A DNA stretch of 64,000 bases from Clytia hemisphaerica (taxonomy: Eukaryota; Cnidaria; Hydrozoa; Leptothecata; Clytiidae). The position numbers were made by a program, and so were the translations under genes. Location of the stretch: assembly GCA_902728285.1 (NCBI GenBank), contig CACVBU010001357.1, positions 52,719 to 116,718 on the forward strand, written 5' to 3'. Below the pieces are notes generated by a model. It saw nothing but the letters and a program-made list of their open reading frames with translations, was not told the origin of the DNA and searched no databases. Below, piece by piece: positions 1 through 64,000 of the stretch. Position 1 is the stretch's first letter, and each line of letters begins with the position of its first letter.

Positions 1-663
1 GCCCGCCCGTGACAGTTGGGGGCACAACCGGGATTGTTCAGGAAAGCATCGAATAGTGACATTGGTTTGATTTGCATTACCATTGAGTTTTACCGTATTG
101 AAATTGAACTTGAACATTATTGACATTGATTGATGTTTGTCTTGGTTGATCGAACAACCATTATGAACCCATTAAGCTTTTCTCTGGCTCAGGAGTTTTG
201 ATAATGGTTTGAAATCATCAAAAAGTTTATGAGTTTTTTTTCGGCTGAGAAGATAACTTGAAGGAGTGTTGGAGCATAACCTAAGGGAAAAATTTCCCAA
301 AGGGAAAAAGAAGACGAAGCTAGCCAGGGAAATCCAAGGCAAGAAAGAGAACTTCGACGACGGAAAGGAAATTCGAAGGCTGAGGTACTTGGAGAAGAAG
401 CAGAAAATCTCGTTGGTGAAATTCAAGCAATATTACACATTGGAGTGAGGGAGTACAAAAAACAAGTCCTCTAACAAGTTTACACTCAGCTGTCAACGTT
501 TAGCTAACTTGTACTTGTTCCAAGTACTTACCTAGCGTTCTGTTGATTACCTACGGACTTGGGGTTACTTCTTTTAAGAAGGAGTTCCATTTAACCTTGT
601 AGGGGCTGAGAAAATGATGTATTCCTCGACGAAGATCCACCAGCATGGAAGACGTGTTCCGAA

Positions 664-1530
664 ATGAACTTTGGATCTGTTTCGATCTTCACTGTGACTA
701 TCATTTACAGTGACACCTTCGAGGAGCACCTAGAGCATATCCAGACCGTACTCAAACGATTGCGGGACGCCGGATTGAAAACGAAGCGAAAGAAGTGTCA
801 CTTTTGTGTTCCAGTCTTCAACTTCTTGGGTCATGAAGTGTCAGTGGAAGGGATCAAGCCAAAGGTCGATAACGTCAGGAAGCTTTTGGACGCCAAGAAG
901 CCAAAAAAACGGACCAAAGAAGTCCAGTCATTCCTAGGGCTGACGGACTATTATCCTCGCTTTGTTCCTGGGTACTCGGAGATCGCCAGACCTCTTTACA
1001 AGTGCATCCCAAAATTTCAGTGGGGAGAAGAGCAGACAAACGCCTGGCAAACCCTAATTGAAAAATTGATAACCCGCCCTTGTTGGGTCCCGGATTTAAC
1101 AAAAGTTCATCCTCACACAGATGCTTCTGGGTTGGCTTTTGGGTACGTGCTGTCACAGACTTCGGGTGATTATAAACCACATCCAATCAGATACGGAGGT
1201 AGGGTTTTGAGAAACGCAGAGATACGATACACGATCTCGGAGAAAGAGCTGCTGAGTTTGGTGTATGCAGTGAGGGATTGCAGTCAATATCTCGAAGGAC
1301 GTTTCTTCACCATATTTACGGATCATCAACCCCTGACTCATGCGTTGCGATTCCGCGATTCGAGTGGACGCTTGTCCAGATGGGCTGTTCTGCTACAGCA
1401 GTATTCTTTCGAGATCCGCTACAAGAGGGGAGCGAAGAACAGTTGCAGGATGCAATGTCGCGAGCTCCTATCCAATCTGTCTCTGAAGCATTCGTTGGGA
1501 GTGTTCGACTTGTGCCCACGACAGAGATAG
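664..1530 (+). pseudogene. Ty3/gypsy pol fragment (RT C-terminus and RNase H)
   Basis: The translated frame carries the end of a gypsy reverse transcriptase: the HLEHIQTVLKRL helix, KKCHF, FLGHEVS, and VQSFLGLTDYYPRFVPGYS. It is followed by an RNase H domain with TDASGLAFGYVLSQ, YTISEKELLSLVYAV and FTDHQPLTHAL. The upstream catalytic YxDD region, protease, integrase and gag are absent. Homology stops at about 1430, after which the frame runs into unrelated sequence. The first RNase H acidic residue (in TDAS) and the FTDH Asp are visible, but the polymerase is truncated and cannot be active. It is a fossil inside the element, not a host gene. Confidence 0.85.
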
Positions 1531-1608
1531 CCGCAGAACAAGAGTGTGACCGACCATAATGAAAGTACTTTTGAGAGTTTGGGGACCAAACTTCCCGTTG
1601 GCGGAGGT

Positions 1609-2262
1609 GTTGTCACGTGATGAAATGTGGAAAGCCTCTATGCACATATTGTGCATTTTCAAACGAAATACGAAAACAGACAAACGAACGGGGTCTTTCA
1701 AACTGCCTCTGATCGGGGTGGGTTCTCCCTGTTTGGGGAGATTTATTGTTTGACACCCAAGTATACTTGTAAACTGACGCTTATGAAGCGTGACGAATTA
1801 AATGAAGCAGAGTCTCCGCAGAGCCAACTGCGGAGGAGCCAACTGTTGTCACGTGATGAAATGTGGAAAGCCTCTATGCACATATTGTGCATTTTCAAAC
1901 GAAATACGAAAACAGACAAACGAACGGGGTCTTTCAAACTGCCTCTGATCGGGGTGGGTTCTCCCTGTTTGGGGAGATTTATTGTTTGACACCCAAGTAT
2001 ACTTGTAAACTGACGCTTATGAAGCGTGACGAATTAAATGAAGCAGAGTCTCCGCAGAGCCAACTGCGGAGGGTAAATGTTAAATGGTACTGACGAAATG
2101 AAGCAGAGTCTCCGCAGAGCCAACTGCGGAGGGTAAATGTTAAATGGTAACGAAATGAAGCAAGTCTCCGCTGAGCCAACAGCGGAGGTATGTTAAATGG
2201 TGGACTGAGAACAAAATGAAGCAGAGTCTCCGCTGAGCCAACCGGGGGTAAATGTTAAATGG
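1609..2262 (+). repeat. 236-bp tandem duplication plus hairpin-bearing 58-bp repeats
   Basis: A unit beginning GTTGTCACGTGATG occurs at 1609 and again at 1845 (period 236 bp), with the two copies almost identical. Each ends in CTCCGCAGAGCCAACTGCGGAG, which can fold as a short hairpin. The hairpin-bearing tail (GAAGCAGAGTCTCCGC...) is then repeated at about 2040, 2100, 2157 and 2218, with spacings of 57-61 bp. In the last copies the stem is CCGCTGAGCC..., showing compensatory-looking changes. The block lies in the inferred 3' LTR/UTR of the gypsy element. Confidence 0.8.
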
Positions 2263-2506
2263 CCGACACGGACTATGGATTTTTACAGACTTTACTACGT
2301 AGATTTTTATGGTTATTTTTTTATGAAGAATTGATGCATCAAACTTAAACCTTGCTACTACTCGTGCTTTGAATTCTATAGTACCTAACCGGTTCTCTTC
2401 CAATAATAGCTTGGGATCCTGAACTAATCCGGGGACAAATATAAATATTGCTGTTGAGGATAATTGTCGGGAGTTACTTATTGAGCCGTAGCGGCCCGCC
2501 CGCGAC

Positions 2507-3749
2507 AAGCTTCTTGAATTTCTGGGGTCTAGATATTGACAAACGAATATTATTGGAAACATTTCAGGTCAGACATCTTTTTCATTGGAATTTTTTAAAA
2601 GAATTGAATGTCAAACTGTAAAGTAAGCATTTGGTGTGTGACTTTGAATTTGCAGACTCTAAAACCCCCGATTTTTTGGGAAAATGGGCAGACATATACT
2701 CACAAAATGGTGAAAATAAAAATATGTTAAGAAAATTTTAAGGCTTAAGCATCCAAAGGCCTCATTTTGAGTGCTCTTATAAAAAAAGTGTATGTTGATG
2801 ACGTCATCTTTTATGACAAAAGTTTGTTGGAAGGTGTAAACCGCATGATTGGCCACCCTGTTCGAATTTCATTAAAAAAAAAATATTAATCCTCTAAAAT
2901 TTAGTTAATTTTTTCTTTCCAGGCGTGAAAAATTTTACTTCAAATTTGGGGTTCAAAGAAGGGTTTCGTCGCCAATCCCTTCCATGTATTTACCCATGTC
3001 TGATATACCCGTCATTTGTGCTGAAAGGGTTAATGTTGTCATGATTTCAAGCGGCATAATAAATTATAGTTTGATAGGTAATCGTCAACATTAGAATTTA
3101 GAAAGAGTGGAAAACTTAAAAGCTTAAAAATTTTAGACTGTGAGACAAAAAGATTTTGAAAACAAATGCTAAAAGAGATCAATTTTAAAAATTTGTCTAA
3201 GTCTCTTGATCTTTAAAACATAACAGCATTTTGAAAAATTTAGTTTGAACCAATCAGATTTGAGAACGTTTAGCGGCAGCCAATCAACTTTGAGTATTTG
3301 TTTTGTTTCGAATGTGTTTTAGTTGTTCGAAATTAACGGTTAAAAAACCTCCTATGCGGCATTCTAACAAACTTAGGTCGTGTTGCAGTTTTCACTTTCC
3401 GACTGCTGTCGTGTAGATATAGTGTTCTAGCAATAATCGAAATTTTGAAAGATGCGTTGTTGATTCAATACTTGGGTTTGATTATTGGCTTTCGTCCTGG
3501 AACATTTTGATTTTATTGACGCATTATTGATTATTGGTTCCATGGTTTGAAATATGGTGATAATGCGAGTTTGATTTAAGTAATAGTTTTTGGCTGCAAT
3601 ATCGGTAAAAAAAGGAGACTATATTTGGATAGATATTGAATGTAAAATTGACGTTATTTGATAATCTACACTGATCCACTAATCGACACTTTATCGAGAC
3701 TTTACGCGTAGGAGCGATGATGATTAGTGGTTGTAAAACTTGTATACAA
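2507..3749. other. Intergenic sequence upstream of the sulfatase-like gene
   Basis: I see no coding exon here. A lone TGACGTCA lies at about 2798. The ORFs on the minus strand (2659-2856, 3524-3769) have no recognisable domain and overlap the presumed promoter and first exon of the sulfatase-like gene. Confidence 0.5.
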
Positions 3750-6700
3750 ATGAGGACATTAGTTTTCACATTGATTTGTTTGATTAATTTTTGTTTGGGA
3801 GATTTTCAAGATGTGAAGAAGCCACCACACCCTCATATTATATTTGTCACGTTAAGGGATATGGTATGTAATGTTATAGGGTGATTATAAGTGCGTTATA
3901 AGATAGTATAAGGAGCCTATTACGGTATATTTAGAATACTTTCAAAGTTCATCAATTAAGGTTTTGACTGGGAGAAAGCATTCATCTTTCCTTTTAATGT
4001 ATTTGGGAACTACACGGACTGTATGTTAGCAAGGTTGAGGAATCATTCTTGATTTTCTCCACAGGAAGTTCAGTAGGCAAAGTCAGGATTTTTAGTTTAG
4101 GTAAAGTTTTTCAAAATTCCGTCTAATGATCAACTCTGAAAAAAATGATTGGGAGGGTTTTTGTAAGGTTCTCATCAATCAAAATTTCTTCATTTTTGAA
4201 TAGAAGATTTTTTTTTCAATCAAGATCATATTTTAAAGATTAAGCAATGCAAAGAGAATTTTTAAAACACAGTTAAGTGCTGCGAAAGAATTGCACGGTA
4301 GAAGGATTTCAACCATAAATGCAAATGAGTTTTGCTTCAATCAAAGACAGCGTCGAACAACGTTTAATTATGCTCACAAACGGTACGCCTCGATGACTTT
4401 GTTACCATGGCAACAATCTTTTTCTTCAAAAATCTTTAAAATGGCGCTAAATTAAATAAATCTTTATATTTCTATATTCAAATTAACAAAATTAATCTAA
4501 CCTTAAAAATTTTAAGAAAAAGATAATTTCAAAAAAATATTTCCAAAAAAATTAAACGAACTTAAATTATCCTTGAACGACGGGATTTCTTAACCCTTAG
4601 AAGCCAGAATACGTATATATACGTTTTGAAAAGGCCATTTTACCGATAGACAGTCTTTTGGTCATAACTCCTGACCACTTGAGATTCAGAGAAAAAAAAT
4701 CTGCTATTTTTTGTAGGTGAGAGAAAGGGCTTTCCAACGATACCAAAGTTGATACCTGAATCGTTTGTCCTGGTCGAGAAATTGTCTTTGAAAGAATAAT
4801 TTTCCAGAAAAAAATGATGAACTTTTTGGCCTTTTTCAGAACAGTTAGCGGCTTTGAAAGGTTAAAAAAGCTCTGTAAATCTAAAAAATTTATTCTCGAT
4901 TCTATTCCTAATAATGTCTTGTTAATATTATTCTATTCCCGCGTAGGGTTGGGACGATGTTAGTTTCCATGGCAACCCGGAGATACCAACGCCGAACATT
5001 GATCGTATAGCGAACCATGGTGTTATCTTGCAACAGTATTATACCACACCTTACTGTGAAGATTCTGTAACAGCTTTCAAAACTGGAAAATTACCCATAC
5101 ATTATAGTAAGTTAACTCTGGTAATATGTGTTTTTACGGCATTGTTGGTCAATCTAGTCTGAATTTCAGACCTCTACAAAACTGCAGGTAGCATAGAAAC
5201 ATAGAAGGGGTACAAATCCATTAGTGGACGCCAGTAGCCTACGACCAATCGGGGAATCTCTGTCCTTCTCAAAGCTGTCTGTTTAACATTTATGACGTCC
5301 ATTGACACCTTTTGTTTTCTATAAGAACAAAGTATGTAAGAATATAAGGCTTGGTGGCAAACAAATTAAGAACTTTCTATGATGGAAAATTATCTGGATA
5401 GTATAGTCGAGTAAGAGTGCAGATAAAAGATTTGAGGAAACTTTTCCACAGTAATAATCTTTAAAATGCATGCTCTCCATTTCAGGACGTCCGAAAACAG
5501 CAGAGGAATATAATTCTCGTTCGCAACCTTACGATTTATGGAATTATCTCGATATACAGAGTTACGTCATACGCGAAATTGGAAATGTAAGCCATATTTT
5601 GTCCGTTGGCTTTCTTTAAACAAAGAGAAGTTTCTTATGATCTATTTAGACTAGTAACCCCGTCGTTGTATTTCGATGCATCTTACGCTTTCATTCAAAC
5701 CCTCCCACAGCAATTTGTCCTTTTTACGAGAACTTTTATAGAACCCTCCTGTGTTCCTTTGTCTCATGAAAAGAAGACACTTACTAGTCTATGATCTTTC
5801 CTGCCTGCTAAAATAAATTCTCCTTCACGTGCTCTAATCGCTTGTGGTCATAGGTGTACTTAGTGAATTGGCTAGGTTAACACCCTAAGAGCATAGATTT
5901 AAAAAGCCCGAAGGGCTAGATGTCGTGCTTTAAGCCATCGCAGGCAAAAAAAGTGAATATCGGAATAAATACTGTTGCTATTTTTTTCGAAAACCCGCGA
6001 AACTTCTGATTGGTCAAGCGCTGAAATTTTCTTGTAATGTCACGTGACCTAGGTAGGATTTCCTACCTAACCACGGCACACTTTTCAGCGAAAGCTTTAC
6101 ATCTAGCCCTTCGGGCTTTATAAATCTATGCCTAAGAGGCACTTTTTTCTTCACCATATGGTATTGTTAAAACTTCTCGACGGACTATTCTTATTCGTAC
6201 TTTCATTGTTTTGGCTTTCTTTTTTTCAGATCGATTGCGAAGATACAAACGTGCCCTTCTACCCATGGGAGGTCATTCAGAAAGCAGAAGATGTTTTAAA
6301 ACAACATGATCAGATCTACCCACTGTATTTACAAGTCAACTTTCCACAGCTTCATGCCGATTATCCAGAACAAGTACCAGAGGAATACAGGGACCGTGCC
6401 AAAAATATTCCATTCGAAGCAAGAAAAATCTATGCTGGTAAGTTAAACAAACATTCTTAAGCTTGCATAGTTTGATGCTGGGTGTTTTAGTAAACGTAAG
6501 AATTTGAATTAAGTTGGCTATGTTTTGTGAACTTAAACTCTTCTTTTTTCAATGCTGAAATGATTGACGGGTTTTCTACACCGGAAAATGCAATTGAACA
6601 AGATTGAAGAGTTTAAAGATTTAATATAAAGCAAGAATGTGTAACGTATAATTTTTATCTTCGTTTTTTATATTCTGCTTCAATATGTTTCCTTTCTATA

Positions 6701-8453
6701 GGCATGATCATGCAATTAGACAGAGCAGTCGGTCACCTCATTCGCATTCTTTACGACACTGGCATCCTTCACAATGCTATCCTCTTCTTCACCACAATCA
6801 CTGGAGGTACCAAAGGAAATAACTTCTATACTTGGCCATCAACATACCCTTTCCGTGGTAGCAACGGAACAGTATGGGAAGGCGGTACCAGAGCGATTGG
6901 TTTTGTTTACAGCAACCGGATACAAAGACGAGGTATGAATTCTTCACTGAAGATACGAACTGACTTTCATGATATGGTGACATTTACTTTAAATCTGATA
7001 GGCATCTTTGTTTTATGTACTCTCGGGTACCTAATAGCCGGGGGGTTGGAATAAGCGGGAGGATTGGAAAAAATCTCAAAACTTAATAAGCGGGGAGGGG
7101 GGGGGCTAGAATAAAAATGTCCTGGGTGGAGGCTAATACTGTAGAATTAGGACAAAAGAGGGGAACTTTCAAAAACATTTTCCAAAAAATTAATTAGCGG
7201 CGGGGGGATGGCTATTAGCTACCCGAGAGTACATGAATTGTTAATGACTTTTTGAATCGGGATATGTTTCAACATATAGAAAACTTTGTTAATCGAAATG
7301 TAAAACTTTAGAGATGCCTTGCCTCCAAATCTACCAAAGTTGAAGAATGAATATAATTTAACTCATTCACATCTTTTAGGACGAGTTTCATACGGACTGA
7401 TGCATATCACAGATTGGCTTCCGACCATTTTCCGATTAGCGGGCGGTAACCCGGAGCATGTCGTTGAGACAGATGGTATGGATATTTGGGATTCCATCAA
7501 TTCCGATGATTACTCACCAAGGTATAAACTTTTTTTTTCGATGTCGCTTTTTTTCTTTCAAAATTCCAAATTTGCTTTTTTTTCTACACTCCGAATTCGA
7601 ACTCGAACGGAAAGTTTAATTTGTTCGAATTACAAAAAGATTCGAATTATAGAGTATGTTTTACGAGATTTTCCCTAGACGGGGACTGAAAATTAGTTCG
7701 AATTATAGAAAGATTTGAACTACAGAAGTTTGAATCAACGAGAACTCACTGTATCTTATTTTCGGGTAATAACATCGCATACTGCAATCACTCAGTTAGG
7801 AAACTCTGAACGATTTTTTAATCCCCAGTCTGACTTCTGAATATATCACATTCAAGGTCATTCATTATCATTGTTTTAATAGCTTACATTAAAAAATCAT
7901 ATCTTCTAAAATAAATCGGCTGTTAGCTTCTTGACTATTTTGATGATTCTATGTCAAGATTTTGGAATTTTATTAATGTTTTTTTTTATAAATCTTTCTT
8001 TACAGAATGGAAATTTTGTACGGAATCTATGGTAACATTTCAGCTGTCAGAGTTGGCGATTTTAAATTAATTCAAGGAGAAAGTTACGTGCCTTTTTCAC
8101 AACGACCAATGGCGAAAGGAGAAATGAAAAACTTAGTACGTCCCTATACGATTTGGGACAGTGAATTAGAATGCGCTAATTATCCGGACGCTATCGGTTG
8201 TTGGCCGGACATTGCGCCATGTTTATTTAACGTTCGTTTTGATCCATGTGAGAATAATAATGTTGCTTATTTCATGCCACAGACTGTCGAGGCTTTAGCG
8301 TATAGCCTTAAGAAATATCAAGATGGTGATATTTATCGGTCACGTAGAGATGTCAGCGAACAATTGGAAGTTGATTCCGAAAAATACCGCGAAATTTTAA
8401 AAAGGTTACGGAGGAGTGCGGAAGAGCTAAACGTTAAAGATATACGGAAATAA
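3750..8453 (+). CDS. Sulfatase-family protein lacking catalytic residues (pseudosulfatase, arylsulfatase B-like)
   Basis: Exons are 3750-3863, 4947-5106, 5486-5586, 6230-6437, 6702-6932, 7314-7521 and 8006-8453. All have GT/AG junctions and agreeing phases, giving 489 residues. The N-terminus (MRTLVFTLICLINFCLG) is a signal peptide. Family landmarks follow in order: PHIIFVTLRDMGWDDVSFHG, PTPNIDRIA, RYPIHTG-like GKLPIHY, VPEEYRDRA, WEGGTRAIGF, HITDWLPTIFRLAGG, RVGDFKLI and FDPCENNN, in arylsulfatase B order. The active site is degraded. The CxPSR formylglycine motif reads C75-E-D-S-V79; the first metal Asp is Arg36 (Asp37 kept); the DN pair is I227-T228; the Lys after RGR is Asn249; and the GKWHLG segment is missing, with only about 34 residues where the family has well over 100. 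I infer a secreted, non-hydrolytic sulfatase fold. A decaying gene is possible, but the frame is intact throughout. Confidence 0.88.
5892..6130. mobile_element. hAT-like MITE, copy 1 (in sulfatase-like intron 3)
   Basis: A 239-bp element with terminal inverted repeats CATAGATTTA(A/T)AAAGCCC... is flanked by a perfect 8-bp duplication, CCTAAGAG, at 5884-5891 and 6131-6138. The conserved TIR core AAGCCCGAAGGGCTAGA is shared with the copy at 56779-57065. An 8-bp target duplication fits hAT-type transposases. The element has no coding capacity. Confidence 0.85.
7015..7234. mobile_element. MITE-like inverted-repeat element in sulfatase-like intron 5
   Basis: The ends ATGTACTCTCGGGTACCTAA and its reverse complement (with one or two mismatches) bound a 220-bp segment with G-rich interior tracts (AATAAGCGGG repeated). 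It sits wholly inside the intron between 6933 and 7313. The host-gene frame upstream reads into it, which explains the spurious open frame there. Confidence 0.7.
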
Positions 8454-9193
8454 GATAGATGACGGGGAGACGGCAGGGTGTTTCTGACAAGGAAGGTCGC
8501 GTCACGTGTCGGCGACCTGACAGATACCTATAGGAGCAAAGCTTCGACGATATTTTTGGAAAGATTTATCGATAAATGGGAAATTCATTTGCCTGGTGGG
8601 AAATTGATTGAGAGGAAACAGTCCTTGCCATGAAAATGAATTTATTAAAACAAGTCCAGTTCAACAACGGAAATGGACGTGGGATTTCAAACCATATTTC
8701 ATGGAAATTGAAATGGCTCAACTTGTAATATAAACAGAGATACAATTATTCCAAAGCGTCTACTTCGGCGATGCGTGATAGTAAATTGAATACATGTTTC
8801 AATCCACAAAATTATTCACTGTTGGAGGCAGCATATGAGAAAATAGACATTGGAGAAACAGTAAATATTTAATAATTACTGCAATGTCAACTCGCATTCT
8901 CTGGTAGGCGTGAGTCTTCATTTACCAACACGAAAACAAAGTTTTTCAGTGTGCAGAACTTGAAAACTGTTTTTTTTTTAATTTTCTTTTTTAAGTCAAA
9001 ATATAATCACATTACTCAAATTAAAACGCAAATTCTTTTGTTTTCTTTTTCTTGTGAGTTTGGTATGAACTTCAGCAAATTAGGAAAGCATATTATGATA
9101 GAAAAAATTTATGGAAGTTTTGGTTTTCGGTTTACAGACTTTTTCCTGAAGATGAGGCTAAGGAAGTGTTTTTAAAAGATTTAATTCTTAAAG
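8454..9193. other. 3' flank of the sulfatase-like gene and intergenic DNA
   Basis: No further exon is recognisable. The small open frame at 8951-9175 is low-complexity and has no family features. An AATAAA lies at about 9208, next to the promoter palindromes of gene A, and may serve as a polyadenylation signal. Confidence 0.4.
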
Positions 9194-9228
9194 TGACGTC
9201 AAATTGAAATAAAAATTATTTGACGTCA
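9194..9228 (+). promoter_or_regulatory. Paired TGACGTCA (CRE/ATF-type) palindromes upstream of gene A
   Basis: TGACGTCA occurs at 9194-9201 and 9221-9228, start to start 27 bp. The whole stretch is a near-palindrome, AAGTGACGTCAAAT...ATTTGACGTCACTT. The sites lie 176-210 bp upstream of the gene A start codon. TGACGTCA is the established consensus for CREB/ATF-type bZIP factors. The same arrangement is found upstream of the paralogous gene B (49646-49682). Confidence 0.65.
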
Positions 9229-9403
9229 CTTATTTTTCGGCCGATATAAGAAACCCATGCAGCAACTTTGAAAAGTAAAACAAAATGAAATGTTCGACGA
9301 AATGGCAGCATGTCAAATTATCGGATCCAGTTTTTTTATTGTAATTTAAAGTTTATTATTGGCGACTTAACAAATTATTTTTGCATTTCCACGACCAGCC
9401 AAG

Positions 9404-12400
9404 ATGGAGAAGACAACTTTGCAACATTTATTGTCCTCTCAACAGAGTCTAGCGAAGAAGCTTAATAAACTCAGAGATCAATCGAGATCTCGACGTCAGG
9501 TAAACATATCTCATTTCTTTTGCACCCTTTCTAACATTGAGAAGCCTTGATACTTACTTACTTTTGATACTTTTGATGGGTTCTTTGAGTCTCTCAATCA
9601 TTCCATTTGGAAATCCGATGATTCACCATTTCTCTCACACTGTTTGAATCCGCTCTCCTGTAGGGATAATAATTCGGGAGCAGTGGTTCGTCCGGCAGTG
9701 TGGAAAGAAAAAGGTCAAGTTGTCTTTTGAATTTAATTTTTGTGCAGTTTGTGATATTACGAATGTAGAATGGGAGAGAATTGAAAAGCTTAGGTCCTTC
9801 TTCAGATAGTGAGCCTCTCCAAATGTTTTTGTGTTTAGAATTTACTTCTTTAAGGTGGCATTTTCGTCCGAGTCTCTGGTTTTCGTAGCAGGTGATACCC
9901 CCTTTGTTCTCAGAGTGGTTGAAATTTGGAGAATATCTCTCTAAGATATACCAAGTATAGTTATAGATGATTTGATATCTTTCTCTACGTCTTTCCAGAC
10001 TGTATAGTTTTAGAGTTTTAAGTTTTTCCCAATAGTTCAGTCATACCCACATCTAAAGTGATCCCAAGGTCTTTGACTGTAGTCTTGGTCTCTATCACCT
10101 TTTGGGTATCAGAGAAGTATTTGGAGAGTTCTTTAAGTTCTTCATTTCTACCATAATTGAGATGTTCAAATTTAAGTCCATTCAATTTCATGTTATTCAA
10201 TCCAGTCCACTCATAGACTGCGTTCATGTCATCTTGGAGCTGAATGATATCAGCATGGTTTTTGATTTCTTTCATTAGACGTGTATCATCAGCAAATGAT
10301 GATAAGAAAGAGTGTAATATCTTTTTGTCAATGTCTTGTATCATTATCAGAAACAGTAGTGGTCCAAGCACAGATCCTTGGGGAACACCAGAGATGACTT
10401 CTGACCTTTCTGATAGTGTGTAGTCAACAGAGACTTGTTGCGTTCTATCTGTTAGAAAGGATTTGATCCAAGCAAGCAGTTTGCCTTTGATGCCATTGGT
10501 TTTAATTTTGTTCAGAAGAATGGTATGGTCGACTCTGTCGAAAGCCTTGCTAAAGTCAAGGTAGATCACGTCCACATTATTGCCGTTTTCTATATGGTGG
10601 ATAAGTCGTTCTGTGTGAGCTTCTGACAATTTTTTCGAAAATTTTTGAGACATTCGAAGTTAAAGCGACTGGTCTATAGTTTTCTGGTAAACCTTGATTG
10701 CCTTTTTTGAAGATTGGTGTGATGTAGCTTGATTTCAGTAGATGGGGAGTTTGACTTTTGTCTATTGCCTGTAAACAATGCCAAGAACAATATTGAATTG
10801 TTTAGAGTAGAGTAAAAGGGCTTCGTTGACTCCATTTGAGAATTCCAGTAGTGGAGTGAAAAAAGGGGCAACATCTTCACGAATGTATAATGCAACACCG
10901 CCACTGTATCTACCATGTTTGGCTTTTGGTCGATTTCGATCCTTTCAAAAAATTCTATAACCTTGTATCTCAAGCTCAGCTTTATTGTTTCGACAACCAA
11001 GTTTCAGTTATACCTAAAAATATTTGATTGTCAGTGTGTAGAATGTCACGTAGGTATGGAACTGATGACGGTTTTGTTTGTGGGCACAAGCCTTGGATAT
11101 TAAGAAATGAATATTTTGTTATTGGTGTAACGTTGGATATTGATGGTTCGGTAGATGGTTTGTTCGGTTGAAATTCAGGTTTTTGGATTGCATCAATGGT
11201 TGTGGAAGGATTGGAGGATGGAATCTTAGTTGATTGTTCTGATGATTTGGAAGTTGAGGTGGCTGTTTCATTTCGTCTCGTATCAGTGACAGCATTTCTG
11301 TTCTGAAATTGTCCAATAGTTTCTGAAAATCCAGCTGTTGAGGGTGTTCGGTGAGCTGATCTTTCTTTGTGTAGGGGGCTTGCGCTTGGTGCCTTTTACA
11401 TGAACAAAATTACAGTTGTCATTAAAGCACTGACTTATTTTGATTGATGATGAACACATTCTTGGATGGAAATGAGGGCATTTTGTTCCTGCGTTGCATC
11501 CTTTAGGGCTTTTGTTGCCATGTCTCATCAGCTTCGGACAAGCTTTTGGATGTTTGTACTTGCAGCCGTTTCCTTAATACCTGTTTGCATTTTCCCTTTT
11601 TATAGAAAATGCAAATAAGTTCCTCGTTTTCGTTATTTTGAGAAAGGTTTTCTTTTGGAGAAAAGTCACTGCTTTTTGAAAAATTGTTATTTTGTGAATT
11701 TGTTTCTGTGATATTTTCTGAGGTAAGCATGATACTGTTTTGGATTTCTCTTTGAAATTTATTTCGCATAAACTCAGTTCTTCCTAGGTAGATATCGCTG
11801 TCCTGTCTGTTGGTGACAACAATATTTGGTGATAATGGTATATGCGGAAGAGTTCTTCTTGGTGATGGAATACTAACATTTTGGTTACTTTAATCGTAGA
11901 AATTTTAGCGAGACTAATTTTAGCGTATATTAGCGAGTCAGGAAAATCTTGATTTTTTTGGGATTTATTTTAGCGAATCACGATTTCAAAAAATTTCGCG
12001 TGGATAAATTTTAGCGAATACTCGTATTACATTATTGACTGAATTCGTTTTCTAGCATTTCTTTGCACTTAAACCCTTCCTATTGATAAAAATGTATTAA
12101 GGCACTATAACCAGAAATTTGGCGTGGATAAATTTTAGCGATCTGTCGTTTTGGCGTGTTTTAGCGAGATTTATTTTAGCGAAAATAGGGAAAACTCGCT
12201 AAAACGCTAAAATTAGTCTCGCTAAAATTTCTACGATTAAAGTAATATATTTAATTGTATTAGGAGATCGTTCATGTAATATGTTTCTTTTTGGTGATGG
12301 AAGACTGGTGCGTTCAAGAATAGATTTTGTTTTAATTGCAGTAGATTCTTCTTGGAACTTGGTTGGTGGTGAAGTTTCGTGATTATCACTGGTTTGAGGT

Positions 12401-15400
12401 TTGGAGTTTGGAAAGTTGGCAATTTTCGTTTGGCATGATGTGCATATGTAACAGACACCTGGAATGTTGAATATGGGAAATCTCAATTCTTTGTTTTCAT
12501 TCATTAAGTTCATACTTTTGAGATGGTCAATATAGCACTGTTTGTGAACCTCTTGGCCACACACAATACAGTTAATAAATGGTTGATAATTGAGTTTGAT
12601 TCTGTATGGTTCAGTGCAGATTTGACAAATGTCTTCAAAATAATTTTTTATTTTTAGGCAAAGCTTCTTGACAGCTTCATCTTTAAGTCGGATGGTGTCG
12701 ACAGGAGCTTTGGATAGAAAAGATAGAGTGTCCATAATAACGTCCTTGTTGAACGACGATTTCAGAGAATTTAAGTTTTCTTTCGTTGGATTTTCTGGAT
12801 TGTATGATCTGAGGCAATCTCTGATTTTAAGTTCAGCGAGGGATGTTTTCCAGCCTTGAATCACGTCCGAAGAGACACCGTTAACTTCAGTAGATTTAGA
12901 CATTTTAGGTAGTCTCTGCAACGGAAACCAGAGACTGGAGCACTTAACTGGTATATAATGTAGTAGGAGTCAGTCTAAACCATAGAATTGCGAAAAGATG
13001 AAAAGTTACCTGATTAGCTGCACATGGGAATATCAGATTCACTGTCATGTGCAGTTGTTCCTCAGGATTTGGCAAAATGCCTGGGTGACCAGCCACAGGA
13101 CCCTTGTTGCTGACTTGGAAGTAAAAATATAAACGTATACCTCTATGATCCAGGGCTAACCTGGTGTGTTAAAGCAATGCACAACTGGTCCAGTAGCGAT
13201 TGATGTTAGCCAGAGATCCAATGAAATATATGGCCAATTTTTGTTATTATTTGATTATCTTTGATATTGATCCAATTGATACAACCAATACCAAAAAATG
13301 AACTTCGCACTTCTCTAGACGAAGAGTGCCAGGTTGATCGCAACCCTGTTTAGTGCTGTATTTATCGGATTTCACAGCATCTACCGTTCTTTTTGTACTT
13401 TTCATCAATCTAAAATCTTATTCACTTATTCTTAATGGAGTAAATTTTTTTATCTGTCTAGACTTGAGAGCGCATGTTTTCTTAAACACTAATGGGTGGC
13501 CTCTAAAAGTCCTACATTTGAGCTATTCACGTAAAATATAGACTCTTTTGATTAACAAATAGGATTTTTTTTCAGAATGTTTACACCCTTTTAGAAAAAA
13601 AAGATGACTTGAAACACAAAATTAGAGGCTTGTTTTAGAGCTAAAAAATGAGACCAAACTCGGGGTAAAAGGTCTCCGAGGAGCCAAATTTTCTTCTCCA
13701 ACTAAATTTTTACCTGACTTAATAAGCTTCCTGAAGAATAAAAAAGGTTGGATTAAATTTCTCAGAAAACTTTTAATTTTTTTCTCGACTATATTTTTGA
13801 AACTTCGATGATGTAAACCAAACCATTATAAGGGTGTATTCGATCAGTGTGTAACACAACGCTAAAGGTGAGGCGTCCCGCAAGGGCGGCCTCATTTGTT
13901 CGCAATGGACTTGCGTCCCAAGGGCTCAGTGGATCGGTGAGACGGGTTTGAGGTCATTAAGTTGGCTCTCAGGTGCAGCTCCACTGTTGTGACAAAAGTG
14001 CCGGGATTCTCAGAGTAGTGCAGGTACATGACAGAACGAATGAGAGCTATCGAACCAATGCTCACAAAATGATCAAATACATTTAATCATTTTACCAGCT
14101 CCATAATTTATCGAAAGAAGGATTTAATTCGTATATGGGTAACACTATGGGGTTTTATTGGGATCCGCTCGAGAAAAGCATTATGGAAATTGAACATCCC
14201 TAGGTAGAGCTGTTGCATCTTCCCTAGCTAGGGAACAGTTTGAGAAAAATCCAGATTTCCAGATCTGGAAATATACATTTCCATAGCCTAGGGAATCAAA
14301 AAAATTTCCCTGGGCATTATGGGGCTTGGGGATTCATGCCTACTACTTCTTGAACTTAACAGAGATGCTTTAAACATATATCATTTTATTCTGAATCGCA
14401 CACCTCTACAAGACTAGTTAGGGTATGCCATCGGCCTTGATCGTTTCCACTGCTAATGAATTTTTGTGGAAACATTCTAAAGATTTTCGAAGATTTTTCA
14501 TCCAGGACAATCTTATCAGGACAATTTTCCACCCACCAAGCCTACTTCAATTTGTATGTGGGTATCCTAGACCCGGGGGGGGGGGTACTTAGGCAAAAAT
14601 AGGTGCTGGGTATGTGCGGACGGTAAGGGTCGGGTTTTTCACCTTTCAAAGTCTCTCTAAGGGTTACAAAAATCAGGAAATTTCAAAGTAGTCTCTCTAA
14701 GGGTGGGAAAAATCACGATTTTTAGAAAAAAAATTTGATTTTGAGAGAAAAAAATTACAAAAAAGTCTCACTAAGGGTAGGAAATTTTTGAAAATCAGAG
14801 AAAATTTTTCGAAAGAGTCTCTCTAAGGGTCGGTTTTTGGAGGTCCCGTCCGCACATACCCCTCATTCACCAACCCTAGTACCCCCCCCCCGGGATCCGA
14901 GACTTTGTCCTTATCTGAATTTACACGGTACAGAAAAAGTTGGTAACAATAGCGAGGCTTTCCATCTTTCTAAACTTCTTTAAAATATCTTTTCCTGTGC
15001 GAACCGAAGGCTCACTTTTGGCAAGCTCAACTCAGGTGAGATATAAACATCGATGTAATAACTTCTCATTTTTGTACACAGGATCCAATCCTCGATCGCT
15101 CCCTGAGTGAAGAGCTGAGAAATATTCAAAGTGAATTTACATTTAACCAACAGAAGATCAATAGCCTAACTTCCAATGTAAGGCTAGTTCAGAAACTGTC
15201 ACACGACAGTGGTGTTATCATCAACCATTTTCAAAGCTTGGAAGCGTGTTTACGATCGAAATCACTACCTGCATTGCAAACAGCAAGTATATCATCACTG
15301 GAAAAAATCGAGAAAGTGACCATCGTTCAAGAACATTTGAACTCTCAAGAGTCTTCGGCAAGCGACCTTGCACTTAAACTTGGCCACGAAAAGGAATATA

Positions 15401-18400
15401 AAACCAGTGAGGTTCGAAGAGAACCAAGTGTTGTGAGCAATGACAAATTCCTTGAATCAAGTGTTACAACCGAAGACAAAATCCTTGAACCAACTGTTGC
15501 GAGCAATGACAAAATCCTTGAATCAGGTGTTACAACCGAAGACAAAATCTTTAAATCAAGTGTTGCGAGCAATGACAAAATCCTTGAATCAAGTGTTGTG
15601 AGCAATGACAAAATCCTTGAATCAACTGTTGCGAGCAATGACAAAATCCTTGAATCAGGTGTTACAACCGAAGACAAAATCTTTAAATCAAGTGTTGCGA
15701 GCAATGACAAAATCCTTGAATCAAGTGTTGTGAGCGATGACAAAATTTTTGAATCAACTGTTGTGAGCAATGACAAAAGCCTTAAATCAAGTGATACAAC
15801 CGAAGACAAAATACTTGAACCAACCTTTGCGAGCAATGACAAAATCCTTGAATCAGGTGTTACAACCGAAAACAAAATCTTTAAATCAAGTGTTGCGAGC
15901 AATGACAAAATCCTTGAATCAAGTGTTACAACCGAAGACAAAATTCTTGAACCAACTGTTGCGAGCAATGACAAAATCCTTGAATCAACTGTTGTGAGCG
16001 ATGACAAAATCCTTGAATCAAGTGTTGTGAGCAATGACAAAATCCTTGAATCAGGTGTTGTGAGCGATGACAAAATCCTTGAATCAACTGTTGTGAGCGA
16101 TGACAAAATCCTTGAATCAAGTGTTGTGAGCAATGACAAAATCCTTGAATCAGGTGTTGTGAGCGATGACAAAATCCTTGAATCAACTGTTGCGAGCGAT
16201 GACAAAATCCTTGAATCAAGTGTTACAACCGAAGACAAAATCCTTGAACCAACTGTTGCGAGCGATGACAAAATCCTTGAATCAAGTGTTGCGAGCGATG
16301 ACAAAATCCTTGAATCAACTGTTGTGAGCGATGATAAAATCCTTGAATCAAGTGTTGCGAGCGATGACAAAATTCTTGAACCAACTGTTGCGAGCAATGA
16401 CAAAATCTTTAAATCAAGTGTTGCGAGCGATGACAAAATCCTTGAATCAACTGTTGTGAGCGATGATAAAATCCTTGAATCAAGTGTTGCGAGCGATGAC
16501 AAAATTCTTGAACCAACTGTTGCGAGCAATGACAAAATCTTTAAATCAAGTGTTGCGAGCAATGACAAAATCCTTGAACCAAGTGTTGTGAGCGATGACA
16601 AAATCCTTGAATCAGGTGTTACGACCGAAGACAAAATCCTTGAATCAAGTGTCACAAGCGATGATAAGTTTTTTAAAGTGAGTGTCGCCAGTGATCGCAA
16701 TGTCTTTGATGACGATGATGTATTTGAGACAGCTCCGACGTCGACCTCATCATCAAATATCTTCCTTTCTACGAGTCCATCAATGGAGTTTTTGGATCAA
16801 ACTGCCAAGGGAACTGATTCCCAACAACGGGAAAAGGCCGTCAGATTTTCTTCTGACATCGAGGTGTTAGAGAGATCGTCAATCGAGGAATGTTATTCAA
16901 AACACCCAGACGATAATGTTAGATCTTTATGTAACATTGATGTCTTGGAGAAATTATCAACTGAGGAATGCTTTTCAGATCTTCCCAAGGCTACTGTAAA
17001 ATCTTTATGTAATTTTAAAAACGAAGGAGTTTCTGCAACTGCCGTTGTAACTGAGTCCGCCGAAAAGTCTTCTGCAGAAAAACCGACAGAAGAAGTTGAC
17101 ACGACCAACAATATCACTGTATCCAATAGTGATAGTGGACAAGATTTCGTCAAGCTTTACATGGGGTCTAGCGATCATACCGAACCCACCATGGACAAAC
17201 AGAAGCTTGACACTACCACAAATCTGATCACAAAAATCGAATTACCAAGCATTGTAGTTACTGGCTCCGAGAAAAGTGAAAACGGAGAAAATGCATTGAC
17301 ATCTCAAGGTGTATCAAATCTGATCACAAAAATCGAATTACCAAGCATAATAGTTACTGGCCCCGAGAAAAGTGAAAACGGAGAAAATGCATTGACATCT
17401 CAAGGTGTAGATGTAGTTGATAAAACAGAAAATCCTTCCGAGCGAACAGACCCTACCGTCGTGGAAATCTCATCAGTCTTGGAAACTACACCACTACGAG
17501 AACACGAGACAGTTGAGTCAGAAACGTCGACCGAGACAATCCAACACGTTGGAGACAATGCTTCTGATAGCAGTGGTGATTCGTTGGTCGTAATTGTCGA
17601 TTCAGGTAAAGCTTGTACTTGATTTTTCGAGATCTCTCAACTAACGTGAAAGTTGTTGGTTTTCTACTTTAGAATACTATTCTTCAATGTCTAAAGCAAG
17701 GCAATATTCTTAGAAAATGATGTTACTTCATTGTCTGGAATATCAGACAAAACTTCTAAATTAAAAGAGTAATATTATACATTGATATAATATTTTTATT
17801 TTTATATATCTTTCAGGTTCTAAATTGGACATAGTGGGAAGTGTTTCGAGAGCAAGCACAAGCCTGGCTGACATCCATGGCCAGTCCTCGGCAACATCGA
17901 GTAGTCTGCTATCAGAGAATGTAGACGTCATGAGCGATTATTCCTCAAAGGAAACATTTAACCAGACGAAAATTAATTGTTTGGAGAAGATCATTACAGG
18001 ATTTATAGACCAACAGGAAAAAGATGAAATATACATCGCATCCTTGCTGGAAGAGTTGAGTTGCAAAGTTAACATCATTTCAGAATGTGCTAAGAGGGAA
18101 ACAAACCTCAAGAGGAAATACGAACTAGACAAACACTATCTACAACAAAGCTCGGTCTCTACCGAGAGACAGCTCAATGAAATTATTTTGTCTACACGCT
18201 ATGAAAGCGATATGAAGGACAGAGAGATGTTCAATGCTAGAAACAAGTATCAGAACTTGGTCGAGGCTCTTGTCGAGAAAGACAAACGCTACAAACAAGA
18301 GGTATGAAATGTTTTTGACTATAGATGTTGGAACATAATTATCATCAACTTAAGCACTCCTTAGTTTGAATTTTTCTTTGATTTAAACGGATATATTTTC

Positions 18401-21400
18401 ACTTCAACTTCGAATAGTGAATCTAACTAAATTTACAAATCTATGTAATATAAGTAATACGAACAAATCTTATCGGCAACCTGAATGTGCTGGTATGTGC
18501 TTTTCATATTGGTCACACGGAAGATACACTATATAATCTTTAAAAATTGATATCTTTTTGCAGGTCAGCGCTCGAAAAAGAATTGAGTTGGAATTAGAAG
18601 ACTCCAAACAAGAGCTCAAGCATGCTTTTAAGTTCTTGAATAATTTGCACAAAAGTCACACCGAGTTGCAACATGGACATAAAGAATTGTTAGGAGAAGC
18701 AACAAGAAAGTAAGTTACAATCTCTCAAGCTGATGTACGACGTTATTTGAACGTCCATCTAATGTTTTATGTATGTTACAGAATCTTTCCCCTCGTTTTT
18801 TTAAAGACTAATGTACAAGCGACGAGGTCAAGCAAAAAAGGCATAGAAAATAGATGACAGAAAAATTTCAATTTTGACTGCAAAATGCCCTTGGAAAAAA
18901 GAACCATTCCAAATTTCAAAAATATCCTTTTCATGATATAGAAAACAGGCGCGCCTCTTATTCTGAAAAAGTAGAGTTTACAACAGAAATTTTCAAAAGT
19001 AATTCTTTTTTTCGGCTTAAAAATACTGTGTGAGCAAATGGGAGGTGATACGTTAAATGATGTACAATATTGAATATATTTTCAGGAATGAAGTTGATCC
19101 AAATTCATTAAGCAACGCATCGGTTGACCAAACGACTCGTGAACACCCTGCCAACAAAAACAAAAAAGGGCTTTACAGTCCCAGCGAGCCAACAATAGGT
19201 CTTCTACAAATCGATACAAACACTAAAGGATGCGAATCCCAGTGTTCATCCACAAACAGACACCCATCATCTTCATCGACAAGTAAACCAGATGTAGATG
19301 AACACAGTGTCTATAGCAAAAACAAAAAAGGGATTTACAGTCCCAGCGAGCCAACAATAGGTCTTCTACAAATCGATACCATCACTAAAGAATGCGAATC
19401 CCAGTGTTCATCCACAAACAGACACCCATCGTCTTCATCGACAAGTAAACCAGATGTAGATGAACACAGTGTCTACAACAAAAACAAAAAAGGGATTTAC
19501 AGTCCCAGCGAGCCGACAATAGGTCTTCTACAAATCGATACCATCACCAAAGAATGCGAATCTCAGTGTGCATCCACAAACAGACACCCGTCGTCTTCAT
19601 CGACAAGTAAAGCAGATGTAGATTGTGTAGATGAAAACGGTGTATACAACAAAAACAAAAAAGGGATTTACAGTCCCAGCGAGCCGACAATAGGTCTTCT
19701 ACAAATCGATACAAACACTAAAGGATGCGAATCTGCGACTTCATCAACTACCAGATCGGCAAGTAAGTCAGAAGTTAATGACTACAGCGTTGGGAATATA
19801 TCTCTTCTCAAAAACAGTAATAAATCATCCAATCAAATGTTTATCCTGGCCAAAGAATCTTTACAACAACCTCATCATCACACAGGAGCCAACGGTATTA
19901 GAGAATATTCACCTGCGGTAGAAAAGGTTTATCGGAGACCTGATTTGTCCAAGAAGAAGAGAATGCTTGGCCCATCGGAGCCGGTCATCCTTACACCATT
20001 TGACTTGGTGACACCCAAAACATGTCAATCCGTCAACGACATGACACTGATTGAATTTTACAGTTCCCAAAAGTCTTGTGAGTTCGATTTATCAAATGAA
20101 GGTATGGAATCGGTAATCAAATGTTATTCACCGACAGAGCAAGATGATGTGGAAATCAGTCATAGCAGTACCACAAGTGCGAAAGTTTATGCGAGTGCTT
20201 CTCTCAGTAGTAACCTGGAAATTAGTCATAGCAGTACCACTAGTGCGAAACATGATGCGAGTGCTTCTCTCAGTAGTAACCTGGAAATTAGTCATAGCAG
20301 TACCACTAGTGCGAAACATGATGCGAGTGCTTCTCTCAGTAGTAACCTGGAAATGTGTCATAGCAGTACCACAAGTGCGAAAGATGATGCGAGTGCTTCT
20401 CTCAGTAGTAACCTAGAAATCAGTCATAGCAGTACCATAAGTGCGAAAGATGATGCGAGTGCTTCTCTCAGTAGTAACCTGGAAATGAGTCATAGCAGTA
20501 CCACAAGTGCGAAAGATGATGCGAGTGCTTCTCTCAGTAATAACTGCTCTGGATTGTGTTCCAACACTGAGTTAACAAACGCTGATTCCACCTGCGTGAT
20601 TGGTGAAGACTTTAAAGATCCACGAAAATCGATCAATGAATCTCATACAACATTATCAAGAGTAAACCCGGAGCCAGCAGCGATTAACCCGTTTCACACT
20701 CTCATTGAAAAGGCTTGCAGGGAATCGACCATAAGTAGAAAAAACGTCAATAAAACACTTTCAAAGCCTGATATTAACTTAGAGCCTGATATTAACTTAC
20801 AACCCGACACGAGCTCAGAACGAAACGAAAAACACTTATTAGTTACCGAGACAACTACAGAGCCCAACAAAAACGGGGGCTTCATTAAAAGCTTAGTTGT
20901 AAGTTTTCAAATTATGGTAGGCTTTGTCATGCTCCCATATACAACAGTGATTGGAGTGAAAAATGCTTACGGGAAAATATCAAAAAGTTTATCTACAAAA
21001 ATTGCAAATGCTAAAAAGGTTTGTAAGAAAGACGAACCAAAGACGGAATCTGTCGGTAAGGTTGCAGAGGACAACGAATTGGAAACGATCGACACTTCCA
21101 CGTCATCGCCAAGTTATGAAGTTAGGCGAATTGTAAATCGATGCGATATCGTCTTCTTAGGCGGGTTGGAAGATGTTGATATTCAAAAAGGAGATAGCCA
21201 AGAGGTGACTGCAACGACGGAAGATAAAATAATGACACCGAACAACAATCATGGAGCTTTCTCAACTGTATCAAATAGTTCTTCTCTCGAGGACAATACA
21301 GTACTTCAATCAACCGAAGGAGATTCCAATACAGTTAGCAAAACCTTCTCAAATCCCGAAATAAACGAAATCGCCAATCCTTACGAGATTTCTTTCCTCG

Positions 21401-22794
21401 GAGAGGAACAACAAGATACTTTTGGATTGGGTGACAAAAGTGATGCACCGAACATTGATGAAGGAGTGTTAGTGGAAAATTTAACCAGACCCATTGAAAC
21501 GATTGTCAACGTTTACACATTTCCATTCAAAATGTTAAACAATATTAAAACCAGTGTCATGGAAACATCAGATGCGATGACAAAAAGAATCAAGAATGCG
21601 AAAAAAGTTGTGCGCAGACAAAGAACAGCACGCACATCGAACCAGCAAAACAGATCCTCCGAGGGCACTGCGAACAATGGAAATCTCTCTCTAGGAGGAT
21701 CGGAAGATTACAATGTTCAACAGGAGACCAAAGTTACAATGGTAACATCGAACAATAACCAAATAACAAAAGATACTGAGATAATTCCAGTTATAAATGA
21801 AACTTCATTCCTCGGGGAAGTTGCTAGATCTGAATCATCAGACGAAATTTCTGCAATGGAAAAATCAGTTGACATCGAAGTGTCAAGTTCCGACCAACAC
21901 CCAATAGCTAATCCATACGATGTTTCATTCCTCGGAGAGGAACAAGGAGGTAAAGCAAAAAGCGATGCAACAGATCATCATGGAGAAGTCTTGATCGAAA
22001 ATTTAACCTACCCTTTTGAAACAGTTCTCAATGTTTACGCCTTTCCATTCAGAATATTGAACAATATAAAAAACAGTGTCACGGAGACATCAGATGCGAT
22101 CACAATGAGAATTGAGAATGCGAAGAAAGTTGTGCGCAGACAAAGAACCACGCGAACATCTGACCAGCAAGACAGATCCCAAGAGGAGACAAGTACTGAT
22201 GGTGACCATCTTCAAGAAGGAACGGAAGATGTCGTTAGCCAAACAGAAAAAAGCCCAGAGAGGACTGGTAACAAAATTGAAATGTTGACATCAAACAACA
22301 ACTTAATAACTGAGAAAAATGAAATAAATCCAGCAGTTAATGGCAGTGTAACCACCCTTGGTGAAATTGTCGAGCAGCCACCATCAAATGCAGTTTCTGC
22401 AATGGAGGAAACGGTCGACTTCGAAGTGCCAAGTTCTGACCAACACCCAATAGCCAATCCGTACGATATCTCATTCCTCGGAGATGGACAGCAAGATAAT
22501 TGCAAAATAAACACCAAAAGCGATGCAACAAATCATAATAAAGGAGTCTTAATTGAACATTTAACCAGACCCGTTAAAACAGTTCTCAACGTTTACGCCT
22601 TTCCATTCAGAATGTTGAACAATATAAAAAACAGTGTCACGGAGAAATCAAATGCGATCACAATGAGGATCGAGAATGCGAGAAAAGTCGTACACAGACA
22701 AAGAACGGGGCGCACATCTGACCAGCAAGACAGATCCCAAGAGGAGACTGAAAACCCAAACGTACTTCAGCTGGATGGTTCAACTACACAATAA
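9404..22794 (+). CDS. Gene A: giant repeat-rich coiled-coil protein with four hydrophobic LPY/FPF modules, unknown family
   Basis: Exons are 9404-9499, 15082-17605, 17817-18301, 18564-18709 and 19086-22794, phases 0, 1, 0 and 2, giving 2319 residues. Residues 1-120 are predicted helical/coiled coil (MEKTTLQHLLSSQQSLAKKL...). Residues 150-567 are 38 copies of an 11-residue repeat, consensus ASNDKILESSV. Exons 3-4 (about 874-1083) are rich in heptads and charged. Exon 5 has four 54-57-residue repeats around YSPSEPTIGLLQIDT, six 22-residue repeats around EISHSSTTSAK, an INPFHTLIEKA motif (about 1618), and four modules. Each module pairs a hydrophobic stretch (LPYTTVIG near 1700; FPF near 1896, 2070 and 2256) with a basic NAKKVVRRQR tail; NPYDxSFLGE motifs precede the later ones. 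No known domain is recognised. Parallels in gene B at 46466-49474 (-) suggest a paralogous family. Biochemical function and location are unknown. Confidence 0.8.
10018..10653 (-). pseudogene. LINE reverse transcriptase fragment
   Basis: The 211-residue open frame contains the RT signatures YLDFSKAFDRVDH, GVPQGSVLGPLLF and the catalytic FADD box (SFADDTR). This places it with CR1/Jockey-clade non-LTR retrotransposons. Its N-terminal fingers are in a different frame and the C-terminus continues beyond a stop at 10018. It is part of the LINE at 9590-12935. Confidence 0.88.
11885..12245. mobile_element. Palindromic MITE inserted in LINE ORF1
   Basis: The termini TTACTTTAATCGTAGAAATT and its perfect reverse complement bound a 361-bp element. 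The inner repeats are TTTTAGCGAGACTAATTTTAGCG and its complement. TA dinucleotides lie just inside the outer bases at both ends, which fits a Tc1/mariner-type insertion. It splits LINE ORF1, so it is younger than the LINE. Confidence 0.8.
12199..12921 (-). pseudogene. LINE ORF1 fragment with PHD-like zinc finger
   Basis: The 240-residue open frame starts with an acidic helical region and then carries paired cysteines: CQICTEP, CIVCGQEVHKQC and CYICTSC, spaced as a PHD/FYVE-type zinc-binding domain. Zinc-finger ORF1 proteins are known in CR1/L2-type LINEs. The last about 15 residues come from the MITE inserted at 11885-12245. After that insertion ORF1 resumes in the minus frame (NVSIPSPRRTLPHIP...). 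Confidence 0.75.
12936..14570. other. Gene A intron 1 sequence without a recognised feature
   Basis: Part of this may be the LINE 5' region (12936 to about 13330). The open frame at 13353-13541 has no family features. I see no exon, RNA gene or inverted repeat with clear ends. Confidence 0.4.
14572..14895. mobile_element. MITE-like element with G/C-tract ends and internal CTCTCTAAGGGT repeats
   Basis: The ends are C-C-C-G-(G)n-TACT and the reverse AGTAC-(C)n-GGGA, with inner inverted copies of GTATGTGCGGACGG. Inside are four direct or imperfect copies of GTCTC(T/A)CTAAGGGT. It lies in the last 500 bp of gene A intron 1. No coding capacity. Confidence 0.65.
15433..16686 (+). repeat. 33-bp coding minisatellite: 38 copies of an 11-residue repeat
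   Basis: Thirty-eight in-frame 33-bp units encode variants of (A/V)S(N/D)DKILES(S/T/G)V and TTEDKILEPTV. Several higher-order blocks recur: TTEDKIFKSSV after ASNDKILESGV, and the trio ASDDKILESSV/ASDDKILEPTV/ASNDKIFKSSV near the 3' end. This indicates growth by unequal exchange of multi-unit blocks. The unit length keeps the frame, so every copy-number change is tolerated. Confidence 0.95.
19155..19770 (+). repeat. Four 162-171-bp coding repeats in gene A exon 5
   Basis: Units begin near CAAAAAAGGG at 19161, 19323, 19485 and 19656 (periods 162, 162 and 171 bp). Each encodes NKKGIYSPSEPTIGLLQIDT followed by a Cys- and Ser-rich stretch. The divergent relative GPSEPVILTPFDL follows at about 19970. 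Confidence 0.9.
20152..20547 (+). repeat. Six 66-bp coding repeats (22 residues) in gene A exon 5
   Basis: Six tandem units encode EISHSSTTSAKHDASASLSS-type sequence, very Ser-rich, with nearly identical nucleotides. Changes are mostly at two positions: the Ile/Met before Ser/Cys-His, and the residues after SAK. Confidence 0.93.
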
Positions 22795-23241
22795 TCGATT
22801 CCAGATACATAAAAATGCCAAAATAACTTTTAAATTTAAAAATTCTTTTCTTATCTTCTTTGTACTTTTTATCTTATCTTTTTCTAAATATATCTTTAAA
22901 AATCAAAATATTGGGTCAATTGTAATTATTCATTAAGTGTGACGTGACGAACATGCCTCAACTTTTTAATTTTTCGATTACACTCTGTACTCTCCCAATT
23001 TTAAATTTCATAATCAAGGATAAAGTCTAACTAACAAGAAGAACCGTCGGTAAACGAATTTTTTCGAATTTTTTCGCAAGTGACGAGTTTTTCACCGACG
23101 AATATTCTTTGCCGACGATCTTTTTACTGACGTAACCGGAGGGCCCGATATCACCTTTTTCTTGAGTACTACTTTATCCAGCTTTATCCCAGATTAGCCT
23201 AAGCATTTGAGTGTTTTAATAAGCCAAAATTAGCAACATAC
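22795..23241. other. 3' flank of gene A
   Basis: AT-rich sequence follows the stop codon at 22792-22794. An inverted motif around TTTTTCGAATTTTTTCG near 23057 is the only structure seen. No gene is visible. Confidence 0.4.
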
Positions 23242-23962
23242 CTGAGCTTGATTCACTAGGTGTGCATTTTCATTTGACTTTTTTGAGAACTCTGGAAAAG
23301 AAAAATATGATCGATTAAAAATCTTTACAGGTTGATTCTGCATGACGTCACTTTTGTCTACCATCTTGAATCAACCTTTCATGGCCTGAAGTAATTTTTT
23401 CTTAAAGTTCTCTCATATCTTAGTAGTTTTTGTTTCATGTAGATTAGGCCTTATTGAAATTGACCAAAGCAGTTGAAGAAGAAAAGTAGAGTAGATGAGC
23501 TCAGATACTAAGTAGTGAGTATATTTTTATGTTTTAGTATTGACACGTTTTCTAATAGGTTTTGTTGGCAGTTCGTTTATATCTTCACTTTCATCAATTT
23601 CGAACTTTTCTATTACATTCTGAAATTCTAGTGCAACTGAAGTTGAGAAATAAACTTTTGGAAATCAAACCGTTTATTCAGTCTTAACGTCAAAAATGAG
23701 CAGATCATCTTTGCTACATAAGCATCACAACAATATCACCAGGTTAGGGTGGACACAGGACTGTAGATATTCCTCAATATTGAAGATTAAATGTAATTAC
23801 GCAAGCATAATGAAGTATGATCACTAACCTTTTGCTTATTTCCTTTTCTGTACACCAAACAAGCATGCAAAACAAACACACCAACCAACATTGCACCAAT
23901 GATGCCAGAAATGACGGTAATATAGAATTTATCATCATATGGTGTGAATTTTTTATATTTAT
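23242..23962 (-). pseudogene. Orphan duplicated transmembrane exon (copy of ephrin-like exon 8) and a possible terminal exon
   Basis: On the minus strand, CTTTCAG precedes an exon (23962-23829) that encodes FTPYDDKFYITVISGIIGAM and continues LVGVFVLHACLVYRKGNK. It ends at a GTTAGT donor. The same residues lie in exon 8 (44707-44853) of the ephrin-like gene, and the central about 75 nt look identical. The exon enters in the same phase. A possible next exon starts at 23291 after TTTTCCAG and reads SSQKSQMKMHT before a stop at 23256. No upstream exon with a signal peptide or ectodomain is found before PUS7L. It could be a duplicated exon fragment, or the tail of a gene whose 5' exons I cannot see. 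Confidence 0.6.
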
Positions 23963-24386
23963 CTGAAAGAAGTTAATTTATTCAAAATGTATCAAGGAAG
24001 GAGGAGCTCATTTTCTTACAACCTTTACACGATTTTCATGTTTTAAATTCCATTCTATGACAATTGATCACTAGAAAGAAATACTACACACAATGTAAAA
24101 GGTCGAGGGAACGAAAATCATTCACCAACTAGGCTCCAGTGTTCATGGGTGACGCTACTTCGGCGCTACTTGGACGCTACGATTTTTGCTACAAATTTTG
24201 AATTTAAATCTAGCACAAGTTTGGAATTTTTAAAAATCTGGCAGTAAAATTGTACGAAAATACGTTTTATGAATATATTATGATCAAAAAGGATTTTTAT
24301 AACCTCATTCGTGTTTTAAACTGGTCGAAACAGATAAAGTAGACAGTGGGGATTTATACGAGAAAATCATATAACAAAATATAGGT

Positions 24387-26985
24387 TCACAAAACATGTG
24401 AAGAGTTTAATATTTCACGTAGTAAAATAGTGGCGTATGTGGATGGTGGCAAAATGAATTCCAAACAAAGATCAAGATTACTTTCAGAGGTCTTCCCATC
24501 TTCACTTGCTTCACAAACTTCCATAAATTTATACTCAAGTTCGTTTGAGAAAGACAAAACTCGCCGATAAGAGCCAGGGATGTGTGCAATACCTAGCCTC
24601 CTGACATTCAGCTGTTTAGCCTGTAGACCATCTTCTCTAAGGAGGTTGTCCATTATCACTCTAGTTTCATTTTCAGGGTACATTATGTTACTACCGGGAA
24701 AAGGTAAAAGAACATCTCGAAAATGAAACTTTTTAACTTCTTCTGCCATGATTGGTCGAACTGATTCACCATCTTGGACCAAGTCCCCTTCCAGAACATC
24801 GAACCCGAAGCGCTCCACTCTTATGGAAAGTGTTCTATTCCACACATAGCTACAATAACTATGCAGATAAAACAGCCGTGCGGCGAACGGAATATTCATA
24901 AAGGCTTTCACACAGCCGTTCTCACAATATGAATAACGTTTCAAAGCTTTCAGCATTTGGCATTCTCGAACTTTGAAATTAGGCATCATTTTTAACGCTC
25001 CATCGATGTTTTTGTCCACGTGAAACATTTGCTTTGCTTTTTCAACGACATCCAATGTTTCTGATTTGCTTTCCTCTGGCATAAGTGGAGCGAATACAAA
25101 ATTGAGAGCTTTAATGAATTCACCAGTGAACAAATGTTTACCAATGAGAGCAGTGGAAAGATCAATTCCGAAGCGTTGCTCGCCGAAATAATTGAGAAAT
25201 CCATTTGTTTTAATAGCTTCTATTGCTGATGAGATACCATTCTTAACGTCATTTTCTGATCCTAGAACAGAATAGAAAAAGTTTACTGACAGTGATAGAA
25301 CAGCTTAAATAAAACTACATTGAAACAATAGCTGAAAAATAAATGCTTTCTGTAAATAGCAACCCAACCACAATTATAAATATTTCTAAAATAATTCTGA
25401 AATATCCGTTAAAAAAGTCGTGGTGTAAAAGGGGAGTAAAAGTCAACGATTTGGGTGAAATATTGGAATCTCTGTGCATAAATTACTTTTCAAGTTTACT
25501 TTGAAAAACTTAAATTGCCTTCTCTTTGCAGTGATCAAAGCAAGGATTTTCATCAGAGACAGAAAATGGATTTTACATGGCAAATTAACACATTAATCTT
25601 AAGATTTCGGCGAACGATGCAGAATTTTGAGACGATGAAGTCTCTTTATAATACTTCACTGAAACGAAAATCCGTCCACTTTACCTTCTACAGGTTGTAC
25701 ATCCTTGACAACGATTTCGAAATGGTTCCCTGATAAATCTCCCAATCTTAATTCATCATCCACAAGAGTAGGTTCTCCAACAACCTTCCATTGCAAACTA
25801 CCAAATGTGGAAACTGATTTCAAATCTGAAACTTTGGCACCGGAGACAGACAAGAATTGATATGTTACAGCTTTCTTGTCTTTTATTCCAGCATATTTAA
25901 TTTGACCAGCATCCACTTTCAGAACTTTGGCCAGAGAATTCAGAGCATGGAGCAGTTCAATATTCTCTTTACGAAAAACAAAACTGAATACATTTTTCTC
26001 TTCTCGCTTTCGTTTATTCTGTCGATTCTCCTTGCGTTCTTTGAACCGAACTGAAATCGAATCTGATTTATCTCCAACAGTTTTAGATTCCAAAAATTTG
26101 CCATATTCTCTTTGTAAAAAATGATGTACTTGACCCCTAGTCGTTCGATCCATTTCTGCAACACCAATCAATAATGGTCTTTCTTCGCTCGTTTGTGTAC
26201 CTCTTAACAACCGACAGTTAATAAAAACCAATAGTTCTTTAATGCATTCTGGTGTCAGACCAATATCTACCAGACTTTTGAAGGCAGGATCGACACAACA
26301 CGTGATGACGGTTTGAGATTCTCGTCGGACAGGAACTGATTTGATGTTTGGGAAACATTGACGTATACATTGGTGGAGAATGGTACGGTCATTTTTGTCT
26401 TCAAACGAACCTGGTAAAGCAAAAAATTATAAACACTCAAGTCTAATTATAGATTTATTTTAAACATTTTATCATTAATGTTTCAAAATCTTTTATATTA
26501 CAGTTTAAAGGTAAGTCAAGTTGTTTCAAACTTTTGAAAGGCTCTCAAAATATCAAAGAACTTATTAAAAATGGTTTACCTAGCTCAATAACATCCAAAG
26601 AGAATTGATTCAATGATAATTCCTCTATCTGATTCAAATGAGCATCACCAATTAATTTCCCTAAATGCTTTTTAGGACCTATTCGAATTAGATTCCAATC
26701 TACAGCAGCACCAGCATCAGTCTGTTTTGTGATTGCTGGTATGGGTTGATGGTGATTATTACTTGAAGATTCACCAGTACTGGATCGATGTTTCTTGCAT
26801 GGAGCTAGATTCGATGAATTCAGATTCGCCAAACTATCAACATATCTGTCAGTGCCAGCTATCTGACCATTAAGACCAATCTCTTTGACGATAAAATCTG
26901 TTGGCTGACTTTTGATCATTCCTTTAAAAGGTATTCCAATATTTCTGAAGCATTTAACTCCATACTTTTCATATGGTGTCTTCAT
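24387..26985 (-). CDS. PUS7L: PUS7L-like pseudouridine synthase (TruD family)
   Basis: Exons on the minus strand are 26985-26580, 26410-25685 and 25261-24387, giving 668 residues, similar to animal PUS7/PUS7L. TruD-family enzymes isomerise uridine to pseudouridine in tRNA and mRNA. Visible landmarks are an N-terminal GMIKSQPTDFIVKEIG segment and RKENIELLHALNSLAKVL. The catalytic motif is YAGIKDKKAVTYQ, with Asp313 as the presumed nucleophile. LSGNHFEIVVKDVQPVEG, GFLNYFGEQRFG (about 398-409) and MPNFKVRECQMLKAL follow. The C-terminal part (LNVRRLGIAHIPGSYRRVL, TYATILLREIL) matches PUS7L better than PUS7. Introns are phase 1 at both junctions. The ATG is preceded by an in-frame TGA-poor leader; an upstream exon is not excluded. 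It lies between the orphan exon and a transposon-rich block. Confidence 0.9.
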
Positions 26986-26999
26986 TGTGTTTTAATATC

Positions 27000-27890
27000 T
27001 GAAATAAAAAATTGCTGTCAACATGTAAGAAATTAGATATAGTATTATAAGTGGTAATTGTTGTATTGGAAAAAGTGTGCGAAATTTCATATCTAAGTCT
27101 GTGTCAAAATTATGCGGACATTTTACTTTTTTGACAATTTTGTAAGCATGTATTAATGCCTTATCAAAGGTAAAAGATTTTGGAAAAGGTGAAAAATTAA
27201 GATTTTTTCTATGGTTCTAAAATTGTCATATTTGAACATTACTAGATTTTTCATTATCTTCGTTAGATAAAAATTAACAGCCCTTTGAAGCCGGCCTAAA
27301 ACGGCCTAAAATGACCAAATACAGCATAAAGGACAGTGCTTTAACTTTTTATTTATAGAAAAATGCAAAAAGATGTTTAAAGATTATTTACAAATTATTT
27401 TACAGATTTAAATTAATAAGGTTGAAATATTCTTAAAAGTCCGATATTATGATTTTGAAGAAAAAAATCTTCAATTGTTCTATTTTCAAAGTTTTCAGAA
27501 GTTTATTGTATTTATCTCCTTGGAAATATCGTACCAACGGTGAATAGCTTTTTAATATAGCATAAACATAGGCTGAGAAATTGTACAAAAGGTGAAATGT
27601 CCATTTACTTTTGAGACACATTTTTGGTATTAAAGGTTTTATTTTTACGTAGGTGCTCCCTTTTCATATTAGACACATATTTCATATCATGATAGTGTTT
27701 GCCTATTGTTATATTATGCTGATTAAGCAAAAAACGTTTTTCTTTTTCTCTTTCTGATCAACCTTGTGAATTAAAATTGATGAGTAAGCAAACGATATCA
27801 CTCATATATTTAAAAACAAAACCTTTAATAATAGGATCTTTTTTAGGTGGAAAAAAGGGTGCTGAGCAAAAACTTTATAGAAACGCACGT
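27000..27890. other. Upstream flank of PUS7L; no gene seen
   Basis: AT-rich sequence with short open frames that have no family features. It presumably contains the PUS7L promoter. No clear TATA, CpG-rich segment or bZIP site was recognised. Confidence 0.4.
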
Positions 27891-30800
27891 CTGGGAGCAG
27901 AATTCAATATGTCGAGTTATAGACGACTTTGCTTAACCCAGAAGGTGAATGGGGTTGTTATACATCGTTGGAACGGAAATTTTATGCTGATTATGGAAAC
28001 CCGGGTCTTAAAAAGTCTATCCCGGACAAAATTGCAAACGAGGCTGGAGTTTGCACTCCGTCGTGGTGTTTTTTCGATTTTACCTGTTTTAGAAAATTGC
28101 TTACTGTCGGCAAAGTTAAAGGTTTTAGAATTTCATTTTTTATGCAAAATGCTGTCAGTAGAATGTGTTAATAGAAAAAAATTCAAAAATGTCGAAAAAA
28201 ATTTATTTTGCACTCCATCTTGGAGGATTTTGGCAAAAAATCGATGTTTTTTTCTTAAAATTCGTCAAAAACTAGTCATAAACCACTGAAATTATGTAAG
28301 AATAAGTCCAAAAATAATTTCCTGCTAAAAATACTATAAAAGAATAAGAAAGTATAACAAAATAAGGAAAAATCGGCTCAAAACGCTATTTTGCACTCCA
28401 TCGTTGGTGTTTTTAATGAAAAAACGTGATTTTTGGTGTTTTTTAAAAAAATATAACATTTTCTAGCTTTTTCTTTGATCTACGACTGAAAATCCTTTCT
28501 TTCTCTTAGAATCATTTTTATCAAACACAAAATGATAAAATATTCTGAAAAATGACCCTCCTTCGCTGGGGTTTGAAGTCGAATTCAGTATTTTGTAAGC
28601 CAAAATTCAGTATTTTTACTTAAAATTCGTCAAAAACTAGTCTATAAACCACTGAAATTGTCTCTAAATAAGTCCAAAAATATTTCCCTGTTAAATGTTT
28701 ATAAACGAATGAAGTATAGGAAATATAAAAGATGGCTCCAAACGCTATTTTGCACTCCTCTGTTGGCGTTTTCATTGAAAAACGGGATTTTTGGTGTTTT
28801 TGAAGAAAATATAACATTATTTAGACTGATTTAAGAAGCTGGAAATCCTGTGTTTTCCGCTAGAATTTTTTTTCCAACACATATGCAAAAAAATATGAAA
28901 AATCACTCTCCTTCGCTGGGTGTTAGGCCAAAGTTTAGCATCTTTGCTTAAATTTCATTAAGAACTAGTTATTGTCCATTGAAATCAAGCTTAAGTGAGC
29001 TTTTTAAAGTCACAGAGGTTCAAAATGTTCCAACTTGGACCGACTGCCGGAAAATTTTGCCACTGAAACTGTCTCCTCCAACAATCATCGGGAATGGTCG
29101 TTCACTCCCTGCATCACTGACTGATGCTGATGAAGTCTACAATATCTTGATCAATGTGGGGAAGATCCTACGTAATCTAGGACAACAAGATCAATGTGTT
29201 ACCGTTGACCCCCCCCCACTACAAAAGTACAAAAGAGTACCCAAATGGAACAATGCGAATGCGAATTTCAGGGTTTTCGGCCTTTTTCTGTTCGGTATTT
29301 CGGTATTTTGTAAAATATGTACGGTATTTATATTCAAAATGCTGCTGTGATGGTAATATACCTATAAAACTTCGGCATTTCGGTATTTTACCTATGGAAT
29401 CTAGGTATTATTTCGGTAACTCTTCCTGAAGAGTTTTCCAAAAATTGCCTGCGGCGCTAAACTATCTTCAAATTTAGAAATTTACTAGTACACCCCTGTT
29501 TCAAATACGTTTGGCACTTGCCCGCGCGTCCCCGTTGTATACTTATCCAACCGTCATAGTCCTTAAACAAGTGAAATCTTTGTTGTTTTGCTAAGTTTTT
29601 GTACTAACTTTAACGAATGTGATGGCAAAAAAATCTTAAAATCCCAGGCCTGGAACATGGCCATTTTCGGGGTGGGAAATGTCCGTTTTCGGGGTTGGGA
29701 TTTGCCATGGAAAAGTGAAACAACTACAGGCCTGGTAAATGGCCATTTCCCAGGCCTGGGATTTCCAAATTTCGGGGTGTATAATGATGATTTTCCAGGC
29801 CTCATTTCCCCCAATGAAGTTAACTGAGAACTAAGTCAAAGATATCCATAAAAAGTAGCGTTTGAGGTACTTAGTTTTCATAAAAATATCAGTCCAAAAC
29901 ATGGTGTAAAATCGAAATTTTCTCCTGTCCCCGAAAACCACGGTTGCGACTCCTCCGTCACGAAAACCTCAGTTCCTCGATACTAATTGTACGTCGAAAT
30001 TAAGTCATTCTTTTACCATATGCTGTGATCGGAAAATGTAAACTAAAACTACTACTACTACGTTTGAGTTACGACATTACGTCATTCAGATCCCGCATTC
30101 ATTTGAAAGTCTCAGCAGGTAGTTATTAATGCTCAAAACTTATTTCAACAATATTTGTGCAGCTTAAACGCCTTATTTCCTCCATTAAGCGCCACCATAC
30201 CACCCTCTTGTAAGCGCCGTAACTAAGGTTTAAGTTTCGAAATAAGCGCCGCACCTCCCAATGCGGCTGGAAAGTGAAGAATCTTCAATAGCAATTTCGT
30301 CCTAAAAACCCAGGCGAAGGAGAGCGATTTTCATATTGTTTTGCATATGTGTTGGAAAAAAAATTCTAGGAGAAAACACAGGATTTCCAGTCGTAAATCA
30401 AAGGAAAACCTAAATAATGTTATATTTTCTTTAAAAACACCAAAAATCTCGTTTTTCAATGAAAACGCCAACGGAGGAGTGCAAAATAGCGTTTTGAGCC
30501 CACTTTTCTATTTTCTATACTTCATTCTTTTAAAAACATTTAGCAGGGAAATATTTTTGGACTTACTTTGACACAATTTCAGTGGTTTATAGACTAGTTT
30601 TTGACGAATTTTAAGTAAAGATACTGAGTTTTGGCTTAAAATTACTGAATTTTGACTTAAAACCCCAGCGAAGGAGGGTCATTTTTCAGAATATTTTAGC
30701 ATTTTGTGTTGGATAAAAATGATTCTAAGAGAAAGATAGGATTTCCAGTCGTAGATCAAAGGAAAAGCTAGAAGTTGTTATATATTTTTAAAAAACACCA

Positions 30801-31702
30801 AAAATCTCATTTTTTCAATAAAAACGCCAACGGGAGAGTGCAAAATAGCGCTTTGAGCCGATTTTTCTTTATTTTGTTATACTTTCTAATTCTTTTATAG
30901 TATTTTTAGCAGGAAAGTATTTTTGGACTCATTTTGACATCATTTCAGTGGTTTATAGACTAATTTTTGATGAATTTTAAGTAAAAATACTGAATTTTGA
31001 CTTAAAATTACTGACTTTTGACTTAAAACCCCAGTGAAGGAGGGTCATTTTTCAGAATATTTTAGCATTTTGTGTTGGATAAAAATGATTCTAAGAGAAA
31101 GATAGAATTTCCAGTCGTAGATCAAAGGAAAAGCTAGAAAATATTATATTTTTTTCAAAAACGCCAAAAATCACGTTTTTTCATTAAAAACACCAACGGG
31201 GGAGTGCGAAATAGCGTTTTGAGCCGATTTTTCTTTATTTTGTTATATTTTCTTATTCTTTTATAGTATTTTTAGCAGGAAAGTATTTTTGGACTTATTT
31301 TGACATAATTTCAGTGGTTTATAGACTAGTTTTTGGCGAATTTTAAGAAAAAACATCGATTTTCGCCAAAATCCTCCGAGATGGAGTGCAAAAAAAAACT
31401 TTTTCGAGATTTTTGAATTTTTTTCTATTACCCTATTCTATTGACAGCATTTTGCATAAAAAATTAAATTCTAAAACCCTTTACTATGCTGAGAGTAAGC
31501 ATTTTTCTAAAACAGGTAAACTCGAAAAAACACCACAACGGAGTGCAAACTCCAGCCTCGTTTGCAATTTTGTCCAGGATAGACTTTTTAAGACCCGGGT
31601 TTCCATAATCAGCATAAAATTTCCGTTCCAACGATGTATAACAACCCCATTCACCTTCTGGGTTAAGCAAAATTGCTATTTTGTGATTCTGCTCCCAGAC
31701 TA
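27891..31702. mobile_element. Foldback-type element with about 1.0-1.4 kb inverted arms of tandem repeats
   Basis: GTCTGGGAGCAGAAT at about 27891 and its reverse complement near 31702 start two long inverted arms (about 27891-28928 and 30308-31702). The arms share AACCCAGAAGGTGAATGGGG and other long matches. They are built of about 350-bp direct repeats around CCAGCGAAGGAGGGTCATTT and GGAGTGCAAAATAGCG. The right arm has about three units and the left has fewer. The about 1.4 kb spacer includes a frame at 28979-29350 (VPTWTDCRKILPLKL...) with no recognised domain, and tandem CCAGGCCTGG repeats at 29640-29780. Arms of tandem repeats are typical of Foldback transposons; mobility is inferred. Confidence 0.7.
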
Positions 31703-32847
31703 TCAGGATAAAAAGACAAAGATAAAGATCAAAAAGCATGTTTCCTAATCAACTCCAAAATCACTTCACGTTTTGCTCAATCCAAATAATTTACAAAATT
31801 CATAAATAACCAATGGTATGCTTATATACAAGTTGTGAAAAAATATATTTTAAGGTGCAGTACAAAATATACAAACATTTGAATCTAAAAAAATTAAAAT
31901 ACTGTTAGTGTATTGATGTGTACGTGCAAAGTTTTAAAGCATTAGTAATAAAAAATTACCCAAATCAAAAGATAATGTCAATTCTGACAGGTATTCAATT
32001 TGGTGTTCGCATGATTTCAAAAATGTTGATTTAATTTGGAGGCTTTAGCCGAAAACTGCTGATCCACCAAAATTGCCTGCCAAGATTGATACACGTTAGG
32101 CATATAATATATGTGTAAGAAAAATCAACCCCTAATTGTGTGAAAATCTTACCCCAGTAATCATGTAAGAAAATGCATAAGCTTTGGACGCAAAGATTTT
32201 GACATAAAGATTTTGATAACAATCTGCTAAAGTAATTCTAATGAATTATTAAAAAGTGTAAGCAAAGAAAACTTTTAAAAGTACCCTATTTTTATTATAT
32301 AAACATATGTGATGTGTGCTACTAGAAATAAAGAATTGAAACAATAATTAAAACATTTTCTAAGAGTTTGTGTTTGTGATTTGAAAGAAGCTGAATAAAA
32401 ATCCAGTCTCAAAACCCAATTCATTGATTAAAAACATATTGACTTTACCATTGAATTAATTTGCAATCAATAGGATCTAATCCATCTGAAACTTTTAAAA
32501 GAATACCCAAACCGTCATGATTAAAATCAATATAGCATAATTTTCGTACATGAAAGATAAGAAAATCAATGTGACCAAAAGAATGGTTGCAGTCATAGCA
32601 TTTTGTATATCATCATATTTATAAGTCTTTTGGTTGAATTTGATTGCCAGACTTCTGCCATCTGTTTCTTTGTAAACAAAACGAGTGTTGAAAAACAACG
32701 ACTTAATTGAATGCAATGAAAACCATAAAAATGTTGTAGTGACTATCTTTATTTCTTCTAATGTCATATTCTTTTGTCTGTTAAAAAACAAGACGTTTTA
32801 AAATGGCGATTATAGGACTGTGAGAATTTTTTTTTGATTTTAATTAG
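31703..32847. other. Intergenic AT-rich DNA between transposable elements
   Basis: No gene, RNA or repeat with clear ends was recognised. The minus-strand frame at 32495-32791 contains a hydrophobic stretch (MTATILLVTLIFLSFMYENY) but no splice or family support. Confidence 0.35.
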
Positions 32848-33289
32848 TGGACCTTGTACAAAAGTTGCTAAATATCCTAAAAACAGGTAAAAAAGTGAAA
32901 TTTTTGATGGGGGACCCTTTTTAAGAGTCCCCCAGACCCCACTTTTGCGGGGCCCATAGCGCAAACCCACCTACAAAATAAGCTTGTAGCAACTTTTTCA
33001 AAACATAGGCATGTGACATACCAAATTGTCAGAAATTTCATGTAGATTCCAAAAGGGGTCAAAAATCAAGCAATTAAGAGTTTTGATTGTTTCTTTTTCA
33101 GCTTTTTGATTAAAATTTACAAAAACTTGCCAAAAATTGAACAAACTCCAGACTTAGACACGATGGCTCAATGACAAGTTTCTAAGTTTTATTCAAGTAA
33201 CATTTTTTTAAATAGTATTGTTTTGTAGTTGTAACTTAATTAGGAATATAAAGTTTAAACTAATAGATAAGTATTATGTAGTATAGAAA

Positions 33290-33643
33290 TTGGCAGATTG
33301 TTTCTATGTTGATGTTGACTTTTGGAGAGAATCTTTTCCCATCAAGGCAGTGAAATGCCTCTCAAATTTCATTTGCAAAGATTTCTTAGCAAAGCATTGG
33401 AACTACAGCACTCACTTTGGGGAATTTATCCAACCAAAGGAGAATGTCTCACTTTCATTGAAAGATTCCAGATTCAACAGACTGCCTGTGTGCTGCATCA
33501 GCTTGATCTATCTGATTAATGACATTGCTGCCTACCTTGAAAAGTATTCTGACATCATAAACAACATTGCCATCATTGAAAGAAGTTTTGCACAGATGGA
33601 AATCCTAAAACCAATTTTTGCTGCCATCTCTTTACTTGGTTAG
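33290..33643 (+). pseudogene. Unrecognised ORF fragment 1 in the 4.6 kb element
   Basis: The 117-residue frame includes FCYVDVDFWRESFPIKAVK-like text, two Cys-containing helices and ends at a GTTAGT donor-like site (TTACTTG|GTTAGT). The frame at 34315 begins after TTTCTAG, so these two may be exons of one gene (ISLLG then IHVIIPYHALLMNTETNYS). A mariner- or hAT-type transposase signature is not visible. Confidence 0.4.
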
Positions 33644-34314
33644 TACTATTGGTAGTTTTAATCAAGCTTATTTTATAATGATGTGTTTTAACAATTGTAT
33701 TTGCCATACTATGGCCACTGGTTGTTAATAATGTAATGTAATGTAATGTAAAGTCTTTTAGGCAGTATAGATGCTAATCAAAAATTAACCCCTGACATTT
33801 TTGATGTCATCCACTATTTTGCTCATAGAATGAGGCCATCATGTGGCTTACATGTCAAAATACATCCATGGTTAAGCTGAATAATTTATCTACCTGTTGC
33901 AAAAAGAACGAAATTTTGTGGCTTACTCAACTTAAATATATTAAAGCATGAAGTGTGAGTAAAATATGTGGCTGACAAAAAAGCCACAAAAAAGTACATT
34001 TAACAACGCAAAAGTATGTACTTTCGAGTCTAGAAGGTCCCATTCAGAGATCACTTTTCAATATCGTGTGGCTTACACTTAAAAAAAAAATAGAATTTTT
34101 GATCTGCAGCCACAATTTTGACTCAAATAACAAATTTTTTTTTTTAATCATATCTCCACGTTGAGGTCTATTACCCTGTGAAATCTCTATGGCTGACTCA
34201 AAAAATATGAAGAGTTATTCCAAAAAGTTGATTTTTGAGCATTTTTTACAATGTCACACTATTTTTGATTAGCATCTATATCATAACTTTCACTATTCAT
34301 TTCTAGGCATCCAT

Positions 34315-35409
34315 GTGATAATACCGTATCACGCATTGTTGATGAACACAGAGACAAATTATTCACTGATCTTGAAAAGCTTTTCTCAACTTTACAAAGA
34401 GCTGACAGAGATACAAGCTTCCTGTCTCCTCACATTGGACAGAGTCTTTACCTTTGTTTCTGAAGACACATTCCAAAATTCCCTTCCAAAGAAGAAATTT
34501 CTATTACAATCGCTGCAGGAAAACATCAACAAATATCCCAAAGAGATTGAGAAGATCATTCGCATTGCACTGGAGAAGTTTGCAGAAGGATTTCATCATC
34601 AGAAAGGAGCAATATTTGGGTTTGGTAAGAATGCAGATGACGAAAAAATGTATTCAAAATCTCGACAGCAACCTCTGATGAATTGGAGACGCTTGAAGCA
34701 TATGTTGATGTCCACAATATAGGAGAAGAAAGAAATGTTGTTCTTGTTGCTTCAACTATGCTTGCACTGTTAGAGTTGGATCCAGAAATTTAGAGTCAGC
34801 TTCACGTAAGGTAGTCATAAAGTCTTCAACAGATGTTTTGTCAAAAGTTTCACCAGGAGAATTTAGGAAATACAAGGCACAATCTAAAGCAATTGAGTCC
34901 ATTAAATTAAATTGGAATGAGAAGATGAGAAAGCTCCAGGAAAAAGGTTACAAAGAAAAGGATTTACTGAATGCAAAGAATGAAGAGAAACGGTTGAAAG
35001 ATTTGCAGTTTTTAAAAAGTCAAGATATTCCTGGACCACATGCAAAGAAGATGTCATCAAATTCATGGAATCGTTTGAAGAGTGTAAAGAGAAGGTTGAT
35101 CGTATGTACAGAGTAGTTAGATATGCCAAGGCTTGTTCAGGATTTGGTAATAACAAGGCAATGTACAGATTAAAGAAAAATGGAAAGAAGCTCAGCTCAG
35201 ATGATTATCAGGATGGCTTAGAAAGATACTTTGATAGAGCGAAGGCAGCAAAAAGCATATCCATGGCTAATCTTAAAAACATCTTGTGTGCCCTAGAAGG
35301 TAAGAGAAAGAATATCTATCTAAATTCTGAAAATCATGATTATCATATCAGTTTCAAAGAAAACAAGCAACATGCTAAATGGACCTACCTGATGATGAAA
35401 GTTAGTTAG
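34315..35409 (+). pseudogene. Unrecognised ORF fragments 2-3 in the 4.6 kb element (frameshifted)
   Basis: A frame from 34315 to 34722 (ACLLTLDRVFTFVSEDTFQN...) is followed by a Lys/Glu-rich coiled-coil frame, 34838-35116. That is overtaken in another frame by 35065-35409 (MESFEECKEKVDRMYRVVRY... LKKNGKKLSSDDYQDGLERY). The join near 35040-35070 looks like a 1- or 2-base frameshift within one protein. No known domain was identified. Confidence 0.45.
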
Positions 35410-35499
35410 CAATGCGAAAAGAAAAATGAAAAAAATCAGTCAGAAAATATAGCATTTAGCAAAATACACAAAACAATAAATTCATCATTGATTGTTGAT

Positions 35500-36430
35500 G
35501 GGGGGAGAGAGAAGGGTTGTAGGGAAAAAATAAATAGGAAGTTCTGGTCGCAAAAATCAGTTTTATTGACAATTGAAACATGCTTGATGGTGGGCATTGC
35601 TATTGATAATGTTTTTGAATGAAAAAACAACCAATTATATGGAAAAGTCTAATGAAAATCTAGAAAAACGGCGATTTCCGGCATATTTCAGGCATTTTCC
35701 GCCGGAAAAAAATTTTCTTAAAAATCGGACTCGGCCATGTTTTGAGCATTGTTAATACGCATCTTTGAGCAAAAAATCAGAAAAAAATAATGATAAAATC
35801 TCGAGAAAATGCCAAAAAACCAGTTTTTCCGGCATATTTCAGGCATTTTCGGCCGGAAATGAATTTTTTCGAAAATCAGGCTCCGTCACAATTTAGGTAT
35901 TAACATTTTGCATCAGTGTGCAAAATTTCATGAAAAAATATGAAGTACAGCTCAAGAAATTCAAGAAATACCGTTTTTCTTCGGCGAAAATCGGCTGTTC
36001 CGGCGATTTTTAGAAAGTCCGCTTCAAAATCAATTCTATTGAAAATTGAAACATGCTTGATGGTGGGCATTGCTATTAATAATCTTTTTGAATGAAAAAA
36101 CAACCAATTATATGGAAAAGTCCAATGAAAATCCAGAAAAACGGCGATTTCCGGAATATTTCCGGCATTTTCGGCCGGAAAAAATTTTTTCTCAAAAATC
36201 GGACTAGGCCATGTTTTGGGCATTGTTAATACGCATGTTTGAGCAAAAAATCAGAAAAAACTAATGATGAAATCTCGAGAAAATGCCGAAAAACCAGTTT
36301 TTCCGGCATATTTCCGCCATTTTCGGCCGGAAAATTTTTTTTTTCGAAAATCGGGCTCCGTCACATTTTGGGCATTGTCATTTTGCATCATTGTGCAAAA
36401 AATTAGAAAAAACTAATGAGCCGATCCCGA
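35500..36430 (+). repeat. Direct repeat of about 473 bp inside the 4.6 kb element
   Basis: ACATGCTTGATGGTGGGCAT occurs at about 35579 and 36052, and the following about 350 bp (AAACAACCAATTATATGGAA, GGCGATTTCCGG, TTTTTCCGGCATATTTC) are repeated with modest divergence. Each unit also contains nested GGCATTTTCGGCCGGAAA motifs. A (GAAC)n-like microsatellite follows at 36447-36476. Confidence 0.8.
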
Positions 36431-36599
36431 GAAAAGCTGGCAACAGACGAACGAACGGACGAACGAACGAACGGACAAGGGTCAATTTAAAGGACTACCT
36501 TAGGTAGGTCCAAAAATAATAAGTAAGAAAGTCAGGAGTGTACTGGACTAAGTTTGTTTACTCTACCATGGATAATCAGCATTTGTTTCAATACAGATC

Positions 36600-37046
36600 G
36601 ATCAACCTGAAGATCAGGCAGCCGCTATTGAAGGACAATCTAAAGATACTGAACGTGAGTCCTATCCTAGGGAAAACGAATACACTCCTGGAATGCATGT
36701 AGCAGCTGCATGGCTAAAGGAGGATAGCACAGAATATACATGGTATTTAGCTGAGTTGGGTTGCAATGGAGCATTTTTTCATCCTTTTTCCAGTTCACTT
36801 TTCATTCATAGGTGTGATAGATTCAGTTGACAATGATTGCTTGAAAGTTTCTTATTTCTCAAGAAAGGACATAAGCTGGTAGCCAATGGACATTCCCAAA
36901 GGAAGCAGACATTCAAAATACAAAGTATGAACAAAATTATTAAAAAGGTGGAAAAGGTTGCTTACCAGTGCACCGTTAGAATTAGATGCCTCATACCAAA
37001 ACAGCTTGCAGATGATATAACAAGAAAATTGAACATTTTCAAACAA
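36600..37046 (+). pseudogene. Unrecognised ORF fragment 4 in the 4.6 kb element
   Basis: After an ATACAG acceptor-like site the frame reads IDQPEDQAAAIEGQSKDTER and then AAAWLKEDSTEYTWYLAELG. It is broken, then continues in another frame as a Lys-rich tail ending at 37049. The W and aromatic pattern followed by VSYFSRKD resembles small beta-barrel (chromo/Tudor-like) domains. This is a weak structural guess. Confidence 0.35.
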
Positions 37047-37806
37047 TAGATGATTTTATTTTTCACCAGTTTCACCGCTATATAATAGTACATTTAGTGA
37101 TATTTAATGTATTGTATGTAAATAAATTTTCAAGCTCAAAGTATACGTGTTCTTTAAGATAAATTTTATGATTTTACATTATTTTTCATAAAAAAACTGT
37201 CAAAAAAGAGCCATTACTTTTTCTAGCTTGATTTTTGACCCCTAGTTGTGATGTTTGTTGGAATCTACATGAAATTTCTGACAATTTGCTATGTCACATG
37301 CCTATGTTTTGAAAAAGTTGCTACAAACCTATTTTCTAGACGGGTTTGTGCTATGGGCCCCGCAAAAGTGGGGTCCAGGGGACCCTTATGAAGGGTTCCC
37401 CATCAAAAATTTCACTTTCTTACCTGATTTTAGGGTATTTAGCAACTTTTGTATATGGCCCACAAAAAAATTATGTCATAGTCCCTCCCCTGTTATAAGC
37501 CTACCTGGTAATTTAAATACCTTTTTTAGAAGGCATAGAACATAAAAATATGGGTTGATATCGTTTTGGAATTAGGCGAGATTTCTGTCATACTTTCAAA
37601 CAGCCAAAATAATCCTGGGTCGGTCGGTCAGTAGCTAAAATTGGAACCTTTTCTTACTTTTCCCACCAAAAACCTCAATTTTTGAAATCCTTCATTCTTA
37701 GAGCAATCGCACAATCTAGCAATACCTTTTTATGGTTAGCTATTTCATATAAAAAGGCACCAAAATTTTGGCCATCCCGTTGGCTAAAAGTAAAAACATA
37801 AAAAAA

Positions 37807-38005
37807 AATGATAAAAATTAACAGAAGCATTTTTTATTTTTGTTAAAAATTTATTATAAGACGTTTCGATGCTCTCCGAGCATCATCCTCAGTTAAAATG
37901 AGGATTTTTACAGTTTTAACTGAGGATGATGCTCGGAGAGCATCGAAACGTCTTATAATAAATTTTTAACAAAAATAAAAAATGCTTCTGTTAATTTTTA
38001 TCATT
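37807..38005. repeat. Perfect 92-bp inverted repeat with 15-base loop
   Basis: Arms 37807-37898 and 37914-38005 are exact reverse complements by eye over all 92 positions. Each arm holds GACGTTTCGATGCTCTCCGA on one strand or TCGGAGAGCATCGAAACGTC on the other. Within an arm GATGCTC-GGA-GAGCATC forms a further hairpin. Perfect arms imply a very recent insertion, ongoing gene conversion or an assembly fold-back. Confidence 0.9.
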
Positions 38006-38173
38006 AAGTTTCTGGCCCGATTGAACATATTTTTACATAAAAAAAAATGTCCAGAGTAAGAGCACAGAATGTACATTTATGTTTTTTTTTTCAGCCAATG
38101 CAATGGGATGGTTTGTTTGTTTGTTTGTTGGGACCTTTTGCGAAGCAAATTTACGAGCAAAGCAGTTTTGCTA

Positions 38174-39129
38174 ACCGTGAGATTGGGTAACTTGCATCAG
38201 TGGAGGCAAACATGCATAGCCCTCAAATGAATGACCTGTCTGGTCATTAAAATACAACTACGCGGCTCTGCTCGCAGCTCTACTCTACCATTTTTGTTTT
38301 GATTTAACTTTATATTTTAATGACCAGCCAAGTCTTTCATTTGAGGGCTATGCATGTTAGCCTCCATCAGTCGAGGATTATGCCCTAAATAAGAGAATAC
38401 CCAAGTTAGAGGATTACCTTATTTGGGAGATTTTCAGTCTCTTATTTAAGAGAACGTTACCTAAACTAGGAGAATTCTGTACGTTTCACAAATTTACTTC
38501 AGAGCAGACTATTTGCGCAATATGAAAACAAGATCACGTGAAAGATCACGTTTCCGTGATTCCAATGAGCCAAAAACCAAAGTAAAATACCTTTTCATTC
38601 TTTTTCAAACTTCGAAAAACCATAAATAGCCTCATTTGCATGTGTTGACGTAATTTTTAAAATAATGAAGAAACACCCTCTACCTTCAAACCCGTTTTTT
38701 CTCAAACCCCCCTTATTTAGGAGAGACAAGAGTGACTCACTTTCTGTTTGACCCGCGTTTTGACCGCGCTTAAACGCGTTTCTTAAATATGGCCCGATCT
38801 ATATTATTACTTTTCACAAAATTCTCATGATGTAGATCGACCTTTAGATTGATAGACCCTGCCCTAACCATCCTAGGTCCACAAAACAAAAGCAGAACTC
38901 AACCAAATTTTGCTAGAAGGGAGAAAAAAACGTGCTGAGTCGATCTATGAAGTTCAAAACTTGCGCAAAAATGATGAGAAGGCCAAAAATTAACGAAGAA
39001 AGAAAAGTCTCCTAGTTAAGAGAAAGAAATCTCCTACTTAAGAGACCTTCTCTTAAATGGGTATATCTCTTATTTAGGGCATAATCCTCGACTGTCCATT
39101 GATGCAAGTTACCCAATCTCACTCACGGT
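38174..39129. mobile_element. Nested foldback elements
   Basis: The outer arms ACCGTGAGATTGGGTAACTT at 38174 and its complement ending at 39129 (right arm with 4 extra bases) flank two further inverted-repeat elements. One is 38201-38366, ends TGGAGGCAAACATGCATAGC and its complement. The other is 38368-39094, ends CAGTCGAGGATTATGCCCTA and its complement, with internal TCTCTTATTTAAGAGA-type palindromes. Successive insertion of MITEs into one another is the simplest reading. Confidence 0.75.
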
Positions 39130-39761
39130 ACATTGTGTGCATGTACCTTTAACTTCTCTATCCCAAGCAAAAATTTGCTATATACATCGCACCTTCAAAC
39201 CCGTACTTTGTCAAAATGACCTTGAATAGTTTTGCTTGAAGCCACAAAAATTTTCAAGGCACCATTTCCACGTTGGGTCTGTGGACACGGACACAGCAAG
39301 ACTAGACAAAAAAACTTCCAAACAAAACAAGACAAAGACAGGTCACAGCAGTTAAGAAAGGAACACGTGGCACTGCACTTACACTTAAAGATAAAATCAT
39401 AAGATATGTATGAAAAAAGAAGAGAAAGAGACAAGAGGAGACGTAAAAGGAGGTGGAGATGCTGAGATAATCCTTAATCTTTCGAGATTTAGCTTCGGCG
39501 CAACTTTGTCTACCATCTTTTTTGTTTACATTTTGCGCACTAGCTTGAGTAGCGTTTTCCGATTCCTGGGGCTAAACATGTAAACAAAAGTTCAAAAACG
39601 AAAGTGAAAGTTTTAAAAGCTGTTATATTTTTTTTCACATAAAAATTTAACATTCCAATGTTGGCTGGCAGCTTTTTATCTGAATTTTAGTTTGTTTTCC
39701 GAGTAAGAAGAGAAAACTTCAAAAAAAATTTTTTTGATCGATATTATTTAACTGGAAAATC

Positions 39762-42700
39762 ATGCTCACCACCGTCGTAAAATTAAATTACTTGCTTTTT
39801 ATTGCGTCTCAGTTGATCTGTTTTGCATTGGGAAATTTGTACTTGCCAACAATTTTATGGGATTCTAGAAATTTTCTGTAAGTATAAACCTTCTAAATGG
39901 TAAAAACTTAATGTCAGAAAACTAGTCTAGGTAAATGAGAACGATTTACGAGCAGGCCGAAAATCAGCAAAACCCTAAGAAGAAATTAAAAAAGGCCACT
40001 CCTCAATTAAGAACATTTTGACCCTCAGATTTAAGAAGTGTAAGAGTGAAATGCTGATTCTTAGCCCTAAGTAAAGAAATTAGTGTATTATTGAATGACC
40101 TGTTTTATAATCATTTTGCATTTTATCAACCGAAGGTTTGGCTGCGAAGACTTGACAATCTATGTTAAAAACACAGACAGTATAATGTTTGCATGCCCTT
40201 CCAAGTTTTTATATTCAAGACGTGAGGGACAAATAGTTGATTCTGTAACATTTGAAGCTATGTATGGAGTTGAGGAAAATGATGTTGAAAAATTCAATAC
40301 TTGCAATGCAACCGGTAAGGCTGGCCCAGTCCCTTCTTGTTCAGTCCTCTGTGCAATTCTGATAGCACTGTATGTATCACGTTCATCAGAAAGAGCTTCA
40401 AGCAGCCGCGGGATTGCAAGTGGCTCGTCTCGTATGAGACTAGGTTTTAACCAACTATAGTGGCACCAGTTATTGCAGATTATGATCAATTTTGCGAATA
40501 AATTGCTTTAAGAGGATGAATCTTTGCAGCGACTTACGTATTTTTGCGAGATTTTTTTTCGCTCTACATGGACTCCCCATTGTCACACCCCTGTGTCACA
40601 GACCTGCTGGGAACCCAGCCCCACACTAAAAAATTTCGTCCCCGGTGGACAAAATACCCCACAAGTTCAGCTCCACTGGGAAATTGACTTCGATTTCATC
40701 CCCATTCGAAATTCAATGCAAATATTTGCTGCGCGAAACCATCCCCACTGAATATTTTACGCTCTGGAACCATGGAATTTCTATCCCCATTGGGATTTCG
40801 ATAGAAATTCTTATCCCTACTATGGAAAAAAGTTCCACCGGGACTGTGAGCCATGGGTGTATTGTCAATTGACAGGAAATGGAATTTGCTTTGCTTATAT
40901 TGACGCATCTATGTAATTTTCCTTTTAGGATTGACACCATTTCACACATGCGATTATGAAAATAAAGCCACCTTACCGTTCTACTCAATTAGCATTTCAA
41001 AGTTATCACAACCATTCAGTTTTGACGATAAGGCTAAAACAGTTTATATTTTCAGTAAGTTTTCTGATATCTTATTACTTGAATAAAGCTAGAAGAAGAT
41101 ATAGATGAAAATCCTTTCCAATCCAGCGCAGTTTGAAGGAAATTTGACGTCAGTCGTGCTAAAACTGACAGGGATTTCAGCGGAGAGCGTGGTTGCTCGT
41201 TGGAAGTTTAGGCTGACTTGGGAGGTTTTTTTGTCTCTTTTTGTGTGGCGTCTAAATGAACGTACTGATCTGAGGAGTCTTTTAAACACCAGGCTAATGT
41301 ACACCGAAGGCTAATATACGCAAACCGAAAAAGAAGCACAAAATCCCCTTAAGTTGTGCATTTGACGCTAATTTGATTTTCAAGGGGAATTGGATTTTCA
41401 TCATATAAGGGAGCGTCGTTTATGAGAGTTTCTGGTTGACGGTGGTTTTCAATATTATCGAACAATGTATCGTATCGAATAGTAAAACATCGAATTAGAG
41501 AGCTTCAACAATATTTTGAGTTTATGCGCTTTCACATTCACAATTTCTTGTCTAGGTACATCATTTCAAACAAGAGATATGCTGAGCAATAAGATCAACG
41601 GAAGTTGTGCTCCCCAGTCAGGTTATTTTCCATTGAAGTTGAAAATTCATAAATGTGCAGATAACGATAAAGAATGCGAGGCAAAGATTTGCGACACAAT
41701 GGAATGTTTTGTAAAAGGTTCGTATTTTAAATTTATCGCGAGTGCAAAGGTTTTCAGCAAAATATTTTCTATAATGTGAGATATGTCTGATAAATCTACC
41801 AAGTCTTCTGTTACACCTCCACAGAGCCGAAGACATTTCATTCTTACTGGAAGTTTTTCTAAAGTCTGGTCCGCCTTTTTCCAGACACACTGTATTGTTT
41901 TTAGAATACACATTAAAATATTTGGGCTGCAATTACTAAAATTCAAAACCTATCCTATCCTTCACTTTATCCCAAGCTAAAAAATCCAACCAGCGTTACT
42001 GAGACAGGAGTGCATTTAAATGGAAATATCACCCAGCATCTGTGTTTTAACGAGTACATGAAAATATTCAATACTGAAACAGAATTCGCAAAAACTAGCT
42101 CAGATGGCACACAACGTTGTTTTAACGTTTGTCTAACGTACAAAACGTCCATATTACGTTAGATGAACGTTGACGTTGAAACAGCGTTGTGTGCCAGCTG
42201 GGAGCTTTTTTTAAGCAAATTGAACGACAAAGAAATAAACTTTCATCTTTAGATTGTGGGATGTTTACTGCATGGCAAAAAGAAGATACGTTCCTTTGGA
42301 ATGGTACATGTCTTCAGAAAGAGACAAGACAATGTGTTCAACCTGGTTTTCCATGCCATGAAGAAACCGAAAGACTTGTACCAGCAGATGAAGTGAATTG
42401 CACAAATTACAGAGAAGGTGAGTCACAATCAAGTTTAGGGGGTTTATTTAGTAATCAATAATTTCGTTAAATTTATCTTTAGTGAAACTTTAAGAGGCCC
42501 CCAGCGGTTTTCATGATGGCGTGATTGGTGTTTTTTCCAGTTCGTGATTTCGTGATTGAAGATTTTAAAGTGCGTGATTGCGTGATTGAAGATTTTAAAG
42601 TGCGTGATTGCGTGATCGGAGGAACCAACGTTATCAACGTGATCCCGATGGATTTGGGAATTTTTTTTTCACGCGATTACGTGATTTCAAAGGTAACTGG

Positions 42701-45700
42701 GGGGCCTCCTCAAGATAATTGAGGAATTGTTGATTTGTTTTTTTTCTGCGACGAAGTGAATAAGGATATAAAGACTTTCGCAAGATAAAAAAACATTTTA
42801 ATGCATAAACTTTCGTGAATTCGATGGAATTAAAATCTTTGGAAAATTTTTGGGCCGACGAAGATTGAATTAGAGAGAGTCAACTATATAAATAAACATA
42901 GTCGTCAACAAAACAATGATTAATCAATTATCTTTTTAGAATGTCCAACAATTTCGACATCATCAATTTCACCAACACCATCTTCCATCACCAAAGATGC
43001 CAGCAGTATATCACAATCAGAATGTCAACAATGCTCACCTTGTCCTTCAACTTCTTATACTCAACCAAATGCAAGTCAGGAGCTGTCTGTAACAACAGTT
43101 ACGGAAACTATGAATCAAACCATTGTATCAACTGTTGTCAACCCTGAAGCATCTATTAGTGTCAGTGTTCGAATCTCAACCCTTACAGTTGCAGAGACTG
43201 TCAGGGTGACGGAGACGGCCTCTTGTAATAACTTGTGTACACGTAAGTAGCTTAGACGACAAATTTTAACCATCATCAAAAATTAGCGTAGGCAGGAGGG
43301 GCGGAAAATTTGTGTAGGAGAGCAGATCTTTATGACATTGTAATTGTCTATTCATAATATAAAAATATAATTACAGTGTCATAAAAATCTGCTCCTCCTA
43401 CATAAATTTTGCGCCCCTCCTGTCTACGCTACTGATCTCTTAGATATTATCTGATTTAGCAAACTTCGTACTTTTCAAATGAACGTGTTTTTTCGAAGAA
43501 GAATTCTGGACAAAGAATAAACTTTATTACTTGGTAAATAAATAGCAACATAGCAATAACGAGATGAAAAACTGTACTTATTTTTTCTCTTTTAGAAACA
43601 CCGGGCAATCCAACTGGATCACAAAGTAATTTGGTTTTTAAAAACTCGTTTCCAATAAGAGTTGTTTTTCTCCATTAAGTAAGCAGGTCTCAAGTTTTTT
43701 GTACAGTTTACGCGAGATTGACTTATGCAAAGGATGTATCACTGTATAACTGTAGAACTAGAACTCAAGTTTTTACAATTTCGGAAAGGAAAATTTTTTA
43801 GGCAATCTAAAGTCTGTCTCAATATAATTTGCAGCGGAGACAAAAAAGACTATATGATTAAATTCGAATTAGATAGCGGTTATGTGCTTGCTGAAAAGAC
43901 AAACAGGAGTGGAATATTATCAAAAAGAAAAAAATTCAAAAAAGATCAAACCATCATAATTAATGAAGAAAAAGAAGATCAACTTCTTCAATAATTGTTC
44001 TACAATTATCATTTCCACACGAGTGATTCTTTGATCTTAGAGCATCATCAATGTAAAAAAATTTTCAAAAGAGTTCATTCAATGGAAAGAGATATAGCCC
44101 AAAGTTTATCACTGATTGACTTCAAAAACCACCGAAAAACAACAAAGAAGAGCCCTTTTTTAAGTCAACCATGGCAAACTTTTGAGCTGTATTTTTTGAC
44201 TGAATAAACTTTTTTTGAATATTTTTTTCGCATTAATGACGTTCTAAGATTAAAGGATCTCTGATACAAAAATGAAGATCATAACATTAATTTACCAAAA
44301 AATTGATTTTCTTCTTCTTCATTTTTCATCTTCATTGTTCCATATTTTAAAAATTTTTCTTTTTTGATAGTATTCCACTCTGGGCTATCTTTTTCACGAG
44401 CACAAAACCTCTATCTAATTCGAATTCTATCAAAAGTTACAGCCTTTTTTATCTTATTTTGAGACAGACTTTAACACACGATCTAATGGCAAAATAATAG
44501 CGGTGGTATTAGAAAATTCAGCAAGTCCATCCAAGATACCGAAATCTGGTTTGGTTATAAAGAAAGAATGCGTATTGTTCATACAAACGTCATGAGAAAT
44601 AATAGTCAAGACTTTCTCTACGGAACCTTGCTAGTGCTGGCTTATAACCTAACCAATGTGTCTGCCAAAGGGGACTCAGAAGGGAACCTTTCTTTTTCTT
44701 TTTCAGAGGAATACATCACACATGATGTACCATACGATGATAAATTCTACATTACTGTCATTTCTGGCATCATTGGTGCAATGTTGGTTGGTGTGTTTGT
44801 TTTGCATGCTTGTTTGGTGTACAGAAAAGGAAATAAAATCAAACAACATAAAGGTTAGATATTCAAGACAGTTCTAAATAAGTAAAACGCTTTAAGGCTA
44901 GTAGAGACATCGTGATACAGTGGTCACCAACCTTGATTCTTGAACGGGAGCTCAAGGCTAGATTCCTACTCATAGTTGTTTACTTGGAGAGTGAAAGATA
45001 CTCCACTCGAGTCAACCCATGGCGTCTTCTAAATTCAAGGCCTAGCAAGCGTGCTTTGACGTCAAAATCCTGTGGACCTAGTCATGGCGGTTGCTGATGG
45101 GACACTTAATCGCGTTTTACTACTAGCTGCTGAACAGCCAGCCTTCTCTAATAAACAAGTAAAAGTGGGAGAGAAGGGGAGCGGTGTTAAACTCTAACTC
45201 GTAACCAGTCCCTTGACTCGTTTTTTGATGATTCTAATAGCGTTCATGAAACGTCCATCAGTGAAATCAAAGAGTGATGCATAGCAAGGGACTTTCGGTA
45301 CGAGATAAGCCGTCATCAATAAGATCTAAACAAAGTTCACACATTTGCATTGTTGAGATCTATATTACGTTGGCAAATCTTCTTAACACTCTATACTGTA
45401 GACATAAATCTATAGGTGCACTCGCGAAAAAAATCCCAACTAAATTTTGTAGACTAACTCATCTGCGAAATAAATCAGGAAGAAATCATGCAAAATATAT
45501 GCTTCTTTTTCTTTAGTTATTGAGGTCAAAGAATACAAAAGTGAAACAAAAGTCACCTCAACTGGTACGTTGACCTTTTATTACATTTTTTATTAGATGA
45601 TCGTCCGTTGCAAAGATAGCAAAGGCGGGAAAATATAGGTGGGCGGAGTTAACAGCCGTAATGGCGGTACAGTATACGGGAAAGAATCGGCGCTAGAGAT

Positions 45701-48700
45701 TCGAAAAAAGGACAGGCAAGCTCTAACGGTTTAAAACTATCTTCGGCTTTTTGCTTTTTTCTTAGATAGTGATTTGTGATAGACTATACTTTTACTTGCA
45801 CAGAACTAAAATACTTGACAAATTGAAAGATTTACAAAATAATAACTTGATTTATAAATTACAAGTAGTTTATCTATAACGAAATTTGATAGTTTACAAG
45901 ATCAAGTAAAAAGTCTCCTTGATATCTCTTGTGAAGAAAAAACTCCAATTATAAGGCAGTTTGGGTGAAGCCCTAGGGTGGAGTTATTTGTAGTGGTCGT
46001 ATATTGGAAGTATCAGTTTCAAGTGAAAAGTTTAAAGTCAAAATTTATATAGAATGATAAAAAAATATAGATGAAAAAGCTCGATAAATCGAGAATAGCA
46101 ACTACACCAAATAATTTATATATTTTCCTGTTTTCGAATTTGATCATCACTTATGAGAGCATCAGCTGTTTTAGTTTTGAGATAACGTGACTCCAAATAT
46201 TTTTTGGCATGATGCATGATCGCGCAAAAAATTGATGCCTGATTTGTGATATGTTTCGCTCTATTTGTGATTTTCGTAATCGTGATGAGAGCAAAAATTC
46301 AGCATAATGACGTGACGAATGGTGCCACTCTTTATCTTTAATGAAGGGACTGAAGCAAATATTGGACCGACAAATAATATTTAGTTTTAAAAATTTATTC
46401 ATGGAAAAATAAAAATAAAATTTAAAATATTAAGTTAAAGTGAAAACGAAGGAAATATGATTCTGCTAATTTGCACGTCGCCCGGATCGATAATTCGATT
46501 TGAGTCGATTTTTCTTGAGAATGTTTTTAGCATTCGTGGTACGTAATCTGAAGTTTGCCACTATGTTATTGATAGTCATTTTGACGTCTGTGTAAAATCT
46601 GTACGGTGTGAGGACGAAGTGGACGATTTGCTGATACATTTTTATAATGTCTTTCACAAAACCAATCCTTTTGATTAAATCTGTGATGTGTTGTTTACTA
46701 TAGGGTTGCTCTGGCGCATGCGCGTTTCTTTTCTGTATATGTTTCGGTCTGTGCCTCTTTAAAATCTTCTGAGCATTATCTTTTCTCGTGTTGAAAGAAT
46801 TTAAAACACTTTTTAGAGTTTGAAAAACAGTCACATAAACTCTGTATGGGAGAAAGAACAGATTCACAAAAAAGAACACAGTTGCGACTAAGTTACCGAT
46901 CAAATTTTTCAATCTGATATTGCCGTTTTTCTTGGTGATTTTTCTTTGCGGTGGTTGTGAAGGTTCCCCAATGAAAACCAAATCTGGAGAATAAACTGTT
47001 CTCGATTTTGGTGAGGTAATGAGATTTGAAGAATCGGTGCCGTCAATCAGCTCCATATCATTTGTAACACGTTTTCGTCCAAGCATTCTAAACTTCGCAC
47101 CAAAGTTTAGAATGTTGTCCGTCAGCCCAATCAAAGTCTTCTTGACTCTGCAAACAAAGTCTTTACATTCTACATATACACGATATGGTAGCATGATCGT
47201 ATCGATGACCGCGTTCAAATCCTCTAACAAGTCAGATTTGATCGAATCAATCCAACCAATTTCTTTACGCTTCTTGAAAGGAATGCATTTATCTGTCAGG
47301 ATATCATTATTCGCAACCTTTGATTTGCGGCGAGTGGATTTCCTTGAGACACGATCCTGTGTCTGATAAGAGATTTTATCAGTGGGATTAATATTATCGG
47401 CAGAGTAACGAGGATTGATTCCATATGAGTCTTTCTTGTATGACTTCCCTTTAAAAGAGTTCTTCTTTTGTCGTTCTATTTTAATTGCCCGCTCCATTAT
47501 CTCATCGAATGGGTTTACACTCGGGACGGTTTCTGTTACAGATGGTCGATGCGGGACGATCTCCATGGTTAGTTTATTATTTTTCTGTTTGTAGTGCTGC
47601 TTTATCATGTGTTGTTCAGAGGGTGTATTAAATATTTCCCCGCTAATTGCATTGATTTGATTAGCTTTCAAAGGGGCGATTTGGGAGTCTTGTATGTCAA
47701 GACTCGCACCACCGCTTTTCCCTAACTGCACGGAAAGACTTTGTTGGACTTTATCCACTAATCCATCATCAAGGGTGTTTGATTGGTTTTCAACTGGTAC
47801 ATTTAGATATATGCTAGATGCGCATCTAGAGGTAGGAGGTGTGAAAAATTCGTCGTCACAGTTCGAGATAGTGTGTTCGCCAGAGTTGAATTTATCACCA
47901 GATGTTGGCCCGATAACATCGGCAATATGATTCAATGAAATATCCTATATTGGAAATGAAGAAGAATTGTGAGAACAGAGTCAATATTTTGGAGAGCCCC
48001 GCTAACAATAAGGTTTTTACTGACCCAATATATCCCGTATCCCACCTCGAGACGTCCGTGCAACTGACTTATCCCGTTGAAGTCCCTATTTTATTATGAA
48101 ATTACTTCCCTGGTAAAAATTCTTGAAAAGTTCTTGAAAAGATCTTATCAAGAAACTTTGCTTATTCTTTTTCAGTTTCTTACTACGAACGTGCCAAGAT
48201 CTTTTAAGATCTTTAACGATCTGATAAGACTTTTTTATAAGTTTTGAATAAGATTCTTGTCCCTTACAGTGATTCAAGATCTTGACGGAATCTTAAGTAA
48301 AAATAAGTCTACGACCGCAGTTCCACCCGAAGGTAGGGGAGTGTGCCACTCTTTCTCCCTGGATTGCTCCACTTACCCTTGATCCTTCTCTTAATTGCTG
48401 AGCATCAAGCAGAGAGGTATCAAGTACCATTTTGGGACTCTTTGGTATGACCCGGCTGGGGGTTGAACCCACAACCTTGCGCACCGTAGGCGGATGCTCT
48501 ACCACTGCACTACGGTCGCTGACGGAATCTTACTACTATTCCCCTTCAGTTATTGAATAAGAGCCGAAAGCTTCGCTCGAGTGACAGCATTCAACTGATG
48601 ACCTCGTGAATACTTCCCATTAATCATCCAAGCATTAATACAGTCAATGATAACAAACACACAAAAGAAAAACCACTTACCGTATTTCGAAGCTGACCAA

Positions 48701-50727
48701 AAACTGATTCGTAAATACTATCCTAAGAGATTGCTCTCCTTGAGTCTAAAGACTCCTTCTTATGAAAAACAATCATAACCAGAAATTTACGTGTTTTTAA
48801 GATTCTTAACCCGAACTTGATAAGAACCACTAAAAATCTTAAAGCTTCTTTGCACATAATAGTTAGTTAAGATTTGGAAAGTCTCTTTATAAAAACTTTA
48901 TAAGTTACGCAAAGAATCTTAAAATAATTTATGGCTCAAGATTTCGTAAGATTCTGCTTAAGAACTTAATAAGAAATAATAAATTTTCTTACTATAAATA
49001 TGCGGAAAGAATCTTGACAATTCTTACAATTTATTTACAAGATCTCTAAAGATCTTTTTGTTGGAAGAAATTTTCAAGATTGCCTAAGAATCGTTGTAAG
49101 ATCTTACAAAGATTTTTAAAGATTCTTACTTATTAAAGATCTTGAAAGATCTTCAACGATATTTTCAGATCTTATCAAGAATTTTTACCAGGGTAAGTAA
49201 TAATTAGTTTTGAATCGGTTTGGAAAGTGATATACGTTACAAGAAATGAAAGCTAGAGAATATGGTTACGAAAAAGTCACAAATAAGTAAGAGTTGATAT
49301 TAGGTTTGATCGCGGCTATTGTATTAGAAGAGTTTCGAGGTTTTCTTTGATGTCAGTGTAGATCAATAACAAACAGATAAAGAGAAAGTGATGCATAAGA
49401 ATAGAAAAAGAGCTGGAGTAACTAACCTGGCATGAACAAGTTTGCTCAAATGATTGATGCTGCGAAGTGTTCATAATTCTTGTCCTTCGAAGCACAGTAG
49501 AATCAAAATGTATTGATTGACCAAAAGCTTATAAAAATACAACAAAACTAGAGACGATGTCTGGATGTGACTGCCAAATAAGAGAAACTTCTAGTTATGA
49601 ATGAAGCTAAACAAAAGCGATGTCGTTTTTGAAAAGATCAGAAACTGACGTCAGTTTTTCTTTTTGATTTGATTTGACGTCACACTGTGACAAAAAAATA
49701 TTTATACCATGGCATTTAGTTTGAAAACTGTAGCCTCACTTTCGCAATGAAAACCAAAGAAACCAATAAAATAAGCACGAATAGTCCTATTCCCCTGTGA
49801 ATACTTAAGCAAATTGGTACCGGTTATATGCAATCCGTAAAGAATATCAACCCTGAGAAAGGATTCAAAACACGAAAATCAACCATCTTCTCAACCTCGT
49901 TCCCTGCGTATTGTCAGCTTTTGATGCTTACTGATAGCGCTAGATAATACCCTGGCATTGGCTGGTTTTCGAGCGCGAATGATTACGTAATTCAAAAACA
50001 AAACGTCAGATTTCATTTGTTCCTGGGTTTGAAACCATTGCATTGCAGTGCAACTTTGTAACGTCAATTTTTTTTATGACGTATTGTTTTGAGAAGTTCC
50101 CCCTCTGAGAGGGGGAACTCGCATCAGCCAACACCAGGGTATTCTCTGGCGTCCATAAGTAACGTAAATAAAGCCTGGGATACACGGGGACGAGGTTGCC
50201 ATCTTCTTCCTCAAAAGTTACGGATTTCCTGGCAAATTCACGCCCCTTCTCACAGACCCGGTGGGACTCCCTCCCAATGGAAAATTTGGCCAAAATATCG
50301 TCCCCGTGGAAAAATCTACTCGAATTTTTGTCCCCGCTGAAAATAATCAAATTAACAAATCAAATTTTTTCCTCCCTACTGAATTTTCTGACTTGAAAAC
50401 AATCGAATACAAATCCCCAGTCATAAAAAAATGGGAATATCAATCCCAATCGAGTTTCCGTTCTGTTATTTCTGTCCCAACTGGTTGAAAAAGTGCTAGC
50501 GGGTCTGTAAGAAGGGGGAGAAAATTTGGACACATTTGTAGAAGATGAACTAATGTTAGCGAGAAAAACAAAAAAAGGTTCTAAAAACGTCAATTCCTCC
50601 TCTTAAGACTCGATTTTCGATTCTATATCACATGTCTTATATTATTTCTTCAGAACACACATCAACATCTGGACCAACCAATGGCAAGTACACACGTCTC
50701 GAGGAAGGTGCTAATCCCAACGCTTGA
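39762..50727 (+). CDS. Ephrin-like type I transmembrane protein
   Basis: Exons are 39762-39877, 40136-40314, 40929-41054, 41556-41717, 42253-42417, 42940-43242, 43596-43625, 44707-44853 and 50654-50727 (433 residues). Intron 1 is phase 2 and all others are phase 1, typical of extracellular modules. A signal peptide (LLFIASQLICFALG) is followed by an ephrin-like cupredoxin pattern: LPTILWDSRNFLFG, IMFACPS, FNTCNAT, FHTCDYEN, LSQPFSFDDKAKTVYIFSTS and GSCAPQSGYFPLKLKI. These include four spaced cysteines. A Cys-rich region (exons 4-5) follows, with a WNGTC..RQC thrombospondin-1-like hint. Then come a Ser/Thr-rich stalk with NxT/S sites (exon 6), a transmembrane helix (ITVISGIIGAMLVGVFVLHA) and a short tail ending YTRLEEGANPNA. 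Ephrins are ligands of Eph receptors. The long Cys-rich stalk is unusual for them. The last intron is 5.8 kb and contains gene B antisense. Confidence 0.72.
40586..40859. mobile_element. MITE family with TCACAGAC-type ends, copy 1
   Basis: The ends CACCCCTGTGTCACAGACCT and the inverse GGACTGTGAGCCATGGGTG bound a segment with internal CCACTGGGAAATTGA and CCCCATTG motifs. It lies in intron 2 of the ephrin-like gene. Related copies are at 50243-50518 and 54795-55040. Confidence 0.65.
42101..42200. mobile_element. 100-bp palindromic MITE, CAGCTGGCACACAACGT family
   Basis: The ends CAGATGGCACACAACGTTGT and the reverse complement of ACAGCGTTGTGTGCCAGCTG flank a short core containing TAACGTTTGTC and its complement. 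It ends 52 bp before exon 5 of the ephrin-like gene. A longer relative is at 60584-60927. Confidence 0.75.
43286..43430. mobile_element. 145-bp MITE with AGCGTAGGCAGGAGGGGCG ends
   Basis: AGCGTAGGCAGGAGGGGCG at the left pairs with CGCCCCTCCTGTCTACGCT at the right. The repeat continues inward through AAAATTTGTGTAGGAG. It lies in intron 6 of the ephrin-like gene. No clear target duplication was identified. Confidence 0.75.
43808..44473. repeat. Diverged foldback in ephrin-like intron 7
   Basis: TAAAGTCTGTCTCAA (43808) pairs with TTGAGACAGACTTTA (ending 44473). The repeat continues inward through TCTAATTCGAATT and GGAATATTATCAAAAAG-type matches with gaps. The open frames at 43725-43994 and 43995-44207 lie in it and have no domain. 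Confidence 0.6.
46466..49474 (-). CDS. Gene B: paralogue of gene A, three hydrophobic LPYRVY modules, unknown family
   Basis: Exon 1 is 49474-49427 (16 codons, MNTSQHQSFEQTCSCQ) and exon 2 is 47944-46466, phase 0, giving 508 residues. An AATAAA lies about 70 bp past the stop (46394-46399 region, minus). Visible elements are NPFDEIMERA (about 160-169), SPDLVFIGE (about 335) and three modules. Each module has a hydrophobic stretch around LPYRVYV (about 268 and 381) or TPYRFYT (462); two end in a basic DNAQKILKRHR/TNAKNILKKNR tail and the first in GAKFRMLGRKR. The second hydrophobic stretch (VATVFFFVNLFFLPYRVYV) is long enough to cross or enter a membrane. The same elements occur in gene A. The gene is nested antisense in the last intron of the ephrin-like gene. 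Its own intron holds a MITE with a SINE inside. No known domain is recognised. Confidence 0.83.
48101..49202. mobile_element. 1.1 kb inverted-repeat element in gene B intron
   Basis: ATTACTTCCCTGGTAAAAAT at the left and its complement (ATTTTTACCAGGGTAAGTAAT) at the right are terminal inverted repeats of about 30 bp. The interior is dense in AAGATCTT, CTTATCAAG and similar palindromic words. A SINE with its own target duplication is inserted at 48296-48519. It is an uncoded, MITE-like element; the superfamily is unknown. Confidence 0.72.
48296..48519 (-). mobile_element. tRNA-derived SINE with 13-bp target-site duplication
   Basis: On the minus strand the element starts GCGACCGTAGTGCAGTGGTA. 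It carries an A-box-like TAGTGCAGTGGTAGAGC (48496-48512) and a B-box GGGTTCAACCC (48460-48470) at tRNA-like spacing, followed by a non-tRNA body. A perfect TGACGGAATCTTA flanks it at 48283-48295 and 48520-48532, showing target-primed insertion. No poly(A) tail is evident; the 3' end reads TTATTTTTACT. It is not a functional tRNA gene, because the acceptor stem is not closed and the body continues. Confidence 0.88.
49646..49682 (-). promoter_or_regulatory. Paired TGACGTCA (CRE/ATF-type) palindromes upstream of gene B
   Basis: TGACGTCA occurs at 49646-49653 and 49675-49682, 29 bp start to start, on the upstream side of the minus-strand gene B. The distances to the ATG (49474) are 172-208 bp. 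On the minus strand the distal site reads GTGACGTCAAAT, identical to the distal site of gene A. Confidence 0.65.
50243..50518. mobile_element. MITE family with TCACAGAC-type ends, copy 2
   Basis: CCCCTTCTCACAGACCCGGT at the left is mirrored by GCGGGTCTGTAAGAAGGGG at the right. It shares TCGTCCCCGTGGA(A)AAA-type interior with copy 1. It ends 136 bp before the last exon of the ephrin-like gene. Confidence 0.65.
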
Positions 50728-52605
50728 TGTCTGATACCGTTGGCGCGTGAATTCTATTGGACTTATCATATGAACAAAAACGAACGTGATATTGAAATAG
50801 TCCGTGTAATCAGGCCCTTCCAAATGATGAGGGAAGAGAAACGAAAGTATTCCTATGAGTCAAGACTCACTTTCTACGCTGTGCAGTTGGATTAATCAAA
50901 CGTAATTTTTACCCAGTATTAGAAAAATTTTAACCTATAGGTAAACCAAGTTCAGCTGGACTAATCGTTATTTTTTCTCACTCTTAATTCTTTTTGGTGA
51001 GATTGTTTAACCTGGGCGATATTATCGACTTCGGATTCCTGCTATATCAGCTATATTATTTCACATCGAGGTTAATTTGTATGTCTGGGGTTCCTGGAAC
51101 GATTTCAGGATAAAAGCTTTTTTTCTTCTTTATTTTTCATTTTCATTTTTAAATATTTTTGTAAATATTTTTGTCAAAATATCATAGTGGTGCCGAAGTG
51201 CAAGTCAAAAAAATAATTCTTACACAATTGAAAAGAATGGACTCTAATTCGCCGTTCGACTACTCCCTGAGAAAGAACGAACCCCTCACACGATGGGCAA
51301 CGATATAACGTAGCTGAGGCTCGACATTCGTTACGACATGTTATGCATGATCAATTTAGAGGAGAGTTTTCATACGAATTTTTTTTCTGAAGAGACGTGA
51401 CTACTTGAACTGAAAAACGTTCGTAGGCACATACTTTCAGAAAATCTATTTCCATGTGATGAATTTCTGTCACGACGGAATAAATAAGGAAAAATACACT
51501 TGAGCGAACAGTTAAGTGGAATTTGAGATCCTTAAAACTATCAAATTCTACAAGTAGGTTCTTCAAAACCGTCAAAGGGCATAATACTGTAAATACTCCC
51601 TCGAATCAATACTTATGGACAAAGACGCCTGAGACAATTTTAAGATCTTTCAAAAAGAAATTGCCTTGAGTAAAAATAAAGAAAAGCCTGATTTAAGATC
51701 ATCACTTTTCCAATAATCTGAGATCTAACGTCTGAGATAGGTAGTTTTGAACAGGGGGAAATAGGGATAAGAAAAGGACTTTTTCAGGTCAGCAAAATTG
51801 CCAAAAAATATTTTTTGAAATGTTAGTTCTTCATTATTTTTGAGGAAAAGATTATTAGAGTTTTTTTCTTCACGGAAAAAGAGGAGAAAGAAGATGTTGT
51901 GGAAATTCAAATCCAATCATCGCCCCAAAACGAGTCTTGTAATTTCTTTCATATCAAAATACTGTTCATTATTGAGAAGCGAATTAATTGGTGTAACAAT
52001 CAACCAATCTCATAGAAAACATCAAAAAAAATCCATTTTAAGTTATATTTGTAGCAAAATTTCGAAATAAGGAAAAGGGAAATTTTCTACCAATATAGTT
52101 TTAAATTTACGGAGGTAAACGATTCTGTTTAAGCATGAATATATATGTAAATAAGTTTAGACGGTACTTCCTTCTATTTTGCACAGAATACAATCTGTAA
52201 TACAATCATCCATCATTGGTAGTATAGAAAAGAAACTGGAGAAATAGTTAATACTCTATCGTGAAGACGAATCCATCAAAGAGAGAAATCGGAGACAGTG
52301 TTGCTATTGGAAACAAACCAAACCAAAAGTTTCTTAATAAGATTAATTCTATCAATAGGACATTTTTTTGAAACAATTTTTAAAACATTTACGACATCTT
52401 GAATAGTTCCAAATAAGTCTGGTTGGAAAGCGAATTCACTGTTAAAATATGAGGATTGGACCAACATTAAAGCAAGTTCTTAAGATTTTTTCGATATACT
52501 ATCAGTCTACAAGAAATCATTTTTAATCGTCTAGTCTGCATAGTGTACTTCTTCATTTCTATAATTATTGTATTTCAAGACTTCTGATTGAGGCTTTCGA
52601 ACATT
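50728..52605. other. Intergenic region between the ephrin-like and MARVEL genes
   Basis: It holds the 3' UTR of the ephrin-like gene and the presumed promoter of the MARVEL gene. Short open frames (51351-51575, 51725-51916, 51840-52070) are A/T-rich and domain-free. No repeats with clear ends were seen. Confidence 0.4.
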
Positions 52606-54713
52606 ATGGAAATAAAAATTGAACCAAAACTCGATTTAAATTATATCAAATCATATCTTGGTATACTGAAAATTGTTGAGTTTGTAAGTATTGCATTTCT
52701 TTTATAGTGTGTCGCATTTTTTGAAATTTAAACCCGACCATTTTCTTCAGACTGAACTTGGTAGAACGTTGGCAGTGAATTGTGTCACTTTGTAGGACAC
52801 CCCTTAGATCAGGGCAAATTTTTGATATTATTGACAAAAATCGATTAACTAAAAATCGATTCATTCGAAAACTGCAGAAGATTCGAAGGGCAAATTCTTT
52901 TTGTCAATTCTACACCCTAAGGAGCATAATATCAAAAATTTGCCCTGATCTAACGGGTGCCCTACGAAAACCATTTTTAAGGCCTTTTTTGAATCTCGGA
53001 CGCTGGTCTATTTGCTTTTTGATAATTTTTGATAACGGTAAGCCCAGTGAATTGAGCCATTCAGTCTATCAAAAAGCCTTAAGTGGATAGTGGGCTAACA
53101 CGACTACAACCATTGCAGAAGCGGAATGCTCTGACTTCATGCTAAGGTCACTAAACCAAAGTGAGGGAATAAAAGGTTCTTTATAACCCTTGGTTTAAGC
53201 GTGCACTCCTTTTTGCTACTACTTATGTGGAAACCATTCTAAAGGAAAGTAGAGTTATATCCTTAAGGGTGGTTTCTATGTGGTTTTAAACAAAATAGAC
53301 TTTTGATTTCAGTTCTGTTTGATGATTGGATGGGATGTGGGGCGGATTATGGCGGTAGTGGCGGCAAAGGTGGATTCTTCATGGCGATGAATATTATGGC
53401 TTGGTTGTTCGTGATAATTTGGTTTGTTTGCTATTTGTTATCACTCTGTAATCAAATCACAATCTCAAACAAAATGTTGATTGTAAGTATCGTACAATGT
53501 GTCAGGATAAAAACAAGACAGATTTTAAATAAATGCTACAAAATTTCCACCCGAATGTTTTCAGAAGCATTCACCTCCTATAAATGCCCGTCTACCAATT
53601 GAAAAGAATTTCAAGAGTCGAGAATTTTCAGAAAGTTTTTGATGACTCACAGAGATACCTATATCCTTGACACACACAACCCAAGGTCCAAGAGTTAGTA
53701 CACCTTCTCAAGAACCTTCTCGCAGTAAAGCTAACTCAGACAGGAAATGGGCTTCACAAGACAGATTAATAAAAGCTCAAATTTGGCTGACAATTGGCTG
53801 AAATTTGAGACCGAAAAGCCTTTTTATACCTCGTTAAGAAAGAAATAGCGAGATTATGTATTCGAGATAAATCGAGGGCGACGGTATAAAGCAGATTTAA
53901 CATGTCTCCAAAATCACCGTCCACTTTGCTTGATGACGATAAAAACATCAAAATACCGTCGTCTGTTTAGGTGAGCAAAGGCGATATAGAGCCGTACATC
54001 AACTATCGACTTTGTTTTGTATCATTTCACTTACCGTCGCCCTCGATATCCTCCGATACATAAACTCGGTAATCTGTCTGAGACGAAAGAACTTTGTATA
54101 TCGTTTTCATATTTTAAACTTTGTTGTTTTTAACTTCAGTATGGTATCATTCACGTGGTGTGGGCGTTTCTATTATTGATCGCCGGAGCTGTGATTGCAG
54201 ATGCAGCGGCCGCTTTAAAGAAAATTTGCGACGCTTTCGGAATCCAATGCACTGTGGCAAAGCTCGAAGCTGCAGCTGTAAGTCTAACAAATAATCACAA
54301 ATAAAACTAAAAATTCATCCGCTTTAAGAAGAGACTCGTCAAAAACAATTCTCCTTGTAAATCATAACCTGTCCCCTTAAATACCGATAGTGCCGCTAAG
54401 ATTTGATGGGTGTATGGATTTTGATTTCTTATATGACTCTTGAATGTCCCTAACAAAATTCTTACTCTTTCACACTGGTGAGGAGCCTCTCCTTCGTTGT
54501 GATAAAAAACGTTTACAAATAGTTTCATTTTCTTTTCTACAGGCATTTGGTATAATAACATCCTTCATCTTCTTGGGTGATGGTATTTTACATATTTATC
54601 AACACAAAAAACCAAAGACAACGTCCTCAATTAGCGCCACGGAGAACGGCGACGCCGTAAAGCCATCACCACCACCGAATCAAACAAGCAACTCTGAGGA
54701 AATAAAAAGCTAG
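52606..54713 (+). CDS. MARVEL-domain-like four-pass membrane protein (one exon unresolved)
   Basis: Recognised exons are 52606-52683 (MEIKIEPKLDLNYIKSYLGI... ILKIVEF, phase 0 out), 53313-53482 (phase 1 in), 54140-54277 and 54543-54713. The N-terminal D-x-Y-x-x-S-x-x-G-I-L-K-I-x-E pattern, GGSGGKGGFFMAMNIMAWLF, and hydrophobic helices VVWAFLLLIAGAVIADAAAA and AFGIITSFIFLGDGILHIYQ match the MARVEL/CKLF family of tetraspan vesicle and junction proteins. The tail is Pro/Ser/Thr-rich and ends SEEIKS. Exon 1 ends phase 0 but the next recognised exon needs 1 base, and the first transmembrane segment is missing. I therefore infer an unseen exon between 52684 and 53312, where a foldback (52790-52967) now lies. 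AATAAA at about 55182 may end the transcript. Confidence 0.65.
52790..52967. repeat. Inverted-repeat element in MARVEL gene intron 1
   Basis: GTAGGACACCCCTTAGATCA at the left pairs with the complement of TGATCTAACGGGTGCCCTAC, and the match continues through GGGCAAATTTTTGATATTA. The loop contains two AAAATCGATT words. It is an apparent MITE within the interval where an exon is expected. Confidence 0.75.
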
Positions 54714-54794
54714 GACATCTCATCACTTCTTTCTCTTAGTTTGTGTCAAACCCCCTCCAGATGTAATGTTGCTGACGTTATTAATGGGATTGCT

Positions 54795-55040
54795 CACCCC
54801 TGTCTCAGTGCCCCGGTGACACTTTTTTCACAGTGGGAATATGGAAATTTCGAAACCCCAATTGCAATATAAATTCCCAGCTCAAAAAACCCAGTACGAA
54901 TGGTTTGTTTTTTATTGTATTTAAAAATGGGGTCAATTTCCCAGTGGAGCTGAAATTGTATTCTTTCCCACTAAGACGCATTTTTAACCACATTTTCCAG
55001 TGGGGAAGCTGTCCCAAGGAGTCTGTAACACAAGGGTGTG
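54795..55040. mobile_element. MITE family with TCACAGAC-type ends, copy 3 (3' UTR of MARVEL gene)
   Basis: CACCCCTGTCTCAGTGCCCC at the left and AGTCTGTAACACAAGGGTGTG at the right are imperfect inverted ends. Shared interior words are CCAGTGGGGAAG and ATTTCCCAGTGGAGCTGAA. It lies between the stop at 54713 and the AATAAA at 55182. Confidence 0.6.
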
Positions 55041-56778
55041 ATTGTAAGATGGAGGAGTATTTCTTGTAAAATACGGTATGTTGTGCAGTGTTTTAACTGT
55101 TAAACTATTTTTGCTATGTACAAAGTGTCCTTAGAATGTTCTTATTCTCACCATTTTGTGAGTTCTTTTGTGTAATTCAATAATAAATTAGGTGTTTTAG
55201 AGTCCGTATAACCTTAAAATATTCTTAACATGTTCATAATATTTTGGCCATCGAAGCCTTATGTTCTTATATACTTTGTTCTTATAAAAAAAGGTGTAAC
55301 TGTAGCAAATTTTTTTGTCACTTTGTATATTTCGCATATTGGAATAATGGCTTCATCGCCTTCATTTATTTTATAAATATAATAGATATATACAGTATAG
55401 TATGTCCAGTCGAGGACGTATGATTTGTAAAAGAAATTGGGTGTAATTTGGCTTAAAACAATTCAAAGTCTAGATTTCCCAAAACAGTAAAATGTAGCGT
55501 GGCCAGAAATGTAATCGAAAGTTTTTTCTATCATAAAACAGGAGATATTTTTAACTGTTGACGTTCCAATATGGCATAGAGGATGACATAAGGAAAACCT
55601 GAAATTACTTTAAATACGTCATTTACTTTTTAAATCTAATCTGCTAATCGTCGTGATTAGTTTCTCTACAAATAGCTTCTGCAAATTATTATGTATTGAT
55701 TATGCAACTCTATTTACTTAAATGCTCTTTAAAAAAATTGCAACTTTTTATTTGAAACAAGAACTCGGAAATATCATTTCAACGATAGAATGTCTACAAC
55801 ATAAATACAGAAGCATTTGCTGAAAATGAGAACTCAAAGCGAATGGACTTTTAGAAGCCTTTTTAGGTCTGACTTCCAGGTAATCCATGAATAATCATAG
55901 CATATTTTACAGGTTCTCATTCAACAAGGAAAAAATGCATATCAACCTGTGATGGCTTTGGGTAACTTGTTGCTAAGGATTGATGGACCGGATATGGATC
56001 TAGGTTTCTTTATCGACAGTTTGTGGTTAAAGTTGAAAAAGAATGAACATAGACTGGTTAGTTAAACCGGAAAAAAAATCCAAGAAGATGCGCCCGTTAA
56101 GACTTCAAATATTCTATCGCACTTAAGCTAATCAAGCATTTTCACAACGAAAAGTGAATTCCATACGAATACTTTTGTTAATCTTTTCAAATCATTCAAT
56201 GGAAGTTGGAGTCGTTTTATTTGCCATATTACAATTTTTTTGGAAAATTGTCCTTATTGCGTTTGTCGTGCTCGAACAATGTTCATTGCGCAGCACGATA
56301 CAGAAAGAAGGTTTCAGCAAAACGCATGAACTAAAATTGTTAATATACGACTCATAACACTCATCGCAAGATATAGTTGATGCACTGATATTACGTTTAA
56401 AAATATCAGCATAACGAGCATCGAACATTTCTTGTTGAATACCCGGAACCAAAGTCAAACGTATGGAAAGTAACAACACTTTTCATTCACTATCTCTTAC
56501 ACTAATTTATGCAAGTGTTTCATTTGCGTAGAAAGTGCCTGAATGCTTTGCCGGTCGTTTTAATGACCGGATACTTGCGGTGGAAATGATAATAAAAGCA
56601 ATATAAGAATTTCATGAACAGGAATTCGCTAATTGCTTCTCTTTTTTGTATGTAACGATCTTCAAAAATCTAGAGTTAAAAAACGAAGTTACAAAAAAAG
56701 TATTTTGGTAATATCAAGCCAAAATCTTGAAATTTCGTCATCAGGCCAATGTCCGATCGTAAATATAATTATGATTAA
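55041..56778. other. Intergenic region; one weak exon candidate at 55914-56057
   Basis: After TATTTTACAG the sequence 55914-56057 reads VLIQQGKNAYQPVMALGNLL and on to LWLKLKKNEHRL before GTTAGT, 48 codons with good splice-like ends. No domain, neighbouring exon or start was found, so this is only a candidate. The rest shows nothing recognisable. Confidence 0.25.
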
Positions 56779-57065
56779 CAATGAAGTATAAGCCCGAAGG
56801 GCTAGAATCGAATCTTTAGCCAGGCAAGAAAAAGTGAAGCCTTAAAATATGCGCCGTATTTTTGACGACGGATTGAATCTAGCGATTCCTTTGTTTTGAG
56901 TGATATCTTTTTCTTCGAAATTTAGGTGTAAATTTTAGTTTCAATCTGTCATTTGTGTAAAAACCAGGTGGACCGCGCTAGGCCGCGCAACTTTGGCAGG
57001 ATTTGGTAGGCTTTAAATCCTACCAAAGAGATTCGATTCTAGCCCTTCGGGCTTATACTTCATTG
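56779..57065. mobile_element. hAT-like MITE, copy 2
   Basis: The ends CAATGAAGTATAAGCCCGAA and its exact complement TTCGGGCTTATACTTCATTG bound 287 bp and are flanked by the 8-bp duplication ATGATTAA (56771-56778 and 57066-57073). The inner TIR GAAGGGCTAGAATCGAATCT is shared with the opposite end. It belongs to the same family as 5892-6130. Confidence 0.88.
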
Positions 57066-57073
57066 ATGATTAA

Positions 57074-57687
57074 GCTTTTAGCCTCGTCTGGATTCAAAAT
57101 TGAGAAATTAAGAGAAATTTTGAAAAAAAAACACTATAAAAGATTCAGCCAAGAAGCAAGTGTAAAAAATTTAAGCCGAATAGGACCATTTTTGAAGTCT
57201 CCAGGTCTGCTACAAAGTTGTGACCTCGTTTTGGCGCTGGAACCCGTCTTAGGGCCCAAGAATGAAAAACAGACAGTGAGAAAGAATAACAGAAAGAGAC
57301 ATTTTAGCCATATTATCTCAACTGAAGCTGAACACATGTGCAGAAAGTTGTAATCAATGGCTCATAGTTGAATTTTGTGTTCGGAGGATGGGAAGATACT
57401 GAAAACTTTATGTACAAGCCAGTTAGATTCTGCACTGAAACTCAAGAATATGAAATGTTTGAAATTTTTGAAAGAGATTTTCCGTCGATTTCCATCATGA
57501 ATGAGCTTACAAGCTTTGTCCAAATTACTGAAAAAGCCGAGGTGTCTAGTAAAGCGTACGGAAAAAGAAAAACTTTCGATTTCTTAACCAGCTGTCACAA
57601 TAATTAGAGGTCTCGACAAACCGTTCCAGTTATTTCAGTGTAAAAAAAAAATCGTTGCTAATGTCAGCACTTTTAGATTACTTAAAT
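57074..57687. other. Intergenic; open frames without support
   Basis: Frames at 57003-57353 and 57368-57607 are open but Lys/Ser-rich, have no splice context, and the first begins inside the hAT-like MITE. I do not call them genes. Confidence 0.4.
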
Positions 57688-57952
57688 TGGGCTCTTCCAG
57701 AAAAAATCTGTTCATGGGGGGTGGAGGATGAATTGTCCAGGGGTATTGAAAAAATACTGAAAAATTGCAATGTCCAGGGGGTAAATTCCAATGTCCAGGG
57801 TTAATTTTTTGTATCCACGGGGTTGATTTGATGTTTGTCCAGGGGTATAACCCGTGTCCAGGGGGTTAAAAATCAAAATGTCCAGGGGTAATTCATGAAA
57901 AAAATAATATATCCTCCACCCCCCATGAACGGATTTTTTCTGGAAGAGCCCA
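57688..57952. mobile_element. MITE with TGGGCTCTTCCAGAAAAAATC ends and internal GTCCAGGGG repeats
   Basis: TGGGCTCTTCCAGAAAAAAT at the left is mirrored by ATTTTTTCTGGAAGAGCCCA at the right, and the match continues through GTTCATGGGGGGTGGAGGAT. About seven TGTCCAGGGG words lie inside in direct orientation. Confidence 0.82.
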
Positions 57953-59530
57953 TTACCACGATTATCGATTCGGCTTGGACAATAATAAGACTTGATCAAA
58001 ATTTAATTCAACCTGATAAACTTGAATCTTATCGGTGACGTGGCAAAGGTCGTCATCTTTGGCGCTAGCCATTACTTTCGATTTCCAAAAGATTTCGTAA
58101 CACAGAAAGAAACCCTATTTAAGTAATAATTTGTCATTATGTTGCAAGAGACCTCAAAGATGGCTGCTGTTGTAGACAAAACGCTGAGTCAGCAAAATAT
58201 CTTACAAAACCAACATAAATGATTACACAAAAATAGGAGGCGTTACTAGGAAAACGGATACAACAAAATGTTAATCATTCATAGAATTGACATCCTTCCC
58301 TGACAAGACAATGTTTGTAACATGGTCTTATTAGTTTACATAAGAAAGAAAGGGTAAAAGAGAACTCTTAACCATGTTAACTAAATGATGGACCCTTTCT
58401 ACTTCGACCCTAAATAACCGCCAGTCCCGTATGCGCCGAGCCTCAATCCACAACTATTAGATTCTGTGCTCAGTGCAAATAACGGCTATAAAAATTCTTT
58501 AACCCTTAAAATGCCATCACTACAAATTCAAATTTCAAAATATTCATATATTTCAATTGTGTGTACTTAGTTTATTATTCGGGCGGGGTCAAAAACAGGG
58601 CGGCATCGGTGGCGGCGCTAGGTCCAAACCTATACGGGTACAGGACCGAGAAATTGTGTGATCTCATTTATTGGAGTGCAGGCTCGGATACAGAGGGAGG
58701 CTATAACCAATGGAGGAGAGTGCACTTATATGGAAACTAATTACTCTCCATGAATAAGATAGCCTACCTCCTGTATCCGACCATGGGAGTGACATTTTAA
58801 TGTGACCTTTTATTTTAAATCCACCAGAAAGTAAAAAAGATATGGGCCGGCGTATAATGGGCCAAAAAACACTTTAAACATAACATTTCATACATAACTC
58901 CTGAAGTCGAAATTAATAAACAGTAGGTTTTAAATCGAACGCGTTAAAGTCCTCAAATAGTTCGACGTAAGGATGATAAATGAACTTTTAGCCCATGATG
59001 CGAACATTCTAACTGTTTTTATGAAAATATGAAAAGCTTTCATATTAAGAGAATCGCACAAAGAGGATCACACTTTGACGTTACTTCCCCGTTCCACAAA
59101 CAGATAAGCGTGCGGAGAAAGTGATACCTAGGCTCACTTGAAGAGCTTCCCATTTCCCATAAAGCTGAGCATATACACATGGTGGTCTTTAGAGAGTTTT
59201 CAATGTGAACAAAAAGAGCTTTCTCTTAGGATCCTAGATTCTTATCCTGTCGTGACAAAACGCTCAAATGTCACATGAAGCAACGTTTCGACATTTTTTT
59301 GACGTACCGTAGCTTCTAGTTCTAAAGTTAAAGGTTTCCTTGTAAAAGAAGTCGTGGAATTTGAAATTGTTGAAAACTTTCTGTGGGAATATTTTTAGCA
59401 CTAGTTCTCAGTCCCTTTTACCTTAATAAACAAAACGAAGAATTTAGAGAGAAGGTCGCAGTCAGAAGGTTTGTTAAAGCATAAAGACGAATTTCGGAAA
59501 ACTTTACAATTTTGGAAGATCAAAATAGAA
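57953..59530. other. Intergenic region upstream of the homeobox gene
   Basis: A hairpin-type inverted repeat lies at 58670-58795 (TCGGATACAGAGGGAGGCTA and the complement of TAGCCTACCTCCTGTATCCGA). No exon is recognised. The promoter of the homeobox gene should fall here, but no TATA or other element was identified with confidence. Confidence 0.4.
58670..58795. repeat. Short inverted-repeat element
   Basis: Arms of about 30 bp (GGCTCGGATACAGAGGGAGG... and its complement) surround an inner ATGGAGGAGAGT/ACTCTCCAT inverted pair, so the whole 120 bp can fold as one hairpin. Confidence 0.65.
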
Positions 59531-62500
59531 ATGAGTTTCCAGACAACTTTAAGAAGACACATTCCAATTTACCCGAAGCCACCTTCAAATGATATCCATC
59601 TTACTTACACAACTGATGGGAGTAGAGTCAAATATCATGTCGAGAGTAAACCAATGCAATTACAGCCTTTGAAAGGTAGGTTTTGAAACCATAAAGACTT
59701 TGTCTTTGTAAAAATAGTTCAGTTTGAGAAATGTTAGATAGAAAACTTAATTACATTTTAGGGCCTACATTTAACAAACAACTATGTTAGTTTACCCTAA
59801 AAAAAATAAAAATTTTAGTGGTATTGATATTTGATATCCAAGTTTTTCTCATATTATGTTATTATGCCATAAACAACTTATTTCGCAAATTATTTCACAA
59901 ATTATCATATTGCACGTCCACGTGACACTCCAGTTATTCATTGCCTTTTTTAAGGATGATGATTCATTAGGCCCAAACTGATTATCATCAAAAAAGGGGA
60001 AAATCTCCATCACAGAAAAATCATTCCCAAGAAATCAAATTTTTGAACTTTCAACGGAAATACAACACGGAAAAAAGTTACCGATGCGTTTATGATATGA
60101 AACTAGCAAAACAGTTAAAATTGAAAATTCCAAAACACCTCAATTTACCTAAATTTCAACTTTCGTTTTAATGCAAGCGCAGCTTGTTTCCGAGTTCAGT
60201 ACTTATTTTTACATTAGCGTCAAACGTCTTATTCGAAAGTATTCCGTGCGACAAGTTCCTTGTAAGGCGATCACCGTAATGAGTGGACGAACATTTTGTT
60301 AAAACCGATTATTTCCATATTTGGCATTATACGGTAATAATCAATTTAAAGTCAATTACATTTAATTATGTTGATATCAATGTTTTACGCAATATGATAA
60401 AAGTGTTTTGTTGATATCTTATTATAATTTCGGTCTGTTGACAGTAAAGGTTGTAAGATAAGCTCAGCAGCTGAAACTGGACAGAAATTTGACCCGATAG
60501 TAAAACAACGAACGCGATGTATCAAATGATAAACCCCTTTTAATCTGCGAATGAATATCTCCTAGATCTCGAGTGAGCCATCTCAGCTGGCACACAACGT
60601 ACGTTTCTTACACATTCTTCGAACGTCCATGACTTCTATGTTACGTTGAAATCATTGAGTTTAATGCTGAAAAGGCAAATCTTTAACCTTTCCCAAGCAT
60701 GAAAAAGTGAACCCTTAAGATCTGCGCTACATTTCTCAGATTGAATCTAGCACTTTCTTTGTTCTCGCGATGATGGCGTTTTACATTTTTCAAATTCTCC
60801 TGTTAAATTTTACCTACAACCAAGCGTTTGTATAAAAACAACGCAGTCAGTGCAGTTATGTAGAAAATAAGTGCCGACTCTAGCCTTTGGTCATACCTTA
60901 TTGATTGAAACAACGTTGTCATTTGGGATACAAAATCTTTCTGGTTTGAATTGACCTGGAGTTAATCTTTTCATCCATATATCCTCTTTTCAAAGAAGTA
61001 GTGTCCTTTATTGTACTGCTCCCGTCATAGACTTTGCCTTTGACTTAAACTTAGACTTGAATGAATATAATCCTGGTGTGATTTGTAAATTTCGGATCTC
61101 ATTATAATAAAAAACTTCTGCACAGTAGAAACCTTTGTGTACAAACTTGAGTTTCAGCTGGTAGGTGAAGGCTAGTTTGATTATGATTCATAGACGCCTA
61201 ATGTAAATTAGCAACAACTTACGAAAGGATAGCAAAATATAAATTTCAGTTGTGAATATTACATAAAAATGGGGAATATTCCTTTGTGGGACCGGGAGAC
61301 CGGGCTTCCGCATCACTTCCAAACGGGGAGCATGACTCAAAAAGCTATATTCTTTGTAAAATGATTAATACGCTCGGATAGCTCTCTGAGAAAACTATAG
61401 TTAGATAACGAGGTCGCCATAAAGTGCCCTCGATTACATTAAAATGGATGTAAAGTGGTGTTTACAAAGGAAAAGAGATAATACGTTCAAAATTACAATA
61501 CAATAGCTTAAACATCATCACGTCACTCGTATTAAGAATGACGTGTTTTGAAACCGGCGATTATCTTTCTATTCCGTAAAGTCAATTGCAGTTGATTTCT
61601 CTCTCTTGCTATTGTCATTTAACGAGCGAAACAATAGAAGAGAACAATAGCACCCTTAATGACTTTCGATTGTGTGTTTTCTATAACGTAGAAGCTAACC
61701 ATAATGACACCGGCATAATTAATTGCGCGCGGGTATAAAAGACTTTGCAAGAATTTTAAATGGCGGCATTTTGAGTTTTGCATTCAATCTCAAAACATAG
61801 TAAAAAAGACCTATACAACTCATTGATATTACTCTATATTACAAAGACTTGACAGTATTATTCCGTCCAGAGGCACTTGACTGTTTTGTTTATTTACTTG
61901 TTTGTTTTTGAAAGCCGCAGTCACATTTTAAGGTAAACATTCATTTTACGGAGAGTGTTTAAATGCTATTTGAAGGCACTTTGACTTTTCTAGCAAACGA
62001 GGCACATTGATGACGTCATTGGCATGTCAGAAAGCTGAGAGTTTTCCGCTTATTATAAACTGTGCGTATTCAGGCTAAGATAGATTTTCCGACTTTTGGA
62101 GAAACTCTATTGGAGAAACTCTATTTATATATCGAGGACAACAAAGAGAGCATTTGACTTAACAGAACTGAGTTGAAATTTTGCTTTTGAAAGACGTTCG
62201 GTGATTTTTTAGCTTTTCGCCGATGATCATTATGCTAGCCTTGAATGCAGAAAGTAAAAGAAAAAGTTTGGAAAAGGGGTAAAATTAGATTTTTAATGCA
62301 AGTAACTAAAATTTTAGTTCATCTTGTTCTCCCTGCTTTTGATTGGTAATTGGTGATATTTTTCTTCATTTTAGAAAGCATGACGACCTCAGATGGAAAC
62401 AAATCTGCTGACACAGCATTTGGAGTCAACCAAAATGGTAGCACAGCTACGACGGCCACAAACCCTCAAAAGAAGCAAACAACACGAAAAGTTTTCAGCC

Positions 62501-63249
62501 ATGCAGCTCAACTAGAACTCGAAAACGCTTTTCGTATGTCACCCTATTTGACAGCTTGGAAACGACAATGTCTCTCACAAAAATTGAGCCTGACCGAAAG
62601 ACAAGTTAGAGTATGGTTCCAAAATCGACGCATGCGTATTAAAAGTGAGCGCGGACGTTGCGGTAAACCATCACCAACGAAAAAACACGTCGAGACAAGC
62701 AGCACCAAAGCGTCACCTCCACCCGATTACAGCACAGCCACAACGACCACAGGCTTTCCGAACAGTTTAATGCCTTATACTTCTTTCCAGCCTAGTTTCC
62801 AATCTCCTTTCAATCAAGCTCCAATCTACACAGCCACTTATCAAAATGGAGCATTTTCAGAAGGATTATCGTTGCCTTTCAACGTATTATCGAGCAAAAT
62901 CAATCAAATTTCGAACAATGATTCTACAGTTTCGACGACTAACTTTCCAATTACGACCAATAGTTATCCTATTACCACATCCAACACATTTTACGATACT
63001 AAAAACACAGACTGTTTACGGCTTCCATGCTACGCCACCAGTAGCGAAAGTTACGAGCAACAACAAAATCAGTTTCTTGAACAACAGAAAGGACAACAAA
63101 TTCAACAAAACACTCAACAATTTTTTCAACAAGATAATGAAACTGCTCAATTTATAAACAACTTTGATATTACAGAATTGAGAGCGTTGACAACCTGCTC
63201 TTACGAATCTTCTTTAGCTGATGTGATGACTTATGGGAATGTTATTTAA
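59531..63249 (+). CDS. ANTP-type homeobox transcription factor (Hox/ParaHox-like)
   Basis: Exon 1 is 59531-59675 (MSFQTTLRRHIPIYPKPPSN... LQPLK, phase 1) and exon 2 is 62375-63249, giving 339 residues. A complete 60-residue homeodomain occupies residues 82-141, with Arg5, Leu16, Phe20, Trp48, Phe49, Gln50, Asn51, Arg53 and Met54 in place (VRVWFQNRRMRIKSERGR). Gln50 and Met54 fit the ANTP class. LTERQV before Trp48 is reminiscent of posterior Hox, but FSHAAQLELENAF and MSPYLTAWKRQCLSQ are divergent, so I give no symbol. The C-terminus is Ser/Thr/Asn-rich and then Gln-rich (QQQNQFLEQQKGQQIQQ), a possible activation domain. The exon-2 acceptor TTTTAG is followed by AAAGCATG, and ATG62380 is an alternative start. 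It acts in the nucleus and binds DNA. Confidence 0.82.
60584..60927. mobile_element. CAGCTGGCACACAACGT MITE, long copy interrupted by a degraded hAT-like MITE
   Basis: CAGCTGGCACACAACGTACG at the left and GAAACAACGTTGTCATTTGG at the right resemble the ends of 42101-42200. The interior (about 60650-60905) contains GAAAAAGTGAACCCTTAAGAT, GATTGAATCTAGC and GACTCTAGCCTTTGGTCATA, which recall the interior of 56779-57065 (AAAAAGTGAAGCCTTAAAAT). A nested insertion is inferred; the identities are modest. Confidence 0.5.
61733..61745 (+). promoter_or_regulatory. TATA-box-like sequence in homeobox intron 1
   Basis: GGGTATAAAAGACTTTG is a close match to the metazoan TATA consensus, about 640 bp upstream of exon 2. 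A second TATA-like word, TATTTATATATCG, is at about 62123. Either could serve an internal promoter. A short ATG exon at 62223-62253 (MIIMLALNAE, phase 1, then GTAAAAG) would also splice in frame to 62375. Confidence 0.35.
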
Positions 63250-64000
63250 AACTGTTATCTAGGATCTTCAGCCCCAGCTGTAATGTGGAAACCATGCCAG
63301 CGTAATTAGACTTACTCCATTGATGGTGGTTTCTACATAATAGTAAGAAAAAGTACACATTGAAAGCTAACAGACTCTAAGGCATAAATCTTCTGACCTG
63401 CAGCTTCCCGAGTTCAAATTTTATCGCCTGAAGGAACAGTGTTGGATAATTGCAAGTATTGATCCAGTCTAAATGAATCCTTCTAAAATCGAACTCGAAC
63501 CCTTTAGAAAAGGTTTTAAGGGATAAAAGAGATGTATTTAGTCAGCAAAAATGAAAATGGGGAATACAGTGTTTGTTTTGGGTCGTTTGAAGGAACTCAA
63601 TTAGATTTAGAATTTATTAGAAGATGGTATTTGCTGAGTTTATTTGGTAAAGATTATCTAAAACTCAAAAAGAGAAATGGACTACAATTCAGATTTCTCA
63701 TTATTCTTTTAGGTTGTACATAATTTACTCAGAATATCTATGTATATAATTTAGGTTTTTTATCAAAGTTTTTTTCTTAGAATATTTTTTTGAATACTTA
63801 GTAAGAATATCAGACAAGATGTACAGTCTTTCCTCTCTTGGAACTAAGAATGTTCGGGTGTTCTTAGGCATGCTCTCAACATGCAATGCTGGACAAAAGG
63901 TTGTAGACAAATGAAATTTCAGTGAAAAATGATGAGAAATAGAGCAAAATGACTCTTCACTGTGTCTGAAAGGGGATGGAAGTTAAGAAAAACACTTTTG
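63250..64000. other. Homeobox gene 3' flank; no gene seen
   Basis: The open frame 63532-63723 (MYLVSKNENGEYSVCFGSFE...) has no recognised domain and its significance is unclear. Nothing else was recognised. Confidence 0.4.

Follow-up and report, generated by a model that had tools for sequence, protein, structure and literature searches.

The analysed stretch of Clytia hemisphaerica DNA (64,000 nucleotides, hereinafter the window) contains two predicted genes, denoted here A and B. Gene A (9404-22794, plus strand) consists of five exons (9404-9499, 15082-17605, 17817-18301, 18564-18709 and 19086-22794) and encodes a protein of 2,319 amino acids; gene B (49474-46466, minus strand) consists of two exons (49427-49474 and 46466-47944) and encodes a protein of 508 amino acids. 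In both models, splicing is predicted at GT-AG borders, and the gene coordinates proposed in an earlier sequence-only reading of this DNA yield open spliced frames. The claim of that reading that the first intron of each gene is in phase 0, with Gln before it and Asp after it, holds as well in these predicted models, the donor of exon 1 following Gln in both genes. The G+C content of the window is mostly 31-41% (in 2-kb steps), the stretch contains introns, and we read its gene content (homeodomain, PUS7L-like and sulfatase-like frames) as that of an animal.

The two predicted proteins share a module of about 50 amino acids, of which seven copies align about an invariant proline followed by tyrosine or phenylalanine. 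Four copies are encoded in exon 5 of gene A (A1, 20875-21051; A2, 21463-21639; A3, 21982-22161; A4, 22543-22719; plus strand) and three in exon 2 of gene B (B1, 47060-47260; B2, 46733-46924; B3, 46490-46681; minus strand). B2 is the most hydrophobic copy; B1 is the most divergent one and aligns with the others only when gaps are introduced. A profile built from the four A copies assigns 44.0 bits to the B protein, compared to 8.9 bits for the best of 1,000 shuffled B sequences; conversely, a profile built from the three B copies assigns 54.2 bits to the A protein, compared to 5.1 bits for the best of 1,000 shuffles. Thus, the two module sets, which had been proposed to be related on the strength of a few landmarks, match far above the background of whole-protein shuffles in both directions. 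Among the pairwise comparisons of A and B modules, 9 of 12 score so high that no more than 4 of 1,000 shuffled modules reach the same value, and all the weaker pairs involve B1 (against A2, A3 and A4, with 41, 14 and 32 of 1,000 shuffles, respectively). A BLASTP comparison detects the similarity between B3 and A1 with an E-value of 1.6e-6 and a gapped collinear stretch that includes the NPF element, module 1 and the FLG-type motif (see below) with an E-value of 1.4e-5, both values being optimistic because they come from a one-sequence database with masking and composition correction switched off. Judging from these comparisons, modules A1-A4 and B1-B3 are almost certainly homologous and A and B are paralogs, with four modules in A and three in B as originally claimed. 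The similarity does not appear to extend to the N-terminal parts. As many as 480 of 500 shuffles do as well as the alignment of the first 60 residues of B with the first 120 residues of A, and 19 of 500 reach the score of the strongest match between residues 1-155 of B and 1-1610 of A, which so is not clear of the background; homology beyond the modules is not supported for this region. No third gene with module copies was detected in the window, where the other six-frame matches to the profile score at most 8.7 bits.

In addition to the modules, A and B share two short landmarks, and the NPF element, module 1 and the FLG-type motif follow one another in the same order in both proteins. The NPF element is INPFHTLIEKACRE in gene A (20683-20724, plus strand) and VNPFDEIMERAIKIER in gene B (47471-47518, minus strand). 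The FLG-type motif precedes modules A2 (NPYEISFLGEE, 21370-21411), A3 (NPYDVSFLGEE, 21904-21945) and A4 (NPYDISFLGDG, 22450-22491) on the plus strand and B2 (YSPDLVFIGEP, 46961-46993) on the minus strand, and two further copies are present in A. When counted with patterns that were defined post hoc, on sequences already inspected, the FLG-type motif has five occurrences in A, a number that none of 2,000 shuffles attains, and a single one in B, which 10 of 2,000 shuffles also reach. For NP[FY], the four occurrences in A are likewise attained by none of 2,000 shuffles, but the single one in B is reached by 259 of 2,000 and hence not notable. The similarity of the NPF context between A and B is reached by none of 1,000 shuffles (for 40-residue stretches picked by hand).

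The rest of gene A is rich in repeats. The three expanded repeat classes that had been noticed are all recovered: a 33-nt (11-amino-acid) tandem array of 37.7 copies in exon 2 (15421-16664, plus strand), and 162-nt and 66-nt repeats (3.5 and 6.0 copies, respectively) in exon 5, upstream of the NPF element, the FLG-type motifs and the modules; there are also arrays of 96 nt (2.0 copies) and 18 nt (1.9 copies). The 11-amino-acid repeats are acidic, and residues 141-560, which hold this array, carry a net charge of -49. Exon 3 encodes a coiled-coil-like stretch (17945-18301). A search of the PDB with this stretch returns 11 sequences with E-values from 1.6e-5 to 0.45. Of these, 8 are labelled gp41 or constructs of the HIV-1 envelope, and the names of the other 3 read "transmembrane glycoprotein"; we read these matches as a reflection of heptad composition and rejected homology to gp41.

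Comparison of the repeat units that contain A2, A3 and A4 gives dN values of 0.07-0.11 for the motif and 0.09-0.16 for the module, against 0.34-0.55 for the spacer and 0.38-0.61 for the linker. The corresponding dS values are 0.36-0.74 (motif and module), 0.29-1.44 (spacer) and 0.97-1.06 (linker), and dN/dS is 0.09-0.24 for the motif, 0.25-0.37 for the module, 0.28-1.17 for the spacer and 0.38-0.58 for the linker. By these sequence comparisons, which involve small counts, the motif and the module are the most constrained parts of the A repeat units. The gap between module and linker is smaller in dN/dS than in dN, given the lower dS of the module, which possibly reflects gene conversion.

Pfam searches with A exon 2, the frames containing A exons 3 and 5, B exon 2, the seven modules and the coiled-coil-like stretch identify no family at the cut-off. 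The best of the weak matches are DotY in the A repeats (E-value 0.005; 17.1 bits against a cut-off of 27), NXPE4_C in B3 (0.023) and SNARE in A2 (0.4); none of the caveolin, perilipin, reticulon, oleosin and SNARE families exceeds its curated score in the pieces scanned. The PDB contains no sequence match to the module profile, B exon 2 or the C-terminal part of A, and a Foldseek search with the module model yields one uninformative match (E-value 8.7). Searches that reach close relatives only give 115 pattern matches in GTDB genomes for B exon 2 and 6 in IMG/VR for the A2-A4 region (21370-22791), with 0 confirmed in each case. A literature search found nothing that joins hydrophobic hairpin, amphipathic helix, NPF motif and membrane. 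The statement that the module belongs to no named family therefore holds within Pfam, the PDB, GTDB and IMG/VR, and, judged on these collections, A and B at present form a putatively new orphan family whose existence is well supported and whose mechanism is inferred.

An AlphaFold2 model of module B2, for which the alignment was shallow (7 rows, with the six other copies added to B2), consists of a single helix that spans residues 25-82 of 96 (58 residues) and passes through the proline at position 51. The mean pLDDT is 69.6, with the best values (94) in the block 61-70 and values below 50 for residues 1-23, which include the motif. The model of the three modules in tandem is poor (mean pLDDT 43.9; B3 is unaligned in its alignment) and shows no confident packing. 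The hydrophobicity profile averaged over the modules is also helical, with the best angle of 102 degrees per residue (2 of 2,000 shuffles). Amphipathicity above that given by composition, the property of amphipathic lipid-surface binders, is seen in six of the seven modules: the helical moment is reached by 1 (A2), 3 (A3), 5 (A4), 6 (B1), 30 (B2) and 34 (B3) of 1,000 shuffles, the exception being A1 (99 of 1,000). On the two sides of the proline, the hydrophobic face points in directions that agree within 24-51 degrees in six of seven modules (91 degrees in B1). A lipid-binding discriminant, whose score is in part charge, is passed by 56% of the module 18-mers in A (132 windows) and 61% in B (100), compared to 7% (2,034) and 17% (292) outside the modules. 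The second halves of the modules are polar and basic, and all seven modules carry a net positive charge over the 40 residues past the hydrophobic segment; B2 is basic on both flanks, and the N-terminal flanks are acidic at A2 (-4) and A3 (-3), which would also suit a simple membrane span at these positions.

The upstream regions of A and B share paired sites, which are new in this analysis. Two copies of the palindromic CRE-type site TGACGTCA are located upstream of gene A at 9194-9201 and 9221-9228 (span 9194-9228, plus strand; -210 and -183 from the ATG) and two upstream of gene B at 49675-49682 and 49646-49653 (span 49646-49682, minus strand; -208 and -179). The window contains 9 copies of TGACGTCA against 0.76 expected (0 of 100 shuffles reach 9; the largest number is 3), and it is the top-ranking one of the 45 palindromic 8-mers that are seen there and have four G/C; 4 of the 9 form the A and B promoter pairs, and the five others are single. 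The second commonest 8-mer of this class is TCACGTGA, with 4 copies. The 10-mer TTTGGTTTTC is in register as well (-285 in A and -284 in B), TGAGGCTA is common to both promoters but 13 nt out of register (-251 and -264), and two other shared 8-mers are far out of register. Among 20,000 pairs of random 350-nt segments drawn from the window, overlapping same-strand pairs being skipped, the longest in-register run is reached by 14 and the summed score by 4. The remainder of the promoter alignment shows, by eye, scattered identity only, which makes the shared blocks look as though they were kept by function. The site TGACGTCA is the canonical CRE, which in human prefers proximal promoters (PMC3464117), and in mouse spermatids the full CREs occupied by CREM number several hundred (PMC3091680). 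The palindromic sequence by which CREB/ATF/Jun-type control would be recognized is thus present in both promoters, and the paired sites suggest that A and B work together. As a control, the X-box was sought with up to 2 mismatches and has no match in either promoter.

The palindromic X-box pattern is of the RFX type. Elsewhere in the window, two exact palindromic X-box matches (4401-4414 and 4963-4976) lie within 600 nt of each other near the sulfatase-like frames; with up to 2 mismatches allowed, a figure that does not apply to exact matches, 2.34 occurrences are expected and 19 of 100 shuffles contain at least 4. The sulfatase-like frames (6617-8450, plus strand; Sulfatase and Sulfatase_C, both below the cut-off) are located just upstream of gene A. 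A PUS7L-like pseudouridine synthase is encoded at 24390-26426 (minus strand; TruD and PUS7L_N above the cut-off, R3H_PUS7L below it), and the next upstream frame (26548-26991) has no Pfam match. A homeobox gene (62380-63249, plus strand; Homeodomain, E-value 4e-17) has a single TGACGTCA site, which lies 369 nt before its first ATG. Mobile elements are represented by a retrotransposon fragment that includes reverse transcriptase and RNase H (610-1527, plus strand) and, in intron 1 of gene A, by LINE-like remains (9594-12969, minus strand) with a reverse transcriptase frame (10021-10659, Pfam RVT_1) flanked by broken frames on the minus strand. Inspection by eye also reveals a MITE-like insert in the LINE region (about 11885-12250) with near-terminal inverted repeats that contain TTTTAGCGA units, another MITE-like element with inverted poly-G/poly-C ends (about 14570-14905), and, in intron 1 of gene B, a stretch that resembles a tRNA and looks as if it had a B-box, perhaps the head of a SINE (about 48430-48520, minus strand). 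ARAGORN calls no tRNA in the window, this stretch included, and Rfam gives no match in the window.

Several explanations of the shared module can be considered. That the genes are unrelated and both the protein similarity and the common promoter sites reflect convergent low complexity or chance is very improbable: the N-terminal parts do fail to align above shuffles and B1 is weak against A2-A4, but the reciprocal profile matches lie far beyond 1,000 shuffles, the landmarks are collinear, the intron phase is common, and of the 20,000 random pairs only 14 equal the promoters in the longest run and 4 in the summed score. Insertion into the membrane, with the modules forming hairpins, re-entrant segments or spans and the proline at a turn or kink, finds some backing in hydrophobicity. 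Six modules have 19-residue octanol values below zero (A1, -8.4; A3, -4.8; A4, -1.6; A2, -0.6; B2, -13.4; B3, -5.1); these favour insertion, strongly for A1 and B2 and also for A3 and B3, and the basic residues on both flanks of B2 point the same way. Nevertheless, no negative segment of B1 is found among the best six listed for B (the sole B1 entry is +1.9), and on the Kyte-Doolittle scale only A1 (1.88) and B2 (2.02) stand out, the next module being at 0.98. Furthermore, the second halves of the modules are polar and basic, the helix predicted from the shallow alignment is uninterrupted and without a turn at the proline, and a hairpin that turns there is disfavoured because the faces before and after it point the same way. 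On this balance, we consider insertion of any of these kinds quite unlikely; a simple multi-pass protein, in particular, is disfavoured by inference from the basic tails that come after every hydrophobic segment. The membrane hairpins proposed in the sequence-only reading are thus not borne out, and membrane association as such persists as the most likely role.

The modules might instead be dimerization or bundle helices through which A and B would co-assemble into a cytoskeletal or centrosomal scaffold, with no membrane involved. The best periodicity is close to the 103 degrees of a heptad, the drift of the hydrophobic face across the module in six of seven copies is, by our arithmetic, about that of a heptad stripe, so that coiled-coil packing fits too, and A contains a further coiled-coil-like stretch. 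Against such packing are the wide hydrophobic half centred on the Pro-Tyr/Phe pair, the very hydrophobic segments of A1 and B2, and the tandem model, which is without confident packing although too poor to exclude it. This alternative seems unlikely to us, although it deserves attention. The interpretation of the modules as amphipathic helices on the membrane surface, for which we consider the chances about even, is preferred; a monotopic helix is favoured over consecutive single-pass spans because the latter would be expected to misplace alternate basic tails.

Under this surface-helix interpretation, A and B would be paralogous intracellular proteins of one small family. Each module is predicted to form one long helix running through the invariant proline; this helix would rest in the cytosolic surface of a membrane and bury its hydrophobic side in the lipid, its C-terminal end, rich in Lys and Arg, would bind acidic headgroups, and the presence of three or four modules per chain would provide avidity. 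With its coiled-coil-like region and long acidic repeat spacers, A could act as a multivalent tether or scaffold, and B would be a compact, coat-like version. The NPF and FLG motifs would recruit partners, and for the NPF elements EH-domain trafficking proteins are candidates. The two genes may be switched on jointly by a putative bZIP factor of the CREB/ATF/Jun type.

By mode of action, the nearest kinds of known proteins would be multivalent amphipathic-helix proteins similar to perilipin 4 and the caveolin/cavin coats, with A and B belonging to neither. Perilipin 4 contains 33-mer repeats. It has a giant amphipathic helix that coats lipid droplets (PMC5889406). The proposed likeness to A and B lies in a repeated amphipathic helix in a cytosolic protein with avidity for a lipid surface. 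The difference is that perilipin 4 forms one very long repetitive helix, whereas A and B would each have 3-4 separate helices of about 50 amino acids with a central proline and a basic end, and no perilipin family appears among the Pfam results. Caveolins and cavins pair helices that lie in the plane of the cytosolic leaflet with a coat protein of the coiled-coil type. This arrangement is what A and B would share with them; A and B differ in having several modules per chain, and neither family (for Cavin1, see PMC9231606) is detected by Pfam in the pieces scanned. Reticulon/REEP/oleosin-type proteins are hairpin membrane proteins that resemble A and B in a hydrophobic segment with proline and aromatic residues beside basic tails, and from which A and B are set apart by the single continuous helix predicted from a shallow alignment and by the lack of any such family among the Pfam matches.

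A broader proposal, which we advance tentatively and consider rather unlikely in its entirety, is that A and B represent a lineage-restricted family whose members have in common a new amphipathic helix module centred on proline and a promoter with conserved paired CREs. Together they would build a membrane coat specific to one cell type, B forming the coat itself and the large A serving as its multivalent tether. In the cnidarian source of this DNA, cnidocytes would be one candidate cell type, given that knockdown of Cnido-Jun disrupts cnidocyte formation in Nematostella (PMC6161364); the text of that paper does not use the word "motif" and does not itself link TGACGTCA to cnidocytes. The module profile and the two-gene set can be searched for at once in eukaryotic proteomes, and the family couples a protein module to a common promoter signature. 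If the proposal is true, these genes would represent a new design of a multivalent membrane-surface protein and would point the way to the cell type in which it is employed.
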